NCBI RefSeq assembly: GCF_033958435.1
Contig: NC_134160.1
Span: forward strand, 9,597,001 to 9,661,000
Reading direction: 5' to 3'
DNA length: 64,000 nt
DNA from: Carettochelys insculpta
Lineage: Eukaryota > Chordata > Testudines > Carettochelyidae
The notes under the pieces were generated by a model that was not told the DNA's origin, ran no database searches, and saw only the letters and a list, made by a program, of their open reading frames with translations. Within the stretch, counting starts at the first letter, position 1. Every line of letters starts with the position of its first letter. Position numbers and translations under genes: made by a program. Below are positions 1-64,000 of this stretch, piece by piece.

Positions 1-50
1 CACTCACTACCATGCCCCTTCCGAAGGGGGCGGCTAGTGTAGACGCAGCC
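1..50. mobile_element. Right end of a palindromic TTCGAA-type MITE
   Basis: The window opens inside an element ending in GTGTAGACGCAGCC, preceded by a TTCCGAAGGGGG motif. The same terminus and motif close the complete palindromic elements near 4.6 and 47.2 kb. The left part is off the window. Confidence 0.6.
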
Positions 51-240
51 CTGATGTCGGCTGTGGGGGTCTGCCAATGAGTTTCACAGCCCCTGAAACT
101 CTGCTGGGCTTCAGCTCTAGGGCTCTGCATTTTACAGAATCCCGCCCCCCACCCCGCTCATTCAATCGCCCAGACCAGAGGGCGGTTTGGTTGCAAAATA
201 AAAACACCATTTGTGCCAGGCCACCAGCCCTGGGCCATCA

Positions 241-1340
241 GCATCCTGCCCCGGGGAGGGTAAAGCCCTGTGCTGGCAGCCCGGGCTGTAGAGCAGGGAC
301 TTCCCTCTCCCTGGTCCGCGGGCTCAGCGCCTCCGGGGCTGCCGAACTCCCGCAGAACTGGGCGGAGGGGAGGGGAGGGGAGGGCGAGTCAGGGACCCGC
401 GGGGAGAGCTGGGACAACGCGAACGGGCGAGACGCGCTAAGGGGCTCGGTGGGAACTGACCCCAAACTGGTGCGGGCAGCTCCCAGCGCGGACGGGGGCT
501 GGAGCCCACAGGCGGCTGCGCTGGCGAGACCGTATGGAACTGGGGGGGGGGATAAACCCCCCCTCGTTGTCCCCCACCCGGGCGGCTCATCCCCCGCAAC
601 TGGCACCCTCCGGTCCCTCCCTGGGGACCGCTGCACAACAGCCCCCCAGCCCCTGCTCGCCGCAGGCCACCGGCCCCACCACCCCGCGCGTTCGCTTCTG
701 CCCCTGGCCAGCCCCGCTGCGGCTCGGCCCCGGGGCGCTCGGGGAGGCGGGCAGCAGCGGCTGAGCACGTTCTCCCGGGGCTGCAGAGCGCGGCCGGAGG
801 GAGGGACCCAGCGGCCGCCTCCCCCGCTCGCCCCATTGGTCCCCGCAGTCACATGCTGGGCGGGGAGGGGAGGTGGCTGCCAGCGGCTGCGGAGCCGAGA
901 CGCGGGGAGGGAGCGGCCGCGGGTGCAGCACCATGTCCGGCCTCAAGGTCTACAGCACCTCGGTGACCGGCTCCAGGGAGGTGAGCGCAGCGCAGCGCAG
1001 CGGGGAGGGGCCCGGCTGTATCGCCTCCCCCGGGGCCTGGCCCCTCCGCAGCCGGGCTCGGGGCGGGGCGGGGCTGCGGCGCCTTCCCCGGGAGCCGACA
1101 TGCTCCAGCTTTTGTTCCGTGGGGCCGCCCCCGCCCGGTGTATCCCCCCGCCGGCTCTGCGGCCCCCGCCCCCCGCATGTCCCCTCCCCCGCTCGCCGTG
1201 CGACCGCGACACCCTCAGTGTGTGCCCTAAACGTCCCCCCGCCCCCCATCGCGCTGCGATCTCTGCAGCCCGTTGTGCACCCCAGGGCTGTGATCCGCGC
1301 CCCTCCCACCTCCGGCCTGCCGCGACCTCCGTAGCCCACG
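241..1340 (+). promoter_or_regulatory. SH3BGRL3: CpG island and promoter of SH3BGRL3
   Basis: This is a very GC- and CpG-rich stretch with several GC boxes (GGGCGG-type, for example near 360 and 1062) and an inverted CCAAT box (CCATTGG, about 832-838) roughly 100 bp upstream of the start codon at 933. No TATA box is seen, so this looks like a broad housekeeping-type promoter. Long open frames here are compositional artefacts of the GC richness. Confidence 0.75.
933..980 (+). CDS. SH3BGRL3: SH3BGRL3 coding exon 1
   Basis: Sixteen codons, MSGLKVYSTSVTGSRE, inside the CpG island. The start lies in CACCATGTC, a good Kozak context. The donor is GAG|GTGAGC, phase 0. Confidence 0.96.
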
Positions 1341-3033
1341 TCACCCCCCCAGTGCGCACCCCACCCCTCCTCCCACAGCCTGCCGGATTTGCTGCACCCT
1401 GTCGCCACATCCTGCAAGCAGCCTCCACAACCTGGCTCGCTATACACCCTAACTCCCCTTGGGGCTGGGTCCTTCCAGCTGTGATCTCTGCACACTCACC
1501 CCATTAGACACACTAATTCTCCGAGGGGCTAGGTACATCTGCCACACAATCTGGCTGGGATTCATTCCCCTCCCAGTGGAGCTCAGTCTTTCCTATCCAG
1601 CGATGACTGATTTCTTCCCTACATGCCGCAGCCCTTGTGGGGCTTGGTCCCTATCCAGCTGTGACTCAGTCTGACTAGCAAGTCCTTCCCCCAGTCTCTA
1701 TTTTGCACACGCTTGGTTTGTGTGTGTGCTTCTGTAAACTTAGTCCTCAAACTTTGAACCTCCTGGGTCTGAATTCAGACACAGGGAAAAGTATCACCTG
1801 TCTTCTCCATCTGTGTTCCAGATTAAGTCCCAGCAGGGTGAAGTGACCAGGATCCTAGATGGGAAGAATATCAAGTATGAGCTGGTGGATATCTCCCAGG
1901 ACAATGCCCTGCGGGAGGAAATGAGGGCCAGGTCAGGCAATCCCAAAGCCATTCCTCCCCAGATATTCAACGGAGACCATTACTGTGGGGTAAGGCTCAG
2001 AATCCAGGTGGATGGGCTGTTGAACCCAAGGTCAATACCAAGACTCTGATCAGTGTTTTTTTTTCCCCCTAGGAAAAAAGGTGCCAGAACTCTGCCCCCT
2101 CCTTAACCTTCCCCTGGCCACAACCCACTGCCCCCCCCCGCCCCACATCCCAACCTGCTGCAGCCTTTAAACCCCTCCCTACCCCCTGCATTTAACCACC
2201 CGCACACCCCCAACCCCCCAGCAGCCTTTAACCCCCCACAACCCAGGATTCACTTACTTTCAAAAGGAGCTCCACGTACTCCTGCTCCTTCACCGGTGCC
2301 ATGTTTTCTTCTGTACAGCTGCACGGCTCCCCCACATGCAGTGTAGCAGGGGCTGTTAAACCAATATAAATTGAGTCCTGCTCTTCCATTGGCAGGCAGG
2401 GAGCTGCAAGTGGCTGCTTAAAGAGCCATGTGAGGCTCAGAGCTGCCCAGATGCCTTTTAAAAATGGCGCCCCCTGAAAAGTTCCACAGCACGCTGCCAG
2501 AAAAAAAGCCCTGACCTTGATCTCCCCGCCTGGGGTGCGCAAATGTTGTGCACATTTAAATCCAGATAGCACTCAAAGGCTCCTTGCTTGGCCACAGCAC
2601 TATGGGTCCTTGTCTTTTAAGTTTGAAGTGCCCATGGAGCAGGGGAGAAGGCTAACAAGCAAACAGCATCGTGAGCCTTCTGCATACTGTGAAGTCTTTG
2701 CACCTTTCCTGGCAGTCAGTCCTGAAAACTGCCAATGCATTTGCTATTGCACAACAAATTTATATAAGAGTTTGTGAGGTGAAATGGATTCCACTGGGGA
2801 CTGAGTTGAACCCGCTCTACTTGCTTGCCCTGAACGCAAAGGGAAAGACAACTGTGCTGGGGCTTTCTCACTCCCAGCCTTTGTGTTCCTGCACCTGGCT
2901 GATGTGGAGCAGAGGCTCCAGGTTTTGTTCCCTGTTCTGAGTTTTGTGTTGCGTTTTCTCCCCCTAGGACTATGAGTTGTTTGTGGAGGCCGTGGAACAG
3001 AACACCCTGCAGGAGTTCCTGAAGTTAGCCTGA
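933..3033 (+). CDS. SH3BGRL3: SH3BGRL3, SH3-domain-binding glutamate-rich-like protein 3 (complete, 3 exons)
   Basis: Exons 933-980, 1822-1989 and 2968-3033 join in phase 0 at both junctions and encode 93 residues, the length I recall for human SH3BGRL3. The protein starts MSGLKVYSTSVTGSRE and ends TLQEFLKLA. It is a small glutaredoxin-fold protein; where a glutaredoxin has its CPYC redox site this one has Ser/Thr residues (STSVTGS), so it should be a scaffold or modulator rather than an oxidoreductase, as known for the family. All splice sites are GT-AG. It is the first of four genes in conserved synteny; UBXN11 follows on the opposite strand, tail to tail. The identification is by recalled sequence similarity and is nearly certain. 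Confidence 0.97.
1822..1989 (+). CDS. SH3BGRL3: SH3BGRL3 coding exon 2
   Basis: Fifty-six codons between the acceptor TTCCAG|ATT and the donor GGG|GTAAGG. This is the body of the thioredoxin-like fold; it begins IKSQQGEVTRIL and ends GDHYCG. Phase 0 at both ends. Confidence 0.96.
2060..2560. repeat. Repeat-derived C-rich sequence in SH3BGRL3 intron 2
   Basis: A run of CCCC-rich sequence leads into a segment around 2240-2310 (ACCCAGGATTCA, AAAGGAGCTCC, CTCCTGCTCC) that recurs in diverged form at 53910-53970. The recurrence indicates an old interspersed DNA-transposon-like repeat, and no coding potential is supported. Confidence 0.45.
2968..3033 (+). CDS. SH3BGRL3: SH3BGRL3 coding exon 3
   Basis: Twenty-one codons plus TGA after the acceptor CCCTAG|GAC. 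It encodes DYELFVEAVEQ through FLKLA, the C-terminal helix. Confidence 0.96.
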   Translation, partial: DYELFVEAVEQNTLQEFLKLA

Positions 3034-3905
3034 GCATTCCTTTCCCATCCTGGACTTTAACTCTGCATTTCCAACCAACCGCCTCTGATCACCTTATCCT
3101 AGGCTGTCCCGGCACGGTGATCTCTCTCCTGCCACAGGGCAACCCGTGACCAAAAACCTCTCCTTTTCACAACTGCCTGTGATTCCTTCCTGCCTAATCC
3201 CAGTATTGTCTGACAGGGCTTCAAAGCAGCTGATACCACTGCACTGTCCTGGGAACACAGCCAGGCCTTGCTCAGAATGCAGCTTCCAGTGCCTCTGTAG
3301 AACGGGAAGCACCGGAAATAGGGATGTGGGAAAGCACGGGCCTCTCTCTCTGAACCGGTTTGGTGCTTCAGAAGAGCAGGGTGTGGTGTGGTGTGGCGTG
3401 CTCCCTCCTGCAGTCTGTCTCCAGTTGCAGTTCTGTTTACACAGCAGCCTGCACTTCCCCTTGCATTGCGACCGAAGAAATGCGGGCAGCTCAGGCAGCT
3501 TGTTGTCTAAACTCGGTGCAGAAGCACTGCACAAGGGCAGGGTTTGAATTCCTCCATCCTCCAGAGCTAGGGAGGATGAGAAACACAAATGAAACTACTG
3601 CAGTAGCGTGCAGAGTTCTCTTGAAGGAAGAGGCTCTGGGGGGGGGTTGATGAGGGTAAGTCAGCTGTTAGGGGACCCATACATGTTCCGTTAACGCATT
3701 CCTGTACTGATGTGATGTGAAAGCTCCCTTTAGGAGTCCCAAGGGCTCAGGGCTCCACCAGAACATCCGACACTTCAGCCTTCCTCTCTTTTCCTTTTTG
3801 AGTGGCTTCCTGCAACCCGGACCAAGTGCATTTTGTTATCCTGCCAAAAAGCAACTTTAACTTTTTTGTCTTCTGAGATGCTATTAAATGTTACTAAGCC
3901 TTCCT
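3034..3905 (+). other. SH3BGRL3: SH3BGRL3 3' untranslated region
   Basis: Non-repetitive sequence follows the stop codon, with an ATTAAA polyadenylation-type hexamer at 3883-3888. The first mobile element downstream begins at 3987. The length of the UTR is inferred from the hexamer. Confidence 0.6.
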
Positions 3906-3986
3906 TCCTGGCTTCCGTGGGGTTTTTTTAAATGGGTTTCTTTGTTTTAATGCTAAATTGTGCTGGGACTGGACTTACTTGAGTCT

Positions 3987-4161
3987 CAAGTAGCGGAGGG
4001 GTAGCCGTGTTAGTCTGGATCTGTAACAGCAACGAAGGGTCCTGTGGCACCTTATAGACTAACAGAAAAGTTTTGAGCATGAGCTTTCGTGAGCACAGCT
4101 CACGCTCATGCTCAAAACTTTTCTGTTAGTCTATAAGGTGCCACAGGACCCTTCATTGCTG
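3987..4161. mobile_element. Head-to-head inverted pair of Penelope-type tail repeats
   Basis: Two roughly 70-bp arms (CCTGTGGCACCTTATAGACT and its complement) meet near 4097 with their 3' tails outward. The pair is bracketed by TTACTTGAGTCT (3975-3986) and TTACTTGACTCT (4162-4173), an 11/12 direct repeat. The palindrome therefore looks like a single insertion with a target duplication. Confidence 0.8.
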
Positions 4162-4237
4162 TTACTTGACTCTGGTACTCTAAGGTGGCGCAGAGGTCAC
4201 TCTGCTTCACCCTGTCTCAGGACAAAGCTTGAGGACC

Positions 4238-4632
4238 GTGGCTACGCTAGCACCCCCCCTTTCGAAAGGGGGATGCTAACGAGCCGCTTCGGCAGATGCT
4301 AAGGAGGTGCTGCTGTGCATATGCAGCGCCTCATTAACGTAATGGTGGCCGTGCGCGTTTCAAAAGGGCCGCTATTGAAATGCACGCCGCCGGTGTAGAT
4401 GGGGGCCTTTCGAGAGGACCCCTGGACTTCGAAAGCCCCTTCTTCCCATTTGTTTTTGAAATCCAGGGGGGTCCTTTCGAAAGGCCCCCGTCTACACCGG
4501 CGGCGTGCATTTCAATAGCGGCCCTTTCGAAACGCACACGGCCACCATTATGTTCATGAGGCCTCGTTAGCATTGGCTGAAGCAGCTCACTTGCATCCCC
4601 CTTTCGAAAGGGGGGTGCTAGGGTAGCCATGG
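4238..4632. mobile_element. Palindromic TTTCGAAA foldback MITE
   Basis: About 395 bp that is nearly its own reverse complement. The ends read GTGGCTACGCTAGCACC and, inverted, ATGGCTACCCTAGCACC, each followed by CCCCTTTCGAAAGGGG. The centre is near 4437. Open frames inside are by-products of the symmetry. The superfamily is uncertain because I could not fix a target duplication. Confidence 0.8.
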
Positions 4633-4639
4633 CCCAGCT

Positions 4640-5970
4640 GGGAAGTCCCTCAGAATTGGTTAAGTAGGATGATGCCCAGAGGTGCTTAATCTGTTGTGCT
4701 CCTTGCTCCAGCCTGACACAAAGATCTTAGGGTGTCGGCAGTGACTTAAAGAACGAACGTGACTGCCTTTACAGTTCTGGAGCCTAGTCCAGAATTGCTC
4801 CCAGGCCCCATCTGAATACTACTGAACTGTATGTGACCTGGAGGAAGCTGCTAGTGAGGAAAAGACCCAACTGACGAGATGAGCAAAGGCAGTAAACGTT
4901 AGCTGGGGACCCTTCGTCTGTGCAAGGACCTGTCTCCATCCACTCGCTGACCTCAGCAAGTTCAGGACTATGCAAGGCAGCACCCAAGTGAATTGTGGTG
5001 AGTGCATATGAAGGGAGGAGGGGGTTTGGTAGAGGCAGCTCTGATGCCTTTCTAATGCTTCCCTGCCTGACCAAGGTGTAGCACTTTCATAAACAAGTGA
5101 AAGCTGATGGATGAGAAACTGCAGCTAAAGAATTGCATCGCTTGAACGTGTTTGACCAGGTATGCGTTCTGTGTGCTCTGGAAAGGGGAAGTTGCCAAAG
5201 GGCTCTTTGCACTGCACAAAGAGAGGGGGCGTCATCCGCCAGCAGTCAGCTGCAGATTTGTCATGCGCTGACTTTGAAACAGCCGTGAATGGTACAGGCG
5301 GCTTTCAGGGCCAGGAGTGGGTGAAGTTAGATGGCATGTGGGTTCAGGTTCCAGCCCTTCATAGGGAAAGGTATGTGTGTAAGCCAGCCGCAGAAATTGT
5401 GCACTGTCCTTTAACTCAAGGCCTGGAATTCCCCCATCATGTCCCTGTTGCCAGTGGAGAGCAGCGCTACTAACCTGGTTTGATACCATTTTTCCCAGAA
5501 CAAGGTACAAAGCCTGAGAGACTTGGGGGCCCAGCGTAGGATAGAAATGGGGGAGTAGGGCTCTCCTTGAACGCAGCTGGCTTTTTCATGTCATTGCAGC
5601 AGGGCTGATGAGGGTGGGGGGAGGCAGAACCTGATGCTCTGGTGATTGGGCTCAGGCGTACAGACTGTAGGCTGTTAACAATGGACATGAGGTCTGTTTA
5701 AAGGAAAAAATCATGTCCAGGAAATGACAGTATTGGCACCTCCTCGCTGCAGCGGGTCTGGCTGCATCTCAGAGCTGCAAGTGGCTCAGTGCCTGATTCC
5801 ACTCAGTCCAGTTTAATCCTATTGATTTTAATAGTTAAGCCTGTTTGTACACCAGTGTGAGCTCAGAGTCTGGCCCTAATGAAGGGAGCAGATGCATGTG
5901 GAAACTGGACTGTAACCTAGCTGGAGTGGCCTGACAGTATTTTCATGTATGCTGTGTATAAGCTTCCTTC
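4640..5970. other. Intergenic sequence between SH3BGRL3 and UBXN11
   Basis: No conserved exon, RNA gene or recognisable repeat is seen here. On the minus strand ATTAAA hexamers lie at 5813-5818 and 5827-5832 and could serve UBXN11, about 0.9 kb past its stop codon; this is weak evidence. Confidence 0.4.
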
Positions 5971-5974
5971 TCTA

Positions 5975-6250
5975 AGGCTCTGCCTAGTCTACAATAAAAG
6001 ATCCACAGCATGGCTGTGCTGTATCTGGCCTACCTCAGCTTCATGGGCTAAAGATTACAGCATAGCAATGTAGGCTCAGGCTGGGGTCTGGGCTCTGAAA
6101 CCCTTCAAAGAAGGTGGGGTGTCTCACTGCCACACTGCTCCTTGTGCCTTGATAATCTCCGCTGCTATTTGTAGCCCCGCAGCTGAGTCCTATAAGCCCA
6201 ACTCGTGGGCTGAGATTGGTGCCAGCTGTCTTTACTGCAGTGTAGACAAA
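5975..6250. mobile_element. Degenerate non-autonomous DNA transposon (MITE)
   Basis: The termini CTGCCTAGTCTACAATAAA and, inverted, GTCTACACTGCAGTAAA are imperfect inverted repeats around about 275 bp with internal complementarity (CCCAACTCGTGGGCTGAG). The GTCTACAC-type terminus is shared with other MITEs in the window. Confidence 0.5.
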
Positions 6251-6742
6251 AGGGACCTGCTGGAGAGGATACAGGCATTGCTGAACTGAACTCACTGCAG
6301 CTTCAGCAGGGCAAAAAGTTCATGGGAATTTCATCAAAGGGGGAGAGAAACCCTGCTTGAATATGAGCCCACGGGGCAACAGGCCAGGAAGGCCTTTAAA
6401 GGAAGCCCCAAGAAGCTAGCAGGATCCAGCCCGGCAGAGTGTGGCCTTGGGAGTTTCCTCACTAATAGGAGTTAGACTTCCGGCGCTACTTCTGCCCCAC
6501 GCTTCGCTTCCAGGAAGCGGGAGGCCCAAGTAAACAATGCCCTTGAACTGAATCTAGAAAGACAACCCCACCCTCAGTCCCCTTGAGAAAGACAGAGGCT
6601 GCAGTTTATCTGATCATGCAAGGCTGCTCCTTCCTCTTGCTTTACCCCAGAACCCTGACCAAGGGCGGGGTGGGGAGGAAAGCAAGTTGCATCATGTAAA
6701 GCAGCAGCCAAAACACCAACTAGCTCATGTGAAGCTGTGAAA

Positions 6743-6902
6743 CTATCTGCGGCCCTGGCCCTCCTGGGCAGAAGGGATCTTTTCCCGCAGCAGCAGGGAA
6801 GCGTTAGGAATCAGTCCACACTCCTGCAGGGTCATGGTGTTGTCCGTATACACTCTCTGGGGAAAGGTGCTGATGATCTCATAGGGCTGTCGTTCTCCAC
6901 CC
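6743..6902 (-). CDS. UBXN11: UBXN11 last coding exon, second half of UBX domain
   Basis: Acceptor TTTCCTAG|GGGTGG, 52 codons plus TAG. It contains YEIISTFPQRVYTDNTMT and CGLIPNASLLLREK, strands 3 to 5 of the UBX fold. The Arg of the canonical FPR p97-binding loop is Gln. Confidence 0.94.
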
Positions 6903-9900
6903 CTAGGAAAGAACAGGACAATCTTTCCTGTGAGACATATTCCAAAAGGTTCTGCAGAGCTGATGGGAATAAGCCAGATGCAGAGTTACACAAGAGCAGA
7001 GGGCTGGCGCGTTTAAGAGGAACAGGGCTGTTTCCACTTGACACAGAAAGCCCAGCCAGCAGAAGGCCGTTCCAGACTGCAGCTGCTACAGAGGGGACAG
7101 CTCTTACCACTCAATACAGTAAATCCTCGATTTATGGACCCCGACTTTGGGAACAACGGACGCCCTCAGCCCACCCATTGTTCCCGAAGTCTGCCTGTAA
7201 AATCCTAAATTCCCCTCCCCACCAAAAAAGTACATAGGGTGATTTACTGCCGCGGCTGGAGTGTCTATTGCGTCCACCCTGTGGAGACATCCTGCTGTCC
7301 TCCCACCACGAGCGTGGCGCATAGGCAGGCAGATGGCACTTGCGTATGGCCCCCCTTGGTGGGAGGTGTGCGTGGTGGCTCCGCCAGGCCCTGCCAGAGC
7401 CTCCAGCAGCCGGCTCCAGCTCCAGCAGCTCTGAGTCATGGACATTTTTTGAGGGGGAGAGGGAAGGGCTGGCGGGCCAGTAAACCCTCTGATTTAACAG
7501 ACTTTTGGGTTTAATGGCACCCCTCCCCCCTTACTCTGTTAAATGGAGGGCTCACACAGAGCTTACGCCAGACCTGTAAGGAGAGCAGGGACAGGAGAGA
7601 GAGAAGGTGCCCCTGACAGGCCAAAGCTGCCTCCAGGATGTTAACAAGGGCAGTGGCAAAGTGGATTGTGAGAAGGGCAGGGCCAATTTCAAGAGCAAGA
7701 GCAACTCGTGACAGGAACCAGTGCAGGTAGTAAGGAGGAGATTGGAATGCTCCCGAAGCAGAATGGCCACAGCAGCAGGCCGTGGAATTTTACATCCATA
7801 CATAATTCCCAGGCTATTGGCCTGAGCCTGACACACTCAGCACCCCCAGAGAGGAGATGAGCTCCCTCAACCTCAGTGGACGCCGAGGGGGCTCAGCACC
7901 TGGTAGACACAGGCATCAGGATCCCGTACCTGCTGGACTTATTTCAGGGTATTCTTCAGGCAGCTCGATTCCAGAGATCACTGGGGATGTGGAAATGCCA
8001 CTGGTCTGGTTTTCACTGTGGCCTGACTGGGTGGGCGGGAGTCCAACTGGCTTACAGCAGCCCCTCCCGCCAGCCTGCTGGCATATTCCTGTACCTACCT
8101 GCTCTGGGCGAGGTGCTGGCGCAGGTCTCCTATGGTCTCTGTGAAGAGCATTTTTACAATGTATGTCTGCTCCCCAGTCTCAGATTTTATCCGGAGAGTG
8201 GAAATGTTGGAGGCTGGAGGCTGATCCTGCTCGGCTACCTTCAACCTGAGGGCCATAAAAGCCAGGCAGACAAGAAACAGCCATTTGATAGAGACTCATC
8301 AGTCATGATGAGGGGGCTGGGTTGGCAGAGCATCAGAAGAGAGACAATGAGGAAAGGGAGGTGCTAGAATAGAGGACAGTAGTTTAAAAATCTAAGGCTA
8401 TGTTTGCACTAGCACTTTTGTAGGTAAAACTACTGTTAGCTGGGGTGTGAAAAAGCATCCCCTGCCAATGCTAAATTTCCCAGACAGATGCACTGGTGTG
8501 AACAGCGTTATGTTGATGGAAGACTCTCTCTCTTGCTCATCGGGGAGCTACCCCCACTCACTGGGGGGTGTTTTTTATACCAGTGGGCCGTGCCATGTCC
8601 TGTTGCCTTACAGTAGATAGCTTCAGCAGCACAAACCCATAGCAGTTCCCTGAGCCCTGACTAATTGTGGGCAAATAGGCCAGCATGTTCTACAAAGTGC
8701 TGAAATAGCTGCATGTGGAAAATCAGCTCTACCCCCCCTAAGGGCGAGGTTGTAGCACGTCTGATAGGAAAACAAAAAAGCAGTCCAGTAGCACTTTAAA
8801 GACTAACAAAATAATTTATTAGGTGATGTGCTTCTGTGGGACAGACCCACTTCTTCAGCTAAATTATACTATTAAAAATAATATTATATTATTATATTAC
8901 ATTATAATATTAAAAGAATACATTATTTTGTTAGTCTTTAAAGTGCTGCTGGCCTGCTTTTTTGCTTTCATAGAGTACAGACTAACACAGCTCTCTCTCT
9001 GTTACTATTCATTCCTGTCTGATATGATGAGGTGCTCTTTGACTTGCTGAGACCAGCTGGTGTCCTTTGCTATGGATGAAGGCTGCCGAGGAGGATTGTT
9101 TATTTGCCTTTTTAAATACAAAATTCTCTTGGGTTTATGCTGACCATAGAAATTCAGGTCTCATCCAGCCTGGAAGACTGTGACTAAATGAGAACTGGTG
9201 CAATGGTGACCCATTTGCTCACTCTTCCCAGGAGACACTTCCCCATTCAGATGGTGATAATTGAGAGCAGAAGGAATTTATAGGCAGCCAGTTGAAACTC
9301 CTGGGGCTTTGCTTGTGAACACCCCTTTAACACCAAGGGCTAGCTAACATTTTGAATAAAGGAAGCTGTTGGTAACATTCTGAAAGAAGATGTCAGAATT
9401 CACCATAAACATCTCAGAGGTCTCTCCAAACTAGAAAAGACCAATCCCGGCCTTTCTGCTCTTTCTAAAGTAAAAGCCAAGCAGATAAAAGTACAGAGTT
9501 TTTGGTTTAAAACAAACAAACCATCCCTTTTCAGGCCCTCTTTATCCATCACAAAGCAGCAAGATGGGGCAAATCACTAAGGCAACCCTTATAGGCTGCC
9601 TTTGACCTGTGACTGGTAGCCAGCCAGGAGGGACTTTGTGTACTGGCCAAGGGACCACTGTTCTTTACCTCTCCTTCATTGTCCCAATGCTGGGTGTTTC
9701 CACCAGGATCACTTCGCTGCTACGTGTCCCATCAGAGCCCTGAAACCAAACAGGAAATCATCAGCTATTATCTGCCCAAGTTGCCTGGATAAATACATGG
9801 GGGACAGTCCCCTGTTTTCTGGGCACAGGTGGTGAATGTCCCATCTTCCTGAGTACACTATCTACAAGACCAATGGGCTTCTCCAGCCTAAGGCCCCATT

Positions 9901-12900
9901 ACTGTAGTATCTGGGCCCTTCATATTGATCCTCAAAGCAGCTGGAACAGGCGGCCCTCCTCTTCCCAGGCTGCTGCTCTGGCCATGATGCATTGCCAGTG
10001 GCAGGGGGCCTGGGGTGTTTTAAGTCACCTGAAGGCAGCAGGTGGGTCCAGTGGGGGCGCGCTTGAGGAAGCTGGCAGGAGGGGTGCACCAGTGTATACG
10101 GAGGGCAAGGAGCTCAAGGCATGGCAGGCAGAGAGCTTTGGTGGAGCCTGGCCTCGGGCCAGGAACACGCCTGTTGCTGGGATATCACAGCCCCATATCA
10201 TTCGTTGCCTATGTGGACGCTCTGTGTAATCCACCTGCCTGAGCCATATTCTTCCACCAACCACATTGCATCTACACTCAGGGTCAGGTGAGCTCAGAGG
10301 GATTTATCACACCCCTTAGAAATGTAGCTAGACTGACTTAAATTTTAAGCCTAGCCCAGCCCTTAGGCTCAGTGTGCGCAGGGCTCTGTCATACCTGCAG
10401 AGTTTCCTTGATTGGCCGTCGGATATCAATCACTTTTGCATCCCGGACCAAGGATTTGGGAAGTTTGTTGAGAAACTGCTCCAGTGAGAGCTTGGGACCT
10501 GCCAGGAGACCGGGTGGCGGGGGAGGGGAGGAGTGTTACAAGGTTAGGGGAAAGGAGGAATTCTGTATGTATCACATCAAACCAAGCAATTACACTAATA
10601 CTAGAACTTTCCACTTTTGGGGCTCATTAGAATTATACCCTGGACAGTTCCCCTTTGGGAATGGGTTACTAGAAACCACCCATAAGACACGTGATCCAAA
10701 TTCCACAGAAAATAAATAATAGGGTGATATACAACTGCTGATGGGAAATGCACCTATTACTATAATGCCATACACGGTTGAACAGGAACATACATAACCA
10801 ACATGACTACTCCCACTCTGCAGCTACACGTCGGAACATGTGTGACCAGACCTTCCAAGATCTAGCCAGGGCAGTTTTATTTTCAATCTATGAGAGTAAT
10901 TCTGGGCAGTAGATTTCTGGAATTTAGAAAGAAAACAAGGGACAAAACTGGTCCTAATTAATGTGTCTTTTCCCCATGGCTTGGAGATGTGCTGTGACAT
11001 ATCGGGGACAGAGAAGATGAGGCTGGCATCTTGTGAGGTGGGGGTGGGAATCTTGTGAGGCGGGGGTATAAGTAACTTGCAGTAGAAGAAATCCTTGTTT
11101 GACAGCTCAGTCCCCACGCCATTCGTATGAATGTCTCACGTGGGCGACTTTGGAAGGACCTCTGCTGAGAATGAGCTCCGGGTTTCATGCACATTCTGGG
11201 AAAACTGCCCTGTTCAATGGTATTTTAGGAAGGACTGAACTCTCAGGACTGTTTGCTTGGGTGGTCATCCTGAAACTGAGTGACTGTTGTGTTATCTGGT
11301 TCTCAGCTACTGCGGCAGCACATGAACCACATACATGTCCCCTCCTGTCAGCATGTCATCTCAGAAATATCACCAAGACAGCCTCTCAGAATTAACGCCC
11401 TAGTAGCTAGCTGGCTGTTTCCAGGGTCCACCAGGGCTTTATTTATCTTGTCTTTTGGGACTAAACAGAGGCTCTCCAGGGATTAGTAGAAAGGGTAAAA
11501 GACTCACCTGGGACCTCACTGGTTTCTTTCACCTCACTTGACCTCAAATGGCCAACTACCTGCCCCTGGCCAGGAAAGTTCTCCGACAGTTGCCTCTCCC
11601 GAAAGAAAACGTCTCTCTTGTCAGTGACCTGTTAAATTAATGCTAGCTGCTATTAGCAAACCTGTCTGCCTGCAGGACCTAGCTCTCCCTTCATCAGGGC
11701 ACATTAAAGATTAAGTTGTAAGAACAAAACAAGAACAAGCAACAGACAGATACAGCTAGTTGCTCCTGAGAGCGGTTCTAACATAGGAACTGCTGTAAAG
11801 GAAGCTGTGTGCAGATCCCTTAGATCCTCTAACAAAATAAACTCACAGCTGCTTCCCTGCAAGTCTCAGACTCTTCTCGTTAGCAATTCAATGTCACATG
11901 CAGGCTCTAAAACAGATGATCACATAAGCCCAGACCTGCACACATTAGCACATTCCTTTGACCCTGCTTTGTTCCTTTGTTTCCCCATCTATAAAAATTG
12001 AACCTGAGCAGAAAGATGGTGTGAAATTGCTAAATATTATTTTTTACCAATTGGTTCACCTCTGGATTTGCTTTGACCAATGCTAAGAGAAGGGTGTACA
12101 AGCAGTCAGGACACCAGATGGCTCTCTGAAATTGAAGAAGCAAGAGCACCACATCCCACCCCTAAATCCCCAGTCCCACCCAGTTCAGCAAAACACAACT
12201 GCCAGAGAAGCACGTGGTCATTTTGGGTACATTCACACTGCAATAAAACACCTGTGGCTCATGGGCTGCAGAGATACGCAATTGCTGGGTAGATGCTTGG
12301 ACCTGGCCTGAGGCCCAGGCTCTAGGACCTTGTTAGTGGGGAGGGTTCCAGAGCCCAAGTGAGTGGACACAGACCAGCTGCAGGTATTTTACTAGCAATT
12401 GGATGTACCTTAAATCCTCACAGGGTGTCTTCCATTGCTCCCTGACTCTCTAGTCCCCACAGCTGTAGCCCAACATTTTCAAACTTGCACACCTAAAATT
12501 AGGCACCTACATGGAAGTGGCCTGATTTCCACGAGGGGCTGAGCATATACGACTCCATGTGATTTGTGTGCCTAATTTTAGGCACCTATATTTGAAGAAC
12601 TAGATAACATCTTCTGCAGCTGCCTCCCTTTGCCTGCTTTGTACTGGCTCAGTAGTTTTGCACTAGATGGTTTTTTTCAGATCCCGGATTCACTGAAGCA
12701 GGCAAACTGCTCAGCTCTAGCACACAAAAGCCTCGCCATTTCCTGTGACGGCTGTAGCAGGTGCGTTCCCATGCAACACCTCAAAAGTCTAATTGAATAT
12801 GGGCTGTGCGTAAAAACATCAATCTGCATTTCCTGTTGAGAAAGGGCTGCGGAATGGTGTAAACCAGGCCCACCCCTAGGGCAAGGCAAGCAAGACTTTG

Positions 12901-15900
12901 GCCCCCCACTCCAATTGACTGTTGCATCCATGGCCCATTAGCCTGGCCCCTACTGTCGGCATGTTGCCTTGGGCTCCCCGCACCGTCTGGGCCTGCTGGG
13001 CTGGCGATGGTGCAAACAATAAGACAAAAGTAGTTTGCACGGAGAAAGGGATGTCTCCTAACAGGAAGACAGCCCGGGCTTTGCATTGCTTGCCTGAAAA
13101 GGAATGCCCTCTGGATAGCGTGATTGTAGCTCTGAGGGAAAATAGCCGTCCACGATATCTTGAAGGAATTGCTGAAAGAAAGCACGAATGCTTAAAAAAC
13201 AGGCCGCACACAGACTCCATAGTGACCTCATGGCTGATACATTCCACCTGCATCAGACCAGGAGACCAACAAAGGCACCAAAGCCTCTCTGCCTGGGAAA
13301 GTCTGGCAGACCCGCTAACAGCCACTGTTCCTCGCCAAACCCTGTGGGAGGCAGAGGGGATTAGAGACATCCCACAAGCTTCAGTCGCTCTCCATTCCCA
13401 CCCTCAGCCTTTGCTGAGGGAACACTTGGATGGCAACCACTTGGCTTCCTCTGTGAACTCATCCCTACCTGCGTGGACGGCTCATCGTATGACCGGAAGG
13501 GTCCATTGAACATGATGATCCCATTCTGATAAAAAGTGAGGGATATTGCTTCGGGCTGCCTTAGTCTGGCACCTCCTGCTGTATGCTCAATTTGAGACAC
13601 GCCTTCCCCGGCCAGCACATTTAAATCTTTCAGGTTTTCCAAAATTAAATCAAAATTGATTGGGTAATTTGAAACAGTTGAATCGCCTGCAGCAAAGGAA
13701 GCAGAGTTATCGATGGGGAGGAGCCTGGAGTCTCTCTGCATGGTGATATCCCAACCCTACCATTTTTGGCCTGGCTCCCACCTGCCTCCAATTTATGCCA
13801 TTTACTTCTTTGGGAAGTGAGTGTGAAGTGCAATGACATTAGAATGGCAGTGTTTTGCCATTAGCCACTGTGCACAGGCCTACATAACGCCAGAATGGAG
13901 AATCAGTCCCTTAGTGATCAGCTTATGAACATGCATCATCTTGCTAACGCCACAGCCCTCCCCTTGGATGCCCTGATCATTTTTGTGGCTAGCATGTACT
14001 TGGCATTGTTCCTTGCCTGGTGCTGTACTATACAAGAAAGGAAGGGGAGATGGCTGACCCAAAGCACTTAACTGCTGGTCTAACCTAGGCTGTAACTGCC
14101 GCATAAAGTTGTTCCTGTAGGGAACAGACAGGACTCCAGCTGACTGACTGATTTCAGAGGCACATAAACAATAATTTCTAAACAATCATTTCCCCTTCTG
14201 GTGGGTTATTGTGAAGGTGGGGGTCATCTGGGTGCTTGAAGAAAAGATCCCAGGTTTGGGGGCAGAGCAGGAGAGGTCTGCAGACAACAGTTGGGCAAGT
14301 ATGTGTGTTTACCCCTGAAAGCTAAATACATTTTTAGTCTCTAAGGTGCTACAGGACTTTTTGTTGTTTTTTTTAGGTGAGAAAGTGAGTGCAGAGAAGT
14401 GGGCCAGGAGGAGGCTTCTGATATTTTCAGTTCCTCTTTTGCTAGATTCTCTTGCGGGGGGAGGGGGGGGGAAGCAATAAGAGGAAACAACCTTTATAAA
14501 TGCATCAATTTCCAAATAAGGCCAAGGGAACCGACATGCAGCTAAGCAGCAATGCTTTGTGCTCTACACCCACTGCGATTCAGAGATCCTCTCCCTCGCC
14601 TACTTTAAGAGGTTGCAGAATTAATTAGCTGGTGTTTTGCACAGCACTGCAAAGATATTCTCATTCTCTCTTAGCACTTATCAGGACACCATTACTAAAT
14701 ATAATACAATGTATTCAACACAACATAAGAGGCTCCTGACAAAACCACTCACATGGCTGATGGAGGAATGGAACAACAGTGTATTTTGATGGGGTCAGGC
14801 ACTAGGGGCAAAGCCACACATCTAATGCATACTGGAAGGGCCTCGTTTTGATCTCTCACCCATTTTATGTGTGCATTATCTGAGATTAGAATCAGGCTGA
14901 AATTGTTCAAGGTATGGGGGCTACTTCTGAAAATTTAGCTCCCCAAAAGAAATGGGATTTATACAATACATGCAGTTACTAAACTACGTGCCTGGAGCTT
15001 TTGTGTTACATTGCAAGTCTCCCTTCTACTGAAATGGATTAGGATGTGGGCCCCAGCATCACCATGAGGAAATCATAACAGGCAAGGATGTTTGCATTTG
15101 TAAGTCTGCAAGACTTATCCTATTCAATCTGCATCCAGAGAGACCTATAAACATTAGACCCTTTCATCCAACTGTACTAATTTTTTACAGGGCACCTTTA
15201 CCCCCACTATAAGTTATTACTTGGAATGATACCTGTGCACTTCTAACACTTAGGAGCTTTTGAAAAATCCCATACTATAGCTTTTTGTGTTCCCCTGAAA
15301 CAAAGAGATTGGTTTGGGGCTTCAGACCCCTCAGGCTATCATTCCCAACAGGTCCTCTTCTCAACAGAAGCACCGTGGGACATCACTGACACCAAGTTCC
15401 CCACTTAGCCTCGGTCTCTCCAGTTCAGAGCTGAAACACATTGGCAGTGCCATACAGGGGAAGCCTGAGCAGCTCCTGCCCATGCAGTGCCTGTTCTACA
15501 GATAAGAGAGAGATTTCTAAAGGACAGTTACATGACTGAGTTTTATCTGAAGTCAAAAGGGTACTGGGTGCTTATCTCTTCCCTTTGTGCCCAGAGATGA
15601 TAATAAAGTTTAGGAAAAGGGAACTAAAATGTGCCGCTCAAAACAAACTAACAAGCCAAACACATTCATCCAAACAACAAAAAGTCTTGTGGCACCTTAT
15701 AGACTAACAGATATTTTGGAGCATAAACTCTCGTGGGCAAAGACCCACTTCATCAGATGCATGAAACCACCCCCCACTCATGCATCCGATGAAGTGGGTC
15801 TTTGCCCACGAGAGTTTATGCTCCAAAATATCTGTTAGTCTATAAGGTGCCACAGGACTTTTTGTTGTTCTCAATGCTACAGACTAACACAGCTCCCTCT

Positions 15901-18900
15901 CTGATACTGTTCATCCAAACAGGCTTTTGGACCAGGCACTTCAGCTGGAAAGGTGCATCTTTCCCAGGTCACACCCAGCTGTTGTGTAAATATTAGAGCT
16001 GAATGAATCACCTACAGAATAACAGCTCTCTGCACAAGTTTTGGCACAATGGAGCTGTTCAAGAGGAGTCCTGAAGGCCTGTCATGCCATGAATCTGATT
16101 GGTTAATAAATCCCTGCTGATCTCTTTTTCCACCTGGGGAATATTATACCTTTTTAACTACGTCATGAGGGACAGGCTCTCTGCCTCAGCAAAGGGCATT
16201 GCTGCTTTACCTGGTTTCCAGAGAGCCCCTGCTGGCTGATTTTCCTGCTTCTTCAATGATTTCAGCTCTTCTAGCTGTTCTTTCCTCTCTCCAACCCAAA
16301 TCAATCCATAGTCATTCAGAAACCGCTGCATGGGGAAGAGGAGAAGAAGATGAACTAGCTTGAGGAGCACGGGACTATAAAAGGCCAGGAATGGGAACTG
16401 TAAAACGTATGTCACCTTGAACAAGTTTGACCTTGTTACAGAATGTGAGGGTGAGAAAACTCACTGAACAGGAAGAGTAGCATTTCCTGGACTCCAAAAG
16501 TTGCATGAATCTATTCACAGTGATCAGTCATTCAGCACTCGGTCCATCATGGCTTTGATCACTGCAAAGACTTCCCCTCTGCTAAATGAGTCAGTTAACT
16601 TGGAACAGCAAAAGGAGGGATTGAAACAACAGAGCCATACAGATCAAAAGGAAGCAGTTTGTGTATAAGAGCTATTAAAATGCATGCAATCTAGCCAGGT
16701 GTCAATAACACCAAAATGCCAGATTTACTTAGCTCCCCTCTCCCAAGGATCTCAAAGCACATCGCAAACATCAATTTATTAAGCCTCACACCTAAATATG
16801 AGTTACGTAAGGACAGCTACCTGCATTGTACACCCCACAAAAACAGAACAGAGAGGTTAGGAAACTTGTTCAAGACCACGCAGTGAAATCAGCATGGCAT
16901 CACTGGGAGAACATAGAAGACCTGACTCCCAGTTGCCTGCTCTAATCTCCAGGTTAAAAACAACAGTTTTGCATTATAGAGGAAAGCGATGAGGTTTCCT
17001 ATTAAACAGCTGAGCATCACCAAGAGTCACTGACTTCGGACTTCGGGCTTGAGCAGGTCACTTAAACTCTCTGTGATGCAGCTTCCCTGTCTTTAAAATG
17101 GGGATAATAATAGAGCAGTTTTGGGATCTTGGGGTGAAAGGAGGTAAAATGCAAAGCTGCAGTAGTATTAATAAATGTTCCCCACACTGCCATTGGATAC
17201 ACAGCTCTTCATGTCCTGTCCTGCACTCTTGTGTAGCTGTTGCTGTGAGCTATTTAAAGGCAACTGGGTTCCACCCTAGAGATGACAGCATACAAGTCCA
17301 TGAAGAGCTCCCCAAAATAATGGAGTCTCCAGTTCCTGAAATCTTCATATCAAGACACATAATTGGTTAAACAACTGCAAAGAAAGAGTCACTAGATACC
17401 TTTCCAGAAGATAAGCTTTAGCCAAACTAGTTATTGCGCTCATTAAAGGAATAACTGGGTAAAATGTAACATACAGGAAGTGAGAAACGAAGAATCTACA
17501 CACAATATGCTCTAAAATTCCCTGGTTTGTTTTTTTGCCCCCTAGAATGTGGGAGTGCTATGATGATTCACAAAACTGATTCAAAAGGAGAGAAAGTACA
17601 AGGAGTGTCAGATTAGTAACACCCAAACATTTATGGGCCGACAGTGCAGCTCACCTCCATTTCCCAGACCTGATTCTGCAGCTGAAGACACATCACTTCC
17701 AGCTCCTCTCTTCTGTTTGACTCAAGGGAATCGGCATAAGAGAGACCTGTGGTATTTTATTTTTGCTGTAAAAAGCTTCAGACAAGAGCTGAAATAACCA
17801 GTCAGGTAGTGCAGTGATCCTCAGCTCCCTGACTATAAGTAACCGCACTGGGGGTCTGCAAGGCACAGACGCCAACCATAACTCCTTGTCCACTGCCCCC
17901 AACTGTTCATCCAGGGTGACCCCCAAAAAGACATTTGGCAGGTATTTATGGACAACACTGAGATGTAAATGGTGCTGTCTGCAGTGATACAGCAGGAGTG
18001 ATTCACTCGACCCAGTTAGTTAATAAGAACCCCATTAAAAATCAGCATCCGGTGAATTTGGATCCACTTTGCTGCACAGATAGACTGAATGGGGTGTATA
18101 AGCCCTGCCTAGGATTTGACAAGGTGGATATTCCCTATTTCTTGAGTAAAGAAGTCACCACGGTTACGGAGGGAAGGTAGCAGCGCATATGCTCAGAGGC
18201 AGGAACCCAGATGCTTAGGAAAATTTTGATCAGAAAAAAAGTTAGGTGCCTAGTGAGATGAGGGTTCAGCAGGAATTTTGTGAATTACGCTGGAAATAAA
18301 ACTGGGACTTGAGCACCTAAACCCCTATGGTATCTACCCATGCGTGTGGGCTCAGTGTGAGGGAATTACAGAATTCCAAGGGACTCGGAGGGGATCAACA
18401 ACAGGGAGAGATTCACTCAGGACTCATTCAAATTTGAAGTTAGATCACATGTGGAACAAGGGAAAACCTTGGCTGTGACAGTCCTTTGAGCTTCATACAA
18501 CAGTCCCTCTAATTTTTTCCAATCCATGGGCAGCATAAATTTTGTTATGTGCATCAAGGCATGTGTAGATGTGCTCCACCCATAGAAACACATGCTCCCG
18601 GCTATGGGTGGCTGTAGGCGCTCTGCTAATCAGCTGGGCAGCACCCGAATCTCTCCTGGCTAGCCACCTAAGAACTCAACTTAAAGGGAAGACTGGTCAC
18701 ACAGTAAACCTTGGCTGGAAGAGGCCCTTTTGATGTATTTACCCAAGAAAATGCCCATTTCTTTCTTCAGCCACTCTAAATCTGAACCCTGGATTGGCTG
18801 TTCCCCTCCCCGCCTTATTTCTTCTGACTACTCCTACACACCACGTGGGTCTGTGGCCATCTTGTGCTTTCATTCTCAGCCTCGTTTCCTTCACTGTGGG

Positions 18901-20808
18901 AAAACTTTACGGTAAAGAAACAAGCTTAAAATATATCTGCAGGTGCATGCATGAACTGAAAACCTGCTGCCAAATGAAGCAGTGAGAGAATGTATAATTA
19001 AATGTATAAACTGGGGACCACTGGAACCCAATGAAAGGTCTGTAACAAGGTCCCTGCAGCAAAGCACCTCCCAGTACCAGAAAAGAGTGCAGTCTGACAC
19101 CAAGAGGATGTAAGCCACACACAGGGGGCAAAAAGGGGAAAACAACATACCATTTCCTTTCTGGAGGATCTTCACCTTCTTTTCAAGTTCAGCAACCTTT
19201 CTAGCCTGCAGATCCAAGAAAAAAGGCAAAATAATGATTCCACTTGGAGTCTATCCTCTGAGATCTCAAAGTCCTTTCTGAATACCAACTAATTTAGCCA
19301 CTCTGCTTCCAGAAGCCAGGCAGATTAACTACACATTTTATGAATAGGCAAAGTAAGATCTAGAAAGGGTTTGACTTGCCCGAGGATCACACAAGGCTGG
19401 ACTGTGAGGTTATCACAAGCCTTGAATAAGGGGGCAGCATATAACCGCATATTCCCAGGAGAAGGCCAGGCACCAAGTCACGCTGCCTACTCACCTGAGT
19501 GAGATGGGGAGAGCGACCCCATGATAGCTGCTCTCCCTCTCACCCACAGCCCAGTTATGCAGGCAGAGCTCATGCTCTCTTAGCCCCCATGAGAGTGCAG
19601 CTCAAAGTTAGGCTGTTAGTGAGTACACGGCAAACCTGGAGATAGAACTCAGGAGTACTGGTAACACTACTCACCCCAACATTTCAATAACACTGACAGC
19701 AGGGTTCTGTTCCCACCCCCATTTCTACCAGAAGTTCCTGCTTCCTGGAGACCCTGGCCGTCTAATCAACTCAAACATCATAAAACGGAAGGAAGAAAAG
19801 AAACAACCAAAGCAGAAGAAACTAGGGCTTCTTTTTAACTAGGCTCACCGCATGGACTGTCCCCAGCCATACCACTCTTACTGCCCTGTTGAGACTACAG
19901 CTGGGTGTCTACAGTGGGTTGTTTCTGTAATGAGTAAGGTACAGGCCTTGCCTACAAAACAATGGCACTGTTTTGGTCTAAACTGAGGAAGTGGGTTTTA
20001 CCCAAGAAAGCTCGTGACCTAATAAATTTGTTCATTTCTAAAATGCTACAGAACTGCTTGTTGTTAGTCTGAACTAGATATGATCACAGCACTGGCAAAC
20101 ATGGGTCAGAACTGGTCAGACAGGTCTCAAAAGAGGCTCCACAGAGGGTCGCATTTGTACCTTCAGCTGGATTTCTTGCGCTTGGCTCTTTACTTTTTGT
20201 TCCAACAAAGCAATTTTTTGCATCATGGAAGACATGAGCTCCATGTCTGTCGGAGCTGCCCCTAAAAGCACAAATACAAACACATCGCCCAAAAAAGAAC
20301 ATTCAAAATTACAAGCTTAATTTGGCCCAGGGGAAGGCTTATGATCGCCCAGTGCCACGTTAGCTGGGCTGAAGACATAGAGCGGGAATCCTGGATTAGT
20401 CATCGCAGACAGCATGTGGACACAAGGCTAAATCCCTCTGTTCCCTCGTATATATGGACCTTGCGGCAGACATCGTGTATGCATCCCTAGATCACCAACC
20501 AGCACACCACATAAGTGTTCATGAATGGGATATGAGCACCCGACTCCATGGCTGGATTTGCTAATGAAGCACCAGCTGTGGATTATGAAGGTTACAGACA
20601 TGAGGGCTGAGTCTAAGTGGCTATCACAGGTATGTGTGTCCCTGATGAAAGCACTGCATCAGGCTCAGCAGCTTACGTCATCTCAGAGAGACGTTACCTG
20701 GGGTACTTGTTTGTGTTGCTGATCCCTTTGAGCAGGAAGGGGAAAGGTCTTGCACTGGAATCTTTGTTCTAGGAAACAGGATGTCATTCAGCAGCACAGC
20801 TTCATCCT
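6743..20808 (-). CDS. UBXN11: UBXN11 (Socius), SEP and UBX domain protein; 5' end unresolved
   Basis: Twelve minus-strand exons join in frame to about 456 codons ending at TAG (6743-6745). The order is an acidic N-terminal segment, a coiled coil (exons at 20161-20261 through 16211-16325), a SEP domain split over 13469-13686 and 13094-13171, a linker, and a C-terminal UBX domain split over 8099-8245 and 6743-6902. UBX proteins normally bind p97/VCP; UBXN11 is known for binding Rnd GTPases and for testis-rich expression. The UBX loop that usually reads FPR is FPQ here, so p97 binding may be weak. The long Gly/Pro tail of the human protein is absent: the reading frame ends 11 residues after LLLREK. 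One intron uses a GC donor. The initiator exon is not established. Confidence 0.93.
7118..7560. mobile_element. Tigger/pogo-like DNA transposon fragments
   Basis: CAGTAAATCCTCGATTTATG at 7119 (preceded by TA), AGTAAACCCTCTGATTTAAC near 7480, and an inverted CTGTTAAATGGAGGGCTC near 7538 resemble Tigger-type terminal repeats around a GC-rich filler. It lies in the last UBXN11 intron. Full boundaries were not resolved. Confidence 0.45.
8099..8245 (-). CDS. UBXN11: UBXN11 coding exon, first half of UBX domain
   Basis: Acceptor CCCTCAG|G and donor AGCAG|GTAGGT. It encodes LKVAEQDQPPASNISTLRIK and continues through TYIVKMLFTETIGDLRQHL. Entry and exit phases (1 and 2 nt) match both neighbouring exons. 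Confidence 0.94.
8395..8640. repeat. Probable degenerate MITE in a UBXN11 intron
   Basis: Starts AAGGCTATGTTTGCACTAGC, a diverged form of the GGCTATGTCTACACT terminus used by other elements in the window, with weak internal symmetry. Boundaries are approximate. Confidence 0.3.
8767..9016. mobile_element. Inverted pair of Penelope-type tail repeats, family B
   Basis: An antisense arm (AAAAAAGCAGTCCAGTAGCA) and a sense arm (GTCTTTAAAGTGCTGCTGGC) flank an AT-rich centre, tails outward. GTCTGATA at 8759-8766 and again at 9017-9024 is an 8-bp target duplication around the whole pair. Confidence 0.8.
9669..9739 (-). CDS. UBXN11: UBXN11 coding exon, linker before UBX
   Basis: Encodes GSDGTRSSEVILVETPSIGT and MKE, then AG of a split Arg codon. 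Acceptor GGTTTCAG|GGC, donor GAGAG|GTAAAG. The EVILVETPS stretch matches the segment I recall before the UBX domain in human UBXN11. Confidence 0.9.
10395..10498 (-). CDS. UBXN11: UBXN11 coding exon, FLNKLPK region
   Basis: Thirty-four codons containing LEQFLNKLPKSLVRDAKVID and IRRPIKETLQ, a conserved segment between SEP and UBX. Acceptor TGGCAG|GT, donor CTGCAG|GTATGA. Confidence 0.93.
11508..11628 (-). CDS. UBXN11: UBXN11 coding exon after the SEP domain
   Basis: Forty codons starting VTDKRDVFFRERQLSENFPG and ending ETSEVP plus one nucleotide. Acceptor TTTAACAG|GTC, donor CCCAG|GTGAGT. FPGQGQVVG corresponds to the FPGEGRVVG signature I recall from the human protein. Confidence 0.92.
13094..13171 (-). 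CDS. UBXN11: UBXN11 coding exon, SEP domain part 2, with GC donor
   Basis: Twenty-six codons, QFLQDIVDGYFPSELQSRYP through EGIPFQ, the conserved second half of a SEP domain. Acceptor CTTTCTTTCAG|CAA. The donor reads TTTCAG|GCAAGC, a non-canonical GC donor in the context expected of GC-AG introns. Both junctions are phase 0 and fit the adjacent exons exactly. Confidence 0.93.
13469..13686 (-). CDS. UBXN11: UBXN11 coding exon, SEP domain part 1
   Basis: Seventy-two codons, from DSTVSNYPINFDLILENLKD to SLTFYQNGIIMFNGPFRSYD and EPSTQ. The F-x-NGI-x-MF-x-GPFR pattern is the start of a SEP domain. Acceptor TTGCTGCAG|GC, donor CGCAG|GTAGGG. Confidence 0.95.
14325..14385 (+). mobile_element. Truncated Penelope-type tail fragment
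   Basis: AGTCTCTAAGGTGCTACAGG followed by ACTTTTTGTTGTTTTTT matches the terminal part of the sense-strand tail repeat. Confidence 0.6.
15676..15909. mobile_element. Inverted pair of Penelope-type tail repeats with an 11-bp target duplication
   Basis: Antisense and sense arms, each about 90 bp (GTGGCACCTTATAGACTAAC and complement), meet near 15772. TTCATCCAAAC occurs exactly at 15665-15675 and 15910-15920, so the palindromic dimer integrated as one unit into UBXN11 intron sequence. Confidence 0.9.
16211..16325 (-). CDS. UBXN11: UBXN11 coding exon RFLNDYGLIWVGE
   Basis: Thirty-eight codons with RFLNDYGLIWVGERKEQLEE followed by a charged helix and ALWKP. Acceptor CCATGCAG|CGG, donor CCAG|GTAAAG. 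RFL-DYGL-WVGE is a UBXN11 hallmark in my recollection of the human sequence. Confidence 0.95.
17655..17746 (-). CDS. UBXN11: UBXN11 coding exon, coiled coil
   Basis: Acceptor TACCACAG|GT, donor GAG|GTGAGC. It encodes LSYADSLESNRREELEVMCL and QLQNQVWEME, heptad-like. Other AG acceptors inside the exon would shift the frame or shorten it; this one keeps phase with the previous exon. Confidence 0.9.
18494..18690 (+). mobile_element. hAT MITE of the CCCTCTAATTTTTTCC family, diverged copy
   Basis: Contains GTCCCTCTAATTTTTTCC, then AAATTTTGTTATGTGCATCA, then GCTCTGCTAATCAGCTGGGC, in the same order as the intact copies at 36232 and 49737. Terminal CAG/CTG ends are eroded. Confidence 0.65.
19151..19205 (-). 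CDS. UBXN11: UBXN11 coding exon, coiled coil
   Basis: Eighteen codons, ARKVAELEKKVKILQKGN, plus one nucleotide. Acceptor ATCTGCAG|GCT, donor AATG|GTATGT. It continues the coiled coil from the exon at 20161-20261. Confidence 0.92.
19980..20065 (+). mobile_element. Penelope-type tail repeat, third variant
   Basis: CTGAGGAAGTGGGTTTTACC, then CAAGAAAGCTCGTGACCTAA and ATGCTACAGAACTGCTTGTT. This is a diverged single-arm copy that starts at the same point as other copies. Confidence 0.65.
20161..20261 (-). CDS. UBXN11: UBXN11 coding exon, start of coiled coil
   Basis: Thirty-three codons, APTDMELMSSMMQKIALLEQ and KVKSQAQEIQLK, a long amphipathic helix. Acceptor CTTTTAG|GG, donor AAG|GTACAA. ELM and the LLEQKVK-Q pattern align with the human coiled coil as I recall it. 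Confidence 0.94.
20698..20808 (-). CDS. UBXN11: UBXN11 most 5' clear coding exon
   Basis: Acceptor TTCACAG|AG, then DEAVLLNDILFPRTKIPVQD and a Ser/Thr-rich stretch, donor CCCCAG|GTAACG. Entry phase needs one nucleotide from an upstream exon. An alternative acceptor two bases later would also open the frame, so the exact start is unsure. Confidence 0.85.
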
Positions 20809-20949
20809 CTGTGAATCGAAAAGTCAAAGAAAGCATGAGAGGCAGGGCCAGGTCCACTTTTTAGATGAAACTTTACCAAAAATCTTGTGAAGAATATGCT
20901 GGGGTATATCATTAAGGAAGGAGAGGGTGGGGGACAGAAGTGCAATTAT

Positions 20950-23490
20950 CAGTGTAATGAAATTTAACATCCTTGTGATGGGGAAAACACCTTAGCAGCC
21001 CAACACTGTGGCATTTAATTTCAGAAAGGGTAAAAGTACACAAAACTGAGGAAGTTAGTTAAACAGAATTTAAACAGAAATTAAATTAAATTAACAGAAA
21101 TTAAAAGGTACAGTGCCAAAAGTAAAATTGCTGCAAGCTTCATGGGAACTTTTCAAAGATACCATAATAGAGGCCCGGCTTAAATATACACCCCAAATTA
21201 AAAACATAGTAAGAGTACCCAAAAAGTGCTACTGTGGCTTAACAACCAGGTAAAAGAAGCAGTGAGAGATAAAAAGGCATAATTTAAAAAGTGAGGAAAA
21301 CAGAAAGAATAAACTGTCATGATAAGTGTAAAAACGCAATAAGGAAAGTCAAAAAGGAGTTGAGGAACAACTAGCCAAAAAGTCAAAAAGTAAGAGCAAT
21401 ATGTTTTTTAAGTACACCAGAAGCAGGAAGCCTGCTAAACAACCATGGGGTCACTGGATGATCGAGATGCTAAGGGACCACTCAAAGATAAGGCCAATGC
21501 AGAGAAACTCAATGAATTCTTTGCTCTGGTCTTCACAGCTGAGGATGTTAGAGAGACTCCCAAATCTGACGAATTTTCCATGATTGAGGTGTCATTAGAG
21601 GTGGTTCTGGAAGAAACTGATAAATAATAACAACATTATAGGGACCAGATGGCATTCACCCAAGAGTTCTGAAAGAACTCAAATGTGAAATTACAGAACT
21701 ATTACTTGTGGTTTTTAATTTAGCCCTGAAATCAGCTTCTGTACCCAATGACTGGAAACTAGCTAACGTGACACCAATATTTAGAAAGGGCTCTAGAGGT
21801 GATCCTGGCAATTACAGGCCAGTAAATCTAATATCAGTACTAGGCAAATTAGTTGAAACTATCGTAAAAAAATAAAATTGTCAGACACATAGATGAACAT
21901 AATTTGTTGGGGAAAAGTCAACATGGTTTCTGTAAAGGGAAATCATGCCAAACTAGAGTTCTTTGAGCGGTCAATAAGCATGTGGACAAAGGGATCCACT
22001 AGATAGTGAACTTAGATTTCCAGAAAACCTATGGCTAAGTCACTCAGCAAAGGCTCTTAAGTAAAGTAAGCTGTCATGGGATAAAAGAGAAGGTCCTCTC
22101 ATGGATAACTGGTTAAAAGACCCCCCTCACACTCCTCCTTCAGTCCTATGTACTTGATTTGTCAGTTTTAACTGCAATTTTTTTTGGACCTCTGTATTTA
22201 TAGATGTCAGTCTGTACTGGAAGTGCTATTGATCTGATGAAGTGGGTCTGTCACACGAAAGCTCATCACCGAATAAATTATTTTGACAGTCTTCAAAGTG
22301 CCACATTTCTGCTGTTTTGTTTGGTTAAAAGACAGGAAACAAAAGGTAGGAATATATGGCCAGTTTTCAGAATGAACAGTGATAACTAGTGGTGTCTCCC
22401 AAGTGTCTGTACTGGGATCATTCCTATTCAACTAATTTATACATGACCTGGTGAAGAGGGTAGGTAAACAGTGAGGTGGCAAAATTTGCAGATGATACTA
22501 AACTGCTTAATATAGTTAAGAACAAAATAGACTGTGAAGAGCTTTAAAAAGATCTCACAAAACTAAGTGACTGGGCCACAAAACGGCAAATGAAATTTAA
22601 TGTTGATAAACGTAAAGTAATGCGCATTGGAAAAATAATACAACTATACATACAAAATAATGGGGATTAATTTAGCTATAACTACTCAAAAGAGAGATCT
22701 TGTAGCCATTGTGGATAGCTCTCTGAAAACATCCACTCAATGTACAGCAGCAGTCAAAAAAGCTAGCAGAATGCTAGGAATCATGTAAAAAGACATAGAG
22801 AAAAAGACAGAGATGATCTCATTGACTTTATATAAATCCATGGTACAGCTACATCTTGAATACTGTGTACAGATGTGGTCACCTCATCTCAAAAAAGATG
22901 TATTGGCACTGGAAAATATTCAGGAAACGGCAACAAAAATGATCAGGGGTTTGGAACATGTGCCATATGAAGAAAGATTAAAGAGACTGGGACTTTTTAA
23001 CCATAGAAAGGAGGAGTCTAAGAAGGGAATATGGTAGAGGTTTATAAAATCATGAGAGGTATGAGAAAAGTAAATAAGAAAAAGTTATTTATTTGCTCCC
23101 ATAACATCAGAAAGTGGGGTCACCAAACAAAATTAATGGGTAGCAGGTTTAAAACTAACAAAAGGAATTTTTTCTTCAAGCAGTGGATGACAGGCCTGTG
23201 GAACTCCTTGCCAAAGGATATTGTGACTACCAGTACTTACAGGGTTCAAAAAGAACTGGATAAATTCATAAAGGTTAGATCCATACATGACTATTAGCCA
23301 GGGTGGGTAGGAATGGTGTCCCTAGCCTCTATTTGTCACAAGCTGGAAATAGATATCAGGAGAGGAATCACTCAGGGACTGCGTGTTCTGTTCACTACCT
23401 CCGTGGCACCTGGCATGGCCCACTGTCAGAAGACAGGATACTGAACTAGATGGATCTTTGGTCTAACCCAGAATTCTTATGGCACAATCC
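20950..23490 (+). mobile_element. CR1 LINE, decayed 3' half including reverse transcriptase
   Basis: Plus-strand order runs from a decayed endonuclease-to-RT spacer through RT-like segments (ACCAATATTTAGAAAGGGCT, 'KGSRGDPGNYRPV'-type sense near 21780) and the FADDTKL region (near 22480) to the characteristic 3' end (GATACTGAACTAGATGGATC, then CCCAGAATTCTTATG). Many stops and frameshifts make it inactive. It lies in the large 5' UBXN11 intron and is interrupted by a tail repeat near 22226. Confidence 0.85.
22226..22325 (+). mobile_element. Penelope-type tail repeat nested in CR1
   Basis: CTGATGAAGTGGGTCTGTCA, CACGAAAGCTCATCACC and AGTCTTCAAAGTGCCACA form a single sense copy interrupting the CR1 sequence. 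It keeps an intact CTGATGA start. Confidence 0.7.
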
Positions 23491-24047
23491 CACTTGCCCA
23501 CCCAATGGCATCCAAAGCCATGATTACTAAATATCAAGAGTGTGTTCAGCACAATACAATACTCATAGGACAATACAGTCCATGCCTTGGGGAGTTTCCA
23601 CTCTGAACAGACAGGCAAAGAACACAGACAAAAGTGTACTGGGAGATAGAAACCAGGATGCTAAATTAAGAGGAGCTTTTGCTGTGGGTGAGGGAGGAGT
23701 GCAATGGGATTGAATTTGTTTTTTTTAAAAAAGGTGACAACAGTATCATACTGTCCAGAACTGAGGTTTGTGAGGCTTCTAGAAGAATGGAGTTTCAAAA
23801 AGGGCTTTGGAAACAATTTGCTCTGAGATATTGGTGTTCAGAGCATAGATGACAGAGTGGAAGAACGAGGGAAGTAGCTTGGTTTGGAGAGCATTTGAGA
23901 GAGTCTCCATGTTCTAACGAATCCTGGGAACGGGAAAACTATTTCCTGCTAAGCTGAGTTCATACACACGTGGGAAGAAGAGATAAATCAAGGACAAGAA
24001 AGAGCTAAGCACATAACACTTAAACCCAAACCACGTAAAGGGAAAAG

Positions 24048-24168
24048 AAAGTCTTTACCCACGAAAGCTCATGCTCCAAAATATGTTAGTCTATAAAGTG
24101 CCACAGGACTTCTTGTTGTTTTTGAAGATACAGACTAACATGGCTACCTCTCTGATACTACTCACCGT
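24048..24168 (+). mobile_element. Penelope-type tail repeat, family A
   Basis: GTCTTTACCCACGAAAGCTC, AGTCTATAAAGTGCCACAGG and AGACTAACATGGCTACCTCT. This sense copy carries the full 3' extension. Confidence 0.7.
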
Positions 24169-24434
24169 TGTGGGCACTCAGTTTAAATGGCACTGTCCTT
24201 TTCCTGCAGGTAAACAGGACAACAAACAGCAAGTTAATTAGCTGCTGGGTAATTTGTTGTAGGGTTAGCAAACTTGTAAATTACATCAAAAATCTTCTTA
24301 AGTACAACTACCTGCACTTTCTTACCAGTTCTCCACACAGATACAAATCAAACAAGACCCGCTTGCTTGTGTGTCAGCTTACTGTCAGCAGAAAATGTAT
24401 TCTACAGTTTAGCTGTAATTAAGCTCACTAAGGG

Positions 24435-24648
24435 TGTGTCTACACGGGCACAAATCTTCAAAATGGCCATGCTAATGGCCATTTGAAAGATTACTAATGA
24501 GGCACATAATTGAATATTCAGCACCTCATTAGCATAAGGATGCTTCGAAAGCGCCGCTTTCGAAAGCACATGGCTCAGCATGGCTACACAGGGGTCATTT
24601 TCGAAAGGACCTGCATCTTTCGAAATCCTCTTATCCCACTCAGTGAGG
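24435..24648. mobile_element. Left part of a palindromic MITE interrupted by a Penelope-like element
   Basis: Begins GTGTGTCTACACGGGCACAA and contains GAATATTCAGCACCTCATTAG and several TTTCGAAA motifs. Its inverted partner resumes at 26031 (CTAATGAGGTGCTGAATATT) and ends TGTAGACACAGTC near 26125. Confidence 0.75.
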
Positions 24649-25512
24649 AGGGGTATTCAAAGAGTGGGGTCCCAGTAAAAGGGAAGGCCAGAGCTGACAA
24701 GGTCTATTCAGCAAGGTGGAAATGGCCCAGTATCAATAGTACTTACCAAAAGAGGAAAAAACAAATCAGATCAGACAGGGGGATGTGAGCTTTTGTCAGA
24801 GTCTAATGGGGAGATATTAACACCCAGAGCAGAGAAGCTGGGAGGCACTCCCAGTCTCTGTTTAATCCATGGTTAATGGAGTCAAATTTGCAAATAAATT
24901 GTAGCTCAGAGATTTCTCTCTTCATTTGATTTTTGACATTTTTTTGTTTCAGGACTGTCACTCTTAAATCTGTCACTTAGTGTCCAGGGAGATTGAAGAG
25001 TTCTTCCACAGGCATCTGTACATTACCATTCCTGATGTCTGATTTATGTCCATTCATTATTTTACGGAGAGAGTGTCCAGTTTGGCCAATGTAAATCGCA
25101 GTGGGGCATTCCTGGCACATGATGGCATATGTTATATTGGTAGATGTGCAGGTAAAGGAGCCCCTGATGGTATGGTTGATGTTAGGTCCTGTGATGATGT
25201 CACTGGTGTAGATATGTGAGCAGAGTTGGCAACGAGGGCTGTTGCAGTGGCTGGTTCCAGGCCTGGAGTCACTGGTTTGTGATTTGTAGTGGTTGGTGAG
25301 GATTTGTTTAAGGTTGGCAGGCTGTCTATAGGCGAGGACAGGCCTGCCTTCCAAGATCTGTGAGAGTGAAAGATCATTGTTCAGGATGGGTTGCAGATCA
25401 CTGATGATGCGCTGGAGAGGCCTTAGGTGGGGTCTGTATGTGATGGTCAGTGGTGTTCTCTTGTTTTCCTCGCGAGGCCTGTCTTGTAGCAGGTGGCTTC
25501 TGGGTACCCGTC
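24649..25512 (-). mobile_element. Penelope-like retroelement (Neptune-like), 5'-truncated, with GIY-YIG endonuclease
   Basis: Minus-strand reading gives the end of a reverse transcriptase-type region (LAYRQPANLKQIL), a Cys-rich spacer (CNSPRCQLCSHI), and a GIY-YIG-like nuclease (ITYAIMCQECPTAIYIGQTG, then HSLRKIMNGHKSDIRNG). This arrangement is that of Penelope-like elements. The open frame 25354-24977 is followed by a decayed remainder and a 3' untranslated region that includes CCCTTTTACTGGGACC. It is a fragment and cannot be active. Confidence 0.85.
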
Positions 25513-26030
25513 ACACATCAGGAACGGTTAATGTACAGAAGCCTGTGGGAGAACACTTCAATCTCCCTGGACACTCAGTGACAGATTTAAGGGTGACAGT
25601 CCAGAAACAAAAAAATTTCAAAAATCAAATGGAGAGAGAGGTCTCTGAGCTGCAATTTACTTGCAAATTTGACTCCATTAACCATGGATTAAACAGAGAC
25701 TGGGAGCTGCTCGCAGTTTACAAAGGCAGCTTCTCTGGTCTGGGTGTTAATATCTCCCCATTAGCCTCTGACAAAGGCGCACATCCCGCTGTGTGATCTG
25801 ACTTGTTTTTAACTCTTTTGATAAGTGCTATTGATATTGGACCATTTCCACCTTGCTGAATAGACCTTGTCAGCTCTGCCCTCCCTTTTACTGGGACCCT
25901 ACTCTTTAAATACCCCTCTGAAACCCTCTGAAACTCATCCATCTGATGAAGAGGGTCTTTGCCCACAAACGCTTATGCTGCAAAATATCTGTTAGTCTAT
26001 AAGGTGCCACAAGACTTCTTGTTGTTCTCT
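25513..26030 (+). mobile_element. Penelope-like retroelement, second copy in inverse orientation, with 3' tail
   Basis: Plus-strand reading resumes just after the nuclease core (PVGEHFNLPGHSVTDLRVTV) and runs through the C-terminal region, the same 3' untranslated sequence as its partner, and then without interruption into ATCTGATGAAGAGGGTCTTT and TCTATAAGGTGCCACAAGAC. That terminal 110 bp is the short repeat found alone elsewhere. The two copies are joined head to head. Confidence 0.85.
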
Positions 26031-26125
26031 AATGCTAATGAGGTGCTGAATATTCAATTAAATGCCTCATTAGTAATCTTTGAAATATGGCCATTTTGAA
26101 GATTTGTGCTCATGTAGACACAGTC
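26031..26125. mobile_element. Right part of the interrupted palindromic MITE
   Basis: CTAATGAGGTGCTGAATATT through TTTGTGCTCATGTAGACACA complements the left part that starts at 24435. Confidence 0.7.
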
Positions 26126-26127
26126 TG

Positions 26128-26435
26128 CGGCACGTCTACACTTGCATTCCTCTTTCCAAAGAGGTATGCAAATGAGATACATCTAAAATGCAAATGAAGT
26201 GTAAATTTGCATATTCACCACCTCACTTGCATATTCTAATTTCGAAAGAGCTTCTTTCGAAAGAAGAAACCCAATGTAGATGCTGCTCTTTCGAAAGTAA
26301 ACCCATCTTCGAAAGAATCCTTCTTCCCTTTATTTAATGGAGGTGCCAATATGCAAATTTATCTCTAATTTGCATTTTTGATTTACCTTATTTGCATACC
26401 TCTTTTGAAAGAGGGTTTGCATGTGTAGATGCACC
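26128..26435. mobile_element. Palindromic TTTCGAAA MITE
   Basis: Ends GCACGTCTACACTTGCATTC and, inverted, GGTGCATCTACACATGCAAA, with TTTCGAAAG motifs and ATTTGCATA repeats. It abuts the previous MITE. The right arm is shorter than in the copies at 46836 and 63056. Confidence 0.8.
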
Positions 26436-26459
26436 CTAGAAGCCACAACTAGTGTTAAC

Positions 26460-26965
26460 TCAGGGTTTCCCAACCTATGGGTCAGGACCCAAAGGTGGGT
26501 GGAGATCACATTTCAAAAGGGTCAGTGGCTGGGCTGGGGGGCTTCACAGGTGGCTATTAAGAAGCCATTCACACTCCTGTAGTGGTTCTCAACTTCTTAA
26601 TTGGATTAATAGCCATCAGGCAGTTAAGCCAATCAATTAAACTGAGAACCATTTCAGCTGTGGGGCAGAGAACAACATACCTGAGGAGCAGTGCCCAGCT
26701 CAAGTAAGATGGGGGCCTGCGGTCAAGGGAGGGTGAGCAAGCAGGCAGGCAGGCAGAGCTGATCAGCTCCTTGGCTTACAGCTTCTGCAGGAGATGTGGT
26801 CCCCAACCCCCCATCAGGGTTCCCACAGGCTGGCTTCCAGCTGTGGGGGCCAGGGGTCCCCCCCAGCCCAGGCTGGTGTCCCCCCGTTTTTGAATTGCTT
26901 TGGGTCACCAAGTCTTCCTGAATTGTCAAAATGGGTCCTTGACTGGAAAAGGTTGGGAATGGCTG
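26460..26965. mobile_element. hAT-like MITE with CAGGGTTTCCCAACC end
   Basis: Left end CAGGGTTTCCCAACCTATGG; right end, inverted, CAGCCATTCCCAACCTTTTC. The CAG(G)-start, the inverted ends and roughly 500-bp size suggest a hAT derivative. No clear target duplication was confirmed. Confidence 0.5.
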
Positions 26966-28240
26966 TGTTAGCTGCTTCACAGTACAGCTAAGTGAAAGCA
27001 AAAAAACAACAAACCTGGCCAGCCATTGCTATGCAGAATTCTGGAATATTCCTCCTAGCCCTGGGGCTGTGGACCAGCTTGTGCCACAGCTGAACCAAGA
27101 GGCCCAGGTTGTTCTTGTTTGTATAATTGCAAAGATTATTCTGATTCACATAGGGCCCCACAATGGAATGGGGGCTCAGAGCTGGCTTTGAGATGGCACA
27201 GTTCTGGCTTTGTGAGGTGCTGAGAGACTCCAGAGTGGTTCTGACTGTCCTTAACTCAGACTAACTTCAATAGGAGTTGAAAGGACCCAGCATACTGAAA
27301 GATCAAGAACAAAGAAGAACCCTCCCAGTTTACACCACGCAGCATATGTGGGTTGTGGAGTATGCAGTGGGAGAAGAGAGTCTGCCAGTCTTGAGGCATT
27401 TGTCATTTCTGTTTTGATCACAGTCTTAAGCCAAGCAGCTAGTATCAAAATTGCACAAATAAGCAAGGATGGCAACAAAACTTAAAGCAAGGAAGAGCCC
27501 TTGTGTCTCAATTACCCTGTACTATGTTGCTGCAGTGGGACTCTGCGGTGCTTTCCCAGGGAAGAAAGAGGACAACTCATGGTTTTATATCTGAGACAGC
27601 TCTAGATCCTAGGGAATAAAGACAGTATTACAATTCCAGGCTGCAAAATGAAACTGAGTGAAATGCCCTGGAATATAAGAGTGAGGGGGCACGCTGAAAA
27701 GCAGATGTCTCCAAGGTGTATTTTATCATCACACCCTCAGAGCAGGTTGATCTAAGAGCAGACCACAGTGTGTGACCCTTCCTGGTTTCATATAGAGCAG
27801 GAATCTCAGGCTCATAAAGTGCAGGCTGTGAAGTTTTTTCATTGTTGTGTAGACTTCTGAATTCAGGCTGGAGCCCAAGCTCTGGGATCCTCCAACCCTG
27901 CAGGAACCTACAGCCCAGGCCTCCAGACCAAGCCCAGAAATCTGCCGAGCCATGAAACACCCCCACAGCCTGAGTCCGTTGAGCTCTAGTCAGCTGGCAC
28001 AGGACAGGAGCAGGATTTTCTTTGGTTTGTAGACACACCCAGCGAAACAACACTTCATTCTAGGCCCAGTGTTTGCCCCACTGGCTGCAGCTGCCAAGTG
28101 AAACATGAGGGTGACCACAATCTGCTCCATTTCATACCAGCTGGGTACAACCTTCAGGCAAAGGCTACCACTTTCCGGAGGATGCACGGATGGACAAACT
28201 TGTGCATCATGACTGTCCATCATTGCACCAGAGCAGCACA
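26966..28240. other. UBXN11 5' intron, no feature recognised
   Basis: This stretch should contain, or be spliced around, the missing initiator or second exon of UBXN11, but I could not identify an exon with fitting phase and sequence. Confidence 0.35.
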
Positions 28241-28453
28241 AAGTGATATGCAGGCTTTGCCTCAAAAAGTCAGTTCACCGTGTAAAGCCACTCCCCAGGG
28301 GGCACCCTCGTGCACAGCTGTGACATCACAGCACACCCCTGCCTAAGCACACTGACATAGCAAACTCCCACTGTGCAAAGCCTTGACTTCCAGAGGTGTT
28401 GTGGGTGCCTGCGGGGCTAGCCTGTAAACACAGTGACATCAAAAAGCATCCCC

Positions 28454-28538
28454 GTGCAAGGCAGTGACCTCACGAGTCCTCCCTCGTGCAAGGTAGTGAT
28501 CTCACGAGTCCTCCCTCGTGCAAGGCAGTGATCTCACC
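28454..28538. repeat. 32-bp minisatellite, about 2.7 units
   Basis: GTGCAAGGCAGTGACCTCAC followed by GAGTCCTCCCTC repeats in near-identical form. Decayed units with the core GTGCAAAG..TGACxTCA can be traced back to about 28240. It sits in the first intron, within 300 bp of the UBXN11 promoter. Confidence 0.85.
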
Positions 28539-28689
28539 CGGCACTACCAAGACATCCCCACGAAATCCAACAGCTCTGGGCGTCCCTGTACAAGGCGGCA
28601 GGTCAGCAGGCGACAGCCCCGAGGCTCCCAGCCCGGCCTTTGGGGGGTCTCGGGGACGGGGGCGCTGAAGCCCGCCTCGGGCTCGTAAC

Positions 28690-28830
28690 GGACTTACCCT
28701 CCCCCCGGTGGGCTCGGCGACGCCATCTTGTTTGCCGCGGTTGCCCCGGTGACGGCCGAGCGGACTGATTGGCTCAGCCAAGGGCCCGTGAGGAGACTCC
28801 TTCTGAAAAGACTACTACTCCCAGCATGCA
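28690..28830 (-). promoter_or_regulatory. UBXN11: UBXN11 CpG promoter with X-box, CCAAT and ZNF143-type motif
   Basis: A CpG-rich block holds GTTGCCCCGGTGAC at 28740-28753, which read on the minus strand is GTCACC-GG-GGCAAC, a full match to the RFX X-box pattern with a 2-nt spacer. An inverted CCAAT (GATTGG) lies near 28767. ACTACTCCCAGCATGC at about 28813-28828 resembles the ZNF143/THAP11 site. X-boxes are typical of ciliary and spermatogenic genes, which fits testis-rich UBXN11. Confidence 0.6.
28698..28726 (-). CDS. UBXN11: Putative UBXN11 first coding exon (MASPSPPGG)
   Basis: In AAGATGGCG context the minus strand opens MASPSPPGG and meets a strong donor GG|GTAAGT. It leaves two nucleotides, which does not fit the entry phase of the exon at 20808, so at least one further exon must lie between, or this ATG is not the one used. 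The human protein starts MSSP, which is suggestive only. Confidence 0.4.
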
Positions 28831-28839
28831 ACGCTCTGC

Positions 28840-29570
28840 GGTGTTCTACTCCTCCCCCCACCTTTCCCCATCCATCCCCACCGGGGGCTCACCAAGAGCT
28901 GGGGCGAGAGGCAGGGAATTGACCCCTCCCGACCTTAAAGGGGCAGGGCCTAGGGCAAGGGCTGAGGGGAACTTCCCACCCAAGGAGAGAAGAGGGACGG
29001 GGGCCTTAATCCCCTAATGGGATGAGACCCCAAGGAATCCCTGCACTCTGTGGAGGCAGAACAGGATCTAGGGGGTCTTAACCCCCCTTAAAGGAACAAC
29101 CTCTGAGGCATTCCCCCAATGGGATGTAACAGGCTGGATGCAGCATAACTCCCCATGTTAATGGGACCAAGCCCAGGGGTCCCCAGGCTGACGCACGGTG
29201 ATAGGGGATCCATCTGCAGGCACTCAGAGAGAGCCCCAACTTCTGTGCCAGCTGGTGACTCTCTGTAACCACCTCTATGCTCCCAGCCCATTCACCTGTC
29301 ACCCCATGGGCTGCAGCTTGCAACGTGCTAGCTTAAGACGTGCACTGCTCCACCAGACGTTCCTTCCCGCCCTGCTACGCTCACCATGGGCCAGAAGGGT
29401 GGCTCATGGGACAGCTGCAAGTTGTGGCTATAAGCTTTCCCTCCTGCATATAGTACTTGAGCCTCAGTTAATTTTCACCACCCACCCTAAACCACGGAAG
29501 CAGTATTGTCCCCAATGTACAGACCCTGAAACTGAGGCACTGAGAGAGGAAGCAAATTGCCCAAGGCCAC
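28840..29570. other. Intergenic sequence upstream of UBXN11, no gene seen
   Basis: The GC-rich shoulder of the CpG island grades into ordinary sequence. I see no plus-strand exon with supporting splice sites. Confidence 0.35.
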
Positions 29571-29572
29571 AT

Positions 29573-29950
29573 CATCATCATCATCATCAATAACTGTGGG
29601 CTCAGCGCCCATTAGTGTGTGATGCCTCCCTTACTATTTCCTTCCATCTTTCCCTGTCCAGTGCGGAATGGCTTAGTTTCTGTAGACTAGCTCCGCGCCA
29701 ATCTACTATATCATCTATCCGTTCTCTGTGGGGTCTGCCTCTCCTATTCGAACTGTCCATTATGCCGAATACCAGGGTCTTGATTTTTCATTTGTCATTC
29801 ATTCTGCAAATATGCCCAAATAGTTGTAGCTTCTGTTTTATAACCTTCTGCAGCAGGTTCTCTTTCGGCTGTATCTTTCTATATAATTCCTCATTGGTGA
29901 CCTTCTGCATCCATCCTATTCTCATGCCACATGTCAAATCCCAAACCACC
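29573..29950 (-). mobile_element. RTE-like LINE 3' end with (ATG)n tail
   Basis: The minus strand reads RIGWMQKVTNEELYRKIQPK, QKLQLFGHICRMND, then RRGRPHRERIDDIVDWRG and DRERWKEIVREASHTNGR, the typical last part of an endonuclease/RT polyprotein. The 3' end is a TTATTGATGATGATGATG run, the microsatellite tail typical of RTE-type LINEs. One internal stop is present. Confidence 0.75.
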
Positions 29951-30929
29951 TAGTCTTGTACTTCAACTGCCAGTACGATTCAGCACTGCAACTCTTGCAA
30001 TCCTCTTGGGAGTCTCATAATTTGAGGACAGTAAACTCTTTCATATCGGCAGCCCCGGGACTGGGAAATTGCCAGATACTCTGGACAGTAAAGGGGTATA
30101 CCTAGGCATGCCTAACAGTAAAGAAAAAACAAGATTAGCTATTAAGAATCAAACAAAAATACATGCAGAGTACTTTAATTACCAACAATAGTAGTACTGT
30201 AAACTGTATTTGCTGCATTTATTTGTATTTACTTTCACTTATAGAATATGTGACTAAAATTTACTTACGGTGAAAATACTGGTTATTTAGAATGCTGGAT
30301 ATGAAAAATTTTACTGTTTTTTTAAAAGCCCCAGCTCCTGGAGTCATGTTGTTATATGAGAATATCAGCATTTATGTAAGCAAAATATACAGACTTCAGC
30401 CCTCATGACTGTGGAGACCAGGGAAACCCTAAAACTTACAAAACCAGACTGCAAATAAAAAGTATTGCTCTAAAATCCCATGATTTTTAAGCCAGTCTCA
30501 TGACTTTGGGTGGCCTGACTCATGACTTTATGGATGAAGGCTTAGCAATGGTTTTCTGCTGCTGTTTAATGGTTGCCATTGTTCAATTTCCCCACATCTT
30601 CTGCCAGTAAGGGTCAGGTTTTGCTCATGAGCTTTAACTCAGAAATTATTCTTTTTCTGAATCTCTCTCACTTAACTGCTGACAGTTTTCAATTTTCTGA
30701 CCTGATCATTCAAGGTTTATGTCAACAGATTTTCGCTCCCTGCTCCCCCTCTCCTCATCCACTAAGTGATCCTGAAGTTCATGAAGAAATCTTTTTAGCT
30801 GTATTCTCATGTTTTTATCTGCCCTCCACCTTAAAAAATAATTGATTGTTTTCCACTTTCTTTCTCTGATCTCAGGTACAAGACAAATCATTTTGTCTGC
30901 GTAACATTCGAAAAACTCTATAAACCTCT

Positions 30930-30995
30930 AATATGGTGGTTTTGAAAAGTGTCCATGCAGCTTTCAGGGATTTCAATTTTGACACTGTACACAAG
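30930..30995 (-). mobile_element. Short CR1 fragment
   Basis: CTCTAATATGGTGGTTTTG and AAAGTGTCCATGCAGCTT recur in the larger CR1 at 33086-33150. It is an isolated piece. Confidence 0.6.
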
Positions 30996-31329
30996 TTTGT
31001 AGAATGCAGAATGACTGTTGGGTTGCCATCATGCTGTTCCTGGGCCCTCTTTCTCTTATATATATATATTTGGGCCGAGCTCTATCAGTGGAGCTATGAC
31101 AACAGACAAATTGCTAAAGGTATGGCTTGCTGAATTTGAAATACACGCTGCAAATTACCACACGTGTGCATTTCATGGTCTGGTAGCCCCCACCACAGAC
31201 TTTCACATCTACACTTCTGCTTTACAGAAATGATTAAAAAATATCTAAAATAGTTAAAGTAAAAGCTCCCACATTTTCTGTTTCTTTCAGATGTTGTGTT
31301 AAATCTTTCACTTTCCAGAACCTGATATA

Positions 31330-31382
31330 TTTTACACACACACACCCCCACACACACAAACACCCACCCACCCACACACAAA
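31330..31382. repeat. CA/CCCA-rich microsatellite
   Basis: Interrupted ACACACACAC and CACCCACCCACCC runs. Confidence 0.85.
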
Positions 31383-32825
31383 TTCCAGTGGGTCCATTTT
31401 ATCCATATCTGGGTCATTTTGACCAGTTACTTTCTTCAAGCTGCCTTGAAAAGGCACAAAAGAGCCCAGGCCTCATTCTTCTTTTACTGCCCCTAGTGCA
31501 AATCTGGCATAACTCCACTGAAGTCAATGGAGTTACCTTAGTGTAAAGGTGGTGACAACTCAGGGTGAGGGTCATTGGCTTTACATAAAGTAGGTTAAAA
31601 GGAAATGTTGCAGTCCTCTGTCTAATCTAATCTATCATCTTTTGGGCTATGATGCCCTTTCTGGTGGTTTCTGTTTCTTGGTACACCAGCCCAAATTTAT
31701 GAGTAAGGAAATGCTTATCATCATGAGCTAGCTTGAAAATATATTTTTAAATATTTTTAAAAGGGTTGTCTCCTCACACCAGATTGAAGAACCACTGGAC
31801 TTTGTGGACTCGCAATCTAGAAGATCTGGGGTTTGCAGCTGAATCTAGTTTTCTAGTTTCTAGTTTGCAGTTGCAAGGTCAGAGGGCCTTAGTTAACACA
31901 CCCAAAATTCAGGCCAGCATAGCAGACAGTTTGGTTGATATTTGCAAACATCCCAGTGAGCCCGGGCCAATTTATGGTTTTACAAGAACACTGTAAAATT
32001 GATTTTGACACCTAGAGTCTCGGGCCAATGCAGCAGATTTGAATGTTTTGAAGTTTCTGGAAAATATTGAACATAGCAGTGGGGGAACCAAGATGAAATA
32101 TAGATTCACCCCATTTTCTCCAAGTTGTCAGCCCCATGTGGCCCTGTGCTGTGGGAACCAGGTACTTCCTGGAATGTAGAGAAAAGAGAAGACTGACAAA
32201 GTGTCCTGAAGAACCTCGTGACCTGGGATCCCTGCAGAATCCCCCATCCTAGATATCGAACTCTCCTGCTGGCCCTTCATGGAGCATCAAGAGAGTCAAT
32301 CCAAACCCTCCAGATGCCAGAACCCTCAACACCTCCCTCCCCACACCCTGCATACACATCATCACCATGCCCCCCGGGAACAAATTCAATTAACTGCCAA
32401 TCCAGGTGTATAATTTAGGAATTATCTGCCATGTCCTCCTGACATATAAAGCCCATAACCAGTTTTGGCTGTGGGTGGTGAAGTGCCCATACAGAGAAGC
32501 TGTGATTTTATCAGTGCTGCTGTCCTGCTTTGGTTGTTGTTTTGGATTTTGGTTTCTGGGTTTTATTTTGGGGGCGGGGGGAACAGAGGTATCACGGTCA
32601 GAATGAAAATTGTATATTTTTAGGCCACTTCACTGAGACAATAAAACCACTCTGAGTGACAGCCCAGGTACACTCACGGAAGCTAGTCTGACAAGACATA
32701 GCAGGTTTGCAGAAATTTTGGTGGTGCCCTATAGCTCCTGGCCTTCCCCTCATTGCAATTTGCCCCCCTCAAACCTGCCACCCACTTAAGGCTCTGGGAG
32801 GGAGTTTGTTTAGCAAACTTCCTGT

Positions 32826-35024
32826 TTCTGACACACTTTAATATGTTGCTATTACTTTTTGAGCTTTTTGGCTAGCTACTCTTTAAATTATTTTTAGCCT
32901 TTCTAAAAATACTTTTACACTTCATTTGACAGAGTTGATGCTCTCTTCTAAGATTTAACTTCCACTTTTTAAACAAAGCCTTTTTATTTCTCACTGCTAC
33001 CTTGAGTTGGTTGTTAATCCATGATGGCACATTTTTGGTTCTCTTACTGTGTTTTTTTAATTTGGGGCATACATTTAAGTTGAGCCTCTAATATGGTGGT
33101 TTTGCAAAGTGTCCATGCAGCTTGCGGGGATTTCAATTTTGACACTGTACTCTAATTTTTGTTTAACTAGCCTCCTCATTTTGTGTAGTTCACATTTCTG
33201 AAATTAAATGTCACAGGGTTGGGCCGCTGTGATGTTTTTCCCACCACAGGGATGTTAAATTTAATTAATTCACTATTTCCGAGTGGTCTAGCTATATTCA
33301 TTTCCTGGACCAGATCCTGTGCTCCCCTGAAGACTAAATGAATAACTGCCTCTCCTTTTGTGGGTTATAGAAGCAACTGCCCCCCAAAGCAGTCATTTAA
33401 GGTGTCAAGAAACTTTATCTCTGTATCTTGTCCTGAGGTCACATGTGCCCAGTCAATATGGGGATAGTTGAAATCCCCCACTAATACTGAGTTTTTTATT
33501 TTTATAGTCGCTCTGTAATCTCCCTTGGCACTTCACAGTCACTGGCACCATCCTGGTCAGGCGATTAGTAATATATCCCTACTGCTATATTCATATTATT
33601 AAAGCATAGAATTATTGTCTATAGCGATTCTATGGTACAATGTGATTCATGTAAGATTATTGCTTCATTTATTTTTATTCTTTCTTTCACATGCAGCGTC
33701 ACTCCCCAGCCAGCATGACTTGTTCTCTCCTTCCAGTATATTTTGTACCCTGGTATTTCTTTGTTCCATGTATTATTCTCCTTCCATGAGGTTTCAGTGA
33801 TGCCTATAGTATCAATATCCTCCTTTAATACGAGGTCTTCTAGTTCACCCATCTTGTTATTTACAATCCTAGTGTTTGTACATCAGAACTTTAAAAACTT
33901 CCCAGTCTTTAGCTAACTGCCATTACATGATGTGATTGAATGGGGCCCTTGTCCATTTGACTGTTTCTCATCAGCTCTTACCTGTATTTTATCACTTCCA
34001 TCCTCCCCTCCTTACCTAGACGTAAAGAATTGCTATTAATAGACCCTCTCCTTAGGGATGTCTCTGCCCCATTCATGGCCTCCTCCACGGCTGCCAGCTT
34101 TCCCCAAGCCCTTAGTTAAATCAGCTGCAAGACCTTTTTATACATCCTTTCTGAATAGGCTCCTTCTTTCCCCAAAGTTTCCCCAGGTCCTAATAAATCT
34201 AAACGTCTCCTCCCTAAACCATTGGTCTCCTCCTTTTATTAAGACCCTGTACTTCTGCTTGTCTAACTGGTCGTTTGCACGGGAGTGGAAGCATTTCAGA
34301 GAATGCTGCCAGGAGATTCCGGATTTCAATCTCTCACCTAGTAGCCTAAATTTGGCCTGCAGGGCCTCTTTCCCTATGTCACTGGTACTTACATGTTGCA
34401 TGACCACTTGATCCTCCCTAGCACTACACATCAGTCTCCCTAGATGCCTTGAGAGGTCCGCAACCCTTGCGCCAGGCAGGCAAATCACCATACGGTTCTC
34501 CTAGCCATCACAAACCCACCTATCAAAACAAAAAAGCAGTCCAGTAGCACTTTAAAGACTAACAAAATAATGTATTAGGTGATGAGCATTCGTGGGACAG
34601 AGCCACTTCTTCAGACCAAACCCACCTATGTTTCTAATAATCAAATCCTTCATTATGAACAGCTGTCTTTTCCTAATAACTGGAGGTCCCTCCTCCAGAG
34701 ATCATTCCTCAGTGCAAGAGGGTACTGTGGCATCATCTGGAAGGAAGCATTTCCCAGTGCTCCAGTTGAATGTTCTTTTTTCCTGAGACTTTCGCCCTTC
34801 TCAGCAGTACAGAGGCTGTCTGATCAGAGGTTGGACCATTCTACTGTGTCCTATAAGGTCTCACCTATGTACCTCTCCGCTTCCCTTAGTTCTTCCAGTT
34901 CAGCCACCCTGATCTCCATAGCCTGGATAGTCCCTTAAGGCCAGGAGCTGCTTGCACCAAAAACACATGTGTGCCACCTGCCCATCACACATGCTGCACT
35001 GAAGGCAATGAACAGGAGAGTCTC
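32826..35024 (-). mobile_element. CR1 LINE 5' half: ORF1 esterase-like and endonuclease regions
   Basis: Minus-strand fragments in order: ORF1 with RVADLSRHLGRLM and FRLLGERLKSGISW (SGNH/esterase-like region, about 34490-34140), then the apurinic-type endonuclease (IDTIGITETSW near 33800, GDFNYPHIDW-like near 33450) and further decayed sequence to about 32830. A tail repeat with its own target duplication is inserted at 34524-34616. Pseudogenised by stops and frameshifts. Confidence 0.8.
34524..34616 (-). mobile_element. Solo Penelope-type tail repeat, family B, 13-bp target duplication
   Basis: A 93-bp unit (AAAAAAGCAGTCCAGTAGCA to CGTGGGACAGAGCCACTTCT) is flanked by CAAACCCACCTAT at 34511-34523 and 34617-34629. 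This gives exact borders: on its sense strand the unit starts at CTGAAGAAG (after two bases) and ends in a T-rich tail. The host sequence is CR1 ORF1. Confidence 0.9.
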
Positions 35025-35032
35025 CACTCTGT

Positions 35033-35484
35033 GTAGTATCAGAGAGGTAGCCGTGTTAGCCTGTATCTTCGAGAACAACAAGAATTCCTGTGGCACCTTA
35101 TAGACTGATGGATATTTTGGACCATAAGCTTTCATGGGCAAAGACCCACTTTGTCAGATGCATGAGTGGTGGTGGTGGGGGGGGTTCGAGGAGTATTGAA
35201 AGAGGGTGATCCCAGTAAAAGGGAAGGCCAGAGCTGACAAGGCCTATTCAGTCAGGGTGGAAATAGTACATTATCAGTAGTCTACATCAAGAAAGGATTG
35301 AAAAAAACAAGTCAGGTCAGTCAGGGGGATGTGGCCCATTGTCAGAGTCTAATGTGGAGGTGTGAACTTCCGCAGCAGAGAAACTGCTTTTGTAAGAACA
35401 ACAAGAAGTCCTGTGGCACCTTATAGACAAACAGATAAGGGATCAGCCACTCCCAGTCTCTGTTTAATGCTTGATTGTTGGAGT
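35033..35484 (-). mobile_element. 5'-truncated Penelope-like element: 3' untranslated region plus terminal tail
   Basis: Sense (minus) order is the 3' untranslated sequence shared with 24.6-26.0 kb (CCCTTTTACTGGGATCACC) followed directly by GCATCTGACAAAGTGGGTCT and the tail to GATACAGGCTAACACGG. CACTCTGT at 35025-35032 and 35485-35492 brackets the whole 452 bp. An extra tail scrap lies near 35392-35442. Confidence 0.8.
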
Positions 35485-35657
35485 CACTCTGTTTTGGTTG
35501 ATTTTAGATTAAAGAAGTTTAAAGAATGTTAAGTGTATTTATTTCCCCCGACCCCTCAAATCTGCCTCTAAATTCCCTGCAAAAGTCCCCATGTTAGCCC
35601 CCCCTTTTATTTCGTATCTTTTGACTAGCAATGCTTTTGGGATAATCTAATGATTCC

Positions 35658-35793
35658 TAATGAATAGTAACAGAGAGATAGCAGTGTTAGTCTATATATT
35701 ATCAAAACAAAAAAGCAGCCCTGTAGCACTTTAAAGACTGACCAAATAAATGATTTTGTTAGTCTTTAAAATGCTGCTGGACTGCTTTTTTGT
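35658..35793. mobile_element. Inverted pair of tail repeats, family B, 12-bp target duplication
   Basis: The antisense arm holds AAAAAAGCAGCCCTGTAGCA and the sense arm GTCTTTAAAATGCTGCTGGA, meeting near 35748. TCTAATGATTCC occurs at 35646-35657 and 35794-35805. The pair lies about 150 bp upstream of the CD52-like promoter. Confidence 0.85.
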
Positions 35794-35942
35794 TCTAATG
35801 ATTCCCAGTTCACTTTAATGATCAATCACAGCCACTTACACACAAACTCCCTGATACAAAGGCTTTGCTGCTCCTGAATTCACCAGACTCAAAGCCCGTC
35901 CCCTGCACTCCCCCACGTGCGGCATGGAGGTTGCAGCGGTTT

Positions 35943-36057
35943 GATTGGCCAATGCTCTATGCGACTCAAAAGGAAAATATAAAGCTTCTGCTTGTGGTCT
36001 GCAGGGGCAGAAGAGGAGGCTTCTCTGTTCAGGTTGCAGCTGCCACAGAGGTTTAAC
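35943..36057 (+). promoter_or_regulatory. CD52: CCAAT/TATA promoter of the CD52-like gene
   Basis: GATTGGCCAAT (35943-35953, CCAAT box readable on both strands) is followed about 25 bp later by a TATA-type ATATAAAG (35978-35985). Transcription would be expected near 36010, giving a short leader before the ATG at 36058. A focused TATA promoter suits a tissue-restricted leukocyte or epididymal gene. Confidence 0.7.
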
Positions 36058-36132
36058 ATGAAGACTGTCCTACTTGTCAGTGCTCTTCTCTTGATGAATT
36101 TGATAGCTGTAAGCCCTCAAGAAAGTAAACAG
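36058..36132 (+). CDS. CD52: CD52-like exon 1, signal peptide
   Basis: Twenty-five codons. A Lys follows Met, then a 13-residue hydrophobic core (TVLLVSALLLMNL) and a likely cleavage region near AVSP|QES. Donor CAG|GTAAGACC. Confidence 0.85.
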
Positions 36133-39100
36133 GTAAGACCAGCCCAGATGGTTCTGGTGGAGACCAAATTCCATCAAAACCATGGTTAGGTCAGCTGAAC
36201 CCATATCAACTAAATGGGACTGGGTTCTGGGCAGGGTTCCCTCTAACTTATCCATCCATGGGCAGAATAAATTTTATTATGTGCACCCAGGCATGTGTGG
36301 ATGTGCACCACTATAGAAACACAGGCTGCTGGCTGTGGGCGCTCTGCTACTCAGCTGGGTGGCCCCTGACTTTCTCCTGGCAGCTGCCCAAGCTCTCAGC
36401 CTACAGGGAGCACTGGTTCTGGGGCAACTGATTTGGATCAACTTGTCTATGTTGCCCTATTGTATCTTTTTACTAGATTTTTACCTTAATCTAATTCCAC
36501 TGGATTTTTAGACATGCTCCTCCACATGGTAGCTGAGCATCACATGATTTGTAAAAAGACATTTTACTTTCCTCTTCATTTCTTTCTCTCATACACAGAT
36601 GTGATTCATTATTTGTCTTATCATAGCACCTAATACTATGTCCCTTGGGCTGTGGGACTGGCGCATGTAATCATCTGTCTATGGTCTGTCTCAGTCCTGC
36701 CTTGCTGAGGGCATCTGAGCCTCTCACCATCTGTAATGCATTTATCCTCACAGCACCCCTGTGATGGAGGGGATTACTGTGACCCCATGTTGATCCCCTG
36801 TCTCTCCCTTTGCCAGTCCCCAGTAACTTTAACAATCCCAATTTCAGTCTCTCCTCACCTGGCGGGAGTTCTTTCCAGCCACGTAAATATTTTTTTATCT
36901 CTGGTCTCTCGATCCACTCTGTTCAGGTGTTTTTCTCGAGATAGGGCGAACTAACCTGTGCACTCCAGCTCAGGGTATTCCACTGAATAGTTGAAGTCCG
37001 TTATCATTGTGAGTATTCTACTGTGCATTTTTTTTTTTTTTTTTTTTGAAAGATGTAGGCGTACCATAGTTTTATATAGGGGAAGTAAGATATTCTTTGT
37101 CTTATTTTCTATCCCTTTTTAAATTATTCCTAACATCCTATTTGCTGTACTGACTGACACTGCACACTGCGTGGATGTTTTCAGAGAACTGTCCACTATA
37201 ATTCCAAGATCCCTTTCCTGATCTGTTGTAGCTAAATTTGCCCCATCATATTATATGTACAGTTAGGGTTATTTTTCCCAATGTGCATTACCTTACACTT
37301 ACCCTCATTACATTTCATTTGCCATTTTGCCGCCCAATCACTCAATTTGCTGAGATCTTTTTGAAGTTCTTCACAGTCTGCTTTGGTTTCGATTATCCTG
37401 AACAGTTTGGTGTCATCTGCAAACTTTGCCACCTCACTGCTTACCCCTTTCTCTAGATCATTGATGAATAAGTTGAACAAGATTGGTCCCAGGACTGACC
37501 CTTGGGGAACGCCACTAGTTACCCCCTTCCATTGTGAAAATTTACCATTTATTCCTACCCTTTGTTTCCTGTCTTTTAACCCAATCCATGAAAGGATCTT
37601 TCCTCCTATCCCATGAGCACCTAATTTACATAAGAGCCTTTGGTGAGGGACTGCGTCAAAGGCTTTCTGGAAATCTAAGTATACTATGTCTACTGGATCC
37701 CCCCTGTCCGCATGTTTATTAACCCCTTCAAAGAACTCTAGTAAGACACGACTTCCCTTTACAGAAACCATGTTGACTTCTGCTCAACACATCATGTTCC
37801 TCTACGTGTCTGACAATTTTATTCTTTACTATTATTTCTACTAATTTGCCCGGTACTGACGTTAGACTTACGGGCCTATAATTGCTAGGGTCTCCTTTAG
37901 AGCCCTTTTTAAATATTGGCATTATATTAGCTGCCTTCCAATCATTGGGTACCAAAGCTGATTTAAAGGATAGGTTACAAACCACCATTAATAGTTCTTC
38001 AATTTCACATCTGAGTTCTTTCAGAACCCTTGGGTGAATACCATCCGGTCCCGGAGACTTGTGACTGTTTAGCCTATCAGTTAGTTCCAAAACCTCCTCT
38101 AATAATGTCCCTCCTCTAAGTCTGGCACATGTCGGTACCAGTGAAGAAAGGGAAGGATAGGAGAGAAGTCTTGGAAGCCCAAATTTAAGTTTCTGGGTAA
38201 GAGCTTGAAGTCGAGGACCTCCCTGGTGGCATTCTCTGATATATTTCCTGTTCCACACGCATGGACACTTAGGCAGAACTACTGTGTCACAATGCCTGGA
38301 TGAGACAATGGTGTAGGGAGGAGGGGTTTTGATTTATTAGGAACTGGGGAAACATTTGGGAAAGGAGGGACCTCATACAGGAAAGGCTGACTTACTGGCT
38401 TACCCGCTGAAAGCCTTGTACTCTGAGTGAAGCACTGGTCACCTACGAGTCTCCTCCACTTCACTCTGTCTCAAGACGAAACTTCTAACTGACTCCAGAA
38501 GTGCCCTGGTTGTTGTCTTTCAATCACAGTAGATTTTCTCCTCATTGTCTGAGGTCTTTCTCCTTTGTGCTTTCCTTGTGGGTTCCATGTGAGAGTTTGA
38601 TGGACTCTGCTGGATGACAGCTTTCTGAAAGTGTGACCCAGCCATTCCCACTTTCTTCTGATGATTTGAATGTCAAGTGGTTCTTGTCCTGCTCTGTTCC
38701 AAAGCTCCTCTTTTGTGACATAGCTAAGCTCCACCAATATGGAACCAGCTTGGTGGCACATACAATTAAAAAGGTCACGGATCAATTTTTAAAGTAAGGC
38801 CCGGAGAAAAGCTGACAGGGAGGAAGATCACATGCTTTGGACTTTATGAATGGAGATTAATTTCTATGTCCTAGTAAGGAGCACAGGATGGAAAATTATA
38901 AAACGCCAGCAGTTTTCATCAGAAATGGTCAGACAAAAAGTATCCCATTTGATTACATCATGTAATGGCAGACAGTTAAAAATGACAAGTTTTTAAAGGG
39001 CTTATGTACCTCTGATAGAAGTCTAAACTCGAGTGCCTTGTTTTAGATGAGGATATCGACATAATAGGCATTACAGAAACTTTGGGAAATGAGGATAATA

Positions 39101-42100
39101 CATGGGGCACAGGAATACCAGGGTACAAAATATATCGTAAACACAGAAGAGGTCAACCTGTTGCGGGGAGAGGCATTATATGTGAAAGAAAGGATAGAAT
39201 GCAATAAGGTAAAAATCTTAAATGAACCAAACCTTACCATAGAATCCCTGTGGAAAGTAATTCCATGCTCTAATAATAACAATGTAGCGGTGGGGATGTA
39301 TTACCAGCCATCAGACCAGGATGATGATAGTGACTGTGACATGCTCATGGAGATTAGAGAAGCTATAAAATAAAATAAACTCAGAATTTCAAATATCTCC
39401 ATATTGACTGGGTGCATGTCACCTCAGAACAGGGTGCAGGGATAACATTTCTTCACATCGTAAGTGACTGCTTCCTGGAGCAGCTGTTCATAGAATCTGT
39501 AAGAGGAGCAGCAATTCCTGAGTTAGTCCTAGGTGAAACACAGTGTCTGGCCTCAGAGGTGCATATAGCTGCACCTCTTGGTAATCGTGACCATAATATC
39601 ATTAACTTTAACATCCCTGTGGGGAAAAGTACCACAGCAGCTGATCACTGTAGCATTTAATTTCAGATGGGGAACTACACAAAAATGCAGGGGTTAGTTA
39701 AACAGTAATTAAAGTGAAATCCCTTCATTCTGCATGGTCACTTTTTAAAGATACAGTAATACTCAATTTAAATGTATATTCCAAATTGAGAGACAAGAAA
39801 AGAAAACCAAAAACCTGCCACTGTGGCTAAAGAACAAAGTAAAAACAGCAGCAAGTGGCAAAAATACATTGTTTATATAGTGGAAGTTAAATACGAGTAA
39901 GGAAAATAGTAACGAGTATAAACTCTGGCAAATGAAGTACAAAAATATAATAGGAAGGCCAAAGAAGAATTTTAAGAACAAAAGTCTGCTAAACAACCAG
40001 GGGCTCATTGGACTACTGAAATGCTAAAGGAGCACTCAAGATGATAAGGCCATTGTGGAGAAACTAAATGAAACCTTTTCATCTGTCTTCATGGCTGAGG
40101 ATATGAGAGAGTTTCCTAAACCTCAGCCATTCTTTTTAGGTGACAAATTTGAGAAACTGTCACACATTGAAGTGTCATTAAAGGAGGATTTAGAACAAAA
40201 TGATAACTAAACGCTAATAAGCTGCAAAGACCAGAAGGTAGTCACCCAAGAGTTCTGAAGAAAGTCAAACGTGAATTGCAGAACTACAAACTGTAGTCTG
40301 TAATCTATACTTCAAATCAGTTTCTTATGAAATCACTGGAAGATAGCTAATGTGATGCCAATTTTTAAAAAGGGCTCCAGAGGCGAGCCTGGCAACTACA
40401 GGCTGGTAAACTTGACTTCAGTACCAGGCAAACTGGTTGAAACTTTAGTAAGAACAATATTGTCAGATTTATAGATGAACACAATTTGTTGGAGAAGAGT
40501 CCACATGTTTTTGTAAAGGGAAATCTTGCCTCTCCAATCTACTAGTTAAGTCCCAAGCCTACTAAGAAGAACTAGAAAAGGATCTCTCAAAACTGGGTGA
40601 CTGAGCAACAAAATGGCAGATGAATTCAAAGTTGATACGTGCAAAGTAATGCACATTAGAAAACATAATCCAAACTATACATAAAACATGATGTCTAAAT
40701 TTGCTGTTATCACTCAAGAAAGAACTCCTGGAGTCATTGGGGATAGTTCTCTGAAAACATCCACTCAATGTACGAAAGCATCCAAAATAGGAAACAATGT
40801 TGGAAAAAAGTTCAGAAAAGGCCAACAAGAATGATTAGGTGTAGGGTACAGCTTCTGTATGAGGGGAGGTTAAGAAGGCTGTGACTTTTCAGCTTGGAAA
40901 AGAGACGGTTAAGGGGGATGTGACTGAAGTCTATAAATTCATGACTGGGGTAGAGGAAGTATACAGTATAAGGAAATGCTATTTACTCCTTCGCATAACT
41001 TAGAAACTAGGGGTCACCAAATGAAATTAATAGGCAGCAGGTTTAAACAAATAAAAGGAAGTATTTCTTCACACAACACAGTCAACCTGCGGAACCTCTG
41101 CAGAGGATGTTGTAATAGAGCGACTGTAATAGGGGGTTCAAAAAAGAACCAGATAAATTCATGAAGCACAGGTCCATTAATGGCTATTAACCAGGATGGA
41201 GCACATTGGGGTCCCAAGCCTCTGTCAGAAGCTGGGAATGAGTGACAGTGAATGGATTTCTTGATGGTTACCTGTTCTGTTCTTTCCCTGGGGGGCACCT
41301 GGCACTGGCCACTGTTGGAAGACAGGATACTGGGCTAGGTGGACCTATGGTGTGACCCAGTCTGACCTTTCCTCTGGCAATGATCTCACTTACTGTACTG
41401 TTGAGAGGTGGCCCAGCACCGAATATGAATCTACAGAGAATAATAAATAAAATGATGGGGCAAAAATAAAAAAAGAGCTAAATTCTGGTTGCACTGGTTT
41501 AAAACTAGAGTGGTTCCACTGACTTGCTCCAGGCTTATATCTATGTAACAGAACAGACAAATCGACTCAAACAGTGGGTGACTGATTGGATAGCAAAGTG
41601 GAAGAGGTTCCTACCACTGAGGGTGTGTCTTCTAGTGGGGACATCCAAAATTGAACTATTAGGGGTCAACAGTCAACCCCTGTACTCCTCAATCTTGTGA
41701 GGAGTCAGGGGGAGCAGCCAGTTAAGTAGATTGTAGAAAAGTCAGTTCCGGCTATGCATAGCTGGAGTTACATATCTACAATTGACTTTCGGTCTGTTGT
41801 AGACCTGGCCTATGTCACTGCAGACCCTATGGGGCAAAGCTCCTGGGTGACTTAGCAGGTCGTCTCTGGTTCTCATTTCCTTGGGGCTTCTCTCCAGATT
41901 CTGTTCTTAGTTGGTGCACCAGCCTGAGCACCTGTGCAAAAGGAGAGCTGCTCCATAACAGGAAGCCTTTTTTCAGGGCTGGAATTGTTGTCTTCACACA
42001 ATAACACCCTGGAAACCACAGCTTTGAGGGCTCAGAGCACAGTGTGGGAGGTGTACAGATGCTCAGCAAGTTAACGGCTCTGCTGGTTGGAACAGAGGAC

Positions 42101-43004
42101 CCAAGCTTCTGGGACACGTTCTAACCACAGAGAGAGCAGGGGTGGATCTAGGCAGCGCAGCTCAGTAGTCTGAGCGCAGGGCGAAGGGAGTTGCTGGGTT
42201 CTTGGCCCCTCACAGATACTCTGTAGCATTGTGAAAGTCATTTTCTTCAGGTGAAACAGGGCTAACGACACTGACCGACCCCCGATGAGGATAGACTGGT
42301 TACAGCAGAATGGGGGAGAGGGAGACGCTCCTTGAGGCTTCTTTAGTACTGTGCCTCAGGGCAGGTCAGAAGCTGACAATGGTGGTAACTCTGCCCAGCA
42401 CCTCAGACTACATTCCCTGCTAGGGGAATGGCATATTCCTGATAGATGGCATTTAAAATTCCTCTCCCCTCAGCTGGGCAGGGTTCTCTGCCCTGCGGGG
42501 CTCCCAGAGTCACAACTTGGGTTTTAAAAGGGCGCGGAGTCTGTCATGACCATGAACAAGCTGAAATGAGGATAAACAACTCACCCTCCCAGATCTCAGC
42601 TGGTTGCGGGGGAGGGCTCGGAAGGAGCTCCCACCGCTGCTTAGGCAGCACTGCCCAATTGTTCAGGTTCATTATGGTGCTTTGGCCCTTCCTGTGCAGT
42701 GTCAGGTACTGCTCAGTGCCAGAGGCAGGATACTGGGTTATATGGACCAGCTGGTAGGAGCCATTACAGCAAAGCCCACGTTCATGTCTAGATGTCATGG
42801 GGGAAGGTCCTCACAGCTACTCGGAATGGGGCTGCCTGGGAAGGACACAGAGCCCTGGCATCTCTCTCATAACCCTTCTGATACTTATTCCAGTTAACTA
42901 CAGCTACCTACACCACTAAAGCCCTGGCCACACCCTGCTGTGTCCCAGCTTCTCTTCTGCTGGCGTTTGCCTTGGCTGCAGTTTACTTCATCCAAGCAAA
43001 ATGA
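36058..43004 (+). CDS. CD52: CD52-like (CAMPATH-1) GPI-anchored peptide precursor, complete in 2 exons
   Basis: Exon 1 (36058-36132) encodes a signal peptide, MKTVLLVSALLLMNLIAVSP, then QESKQ, with donor CAG|GTAAGA in phase 0. Exon 2 (42894-43004) follows an acceptor TTATTCCAG|TTA and encodes LTTATYTTKALATPCC, a hydrophobic end VPASLLLAFALAAVYF, IQAK and TGA. The total is 61 residues, the length I recall for human CD52, which also has a signal peptide, a very short mature Ser/Thr-rich peptide and a GPI signal. Position between UBXN11 and CRYBG2 on the plus strand matches human. CD52 orthologs diverge fast, so identity rests on architecture, length and synteny. It lacks the N-glycosylation sequon of human CD52. 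An AATAAA lies at 43547-43552. Confidence 0.8.
36232..36415 (+). mobile_element. hAT MITE, intact 184-bp copy with perfect 8-bp target duplication
   Basis: Begins CAGGGTTCCCTCTAAC and ends TACAGGGAGCACTG, so the 11-bp ends are inverted repeats (CAGGGTTCCCT and CAGTGCTCCCT). GTTCTGGG flanks it exactly at 36224-36231 and 36416-36423. The 8-bp duplication and CAG-type ends assign it to hAT. It lies in the CD52-like intron. Confidence 0.9.
37025..38260 (-). mobile_element. CR1 LINE reverse transcriptase fragment
   Basis: Minus-strand peptides include SHKSPGPDGIHPRVLKEL, GDPSNYRPVSLTSVPGKLVE, VYLDFQKAFDAVPHQRLL, GVPQGSVLGPILFNLFINDL and EVAKFADDTKLF, the RT palm motifs including F-ADD. One frameshift separates two long open pieces. 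A T22-25 run at about 37029-37047 lies past its 3' side. It is inserted in the CD52-like intron and is not functional. Confidence 0.9.
38460..38790 (-). mobile_element. LINE-type endonuclease/RT C-terminal fragment
   Basis: Minus strand reads SYVTKEELWNRAGQEPLDIQ, IIRRKWEWLGHTFRKL and LTWNPQGKHKGERPQTMRR, the R-KW-W-GH-LRK and WNPQGKRKRGRP patterns common at the end of non-LTR polyproteins. The family is not assigned. Confidence 0.7.
39040..41400 (+). mobile_element. CR1 LINE, plus strand, endonuclease to 3' end
   Basis: Order: endonuclease (DIDIIGITETLGNEDNTWG near 39055, then a YYQPSDQDDDSDCD stretch near 39300), decayed RT (CCAATTTTTAAAAAGGGCTC near 40355), and the typical 3' end (ACAGGATACTGGGCTAGGTG, then TGACCCAGTCTGACC near 41350). 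Heavily mutated. It lies in the CD52-like intron, facing the 37-kb CR1 tail to tail. Confidence 0.85.
41625..41812. mobile_element. Small palindromic MITE
   Basis: GGGTGTGTCTTCTAGTGGGG opposite TTGTAGACCTGGCC, with the inverted pair GGGGTCAAC and GACTTTCGG and a TCTACAATTGACTTTC arm. Boundaries are approximate. Confidence 0.4.
42894..43004 (+). CDS. CD52: CD52-like exon 2, Thr-rich peptide and GPI signal
   Basis: Thirty-six codons plus TGA. Six Thr in the first 13 residues suggest O-glycosylation; the two Cys before the hydrophobic tail are near a plausible GPI attachment site. No downstream charged cytoplasmic domain is present apart from the final Lys. Confidence 0.78.
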   Translation, partial: LTTATYTTKALATPCCVPASLLLAFALAAVYFIQAK

Positions 43005-43570
43005 GCCTCCTGCACTTCACTCCCCAGACAGATGCCAGTGCTGGCTTCCACCTGCCACTTTCTCAGCCTCTCCTCCTTGGACCCCTCTGCAGAGCCCAGC
43101 CAGCCTAACCTGCTCCAGGCAAAGTCTTCTCGCAACACACCCACGGCACACGTCTCTCTGAGCCACCGACTTCTAACTTGGTTCCACCTCAGAGCCATTT
43201 GCTTCGCCAGCGGGAATGGAACCCCGGCAAACTCCAGCAGAGCTCAGCTGCAGGGGGAAATGCCCATTAGAATCCCATTGGCGAGGCAGGCACATAGCTC
43301 GTCATAGCCATGCGGCACCCAGCCACTGATTGACCAACTCCTGTGCAAAATGGACCTCCCCAAAGAAAAGAGACAGAGATTGCCACCAGGTGTGTTTTGT
43401 TGCATGCTTGGTAAGCGTTGCTCTAATCTGCTGCAGGCAGCAATCCTTATTCCGGGAAAACATGTTCTGATGCTTTGAGAAACTTATGTAACTGTGAATG
43501 TTTTGGGGTCTTGCGGATCCCTGCAGAGTGGCGGCCAGCTCAATGCAATAAAATGAGAGATGGGCTTTCT
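43005..43570 (+). other. CD52: CD52-like 3' untranslated region
   Basis: An ordinary sequence of about 550 bp ends at an AATAAA hexamer (43547-43552) in GCAATAAAATGAG, followed by T/G-rich sequence. Confidence 0.6.
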
Positions 43571-43923
43571 TAGTGTCAAATATGTGTCCTCATCTGCTTT
43601 TAGCTGAATCCCATTCCTATAGACAAGCAGTTTTCAAGCTTTTAGGCTGTGTTCCCCTTTCCAAATACTGCATTCTCTCACAGAACCCCCCCCAGTTGAG
43701 ATAGGGTCACAGTCTTCCTCGGATTCAACTGCCAAGTCTTACTAAATCAGATGTGCTGTCCACCACTAGAGCAACTTTCTCACCTCTCCTCCTGACGAGA
43801 GCTTGTGTAGTCCTAGGGGTAAGCTGGAAACTGTTGCTCTGGAGTCTGGATGCATGGGGCCAGAGATGTACTGGAGTGAAATTACAGCAGATGTGCATTT
43901 TGCCATTTCATCCTCACTGAAGC

Positions 43924-44110
43924 AATGTTCTCCCTAATTTTTTCCATCCAGGGCAAAATAAATTTTATGTGCACCAAGGTATGGGCAGATGTGCACCACC
44001 AATAGAAATACTTGTTGCTGACCGCGGGCGCTCTGCTAATCAGCTAAGCAGCACTTGACTCTCTTGTGGGTGGCTGCCCTCGTGCTCAGGCTACAGAGAA
44101 AAACCGCACA
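43924..44110 (+). mobile_element. hAT MITE, diverged copy
   Basis: ATGTTCTCCCTAATTTTTTCC, AAATTTTATGTGCACCAAGG, GGGCGCTCTGCTAATCAGCT, then GCTACAGAGAAAAACCGC. Same order as the intact copy at 36232, with degraded ends. Confidence 0.7.
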
Positions 44111-44354
44111 TAAGTACTCTCTGGACAGAGCCAACCTGGATAGAGGGGATAACACTTTATCTGGACATAACCTTGCACCAATCTACTTAAAATCAGTTTA
44201 AAAACCAAACTAGTTTAACATAGACAGCTCCTAATAGGGCCTCACATACCTGTTTAAAGCTGGGTTGAGCAGATGACTTACACCTGTACTTTTACTGATG
44301 CAAACTAGCTCAATAAAAGCTGGGCTTAAACAAACCATCCACGCAGGACAGCTG

Positions 44355-44470
44355 ACAAAGTGGGTCTTTGCCCATGAAAGCTTATGCTCCAAAATATCTG
44401 TTAGTCTGTTAGGTTTTCTTGTTGCTTTTGAAGATACAGACTAACTCGGCTACCCCTCTGATACAGGACT
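44355..44470 (+). mobile_element. Penelope-type tail repeat, family A
   Basis: GCTGACAAAGTGGGTCTTTG, CCCATGAAAGCTTATGCTCC and AGACTAACTCGGCTACCCCT form a single sense copy with 3' extension, probably nested in an older MITE (44140-44540). Confidence 0.75.
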
Positions 44471-45002
44471 TGTGTTCATTTAACTAAACAGGCTTACAAG
44501 TCACACCTGTAGTTAAACGTGTGTGCTTTTGTGTGTAGACCAGGCCTAGGTACAAACGCATTAAGGAGAATGTTGGAAAAGCAGCTGAGAGTGAAGATCA
44601 GGTGAGAGGGGAAAAGGATCTTAGAGCTATGGGCTAATAAAACCCTCAAAGCTTGTGTATAAGTAACCCACACACCTGCTGTGTGCAGTTTGTTGTCCTG
44701 TGTAGCAGTACCTAGACCACTTACACAAGGAAAAAGTGAGTCTCCTCTACAGCCTGAGCTGAGCTTCTGCTGGCTTCTAGCTCAAGCTTATGCACTAAGC
44801 TCTAGAGGTCCTCAGTTCTAGTCTGCCTGCTGGTGACTATGCACTCACAACTGGCACCCCATTAATGCTCCCTAGCTCTTATGGCTAAGTCCTGTGCTTT
44901 AATCAATCAGGCAGTCCTGCCTAATGGCGAATTCAGCTGCTCTCATCGCTCTCTGTGCATTGTTAAATTGGGTTAAGAATGATTTATTTTGATTTAAAAT
45001 GA

Positions 45003-45062
45003 AAAAGCAGTCAAGTAGCACTTTAAAGACTAACCAAATACTTTATAAAACTATAATTATAA
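45003..45062 (-). mobile_element. Short family B tail fragment
   Basis: AAAAAGCAGTCAAGTAGCAC and TTTAAAGACTAACCAAATAC. Confidence 0.6.
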
Positions 45063-45069
45063 TTTTAAA

Positions 45070-46830
45070 AATAATTATTTTGATTTAATGGAAGATTGAT
45101 TCCTAATCAATGTACTCTAAGCCAAAGCAAGCCTCTCTCACCAGTGAAAGACACCTGATCATCCAGCGGCTGTCACAATTTAGTGAATCTGTTTAAACCC
45201 ATAACTTCAAGCAGGGACACCACCATGCCTTGCTCCTGTGCCCAGCGCCAAAAGAGAGCTTCTCAGGTGTTCAGTTAAAGTTTGTGCATAAAACAGCCCC
45301 AAATTCCAGCCTGGATTGCAGAGCCATGGAATGAGACGCTGCCTGCCTTACAAGAGGCCCAGGGACACACTCGGCTCCAAACACCCCTGACTGCATGGCT
45401 GGTTCCGACCTGGTTTTGCATCAGGCCTCTGCGGTGTGGGTTTGTCTCTCATGTTACAGGAAGGTGCTAACACCTACTGTTCTCCTAGACATACCGTTTC
45501 CTATGTACAGTGATTGCAGCTAGGTGGGGCGAAAAGCTGCCGGAAGAATAGGCTGGGGTGTGAGAAAGTTTCAGCACAGTTTCAAGGCACAAAACCAGCC
45601 CAGCGTTTCCTCCTTGCAAAGTATAACAATGACATTCTCATCCCAGGGCTCAGCACAGTGCAGGGGCCAGATGGGAAGGGCAAGGGTAAGGCATGATGTT
45701 CTGTAATGGTCATCAAAACCAACTTTATCCCAAACCAACCATGGAGAAGAAATCTCAGTCACCTGCTTTAGTTGCTGAGGGTTTGGGAGCACAAGGAGGC
45801 CAGAAGCGCTGCCCCTATGTGTGCCGAGGGCTGCGTTTGGGCTGATGTTGTATCTGCCCAGTGCTCCTAACATGCCAAGGCTCCTGGTATCTCCATAGAG
45901 CATGAATTACCAGAGGGCCCCTCGCACACCAGCTGGCTGGAGTGTGGTGTTTGCGCTTGCAGAGGCTGATGGGGCTGGGCGCTGCACTCCAGACAGAATG
46001 ATCTGTTTCCAACCCGTTCAAATCAAGTCATGGCTCACTTGAACTTTAACCTACGCTGGGGACTAAACAGTGACCCTGGCTCATCAAAACTGTGGCCCAA
46101 GCTCCAGTCCACCCTCCACTCATATGAACTTCCCTGACAGTTGAGAGTCCCGGTGTCTCACCAGATAGGGTCACCCGTCTATTTTGATGCACACCTTTGG
46201 GAACCTTTTAGCTCCTCATCTCAGGGGGTTAAATTACTTCTGCCGCTCACTTTGATGCTGGGCTTTGCATTCAAGTCCATTCACATGCCTCAGAATTTGG
46301 GGCCAGACCTACAGCTGGTGTAAATCAATTGTCCTGAGCTATGCTGATTTACACCAGCTGAGGATCTGGCACGTAGGGAACTGCACATCAGACAAGCTCA
46401 CGGGCCTCTTGATCTTGACCCATGTGGTGACTAGGAACTTATGGCTCCGTGGAAAGTAAACTGACCAATGCACGATTTTTGTTGGGGTGAAATTCCTTCC
46501 TGACCCCCAGTAGCAAAGAGCATGGAGCATGGCGTTTGCCTGCTTCCTGCCAAACTCACAAACTGAAAACGCTAACGTTGGCCACAAAATTATCCTGCAC
46601 CTTTGGGTGTTTGACTCAATGGCCTCTAGCAGGGGCAATATTGCAGCTGATAATCCCAGCCCAGTGGTGATCACACTGTGCAACACACGTGTCTTTCCTT
46701 CCCCCCGCCAGATCAACGGCAACCTAGCACAGCGTGCTTAGTGAACGAAGAGTGGCCTCTGGGGGTCAAGAGGCAGTAGAGCAGCCATAAAGGCATAAGA
46801 AAGGAGTCTTAACTTCAGTGAAACCTGGAA
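45070..46830. other. Intergenic sequence, no gene recognised
   Basis: Unique-looking sequence with no exon or repeat that I can support. Open frames are short and unsupported. Confidence 0.35.
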
Positions 46831-46835
46831 GTGTT

Positions 46836-47250
46836 GGCTGTGTCTACACGTGCATTCCTCTTTTGAAAGAGGCATGCAAATGAGGGAAATTGAAAAATGC
46901 AAATGAGGTGCAGATCTGCATATCCGGCACCTCATTTGCATATTCTTATTTCGAAATGGCTTCTTTTGACAGAAGAGAAACCAGTGTGAACTTTGCTCTT
47001 TCGAAAGTAAACCCCATCTTAGCAAGAATCCTTCTTCCCATGAAAAAAGGGAAGAAGGATTTGTTCAAAGACGGGGTTTACTTTCGAAAGAGCAGTGTCT
47101 AGGCTGGTTTTCTTCTTTTTAAAGAAGCTATTTCGAAAGAAGAATATGCAAGTGAGGTGCCAGATATGCAAAGCTGCACCTCATTTGCATTTTTAATTTT
47201 CCTCATTTGCATTCCTCTTTCGAAAGAGGAATGCAAGAGTAGACACAGCC
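46836..47250. mobile_element. Palindromic TTTCGAAA MITE, complete
   Basis: About 415 bp; ends GGCTGTGTCTACACGTGCAT and, inverted, GGCTGTGTCTACTCTTGCAT. It contains ATTTGCAT runs, TTTCGAAAGAGCA on both arms and a centre (GAAGAAGGATTC-type) near 47040. Confidence 0.85.
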
Positions 47251-47390
47251 ATTATCTCATAGAGATAATAATATATGGAGCTATACATCTCATAGAGCTG
47301 GAAGGGACCTCAGAAGGATCCATAAATGGCCCCCTTAAGGGCTGAACTCTCAACCCTGGGTTTAGCAAGCTAAAGCTCAAACCTAACTTC

Positions 47391-47606
47391 AGAGGGGGAG
47401 CTGTGTTAGTCATCTTCGCAAACAAAAAAGCCATCTTGTAGCACTTTAGAGCCTAACAAACTAATTTATTAGGTGATGAGTTTTCATGGAACAGACCCAC
47501 TTCTTCTGAATTTCCAGCTCTGAAGAAGGGGGTCTGCCCCATGACAGCTCATCAACTAATAAATGATTTTGTTAGTCTTTAAAGTGCTACAGGATGGCTT
47601 TTTCAG
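47391..47606. mobile_element. Inverted pair of tail repeats, family B
   Basis: Antisense AAAAAAGCCATCTTGTAGCA and sense GTCTTTAAAGTGCTACAGGA arms with outward tails and a short centre (TTCTGAATTTCCAGCTCTGAA). A target duplication is not clear here. Confidence 0.75.
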
Positions 47607-47639
47607 ATGTGATTTTCAACTGACACGGTGCAGCCGGCT

Positions 47640-48860
47640 CAAAAGGCTATGTAGACACACGTATTTCAGTTGGAATGCGGCTTTATTTTGAGCTCACCCT
47701 CATCAATGTAAACTAAACCAAAGTAAGTCTGGTAAAAAGGAAACTGTGTCCACACAGCCTTTGTACTAAGTCCATTTAAAAATCACACGTTCCATTAGAA
47801 TGGTGTAAGTGCACACACAGATACTTCCTCAGGAATCAGCTCAGAGAGGGATCAGGAAAAGTGTGGTCATGGCCGGAGGAGATTTCAGCCTCAAAATTCA
47901 GATCTAGATCCAGATGTGGAACAGCCCAGGGCTCCAGTGCTAACAGGACTCGGGAAGGGTGAATTTGGCTCACATCGAGTGGTAATAATGCTGATGATAG
48001 AGGTGAGGATTCTGCATCAATAGAACAATGCAGGGCAGGAGAGGATTAGTCCACAACACAGACCATCTAGGGCGACAGACCTAAACTCTGTCTTAAAAAC
48101 TGCTGCTGCTGCTTGCTTTTCAGTGCTCTTCTGACCCAAGAATGAGCATGTATTTCTTAAATCAACAAGCTCTATCACCCTCAGAATAAACTCTGCCCAT
48201 CAAGAGGGGGGATCTGATCACAGCCTTCCTGAAAGAGCGGGTTCCAAAGAGGATGGAGGGGGACTATTCTCAATAGCAACAGAACAAGGAGCATTGGTTG
48301 CAAGTTGCATCGGGAGAGGTGTAGGTTGGATAAGAGGAAAAGCTATTTCACCAGGACAACAAAACAGCAGTCCAGTAGCCCTTTTTTGTTTTGATAGTAT
48401 GTAGGGTGCAGTCTCCATCCCCAGGGCTTTTTAAGTCCTGGCTTGACAAAGCCCTGGCTTGGGTGATTTAATTGGGATTGGTCCTGCTTTCAGACGACCT
48501 GACGAGCTCTCAAGGTCTCTTCCAGCCCTATGAATCTATGATCACTATGACGTGCGTGTATCTTACACACGTGACGAGTGTAACAGTTTCACGTCCACTG
48601 CATTTGCTTTGTTTCCGATCATAAAGTAAAACAGGAATCATGCTACTTTACCTCCTTTATAAAGTGCTCTGAGAGCTACTGATGAAAAGCACTGCTAAGA
48701 GCTAGGCGTTAGTATTATTGAAATAAATAAAGTGAAATTTATGCAATCACGGGAATTAAAGCTGGAAAAGACCCTCCGCCCGATGCAGACCGTTTCTCTG
48801 CTGGTCTCTGCAGGACCATATCCGGCAGGGCTTTTAGTGCATTGTGTGGCTCAGAGAAAC
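47640..48860. other. Intergenic sequence with MITE remnants
   Basis: A diverged element with GGCTATGTAGACACACG (47645) and GAAACTGTGTCCACACAGCC is present to about 47830, and a family B tail scrap near 48360. Nothing coding is recognised. Confidence 0.3.
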
Positions 48861-48874
48861 TACATCAGGAGAGT

Positions 48875-48988
48875 AACAAAGAGGAAGCTGTGCTAGTCTA
48901 TACACTAGCAAAACAAAAAGCAGTCAAGTAGCACTTTAAAGACTAGCATTGCTAGTCTTTAAAGTGCTACTTGACTGCTTTTTGTTTT
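48875..48988. mobile_element. Inverted pair of tail repeats, family B, 14-bp target duplication
   Basis: Antisense arm AAAAGCAGTCAAGTAGCACT and sense arm AGTGCTACTTGACTGCTTTT, nearly perfect, meet at about 48949. TACATCAGGAGAGT (48861-48874) and TACATCAGGGGAGT (48989-49002) flank the pair. This is the youngest-looking pair in the window. Confidence 0.85.
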
Positions 48989-49002
48989 TACATCAGGGGA
49001 GT

Positions 49003-49735
49003 GTGTGGTTGTATAAGACCAGCAAAGACTTGAGCCGCGAAAGCCACTGACGTGCAGCCGGAGTTGTGACAGCACGTGAAGGAATTATGCAGACTGAAGT
49101 TGGCGATTTCCGCTGTCAGGTTCAGTATCCAAGGCTGTTTGGGTGCAAACGCGCAGCGCAGCTGAATCACGCTGTTACTCCAATGGCAGTGGCGCGGAGA
49201 CTGCACTGCAGCCGGGTGTGGGTTGGAGGGCAAAGCGCCATCAGAGATTTGTTGTGAGTTCTACTGCGTGGCATGCTGGGGAGCGGGGGTCACATCATCT
49301 GATGTTGAGAGGGCAACTAAACAAGGGCAACAGCCAAGTCCCTGGCTAGACCGGGGTCATTAAAGGGGCTGGGCCACAAGTATGGAATGGGAGAGAGGCA
49401 GAACCATCCTGTCCTTAGGATGATCCAGGGTGGATGCCCCATTCTGTGCGATTTGGGGGTGCCCTGGGGTGGCCACCTCAACAGTCGTATGGGTGGGACT
49501 CATGGGGTAACCTGGGGAGGCCTGTGTGGGGCAGCAGCAGGGGTCAATCCCCCCCTCCAGCGCTCACTGTGGTGGCAGGAGCCAGAATGACCCCTCGGCC
49601 TGTTCCACTCAGCCCCGCCTTCCTCTCCCAGCACGCTGCATTCTGCTTCACCACGGCAAGAGGAAGCAGAATGCCCCAGCCCCAGGGAGTGCCACTTCCC
49701 CCCACTGCAGTGAAGGAGAACACAGCGGGCTGGGA
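49003..49735. other. Intergenic sequence downstream of CRYBG2
   Basis: Moderately GC-rich and without recognisable exon or repeat. Confidence 0.3.
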
Positions 49736-49736
49736 G

Positions 49737-49933
49737 CAGGGTTCCCGCTAATGTTTTCCATCCAAGGGCAGAATAAATTTTGTTATGTGCGCCGAGCCAT
49801 GTGCAAATGTGCACCACCAATAAAAACACACGCTGCCCGTTGTGGGCAGCTGAGAGGGCTCTGCTAATCAGCTGGGCGGCACCCGAAGCTTTCCTGGGCG
49901 GCCGCCCAGGCACTCAGGTAACAGGGAGCGCTG
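49737..49933 (+). mobile_element. hAT MITE, 197-bp copy with target duplication
   Basis: CAGGGTTCCCGCTAATG at the left and AACAGGGAGCGCTG at the right. Flanks GCTGGGAG (49729-49736) and GGTGGGAG (49934-49941) match 7 of 8. Same family as 36232. Confidence 0.85.
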
Positions 49934-50051
49934 GGTGGGAGAGGACAGTGGGGCAAAGCAGAACAGGCTGCTGGATCGCTTTGGCTCCTCCCACCATGGT
50001 GCATGGGGGATGCTGACCACTGCTGCTCGCCTGTGCCAGGCTCCCAATAAC

Positions 50052-50381
50052 CAGAGGTGGGGAAAGTAACCAAAGTACATTACTTGAGTAAAAGCACAGC
50101 TACTCTGGGAAAATGTAATTAAGCAAAAGTCAATTCATCCCTCTGGAAAACTACTTGAGTAAAAGTACAAAAGCAGTACATCTTAATTATACTGAAGTAT
50201 CCAGAAGGAAAAAAACATGGAAAGCTATGGACAATTCTGGATACTTGAGTACTGTCAGGATATGAGGTGATTGAACTTTTACTCAAGTAGTTTCCCAGGC
50301 CAATTAGATTTTTACTTAATTACATCCCCCCAAAGTAGCCATACTTCTACTCAAGTAACTTGAGGGAGAGGGGCACCTCTG
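50052..50381. mobile_element. hAT MITE of the CAGAGGTGGG/AGTAAAAGTA type, 330 bp
   Basis: CAGAGGTGGGGAAAGTAAC at the left and, inverted, CAGAGGTGCCCCTCTCCC at the right. The interior is rich in ACTTGAGTAAAAGTA and its complement. CCAATAAC (50044-50051) and CCAATAAT (50382-50389) are a 7/8 target duplication. Confidence 0.85.
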
Positions 50382-50729
50382 CCAATAATCTCCTGGGTCA
50401 CACTGCTTTAGAGGAGAGAGAGGACTTTGGGCAAGGGGGCAGGGATGGGGTTTGGCGAAAGAGGTTGGGTGGTGATGGACCAAAGGCAGGGCAGGGCGGG
50501 GCCTGCAGCGGGGGAGGGGTGAGGGTTGCCCCACACCCCCTTAGAGAGGGTCTTGAATAGGTTGCACCCTGTACGAAATAGACGAGTACCTCAGTGCTTC
50601 ATATGACACATAGACGCCTCTCTGACTTGTGAGCTCATCTTCTAGGCCTTGGAGCAGGGCGACTGTGGGATAATAACCAGCACCCTGGAACCTCTGGCTC
50701 GTGCTCCGCACAGGAGCCGGGGGGGTGGA

Positions 50730-51663
50730 TTTATTCCTAGCCCCGGCTGTCCTCCGGGAAGACATTTCCCCGCTGTACAGCTCAGCTGCCCTGAATGCAA
50801 ACCGGGAGCTACTAACCCCGCAGGTGGCAGTGAGGCATAAATCATAAAAGTTCATAAAGTGCTTTAAGACCCTTAGCTGGGAACTGCTTCCCTCCCCTGC
50901 CCTCCCTGCAGTGCAGCAGGTGGGTACAGTCTGAAATCCCCACCCTGCACACAAGCAGGCGTGCGCAGTGGCTGCTCCCATGTTGTTAAGTTGTGCGGCT
51001 GGTGGTGTGCGCAGTGACCCCTCCCGTGTACGCGAGGCCCTAGTGCCTCACGTCCACCCGTCCAGCAGCATCTCAGAGACCACCCCAAGAAGGGTGTGAA
51101 CACGGGGCAAGCGACACGAACTGAGCCCCCAGCCAGTGTTAGAAAAGGGCCCAGATGCGGCGCACACATAACTACAGCTCCCGGGAGCTTAGCAAACTGT
51201 CACAGGGCAGGAGTCTGCGTTTCTGTCTTTGCTGGACTGCCCAGGTCAGAACAGGCTTGGAGCCTGGTGTCCCATTGCACGGCAGTCATGCGTGAACACG
51301 GGCACCAGCCCTTCCTGGGTGATTCGTTACAGGTCACGCCTGGGGACTCTCAATTTACCTTTGTCCTCATGGAGGGAGGGAGGTCCTGATGAACCCCTGG
51401 TGGCTGAAACAGGACAGTCCATACCACAGCCGGTCCCAGGCAATCCCTGCAATGGGTGAAGGTTTGGCCTGGAGCAGTCAGAACCCTGGAAGGGCTGCAG
51501 AGACAAGGGTCCATCCAGGCTCTGTTCTAGAGCAGGGGAGACGTTCTGGCAGGAGGCCCCCAGCACCAGTTTGTAACACATGCCAATAACCCAGAAAAGC
51601 CATGGAAAGAGCCGGTAGCATTTGGTGGCCCCTCCCGTGGGATCCAGCGCTGAGCGCAAGCCC
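50730..51663 (-). other. CRYBG2: CRYBG2 3' untranslated region (tentative)
   Basis: An AATAAA on the minus strand (50730-50735) is the first good polyadenylation hexamer that I noticed below the stop codon, which would give a UTR of about 0.93 kb. The extent is a guess. Confidence 0.35.
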
Positions 51664-51752
51664 TTAGAGCACTTGGATGTCCCAGATCTGCGTGGGTCTT
51701 TCCTCGGCCACGTCCCAGAGCACAGCATGGTCTCGGTCATAGGCTCTGCCCC
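51664..51752 (-). CDS. CRYBG2: CRYBG2 last exon, ricin-type lectin end
   Basis: GRAYDRDHAVLWDVAEERPT and QIWDIQVL then TAA. Acceptor CTGTGCAG|GG. It completes a Gly codon from the previous exon and holds the last Q-x-W repeat. Confidence 0.93.
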
Positions 51753-54700
51753 CTGCACAGAGAGCATTTGACAAGGGTGAAATAGTTGGGATTCTCTCTC
51801 TCTTTCTCACCTTCCCCCTCCTCCGCCCCCAGGGACCTGCCAATCTCCCAGCTAGGCCTCTGGTGCTTCTAGTCAGTATTTACAGAAGCTGGGAAATTGC
51901 CTCTTCAGTAGCTCAGTGCCCTTGTTTTGCTCACTGGGCTCTGCTGCTCAGCCTCTGCCTCCAACGGGGAAGTAAAAAGCCTCGGGTTTGCCCTCTGTTG
52001 ACACCTTCCAGCCCCTGTTCCACCCTTTGGAGAAGCAGTTCTCCCAAAAAGGCTTTCAAAGCATCTATCCCCCTTGGGCAGGGAGCTGAGGACTCAAATG
52101 CCAGTTGGGCAGGGTGGTCTCTGCTCTGCCTCTGTTCCTCAGCCACATCATGAAATTGGAAGGGCCCTTCAGTCCAGTCCCCTGTGCTCACAGCAGGTCC
52201 CTACAGACTGTGTCTTTTTTTAAAATGAACTTGTCCCAGCTGGTTCCCTCAAAGATTGGGCTCACCAGAGAGCTATTCCCCCCAGACCCACCCATAGTGC
52301 CACGGTTGGCAGTCACAGCCAAAGCCCGGAGATTTTGGAGTGTGGCCCCAAGGACCTCAGAAAGTGCCCTCATTCCCTCCTGAGTTCAGGCCTCACCTTT
52401 CACATCCAGGATCATGCCCTCAAACATCTGGCTCCAGATCTGCCCGAGAGCATCGATTCTCCAGGTCTGGCGGGGAACTCGGTTCTCAGCCCACAGCACC
52501 ACCTTGGCGCCTTTCCCGGACAGACCAATCACCTGCAGGCTCATAGTGGGGGCAGCCTGAAACCAGGAACAGCCAGACCAGGTCAGCCCCCTTCTACCTC
52601 CCACAGCCTGTTGAGAGCTTCCAGGCTCAGACTGGCCACCCCATGAGATCCCACGTCCCACTGCAAAGAGCCAGGGAGATCCCTCCCTGCCACACCAAGC
52701 ATGGAATTGATGAAGGGGGAAGGCCGTTGTGGTAGGAACCTTTTTCTGGTGACACACTGCTCTCTGTTGGCTCCCCCTCAACACACACACACATTGTCAG
52801 AGGGAGAAACAGTACCCACAAAGTTACATGAGTAAAAGTACAGCTGCTTTGTGGGGAGGAAGGTGTACTTAAATACAAGTCACCAGTGTCCCCCTCTGAG
52901 TAAAAGTACAAACAGTGTCACATTTAGAGTGTACTCAAGTATCCAGAAGTGAAAGCAGCTGCACTTTTACTCAAGTAACTTCTGAGGTACTTTTCCCACC
53001 TCTGCACACTGTAACGGGCCGAGGAGTAACACCAAAAACTGAGTCCATGTGGGAGCTGTCCTGAGGAGAGCCACAGACCCATTGCAAGGCACCCCCTGGG
53101 GAGCAGTGACCGCAGGGGCCATCCCCAAAGAAGCCCTCCTGCTCCGGGGGCGGCGGACAAATGAGAGATTAGCAAGGTGACAACTCATGGCTGTGTGCAC
53201 ATGCAGACAGCGTGGCCATCGGGGAGGATAGAACCTGGGACGATGGGTTTGGACCTGGGGCTCTGCTTTGGGGCTGGACCAAGCAGCTTAGGGCCTGTGC
53301 AAGCTAGGCCTGGTGATATCTCTGTGTCCCCTCTGGGTCTCTTGCCCAGGCCTCACCTGGTTTTTGATGAGCCCCTCCTCGTAGTACCAGATGGAGCTGC
53401 TCTGGTCCGCCAGGTCTGAGACCACCACCCGTCCCGCCTTCATGTCCTCCACATCGTCCGGGACAGAGAGGAAGAGCTGCAGCTCCACGTTTTCTATCCG
53501 GAAGTAGATGCGTCTCTAGAAGGAGACAAACCATCAGCCACTGCAGCCCCTGTCACAGTACCGCTCACCGGGGCCACCCTCTTTCGGGTACGGAGCAGCA
53601 GGTACAGAGCTTGGGTGTGTTTAGAAGCAAGAGCGAAGCACTGGCTGGAGTAAGGGGAAGCCTGGGAGTGTCCCTCTGCACCACTGCCCTTCACTGAATT
53701 GAATCAGGACTCTCCGAGATGTGTCATAGGCTCTATACTGCTAACAGCTACTGGAGAGCCTCCTGTAGCGCCGGGGGAAAAGTGCTGGGCTTCTGGAGCA
53801 GGAACAGCTAAGTCTTATTCCCCCCATGCATGGCCCTGGCTCACCACCCCACGCTCCCCCCTGCAGCCCTAACCCACCACCAGGCTTAACCCTCCACAAG
53901 TGCTCCCACCCCCAACCCAGGACTCAGATTACAAAAGGAGCTTCCGGTGCTCCTCCTGCTTCCCCAGCTGCAGAATGTGTGTTCTGCCGTTCAGAAAAAA
54001 ATGCCCCGACTTACACGACATTCCAGGGATAGAAGGATACATGGAAACGGAACCCTCGCATAAATGGAGGCACTGCTGTAGGCTGGATGGGTGTAGACGC
54101 TGTATTTCTAAAGAGCTAAGTGCTATTTTGAAATGCATTTTGTATGTAGCTGTGTTCTTTTGACATGAGCGATTTTGGAATGGCTCTTCCAGAATAGTCT
54201 ATTTGGAAATAAGGCTACTGGGTAGGCACACCCTTTGGCTGTGTTTACACTGCAGAGCTATTTGGGGGTACTGTGGTAACTCCACATCTAGGAAACGTGC
54301 CCAGTATTTTGAAATATTTTTCAAAATACGAGGCGTGCTATTTTGGCATCCCTCTACCCCTCACTGCGGGAGGAGTAAGGGGTGCCACGAAATAGCACTT
54401 TATTTTGAAATTTGTGTGGACAGAGCCCAATCCCAAAACAACCTATTTTGAAATTCACTCAAAATTGCAAATTGCATATCTTATTTCAAGTTGGGGCACG
54501 GTGTAGACCTAGCCTCGGCGACTAACAAATTTATTAGGGCATGAGCTTTGGTGAGTAAAACTCACTTCCTCAGATGGGTGGAAATAACAGAATCCAGGGT
54601 ATAGCTAACAGCAAAACCAAGCAAATAAATAACATAAGAAAGGAAGGAAGGAGAAGGAAGTTACTTGTCATTAGCAGGATCAGTTAATTAAGCAAATTAA

Positions 54701-57700
54701 GCTGGATGCGTCTTTTCCACAGCATGGGATATAGACGTGTGAATATCAGTATCAAAGGTGGGGAAGTTGCCCTTGTAATGCGATCACCAGTTAAGATCTC
54801 CAGTCAAGTCCAAATTAACGGTGTCACGTTTGGAAATGACTTCCAATTCCAACGTCTCCCCCCAGAAGTGGGGGATGACTCACCCCTGGAGAAGGTGGGC
54901 TAGGAAGGAGCTGGGATCTCCCTCTCACATCTTGCCAGCGTCCAGCACACAGAGCAGTGAAGGCAAGCAGTGCCCCGCACTCACCTGCCTGATGGGGTAG
55001 AGGGAGCCGATGTGCTGAAGCCCACTGTAGGTCAGCCAGTTGGTGATCGCCGAGCGCTCCAGCAGCCACTGGCGGCCGCGGAAGTTGCTGTGTTCACACA
55101 GCACCCATCTGGGGGAAGGGAGAAGGAGCAAAGCCAGTTTCACTTAGGATGTCCCCTCCCCTGCACAGGAAAGGAATCCAAGGAGTGCACCAGCCGGAGG
55201 GACAGCTTGCCCTACAGCCCCTAGCCAGCCTGATTGGGCAGCAGCATGGACAGTGCTAAAGCAAGGGACTGGGGGTCAGGACTCCTGAGTTTCCCCATAG
55301 CATGATCTAGGGCGGGGTGCACAAAGTGGGAGCCCTCGGGGGGTGAACTTTCCTAAGGGGGTGCAGCATGATTGGCTGCTGGGGCTCAGGCTCATGCATC
55401 TCATTAAAAATGTTGAAATATGTGTAGGATAGAGAGTTTTACTGGAGGTGTAGTCACATTTATACAGGTTGAACCTCTCTCATGCAGCACCCTTGGCACC
55501 TGACCGATGACGACACAATTTGCTGGACTACGGGAGGTCAATATTATCTAGCACATTACCAACACTTCCACTGATTGCTGGGCTCTTGGAAGATACTTAG
55601 GGGTAAATTAGAGCTAAATAACAGCACAGAACCCTGAGAGCCAGGACTGGAAGCAAACTTTATGGGACCATGGGAAACTTGGGCACACCTATGATAAGTG
55701 GTCACCCGGCTAACTAAAATCCTGCCGGACCACAGATGCTGCCGGATGAAAGAGTGACGGACTTTTGCATTCTACGCACTTATTTTCTTACATTAGACAG
55801 GTTGGGGGGACCTGCTAACTGCAGGGATGAAAAGTGAGGCCCGACGTAAATGTTCACAGACCCTGATGTAGTGGCTATAGGAGGGGATTGGAAACCAGGC
55901 ATCCTGCATTCAGGTTCTAACTCAGGCTATGTCTACGCTTACCTGGAATGTCGACGGCTGCTACGTGAGTTTTGGTACGCCAATTGCGTTCCAAAAATCG
56001 ATTTTGCAGCCGTTGACTTCCGCAGTTGTCTTCATGGCAGAAGGTCGAAGGGAGGGCTCCTCCCATTAACCTCCCTTAATCCTTGCGGCTTGCAAGCAGT
56101 TCCGGGGTCAACGCTGACCCCGGAACACACTATTTTGCAAAGTGGTCAGTCTTCAGTGTTAGTGTAGATGTAGCTTCAGTGTGTGATCTGGAGCAAGGAG
56201 CTCAACTTCCCTACGATGAGCTACATTCCTGTAACTCAATGCATGGATGGACACCATGAAATCTGCTCCCAGCACCCTGCCTCTGGTCTCCAAGAACATT
56301 GCACCCCACCTTTCAGTGGAGGCCAGCCTGCTCTGAGTTGGCACCTCTAGGGTGTTTGCTGGGGGAATTCCCAGGAAGGCGTGTTTCAGGTTCGTCTTTA
56401 ACCCTCACGTTCTTCCACAACTGGGGCGGGGCCCAGTCTGCTGTGCTGAGGCAGGGCTCAGCTCTCTGGGTGTGTTCGTCAAGCTATTGTTTCAGCCTTG
56501 ATGCTGCATGGCTTGGCTTTCTGCCAGCACGGGGGTGGAGCCAAAACACATCAGCGTAGGGGACGGTCTGACTGGCTGGCATCCCAGTGGGCCGTGGCCC
56601 TGGCTCAGAGGGGAAGAAGCAAACAGAACAAGCCAGTCCTGCATGTGGCTTAGCTGGCTCTTCCCTGGCTGCACCCATCTCTGGGGTGGAACCACACATT
56701 TCCCACAGCATACTGTGCAGGGGGAGACCTGGGAGGGGCTTCCCCAGCCTGGGGCAGTGTGACGAGGTTCAGAGAGTCCGCTGCAGGGAGCTGCCATTGG
56801 CACAGGCTGGTTCTGACTGTCCTGGGCTCAGGACCTGGTTGCAGCGCTCAGGAGGGAGGCTCTGAGCGTGGCGTGGATACTTCCAGTGTCACGAGTGACC
56901 CGATCCAAAGAGAATCGTGATCAGTCACTTTCACAGAAGAGTGGCTGCCATGGAGGGTCACTGCCGGGCATCTTTCCCAGCGTATTCAGGCCCATCGCTC
57001 TCTCTGGAGTGTCACAGGGGGTCGGGGTTCACGCCCCGGGGCGCCTCCACTCACTTACATCCCGCCTTTCACGCGCACTGACAGCACGTGGTTATTGAAG
57101 CCCTCGGCCTGCAGGCTCCGCACCTCTCTGCTCAGCTCGATCTCCTTCCCTTCGAAGCGCTCCAGCCCGTGCAGGAGGATGGAGGGCTCCGAGAAGAACT
57201 GTGGGGAGGAAGGGAAAGGGACAGAAGCAGTGAAGGGGCCGGCAGGGACAATACGCGCAGTGAGATGCTGGGGGCAAAGCCAGGTAGTTGCTAAGGAGGA
57301 TGGGATGTCCCACTTCCCCCACACTGTGAGAGAGAGAGAGGGTGCACCGGCACCCAGTGTGGGAAGCACCAGCATTGTGGCTTGGAGCACAGGGCCTGTC
57401 CTAGGAGCAGGAACTTGGTAGCAGTTGGAGCAGCCACTTCCCTTGTACAGGCCTGTCAGGCAGGTCAGTGGGAATAGCTCAGTGGCTAGCGCATGGGATT
57501 TGTAAATGCAGGGTTGTGAGCGCCTTGAGGGGCGTTTCTAGGGTCTGGGGAAGGTTAGAGTTGAAAAAAACACAGATCCATCAGCGAGTCCCACTGTGAG
57601 GGCAGGGGACCTCCATGACCCCTTGGGGCGCCTCCCAGTTCCATGAGATGGAAGAGTTTTCTCTGGACAAGGGAGTTCAGCCAGGGTTCCCTCGAATTTT

Positions 57701-60700
57701 CTCCTCCCCAAGGGCAGTTTAAATTTTATTATGTGCACCCAGCAAAGTGCACCACCAGGAGAAACATACGTGGGTGGCTGTGAGTGCTCTGCTAATCAGC
57801 AGGGTGATGCCGGACTCTCTCCTGGGCAGCCAGAGGAGGAGGGAGCACTGCGAGTTGAAACACTTACAATGGGGACCTTCTTCAGGGACCGGATGGCTGT
57901 GGAGGAGACGCAGCCCATGGCGGAGAGTGTCGGATACTCGCCGTCCAACAGAACATGTTGTTCCCCCTCAAACGCCCGGCCACCATAGAGAATCCAGCTG
58001 GAAGTGAAATGCAGCCACAGAGATGACTCTGCCCCAAGCCCCCCTCTCCAGTGCCACACCCATGTGCCAGCCAGAGAAACCCCTGCAGCCCCAGGGAACC
58101 TCACCTTTTTCCCCCAGCACACAGCCCTGGGATGAGTTGGGTGGGGCTAGCAAACCTCCAAGACACCCACAGCCTCCCGGAGAAGTGTTCCCGCTCGTTT
58201 TTCCATGCAGGGTTGGAATGAAGTCTTGTCTCTTTGTTCTGGGTGATATCACAGAACTGGAAGGGGCCTCAAGTCCAGTCACCGGCCCTCACGACAGGAC
58301 CTACCACTATCCCTGAATGATTTTTTTAAATCTAACCTGCCCCTTTTTGCCTCAGACCCTTGAAAGGGACTGTCAGGGCCTGCACTTGCACACCTGGGTT
58401 TATGAGGCCAAAACGCTATTCCCTCCCACTGCACATAGGCACCATTAGAAACAAATGAGCCCCACTGTGGGTGGCTGGGGGCGCTCTGCAGATCAGCTGG
58501 GTGACACCTGAATCTCTCCTGGGCAGCCACCCACACGCTCAGCTTACAGGGAACCCTGCTCCTGTGTCTACCAGCTTTGGCACTGGTGGTCCCCTGCAGT
58601 TCCTATGCAGACCCTCCTACCCCACCCGTCAAAAGTCCTCATGTTTCTGCTCCCCCTTGTCAAACACACAGGGTGCTGCCCCCCCAGATCCAGACCTGAA
58701 GACCCTGGTCATCAGCTCCCAAATCCCAAAGAACCCCCTGGGTCAGAGCCCACAGGAGTTCCTGCCATACATCCGCCATGCTCCCAATCACCCTGTCCAA
58801 CCTCTGGGAGTTCATGCAGCCGCTTGTGTTTCAATGCCAGCTCTGCAGTCAGTCCAGAGCCTGGCTCAGCGCACGGACAGGAGCCCAGATCCCTGCCCTG
58901 GGAGTTTTTCCCTGGGTTCCATCTCCGCTAGCTGGCTGCTCCCTGGACAGCACAAAGGTGGATGGGATGGAGGCTCAAGGCCAAGGAGTACAGATTGAAG
59001 GACTTCTTTCTTTAACTCCTCTTGGCCACAGGGCACGGACAAGGCGGCGTGGGCCTCTCTCGCGCGGAGGGGCAGACAGATGGGGTGATGCAGAGCTCCC
59101 GCATTAGTGGGTGGGTGTCCGGGGTAGATTAGGAAGTGTTACCTGCCTCCATGGACCCTGCAGGACTGGGGAGTGAAGGCCTCGGGCAGGGACGTCTGGT
59201 TGTCCTCAAAGGAGATGTGCTCACCAAGGTAACTGGGAGCTGAGAACAGCTGGATCTGGAGAACCCAAGGAGCGAACCTGAATGAATGGGGCCTGGGCCA
59301 ACAGGGGATGTGGAGGGAGGGGAAGGGTTAATGGAGCTGGGATCCAGGGAGGGATGCATGGGTCTCCTCCAGAGGGCAGCTCATGGCACCTCTCAATTCA
59401 GCTTTCCCAGTAGCTGGAGCTCACATGTCCATCTCAACACAGAGCTGGCAGAGGCCACTGTGATCTCAACACCCCCATGGTGCCAGCACCCGGTCCCAGT
59501 GACATCCCAGGAGCAGAGGCACCCAGGCCCCGGGGATGGGCCCCAGACAGGCCCAGCCTGGAGGGCCAGATTACACCCTGCCCCCCTGGGTCCCACTTCT
59601 TACCCTGGAGACAAAGCGCAGACTGTGCTCCCCAACCTGCAAGTAAACAAGCTGCACCAGTTACCTGTGCCAGGGACACATGCTCCACGCCAGCTCGCTC
59701 CCCTCCCAGGGGCTTCCCAGGATGTGCTAGCACAAAGGGCCCTGATTCGGAGTAGCTCTGTTCCCACTCCAAGCATGGGGACAAGGCACACAGGGGACTT
59801 CAGGCCACCATCGTGCTCACGGTGTTCTGGCTCAGGGTCATTGCCACCTGCTAGCCAGGGGACGCAGAGAAGAGATGCACATGGGAGTGGCCTCTGGCCA
59901 TGCCCCCCAAAGACCATGGTGGGGGGTGGGAGAGGAGAGCCGAGGTGGAGCCCTTCCATTGGCTCTGTTTTGCCCTGGGACCATCTGCCCCAGCTGGCTG
60001 CTCCCTGGACAGCACAAAGGGGGATGGTAATGGACACTCAAGCCCGAAGAACACAGATCAAAGGACTTCTTTGAACTCCCCTTGGCCACAGGCCCTGGGC
60101 AAGGCGGGGTGGATCCTCTCTCGCCCAGAGGGGCAGGCTGGGAGGGTGACCAAGGGCTGCCTCCTTAGGGGGTGGGTGCATAGGGTGAGGCCAGGCTCTC
60201 TCACCTGGAGGACAGGTTGCACGGAGGAGATCCGGCTATCCCTGGCTCCCCAGTCCTCACAGTTCCGATACACTCCTTTCTCCAGGATATACTGTTCGCC
60301 AGAGAAGTTTGTGTTCTCGTAGGCCACCCACCTGGCCACAGAAATGGAACAGGCTGGCTTAGGCACCCATCCGGCTCCCAACGTACCCCGCCAATCGTGC
60401 AGTGTTGCACACACGGCGGGGGGGGGGGTATTACTTCCTGACCCCGCTGGGAATCAGCCCTGAAGCATGTGGATTCCTACCTTCAGTCGTCAGTGCAAGT
60501 TACCCAGCACCGAATCTGCCAAGACCTAAGCTCCTTTCTGCTCGGCTACACTGACACCACCTCCCTCCCCACAGGACAGTCCCCGCCCCCACCCATTCTC
60601 GACCAACCCCACCAACCCTCCAGGCGCTCACACTCCACTCAGCACGTGAATGGACTGGGTGGTAGTTCCATAGCCGGCCAGCTCCACATCTGGCAGCGCT

Positions 60701-63700
60701 TCACTCAGCTCCACACTGGGCCCATCCTGGAAGTCCGTGGCCTTGAAAAGCACCAGGGCCGGTTCTGAGAAGTCCTGTGGGGCGAGGGGAACCTGTTGTC
60801 AGAGCAGCTGTTTGCCTGGCTCTTGCCCCGTGGCCCAGGGCCTGGCAATGGGTGCCTGAGGGGTATGGTGGGTGCTCTCCAGAAACACAGCCTGGGCCCC
60901 TAGTGATGCTGGAGAATGGGATAGTGGTTAGGTGACTCGTTTGAATCCAGCCTGAGCAAGGGGTGAATGGTTACAAGCTGGTGCACCCAGCGTAAAGAGT
61001 TTGGGGGAGTCTTCAGCTGAGCCCCAGTGGGACTGGTGACCACCTCACAAAAGCTTCTGGACAGTGGTATGAGAGAGGAGAAGGGCTGGATGGATAAGGG
61101 GGCTGAGGCACAGAGGTAGGCAGCGTGAGAAAGTTTCCCTGCCCAAACAGGCCTGGGAGAAGGAACCAACAGCCCAGCTGTCCCGCCGCAGAGGTCACTA
61201 AGCTCACCGTGCGGATCAGCCGTAATGACCCCAGCTCGTCGTCGTAGCCTCCCCACTGCGTCCAGTCGGGGTATTCGCCTTCTTCCAGCAGATACTGGTG
61301 GCCCCGGAACCCCTCCTTCCCATAGCCGATCCAGCTGGGGGGGACGTAGAGGGGCAAGCTGTCAGGTCTGTCACATACCTCCAGGACCCCTGTTCACACC
61401 CAAGCCGTTGCAAGGGCCGCCCCCCTCATTTGCATATGGGCAGCACCCAGTGTTCCCTGCAAGCTGAGCACTTGGGCAGCTGCCCAAGAGAGATTCAGGT
61501 GCCTCCTTATGATTCGTAGCACCCCCCTGCACCAGGCGTTTCTCTTGGTGGTGCACATCCATACATGCCTTAGTGCACATAAAAGTTTATTCCACCCATG
61601 GATGGAAAGTTAGCAGCACCTCCCCCAGAACTCAGAGACTCCTGGGCTCTGCTAACCGGAGCCCTTTGCAAGGATGTCAGTCTCACCTGCCCGTCCCTGC
61701 ATCTCCTCCAGACACTCACCAGCCCCCCAGGATGCGCAGAGACCCCACCGTGGCCATCGCCGGGCCCTGGCGGTTCGCCTGCGTCTTCAAGTCGTAGATG
61801 TCTTGGGTCACTTCGCAGCTGTGGCCCTGGAAACACGCCATCTCGTAGATCACTGCCTGGAGCGGCACAGGAAACACGCGTCGATTGAGGAACCAGACCT
61901 AGAGATCCCCGCCGGGCGAGCCTGGGACGGAGACAGCTGAGACGGAGCTTTCCCACAGCTCAGGCTCCTACCCCACACCCTACAGTGCCCCCTGTGCCAC
62001 AGCCACAACCAGTATCCTGACACCAGTCTCTGTGCTCACCCCTCTTAGCAACAGCTGGGTTGTGAGCAGTCCCCCAGCCCCTCTCTTGGTGTGACCCCCA
62101 CCCCACAGCACCTCCTGGTGGGAGTGGCTGGTGCTGCAGCAGCTGTGAGCCCTCCGGATACCTTTCCCTTTGGGAACTGACCATTTCACCTGATTAGTTT
62201 TAAGCCCCTGGCTCGGCCGGGGCCTTCCTCTCTTACCTTGGGCTCCCCCGGCTTCTCTACAGCAGGGCAGCCCTGAAACAGAAGGAAACCAAAATGAGAG
62301 CTCTGAGCGCTGTCCAGCAGACAGAGAGTGAAGCCAGACACAGATGCAAGGCTTGAAGCAGGCAGGGCTAAGGGTGGGGGGCTCAAAAGCTACAGACATA
62401 AAAATCGGGCTGATTTAGTCTTGTCGGCGGGAGAGGCTGTGTGTGAACTTCAGCTTGTCTTCTGGCCTGATGAGACCCTGGCCATATGCAGCCCTGGATA
62501 TGCAATGTTCCTGCTCTGTCTCAGTCTCCACTGTGCACTGGTCATTTCACCAGGTCCCGGACAAGCTTCCAAAAAGGCAGCTCCATCCGGGGAGGTTCAA
62601 ATTCATCATAAGACACTCTCAGTCCTGCTACAAGGCTGTCTATCATTTTGGGAGAGAACAGATGCTATTTTTGCACCATTCTGTCTTAGAAGGGACAGAA
62701 TGGTCAGCTGGTAGCATCCTCTAGTGCAGGGGTCGGCAGGCAAAATGGCAAGATAATTATCCAATTAGATAAAAACCTCAGCAATTCAAGAGCACCAATG
62801 CATATGAATACAAGATGGTCCTTAATAAATAACATTGAACCCTACTTTGTGTAAGCCCTATTTTAAGAATGGCTCACACACAATGGTTTGTAATGCGATA
62901 CATGTTTACTGCAGGATGGTCACAAACTTTTTACGTATTCTATTTCCTCACACATTAGATGTGTGTTTGTACCACTGTCTTCCTGACTTCACTCCTGAAA
63001 CTTCTCTCACTCTGGAGGATGCTGGGGGAGGTAGCCAACATTCCAAGATCACATCGGGTGCATCTACACTTGCATTCCTCTTTCGAAAGAGGCATGCAAA
63101 TGAGGTAAATTGAAAATGCAAATGAGGTATACATTTGCCTATTTGGTGCCTCATTTGCATATTCTAATTTCGAAAGAGCTTCTTTCAAAAGAAGAAAGCC
63201 AGTGTAGACGCTGCTCTTTCAAAAGTAAACCCATCTTCGAAAGAATCCTTCTTCCCTTTATTTAATGGGAAGAAGGATTCTTTCGAATATGGGGTTTACT
63301 TTCAAAAGAGCAGCATCTACACTGGCTTTCTTCTTTCAAAAGAAGTTCTTTCGAAATTAGAATATACAAATGAGGTTCCAAATAGGCAAATTTATACCTC
63401 ATTTGCATTTTCGATTTCCCTCATTTGCATACCTCTTTCGAAAGGAATGCAAGTGTAGACACACCCATATTGTTTGCTATTTAGATATGAGTTGTTTATT
63501 TTGGGGCTTTTAGATGTTCACCATTTATCAAAAATAATCAAGAGGCTTTTCATTTTTTAAACTTTGCAGTTGTAGCTGCAGGAGCCACAAAGAAGTCATG
63601 AAAGAGCCGCAGGTTGCCGACCCCTCCCCTAATGGGAGAGTAAGAGGCACACATGCAGAGTGCTTACCAGTTTAATAGGATGCAGAGAGCAGACCGCAGT

Positions 63701-63794
63701 ATCCTTCGCACCCCAGGCTTTTAAATTGGGATACCCCCCAGGCTCCAGAACAAAGGGGTCATCGTCAAAGAAAGGTTTAGAATAAATCAGCCAC
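51664..63794 (-). CDS. CRYBG2: CRYBG2 (AIM1L), beta/gamma-crystallin and ricin-lectin protein, 3' part only
   Basis: Fourteen minus-strand exons (63794 down to 51664) join in frame to about 547 codons ending in TAA; earlier exons lie beyond 64000. The chain is a series of Greek-key motifs, mostly one per exon, alternating an A-type (YEMACFQG, LFKATDFQD, LFSAPSYLGE, LLHGLERFEG) with a B-type motif starting with Trp (WIGYGKEGFRG, WVAYENTNFSG, WILYGGRAFEG, WVLCEHSNFRG). A ricin-B-type segment with Q-x-W repeats (RQTWRI, TQIWDI) closes it. CRYBG proteins are non-lens crystallin-superfamily proteins. Paralogy with CRYBG1 was considered; position next to UBXN11/CD52 favours CRYBG2. All junctions are GT-AG and all phases agree. 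Confidence 0.94.
52397..52556 (-). CDS. CRYBG2: CRYBG2 exon, ricin-type lectin repeat
   Basis: Fifty-three codons, AAPTMSLQVIGLSGKGAKVV, then WAENRVPRQTWRIDALGQIW and MILDVK. Acceptor GGTTTCAG|GCT, donor AAAG|GTGAGG. Confidence 0.93.
52798..53004. mobile_element. hAT MITE of the AGTAAAAGTA type, 207 bp, in CRYBG2 intron
   Basis: CAGAGGGAGAAACAGTACCC at the left; inverted right end CAGAGGTGGGAAAAGTACC. CACATTGT (52790-52797) and CACACTGT (53005-53012) are a 7/8 target duplication. The arms complement over ACTTGAGTAAAAGTGCAGCT. Confidence 0.85.
53357..53515 (-). CDS. CRYBG2: CRYBG2 exon, start of lectin region
   Basis: Fifty-three codons, RRIYFRIENVELQLFLSVPD to SSSIWYYEEGLIKNQ. Phase 0 at both ends; acceptor TTCTAG|AGA, donor AACCAG|GTGAGG. 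Confidence 0.93.
53820..54085. mobile_element. Tigger-like DNA transposon fragment
   Basis: The C-rich part and CTCAGATTACAAAAGGAGCTT repeat the SH3BGRL3 intron 2 sequence, and the end CCCTCGCATAAATGGAGGCA, CTGCTGTA resembles a Tigger-type terminus. Confidence 0.45.
54230..54516. mobile_element. MITE with GGCTGTGTTTACACTG end
   Basis: Left end TTTGGCTGTGTTTACACTGC; right end GGTGTAGACCTAGCC. TATTTTGAAAT motifs recur on both arms. Confidence 0.55.
54524..54580 (-). mobile_element. Penelope-type tail fragment
   Basis: GACTAACAAATTTATTAGGG and GAGTAAAACTCACTTCCTCA; on the sense strand it starts at CTGAGGAAGTGAG. Confidence 0.6.
54985..55108 (-). CDS. CRYBG2: CRYBG2 exon, Greek key WVLCEHSNFRG
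   Basis: WVLCEHSNFRGRQWLLERSA then ITNWLTYSGLQHIGSLYPIR Q, a B-type motif with the usual F-G-Q-x-x-L pattern. Acceptor CCCCCAG|A, donor AGGCAG|GTGAGT. Confidence 0.94.
55465..55770. mobile_element. Non-autonomous DNA transposon with AGGTTGAACCTCTCT end
   Basis: ACAGGTTGAACCTCTCTCATG, TTGCTGGACTACGGGAGGTC and CCGGACCACAGATGCTGCCGG, a diverged element widespread in reptiles in my recollection. Superfamily unassigned. Confidence 0.5.
55924..56175. mobile_element. Palindrome-like MITE
   Basis: GGCTATGTCTACGCTTACCT opposite, inverted, AGCTACATCTACACTAACAC, with TCGACGG, AATCGATTTTGC and GGGGTCAACGCTGACCCC hairpins inside. Confidence 0.65.
57059..57198 (-). CDS. CRYBG2: CRYBG2 exon, Greek key A-type FFSEPSILL
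   Basis: FFSEPSILLHGLERFEGKEI, then a charged helix and NNHVLSVRVKGG. Acceptor CCCACAG|TTC, donor GGGAT|GTAAGT. Confidence 0.94.
57682..57850 (+). mobile_element. hAT MITE, copy in CRYBG2 intron
   Basis: CAGGGTTCCCTCGAATTTTC at the left and GAGGGAGCACTG at the right, of the same family as 36232. The exon at 57868 starts 18 bp beyond its right end. Flanks are only partly similar. Confidence 0.75.
57868..57997 (-). CDS. CRYBG2: CRYBG2 exon, Greek key WILYGGRAFEG
   Basis: WILYGGRAFEGEQHVLLDGE, YPTLSAMGC and IRSLKKVPI. Acceptor TTCCAG|C, donor ATT|GTAAGT. Confidence 0.94.
58440..58560 (+). mobile_element. hAT MITE fragment
   Basis: GGGCGCTCTGCAGATCAGCT and TTACAGGGAACCCTG, the right half of the same family. 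Confidence 0.6.
59143..59255 (-). CDS. CRYBG2: CRYBG2 exon, Greek key A-type IQLFSAPSYLGE
   Basis: IQLFSAPSYLGEHISFEDNQ through FTPQSCRVHGG. Acceptor TCTCCAG|ATC, donor GGCAG|GTAACA. Confidence 0.93.
59604..59636 (-). CDS. CRYBG2: CRYBG2 33-nt micro-exon VGEHSLRFVSR
   Basis: Eleven codons, phase 0 on both sides, acceptor ACTTGCAG|GTT and donor AGG|GTAAGA. It links VQPVLQ of the upstream exon with IQLFS of the next, as the domain linker in crystallin-type proteins. Confidence 0.88.
60205..60331 (-). CDS. CRYBG2: CRYBG2 exon, Greek key WVAYENTNFSG
   Basis: WVAYENTNFSGEQYILEKGV, YRNCEDWGA and RDSRISSVQPVLQ. Acceptor TGGCCAG|G, donor CTCCAG|GTGAGA. Confidence 0.95.
60632..60774 (-). CDS. CRYBG2: CRYBG2 exon, Greek key A-type DFSEPALVLFKA
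   Basis: DFSEPALVLFKATDFQDGPS, VELSEALPDVELAGYGTTTQ and SIHVLSG. Acceptor CCCCACAG|GAC, donor GGAGT|GTGAGC. Confidence 0.94.
61208..61334 (-). CDS. CRYBG2: CRYBG2 exon, Greek key WIGYGKEGFRG
   Basis: WIGYGKEGFRGHQYLLEEGE, YPDWTQWGG and YDDELGSLRLIRT. The DDELGS stretch is close to, but not, the D/N-D/N-x-x-S/T-S calcium motif. Acceptor CCCCCAG|C, donor CACG|GTGAGC. Confidence 0.95.
61449..61620 (-). mobile_element. hAT MITE, inverted copy
   Basis: GTGTTCCCTGCAAGCTGAGC, TGGTGGTGCACATCCATACA and GTTTATTCCACCCATGGATGG are the family in reverse orientation, between two CRYBG2 exons. Confidence 0.7.
61720..61856 (-). CDS. CRYBG2: CRYBG2 exon, Greek key A-type YEMACFQG
   Basis: AVIYEMACFQGHSCEVTQDI, YDLKTQANRQG and VGSLRILGG. 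Acceptor CTCCAG|GCA, donor GCTG|GTGAGT. Confidence 0.95.
62237..62272 (-). CDS. CRYBG2: CRYBG2 36-nt micro-exon GCPAVEKPGEPK
   Basis: Twelve codons, phase 0 on both sides. Acceptor TGTTTCAG|GGC, donor AAG|GTAAGA. It is the inter-domain linker before AVIYE and matches the linker that I recall in CRYBG1 (a G-C-P start and EKPGEPK). Confidence 0.9.
63056..63466. mobile_element. Palindromic TTTCGAAA MITE, near-perfect 411-bp foldback
   Basis: Ends GGGTGCATCTACACTTGCAT and, inverted, GGGTGTGTCTACACTTGCAT, each followed by TCCTCTTTCGAAAG. The whole element is nearly its own reverse complement around 63261 (CTTTATTTAATGGGAAGAAG). Confidence 0.88.
63668..63794 (-). CDS. CRYBG2: CRYBG2 most upstream exon in the window, Greek key WLIYSKPFFD
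   Basis: WLIYSKPFFDDDPFVLEPGG, YPNLKAWGAKDTAV and CSLHPIKL. Acceptor GTCCTCCAG|G, donor CTG|GTAAGC. Its A-type partner must lie beyond the right edge. Confidence 0.94.
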
Positions 63795-64000
63795 CTGGAG
63801 GACAGTGAGAAAACAATTATATACAGACAAGCCTTGGGCCTGGTCCATGGCTCTCTGGACTCAGTGTGAGTCTTTCCACTGACTTCAAAGGGCATTGAAC
63901 TGGGCTTTTTCTCTGGTTTCTGTCTCCCCCGCAATGCCCTGTGTCATGCTGCAAAGCCAAATCAGGAAGAGAGGAACCCCAACCCAGATCCCAGCATCAC

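Follow-up and report, generated by a model that had tools for sequence, protein, structure and literature searches.

Among the Penelope families of Adineta vaga, Pen2a_Av and others have inverted pLTRs placed head-to-head within one target duplication, which is 8-10 bp long in the cases seen, with palindromes at the inverted junction and a 31-bp tail that is optional on one of the inverted pLTRs (PMC3846280). For one pLTR-flanked insert, the same paper presents the empty site, in which the duplicated stretch is in single copy, and for the inverted junctions of rotifer Penelope it proposes and favours self-priming with an antisense strand as template. PMC8969392 likewise mentions inverted pLTRs, along with 3' extensions. 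The Poseidon Penelope-like element (PLE) of Anolis carolinensis (PAc), which is of the GIY-YIG type, cleaves and extends both target strands in vitro, and its reverse transcription starts from a pair of neighbouring internal sites, between which lies the genomic 30-40 bp tail (PMC11167929). Its targets are AT-rich and, when the strands are read separately, there is no difference in start site between them; the later steps of PLE insertion are yet to be validated, according to the same study.

The window considered here, a stretch of 64,000 nucleotides from the turtle Carettochelys insculpta (NC_134160.1, positions 9,597,001 to 9,661,000), contains 23 copies of a PLE repeat (repeat model, E<1e-3; the search models were derived from copies of the same window). 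Six adjacent couples within the window are less than 200 nt apart, and all six are head-to-head, with none tail-to-tail and none direct; the inverted arrangements of pLTRs are these six pairs, P1-P6, and one long copy (Table 1). On sequence grounds the repeat is assigned to the terminal (pLTR/3') part of an endonuclease-bearing GIY-YIG PLE, because the 177-aa open frame in the long copy matches turtle proteins, the best of which carries PF01541. Thirteen proteins match this frame, the best, from Chrysemys, at 70% identity; four of the best five matches are from turtles (Chrysemys, Lepidochelys and two Caretta; 66-70% identity) and the fifth is from a lizard. A direct Pfam scan of the 177-aa piece is empty. 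The part of the PLE that is present at this locus stops short of the telomerase-like reverse transcriptase domain. The direction of the frame implies that the two arms are joined at their 5'-truncated sides, with their 3' ends pointing outward.

Table 1. PLE copies and associated features in the window
Feature	Position	Strand	Left arm	Right arm	Outer duplication	Inverted-arm identity	Gap between arms	Remarks
Pair P1	3975..4173		about 3987-4096 (-, long tail)	about 4098-4161 (+, short)	3975-3986 / 4162-4173	98% of 62 nt	19 nt, around self-complementary stretch	centre is self-complementary stretch 4089-4103
Pair P2	8759..9024		8767-8846 (-, short)	about 8917-9016 (+, long tail)	8759-8766 / 9017-9024	91% of 56 nt	96 nt, with AT-rich filler	centre is AT-rich, non-element
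Pair P3	15665..15921		about 15676-15764 (-, short)	about 15778-15909 (+, long tail)	15665-15676 / 15910-15921	98% of 92 nt	13 nt	
Pair P4	35646..35805		about 35658-35747 (-, long tail)	about 35753-35793 (+, short)	35646-35657 / 35794-35805	82% of 50 nt	5 nt, in AT-rich stretch	
Pair P5	48861..49002		48875-48948 (-, long tail)	48950-48988 (+, short)	48861-48874 / 48989-49002	100% of 39 nt	1 nt	
Pair P6	47385..47603		47385-47509 (-, long tail)	47519-47603 (+, short)	undetected	86% of 85 nt	9 nt	
Long head-to-head copy	24648..26033		about 24648-25510 (-), coding part, without pLTR	about 25511-26033 (+), 3' region and pLTR with short end	undetected			
177-aa open piece of PLE protein (GIY-YIG end)	24980..25510	-						protein matches
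Solitary short-end copy	34511..34629	-			13 nt			
Solitary short-end copy	44984..45088	-			14 nt			
Solitary short-end copy	22110..22333	+			12 nt			within LINE-like repeat
Longer solitary copy with long tail	35025..35492	-			8 nt			

The six pairs fall into two subfamilies of the repeat, and their centres are all unlike one another in spacer and in truncation point. The arms are unequal in P2 and in the long copy; in the latter, about 470 nt of coding sequence is confined to the left arm and a pLTR to the right. AT-rich stretches at 8840-8915, in the centre of P2, and at 45046-45074, beside the solitary copy at 44995, have no match to the PLE and are possibly filler from joining. A second element, rich in TTTCGAAAG and with inverted ends, is found at 4233-4635, 24435-24538 with 26029-26122, 46835-47251 and 63063-63468, and the long PLE copy sits inside one of these. 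A core-like hammerhead motif is present in two PLE copies (19983 and 22234) and in three places outside PLE copies. The Rfam hammerhead models have no match in the whole window, nor in two sub-ranges at a relaxed threshold, and the predicted fold of one PLE copy is no better than that of shuffled sequences. The idea that the arms generally join at a hammerhead stem was rejected, as only P1 fits it. Rfam as a whole gives nothing at gathering score across the window; in the two sub-ranges at a relaxed threshold it gives only microRNA-type and other matches below gathering score, mostly on the palindromes. A degenerate 19-nt motif of the repeat has no match among viral contigs; three bacterial MAG contigs have one weak match apiece (12 to 18 bits against the repeat model), probably due to chance.

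Five of the six pairs are enclosed by a single outer duplication. The direct repeats quoted for these five pairs in the preliminary description are all present where it placed them, that of P3 being 12 nt long, against 11 as quoted. The duplications of P3 and P4 are 12 nt and exact, those of P1 (12 nt) and P5 (14 nt) have one mismatch each, and that of P2 is 8 nt and exact. Among 306 controls, which are mismatched left and right flank pairs drawn from the same 18 inserts, one scores as high as P1, four as high as P2 and none as high as P3, P4 or P5; the shares among 4,000 random positions of like spacing are 0.007, 0.024, 0.001, 0.001 and 0.002 for P1 to P5, respectively. The P2 duplication, matched by those four controls, is weaker than those of the other four pairs. 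Overall, a duplication score of at least 8 is reached by 9 of 18 inserts and by 4 of 306 controls, with insert boundaries that were partly set by eye once the sequence had been read; the remaining nine inserts have no duplication above control level. P6 and the long copy are among those where none is found, their best flank match being 5 nt (share 0.57), so that the inverted copies reported earlier at 47391 and 24649-26030, though present, lend no support to the earlier claim. The duplication is variable in length, as expected of an endonuclease-containing PLE.

Outside the six pairs there are twelve inserts, counting the long copy; four of them have duplications of 8-14 nt, and in the other eight none exceeds 6 nt. 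For 22110-22333 and 35025-35492, two of the four with duplications, a boundary was set when the repeat had already been seen. The duplication at 22110-22333 is independently borne out, since the unoccupied LINE-like repeat at 37325-37822 holds the same target stretch once. When the joined flanks of 16 inserts were compared with the window, this was the one empty counterpart, for a solitary copy, and none was found for a pair. The LINE-like repeat, which we take to be CR1-like, has two copies here, the occupied one at 21400-23500 and the empty one. Nested in the longer PLE copy 35034-35484 is a short fragment of the terminal repeat, at 35387-35440, with no duplication found, and the PLE copy at 54520-54577 has its 3' side at model position 66, at neither end site, and also has no duplication.

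Integration of each pair in one event, which the preliminary description had proposed, is well supported for most pairs. In addition to the single outer duplication in five of six pairs, a comparison of the outer flanks with the centres reveals no clear internal duplication between the arms of any of the six. The best scores in the 12 comparisons are 4-7 nt; three of them reach 7, a score that 16 of the 306 outer controls also reach, the centre stretches compared being longer than the control stretches. Mates also resemble each other in detail. When a private variant is defined as one present in no other compared copy of that subfamily, the mates of P1 have six in common, those of P3 two, P5 three and P6 two, while those of P2 and P4 have none. 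At least two are common to the mates in four of six pairs, compared with none of 94 non-mate pairs, of which 15 share one (Fisher 4e-6, a rough value given the non-independence of the pairs). In P5 the loss of a single base may account for two of the three shared variants, and in P6 the two variants are adjacent and perhaps a single change. The mates differ at 10 of 63 positions in P2 and at 7 of 42 in P4; in these two pairs the signal may have been erased by age, or two RNAs may have been used. The mean identity of the true mates is reached by 2 of 48 within-subfamily re-pairings, the true pairing counted, and the 5' truncation points are concordant in mates (16 of 720 re-pairings are as good, and 3 of 48 within subfamilies).

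The outer ends of the arms have a regular structure. Nine of the 23 copies end at model positions 131-136, thirteen at 93-111 and one at 66, so that 22 end in one of two ranges that differ by an optional tail of 30-40 bp. Under the first repeat model three copies extended to 114-116, which we read as chance extension. Every outer end of the six pairs is at one of these two recurrent sites, and the solitary copies use both as well. All six pairs have one long and one short end, the short arm stopping 30-40 nt inside the distal site; four pairs have the long arm on the left and two have it on the right. The probability of six such discordant pairs by chance is at most 0.016 with independent ends, 0.014 with the frequency taken from seven solitary copies, out of eleven copies that lie outside pairs, and 0.069 under random dealing of the twelve arms. 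The pattern is significant under the independence model only and, because of the last value, is suggestive only. The ends of the pairs are in line with the tail and the pair of start sites known for a PLE in vitro (PMC11167929), and with the optional tail on one of the inverted pLTRs in Adineta vaga (PMC3846280).

Since the centres differ, the arms can be unequal and the outer ends lie at recurrent sites, each palindrome probably did not travel ready-made but was put together at its target out of two cDNAs. Thus the earlier claim that the palindrome was inserted in one event as one unit stands in its first part, on the strength of the single outer duplication in five of six pairs, the flank-to-centre matches of only 4-7 nt and the private variants in four of six, and is not supported in its second. 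We consider it likely that the palindromes are 5'-truncated, non-coding insertions of a GIY-YIG PLE, made by target-primed reverse transcription from both cut strands. The endonuclease would cleave both strands of the target at points about 8-14 nt from each other, and each free 3' end would then prime its own cDNA, both perhaps on one shared RNA or on RNAs of one source locus. One cDNA would begin at the distal start site and include the 30-40 nt tail, while the other would begin at the internal site and lack it. The two would converge, halt early and be linked through annealing or end joining, with filler added in some cases, and repair of the staggered cut would leave the single outer duplication. 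Several observations stand against priming from both strands: P6 and the long copy lack a duplication and that of P2 has only 8 nt, P2 and P4 lack shared variants, the left arm of the long copy terminates at neither start site, random dealing of the arms gives the value of 0.069, and the two strands do not differ in start site in vitro (PMC11167929). It is possible, if somewhat doubtful, that PLE integration is inherently asymmetric, one target strand starting its cDNA distally and the other internally, in which case the long and short ends would follow a rule; both cDNAs would then perhaps be made on a single RNA gripped by a protein dimer.

The near-perfect arms and the spacers of 1-19 nt in P1, P3 and P5 would also be produced by fold-back, in which the first strand snaps back and primes itself, so that the second arm is copied from the first. 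Such copying would give mates common private variants and matching truncation points, and the self-complementary centre of P1 could prime a hairpin. We nevertheless regard fold-back as unlikely, because the short arms stop at the end site used by solitary short copies rather than randomly, and because each arm of the long copy holds sequence that the other lacks, so that, barring a later loss of the left pLTR, neither is simply copied from its mate. Two separate insertions, of which the later one landed in opposite orientation beside the 5' end of the earlier, have some appeal in that PLEs may insert into their own pLTR, as suggested in PMC11167929, that P2 and P4 lack shared private variants and that P6 lacks a duplication. 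This is very improbable, since every close couple is head-to-head and five of six pairs have an outer duplication, with flank-to-centre matches of only 4-7 nt; the private variants common to mates in four of six pairs also speak against it, although later gene conversion between the arms could yield these. Two nested insertions were rejected because there is no clear internal duplication. That a palindromic RNA from an existing palindromic locus moved as a single unit would account for one outer duplication per pair but is scarcely credible, as spacer and truncation point vary among the six centres, the pairs come from two subfamilies and no two pairs in the window resemble copies of one master, so that a travelling master palindrome was rejected.

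Short palindromes of this kind are valuable because each preserves the two ends and the junction of one event. Counting them throughout a turtle genome could discriminate two-strand priming from fold-back and test the pattern of one long and one short end; the part of the finding that lends itself to testing is that the two ends consistently differ.

In LINE-1 twin priming, both target strands prime on the element RNA, producing an inversion within one target duplication; the site of the second priming is upstream in the RNA, and neither part repeats the other. In the turtle PLE pairs, by contrast, both arms begin in the same 3' region and overlap. PAc resembles the turtle element in its GIY-YIG type, in the two end or start sites that bound a 30-40 bp tail and in its AT-rich targets. 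It differs in that its start region lies within the early ORF, whereas the turtle pairs show the terminal repeat alone, and joined two-sided products are not described for the in vitro assay (PMC11167929). There is a close likeness in layout with the Penelope families of Adineta vaga, which have head-to-head inverted pLTRs (PMC3846280), one outer target duplication and an optional tail, as the turtle pairs do, even though most copies there are coding while the six short turtle pairs consist of terminal pieces only. Since inverted pLTRs with one tail inside one outer duplication are already in print in that paper, the turtle palindromes are a further example of a known arrangement.
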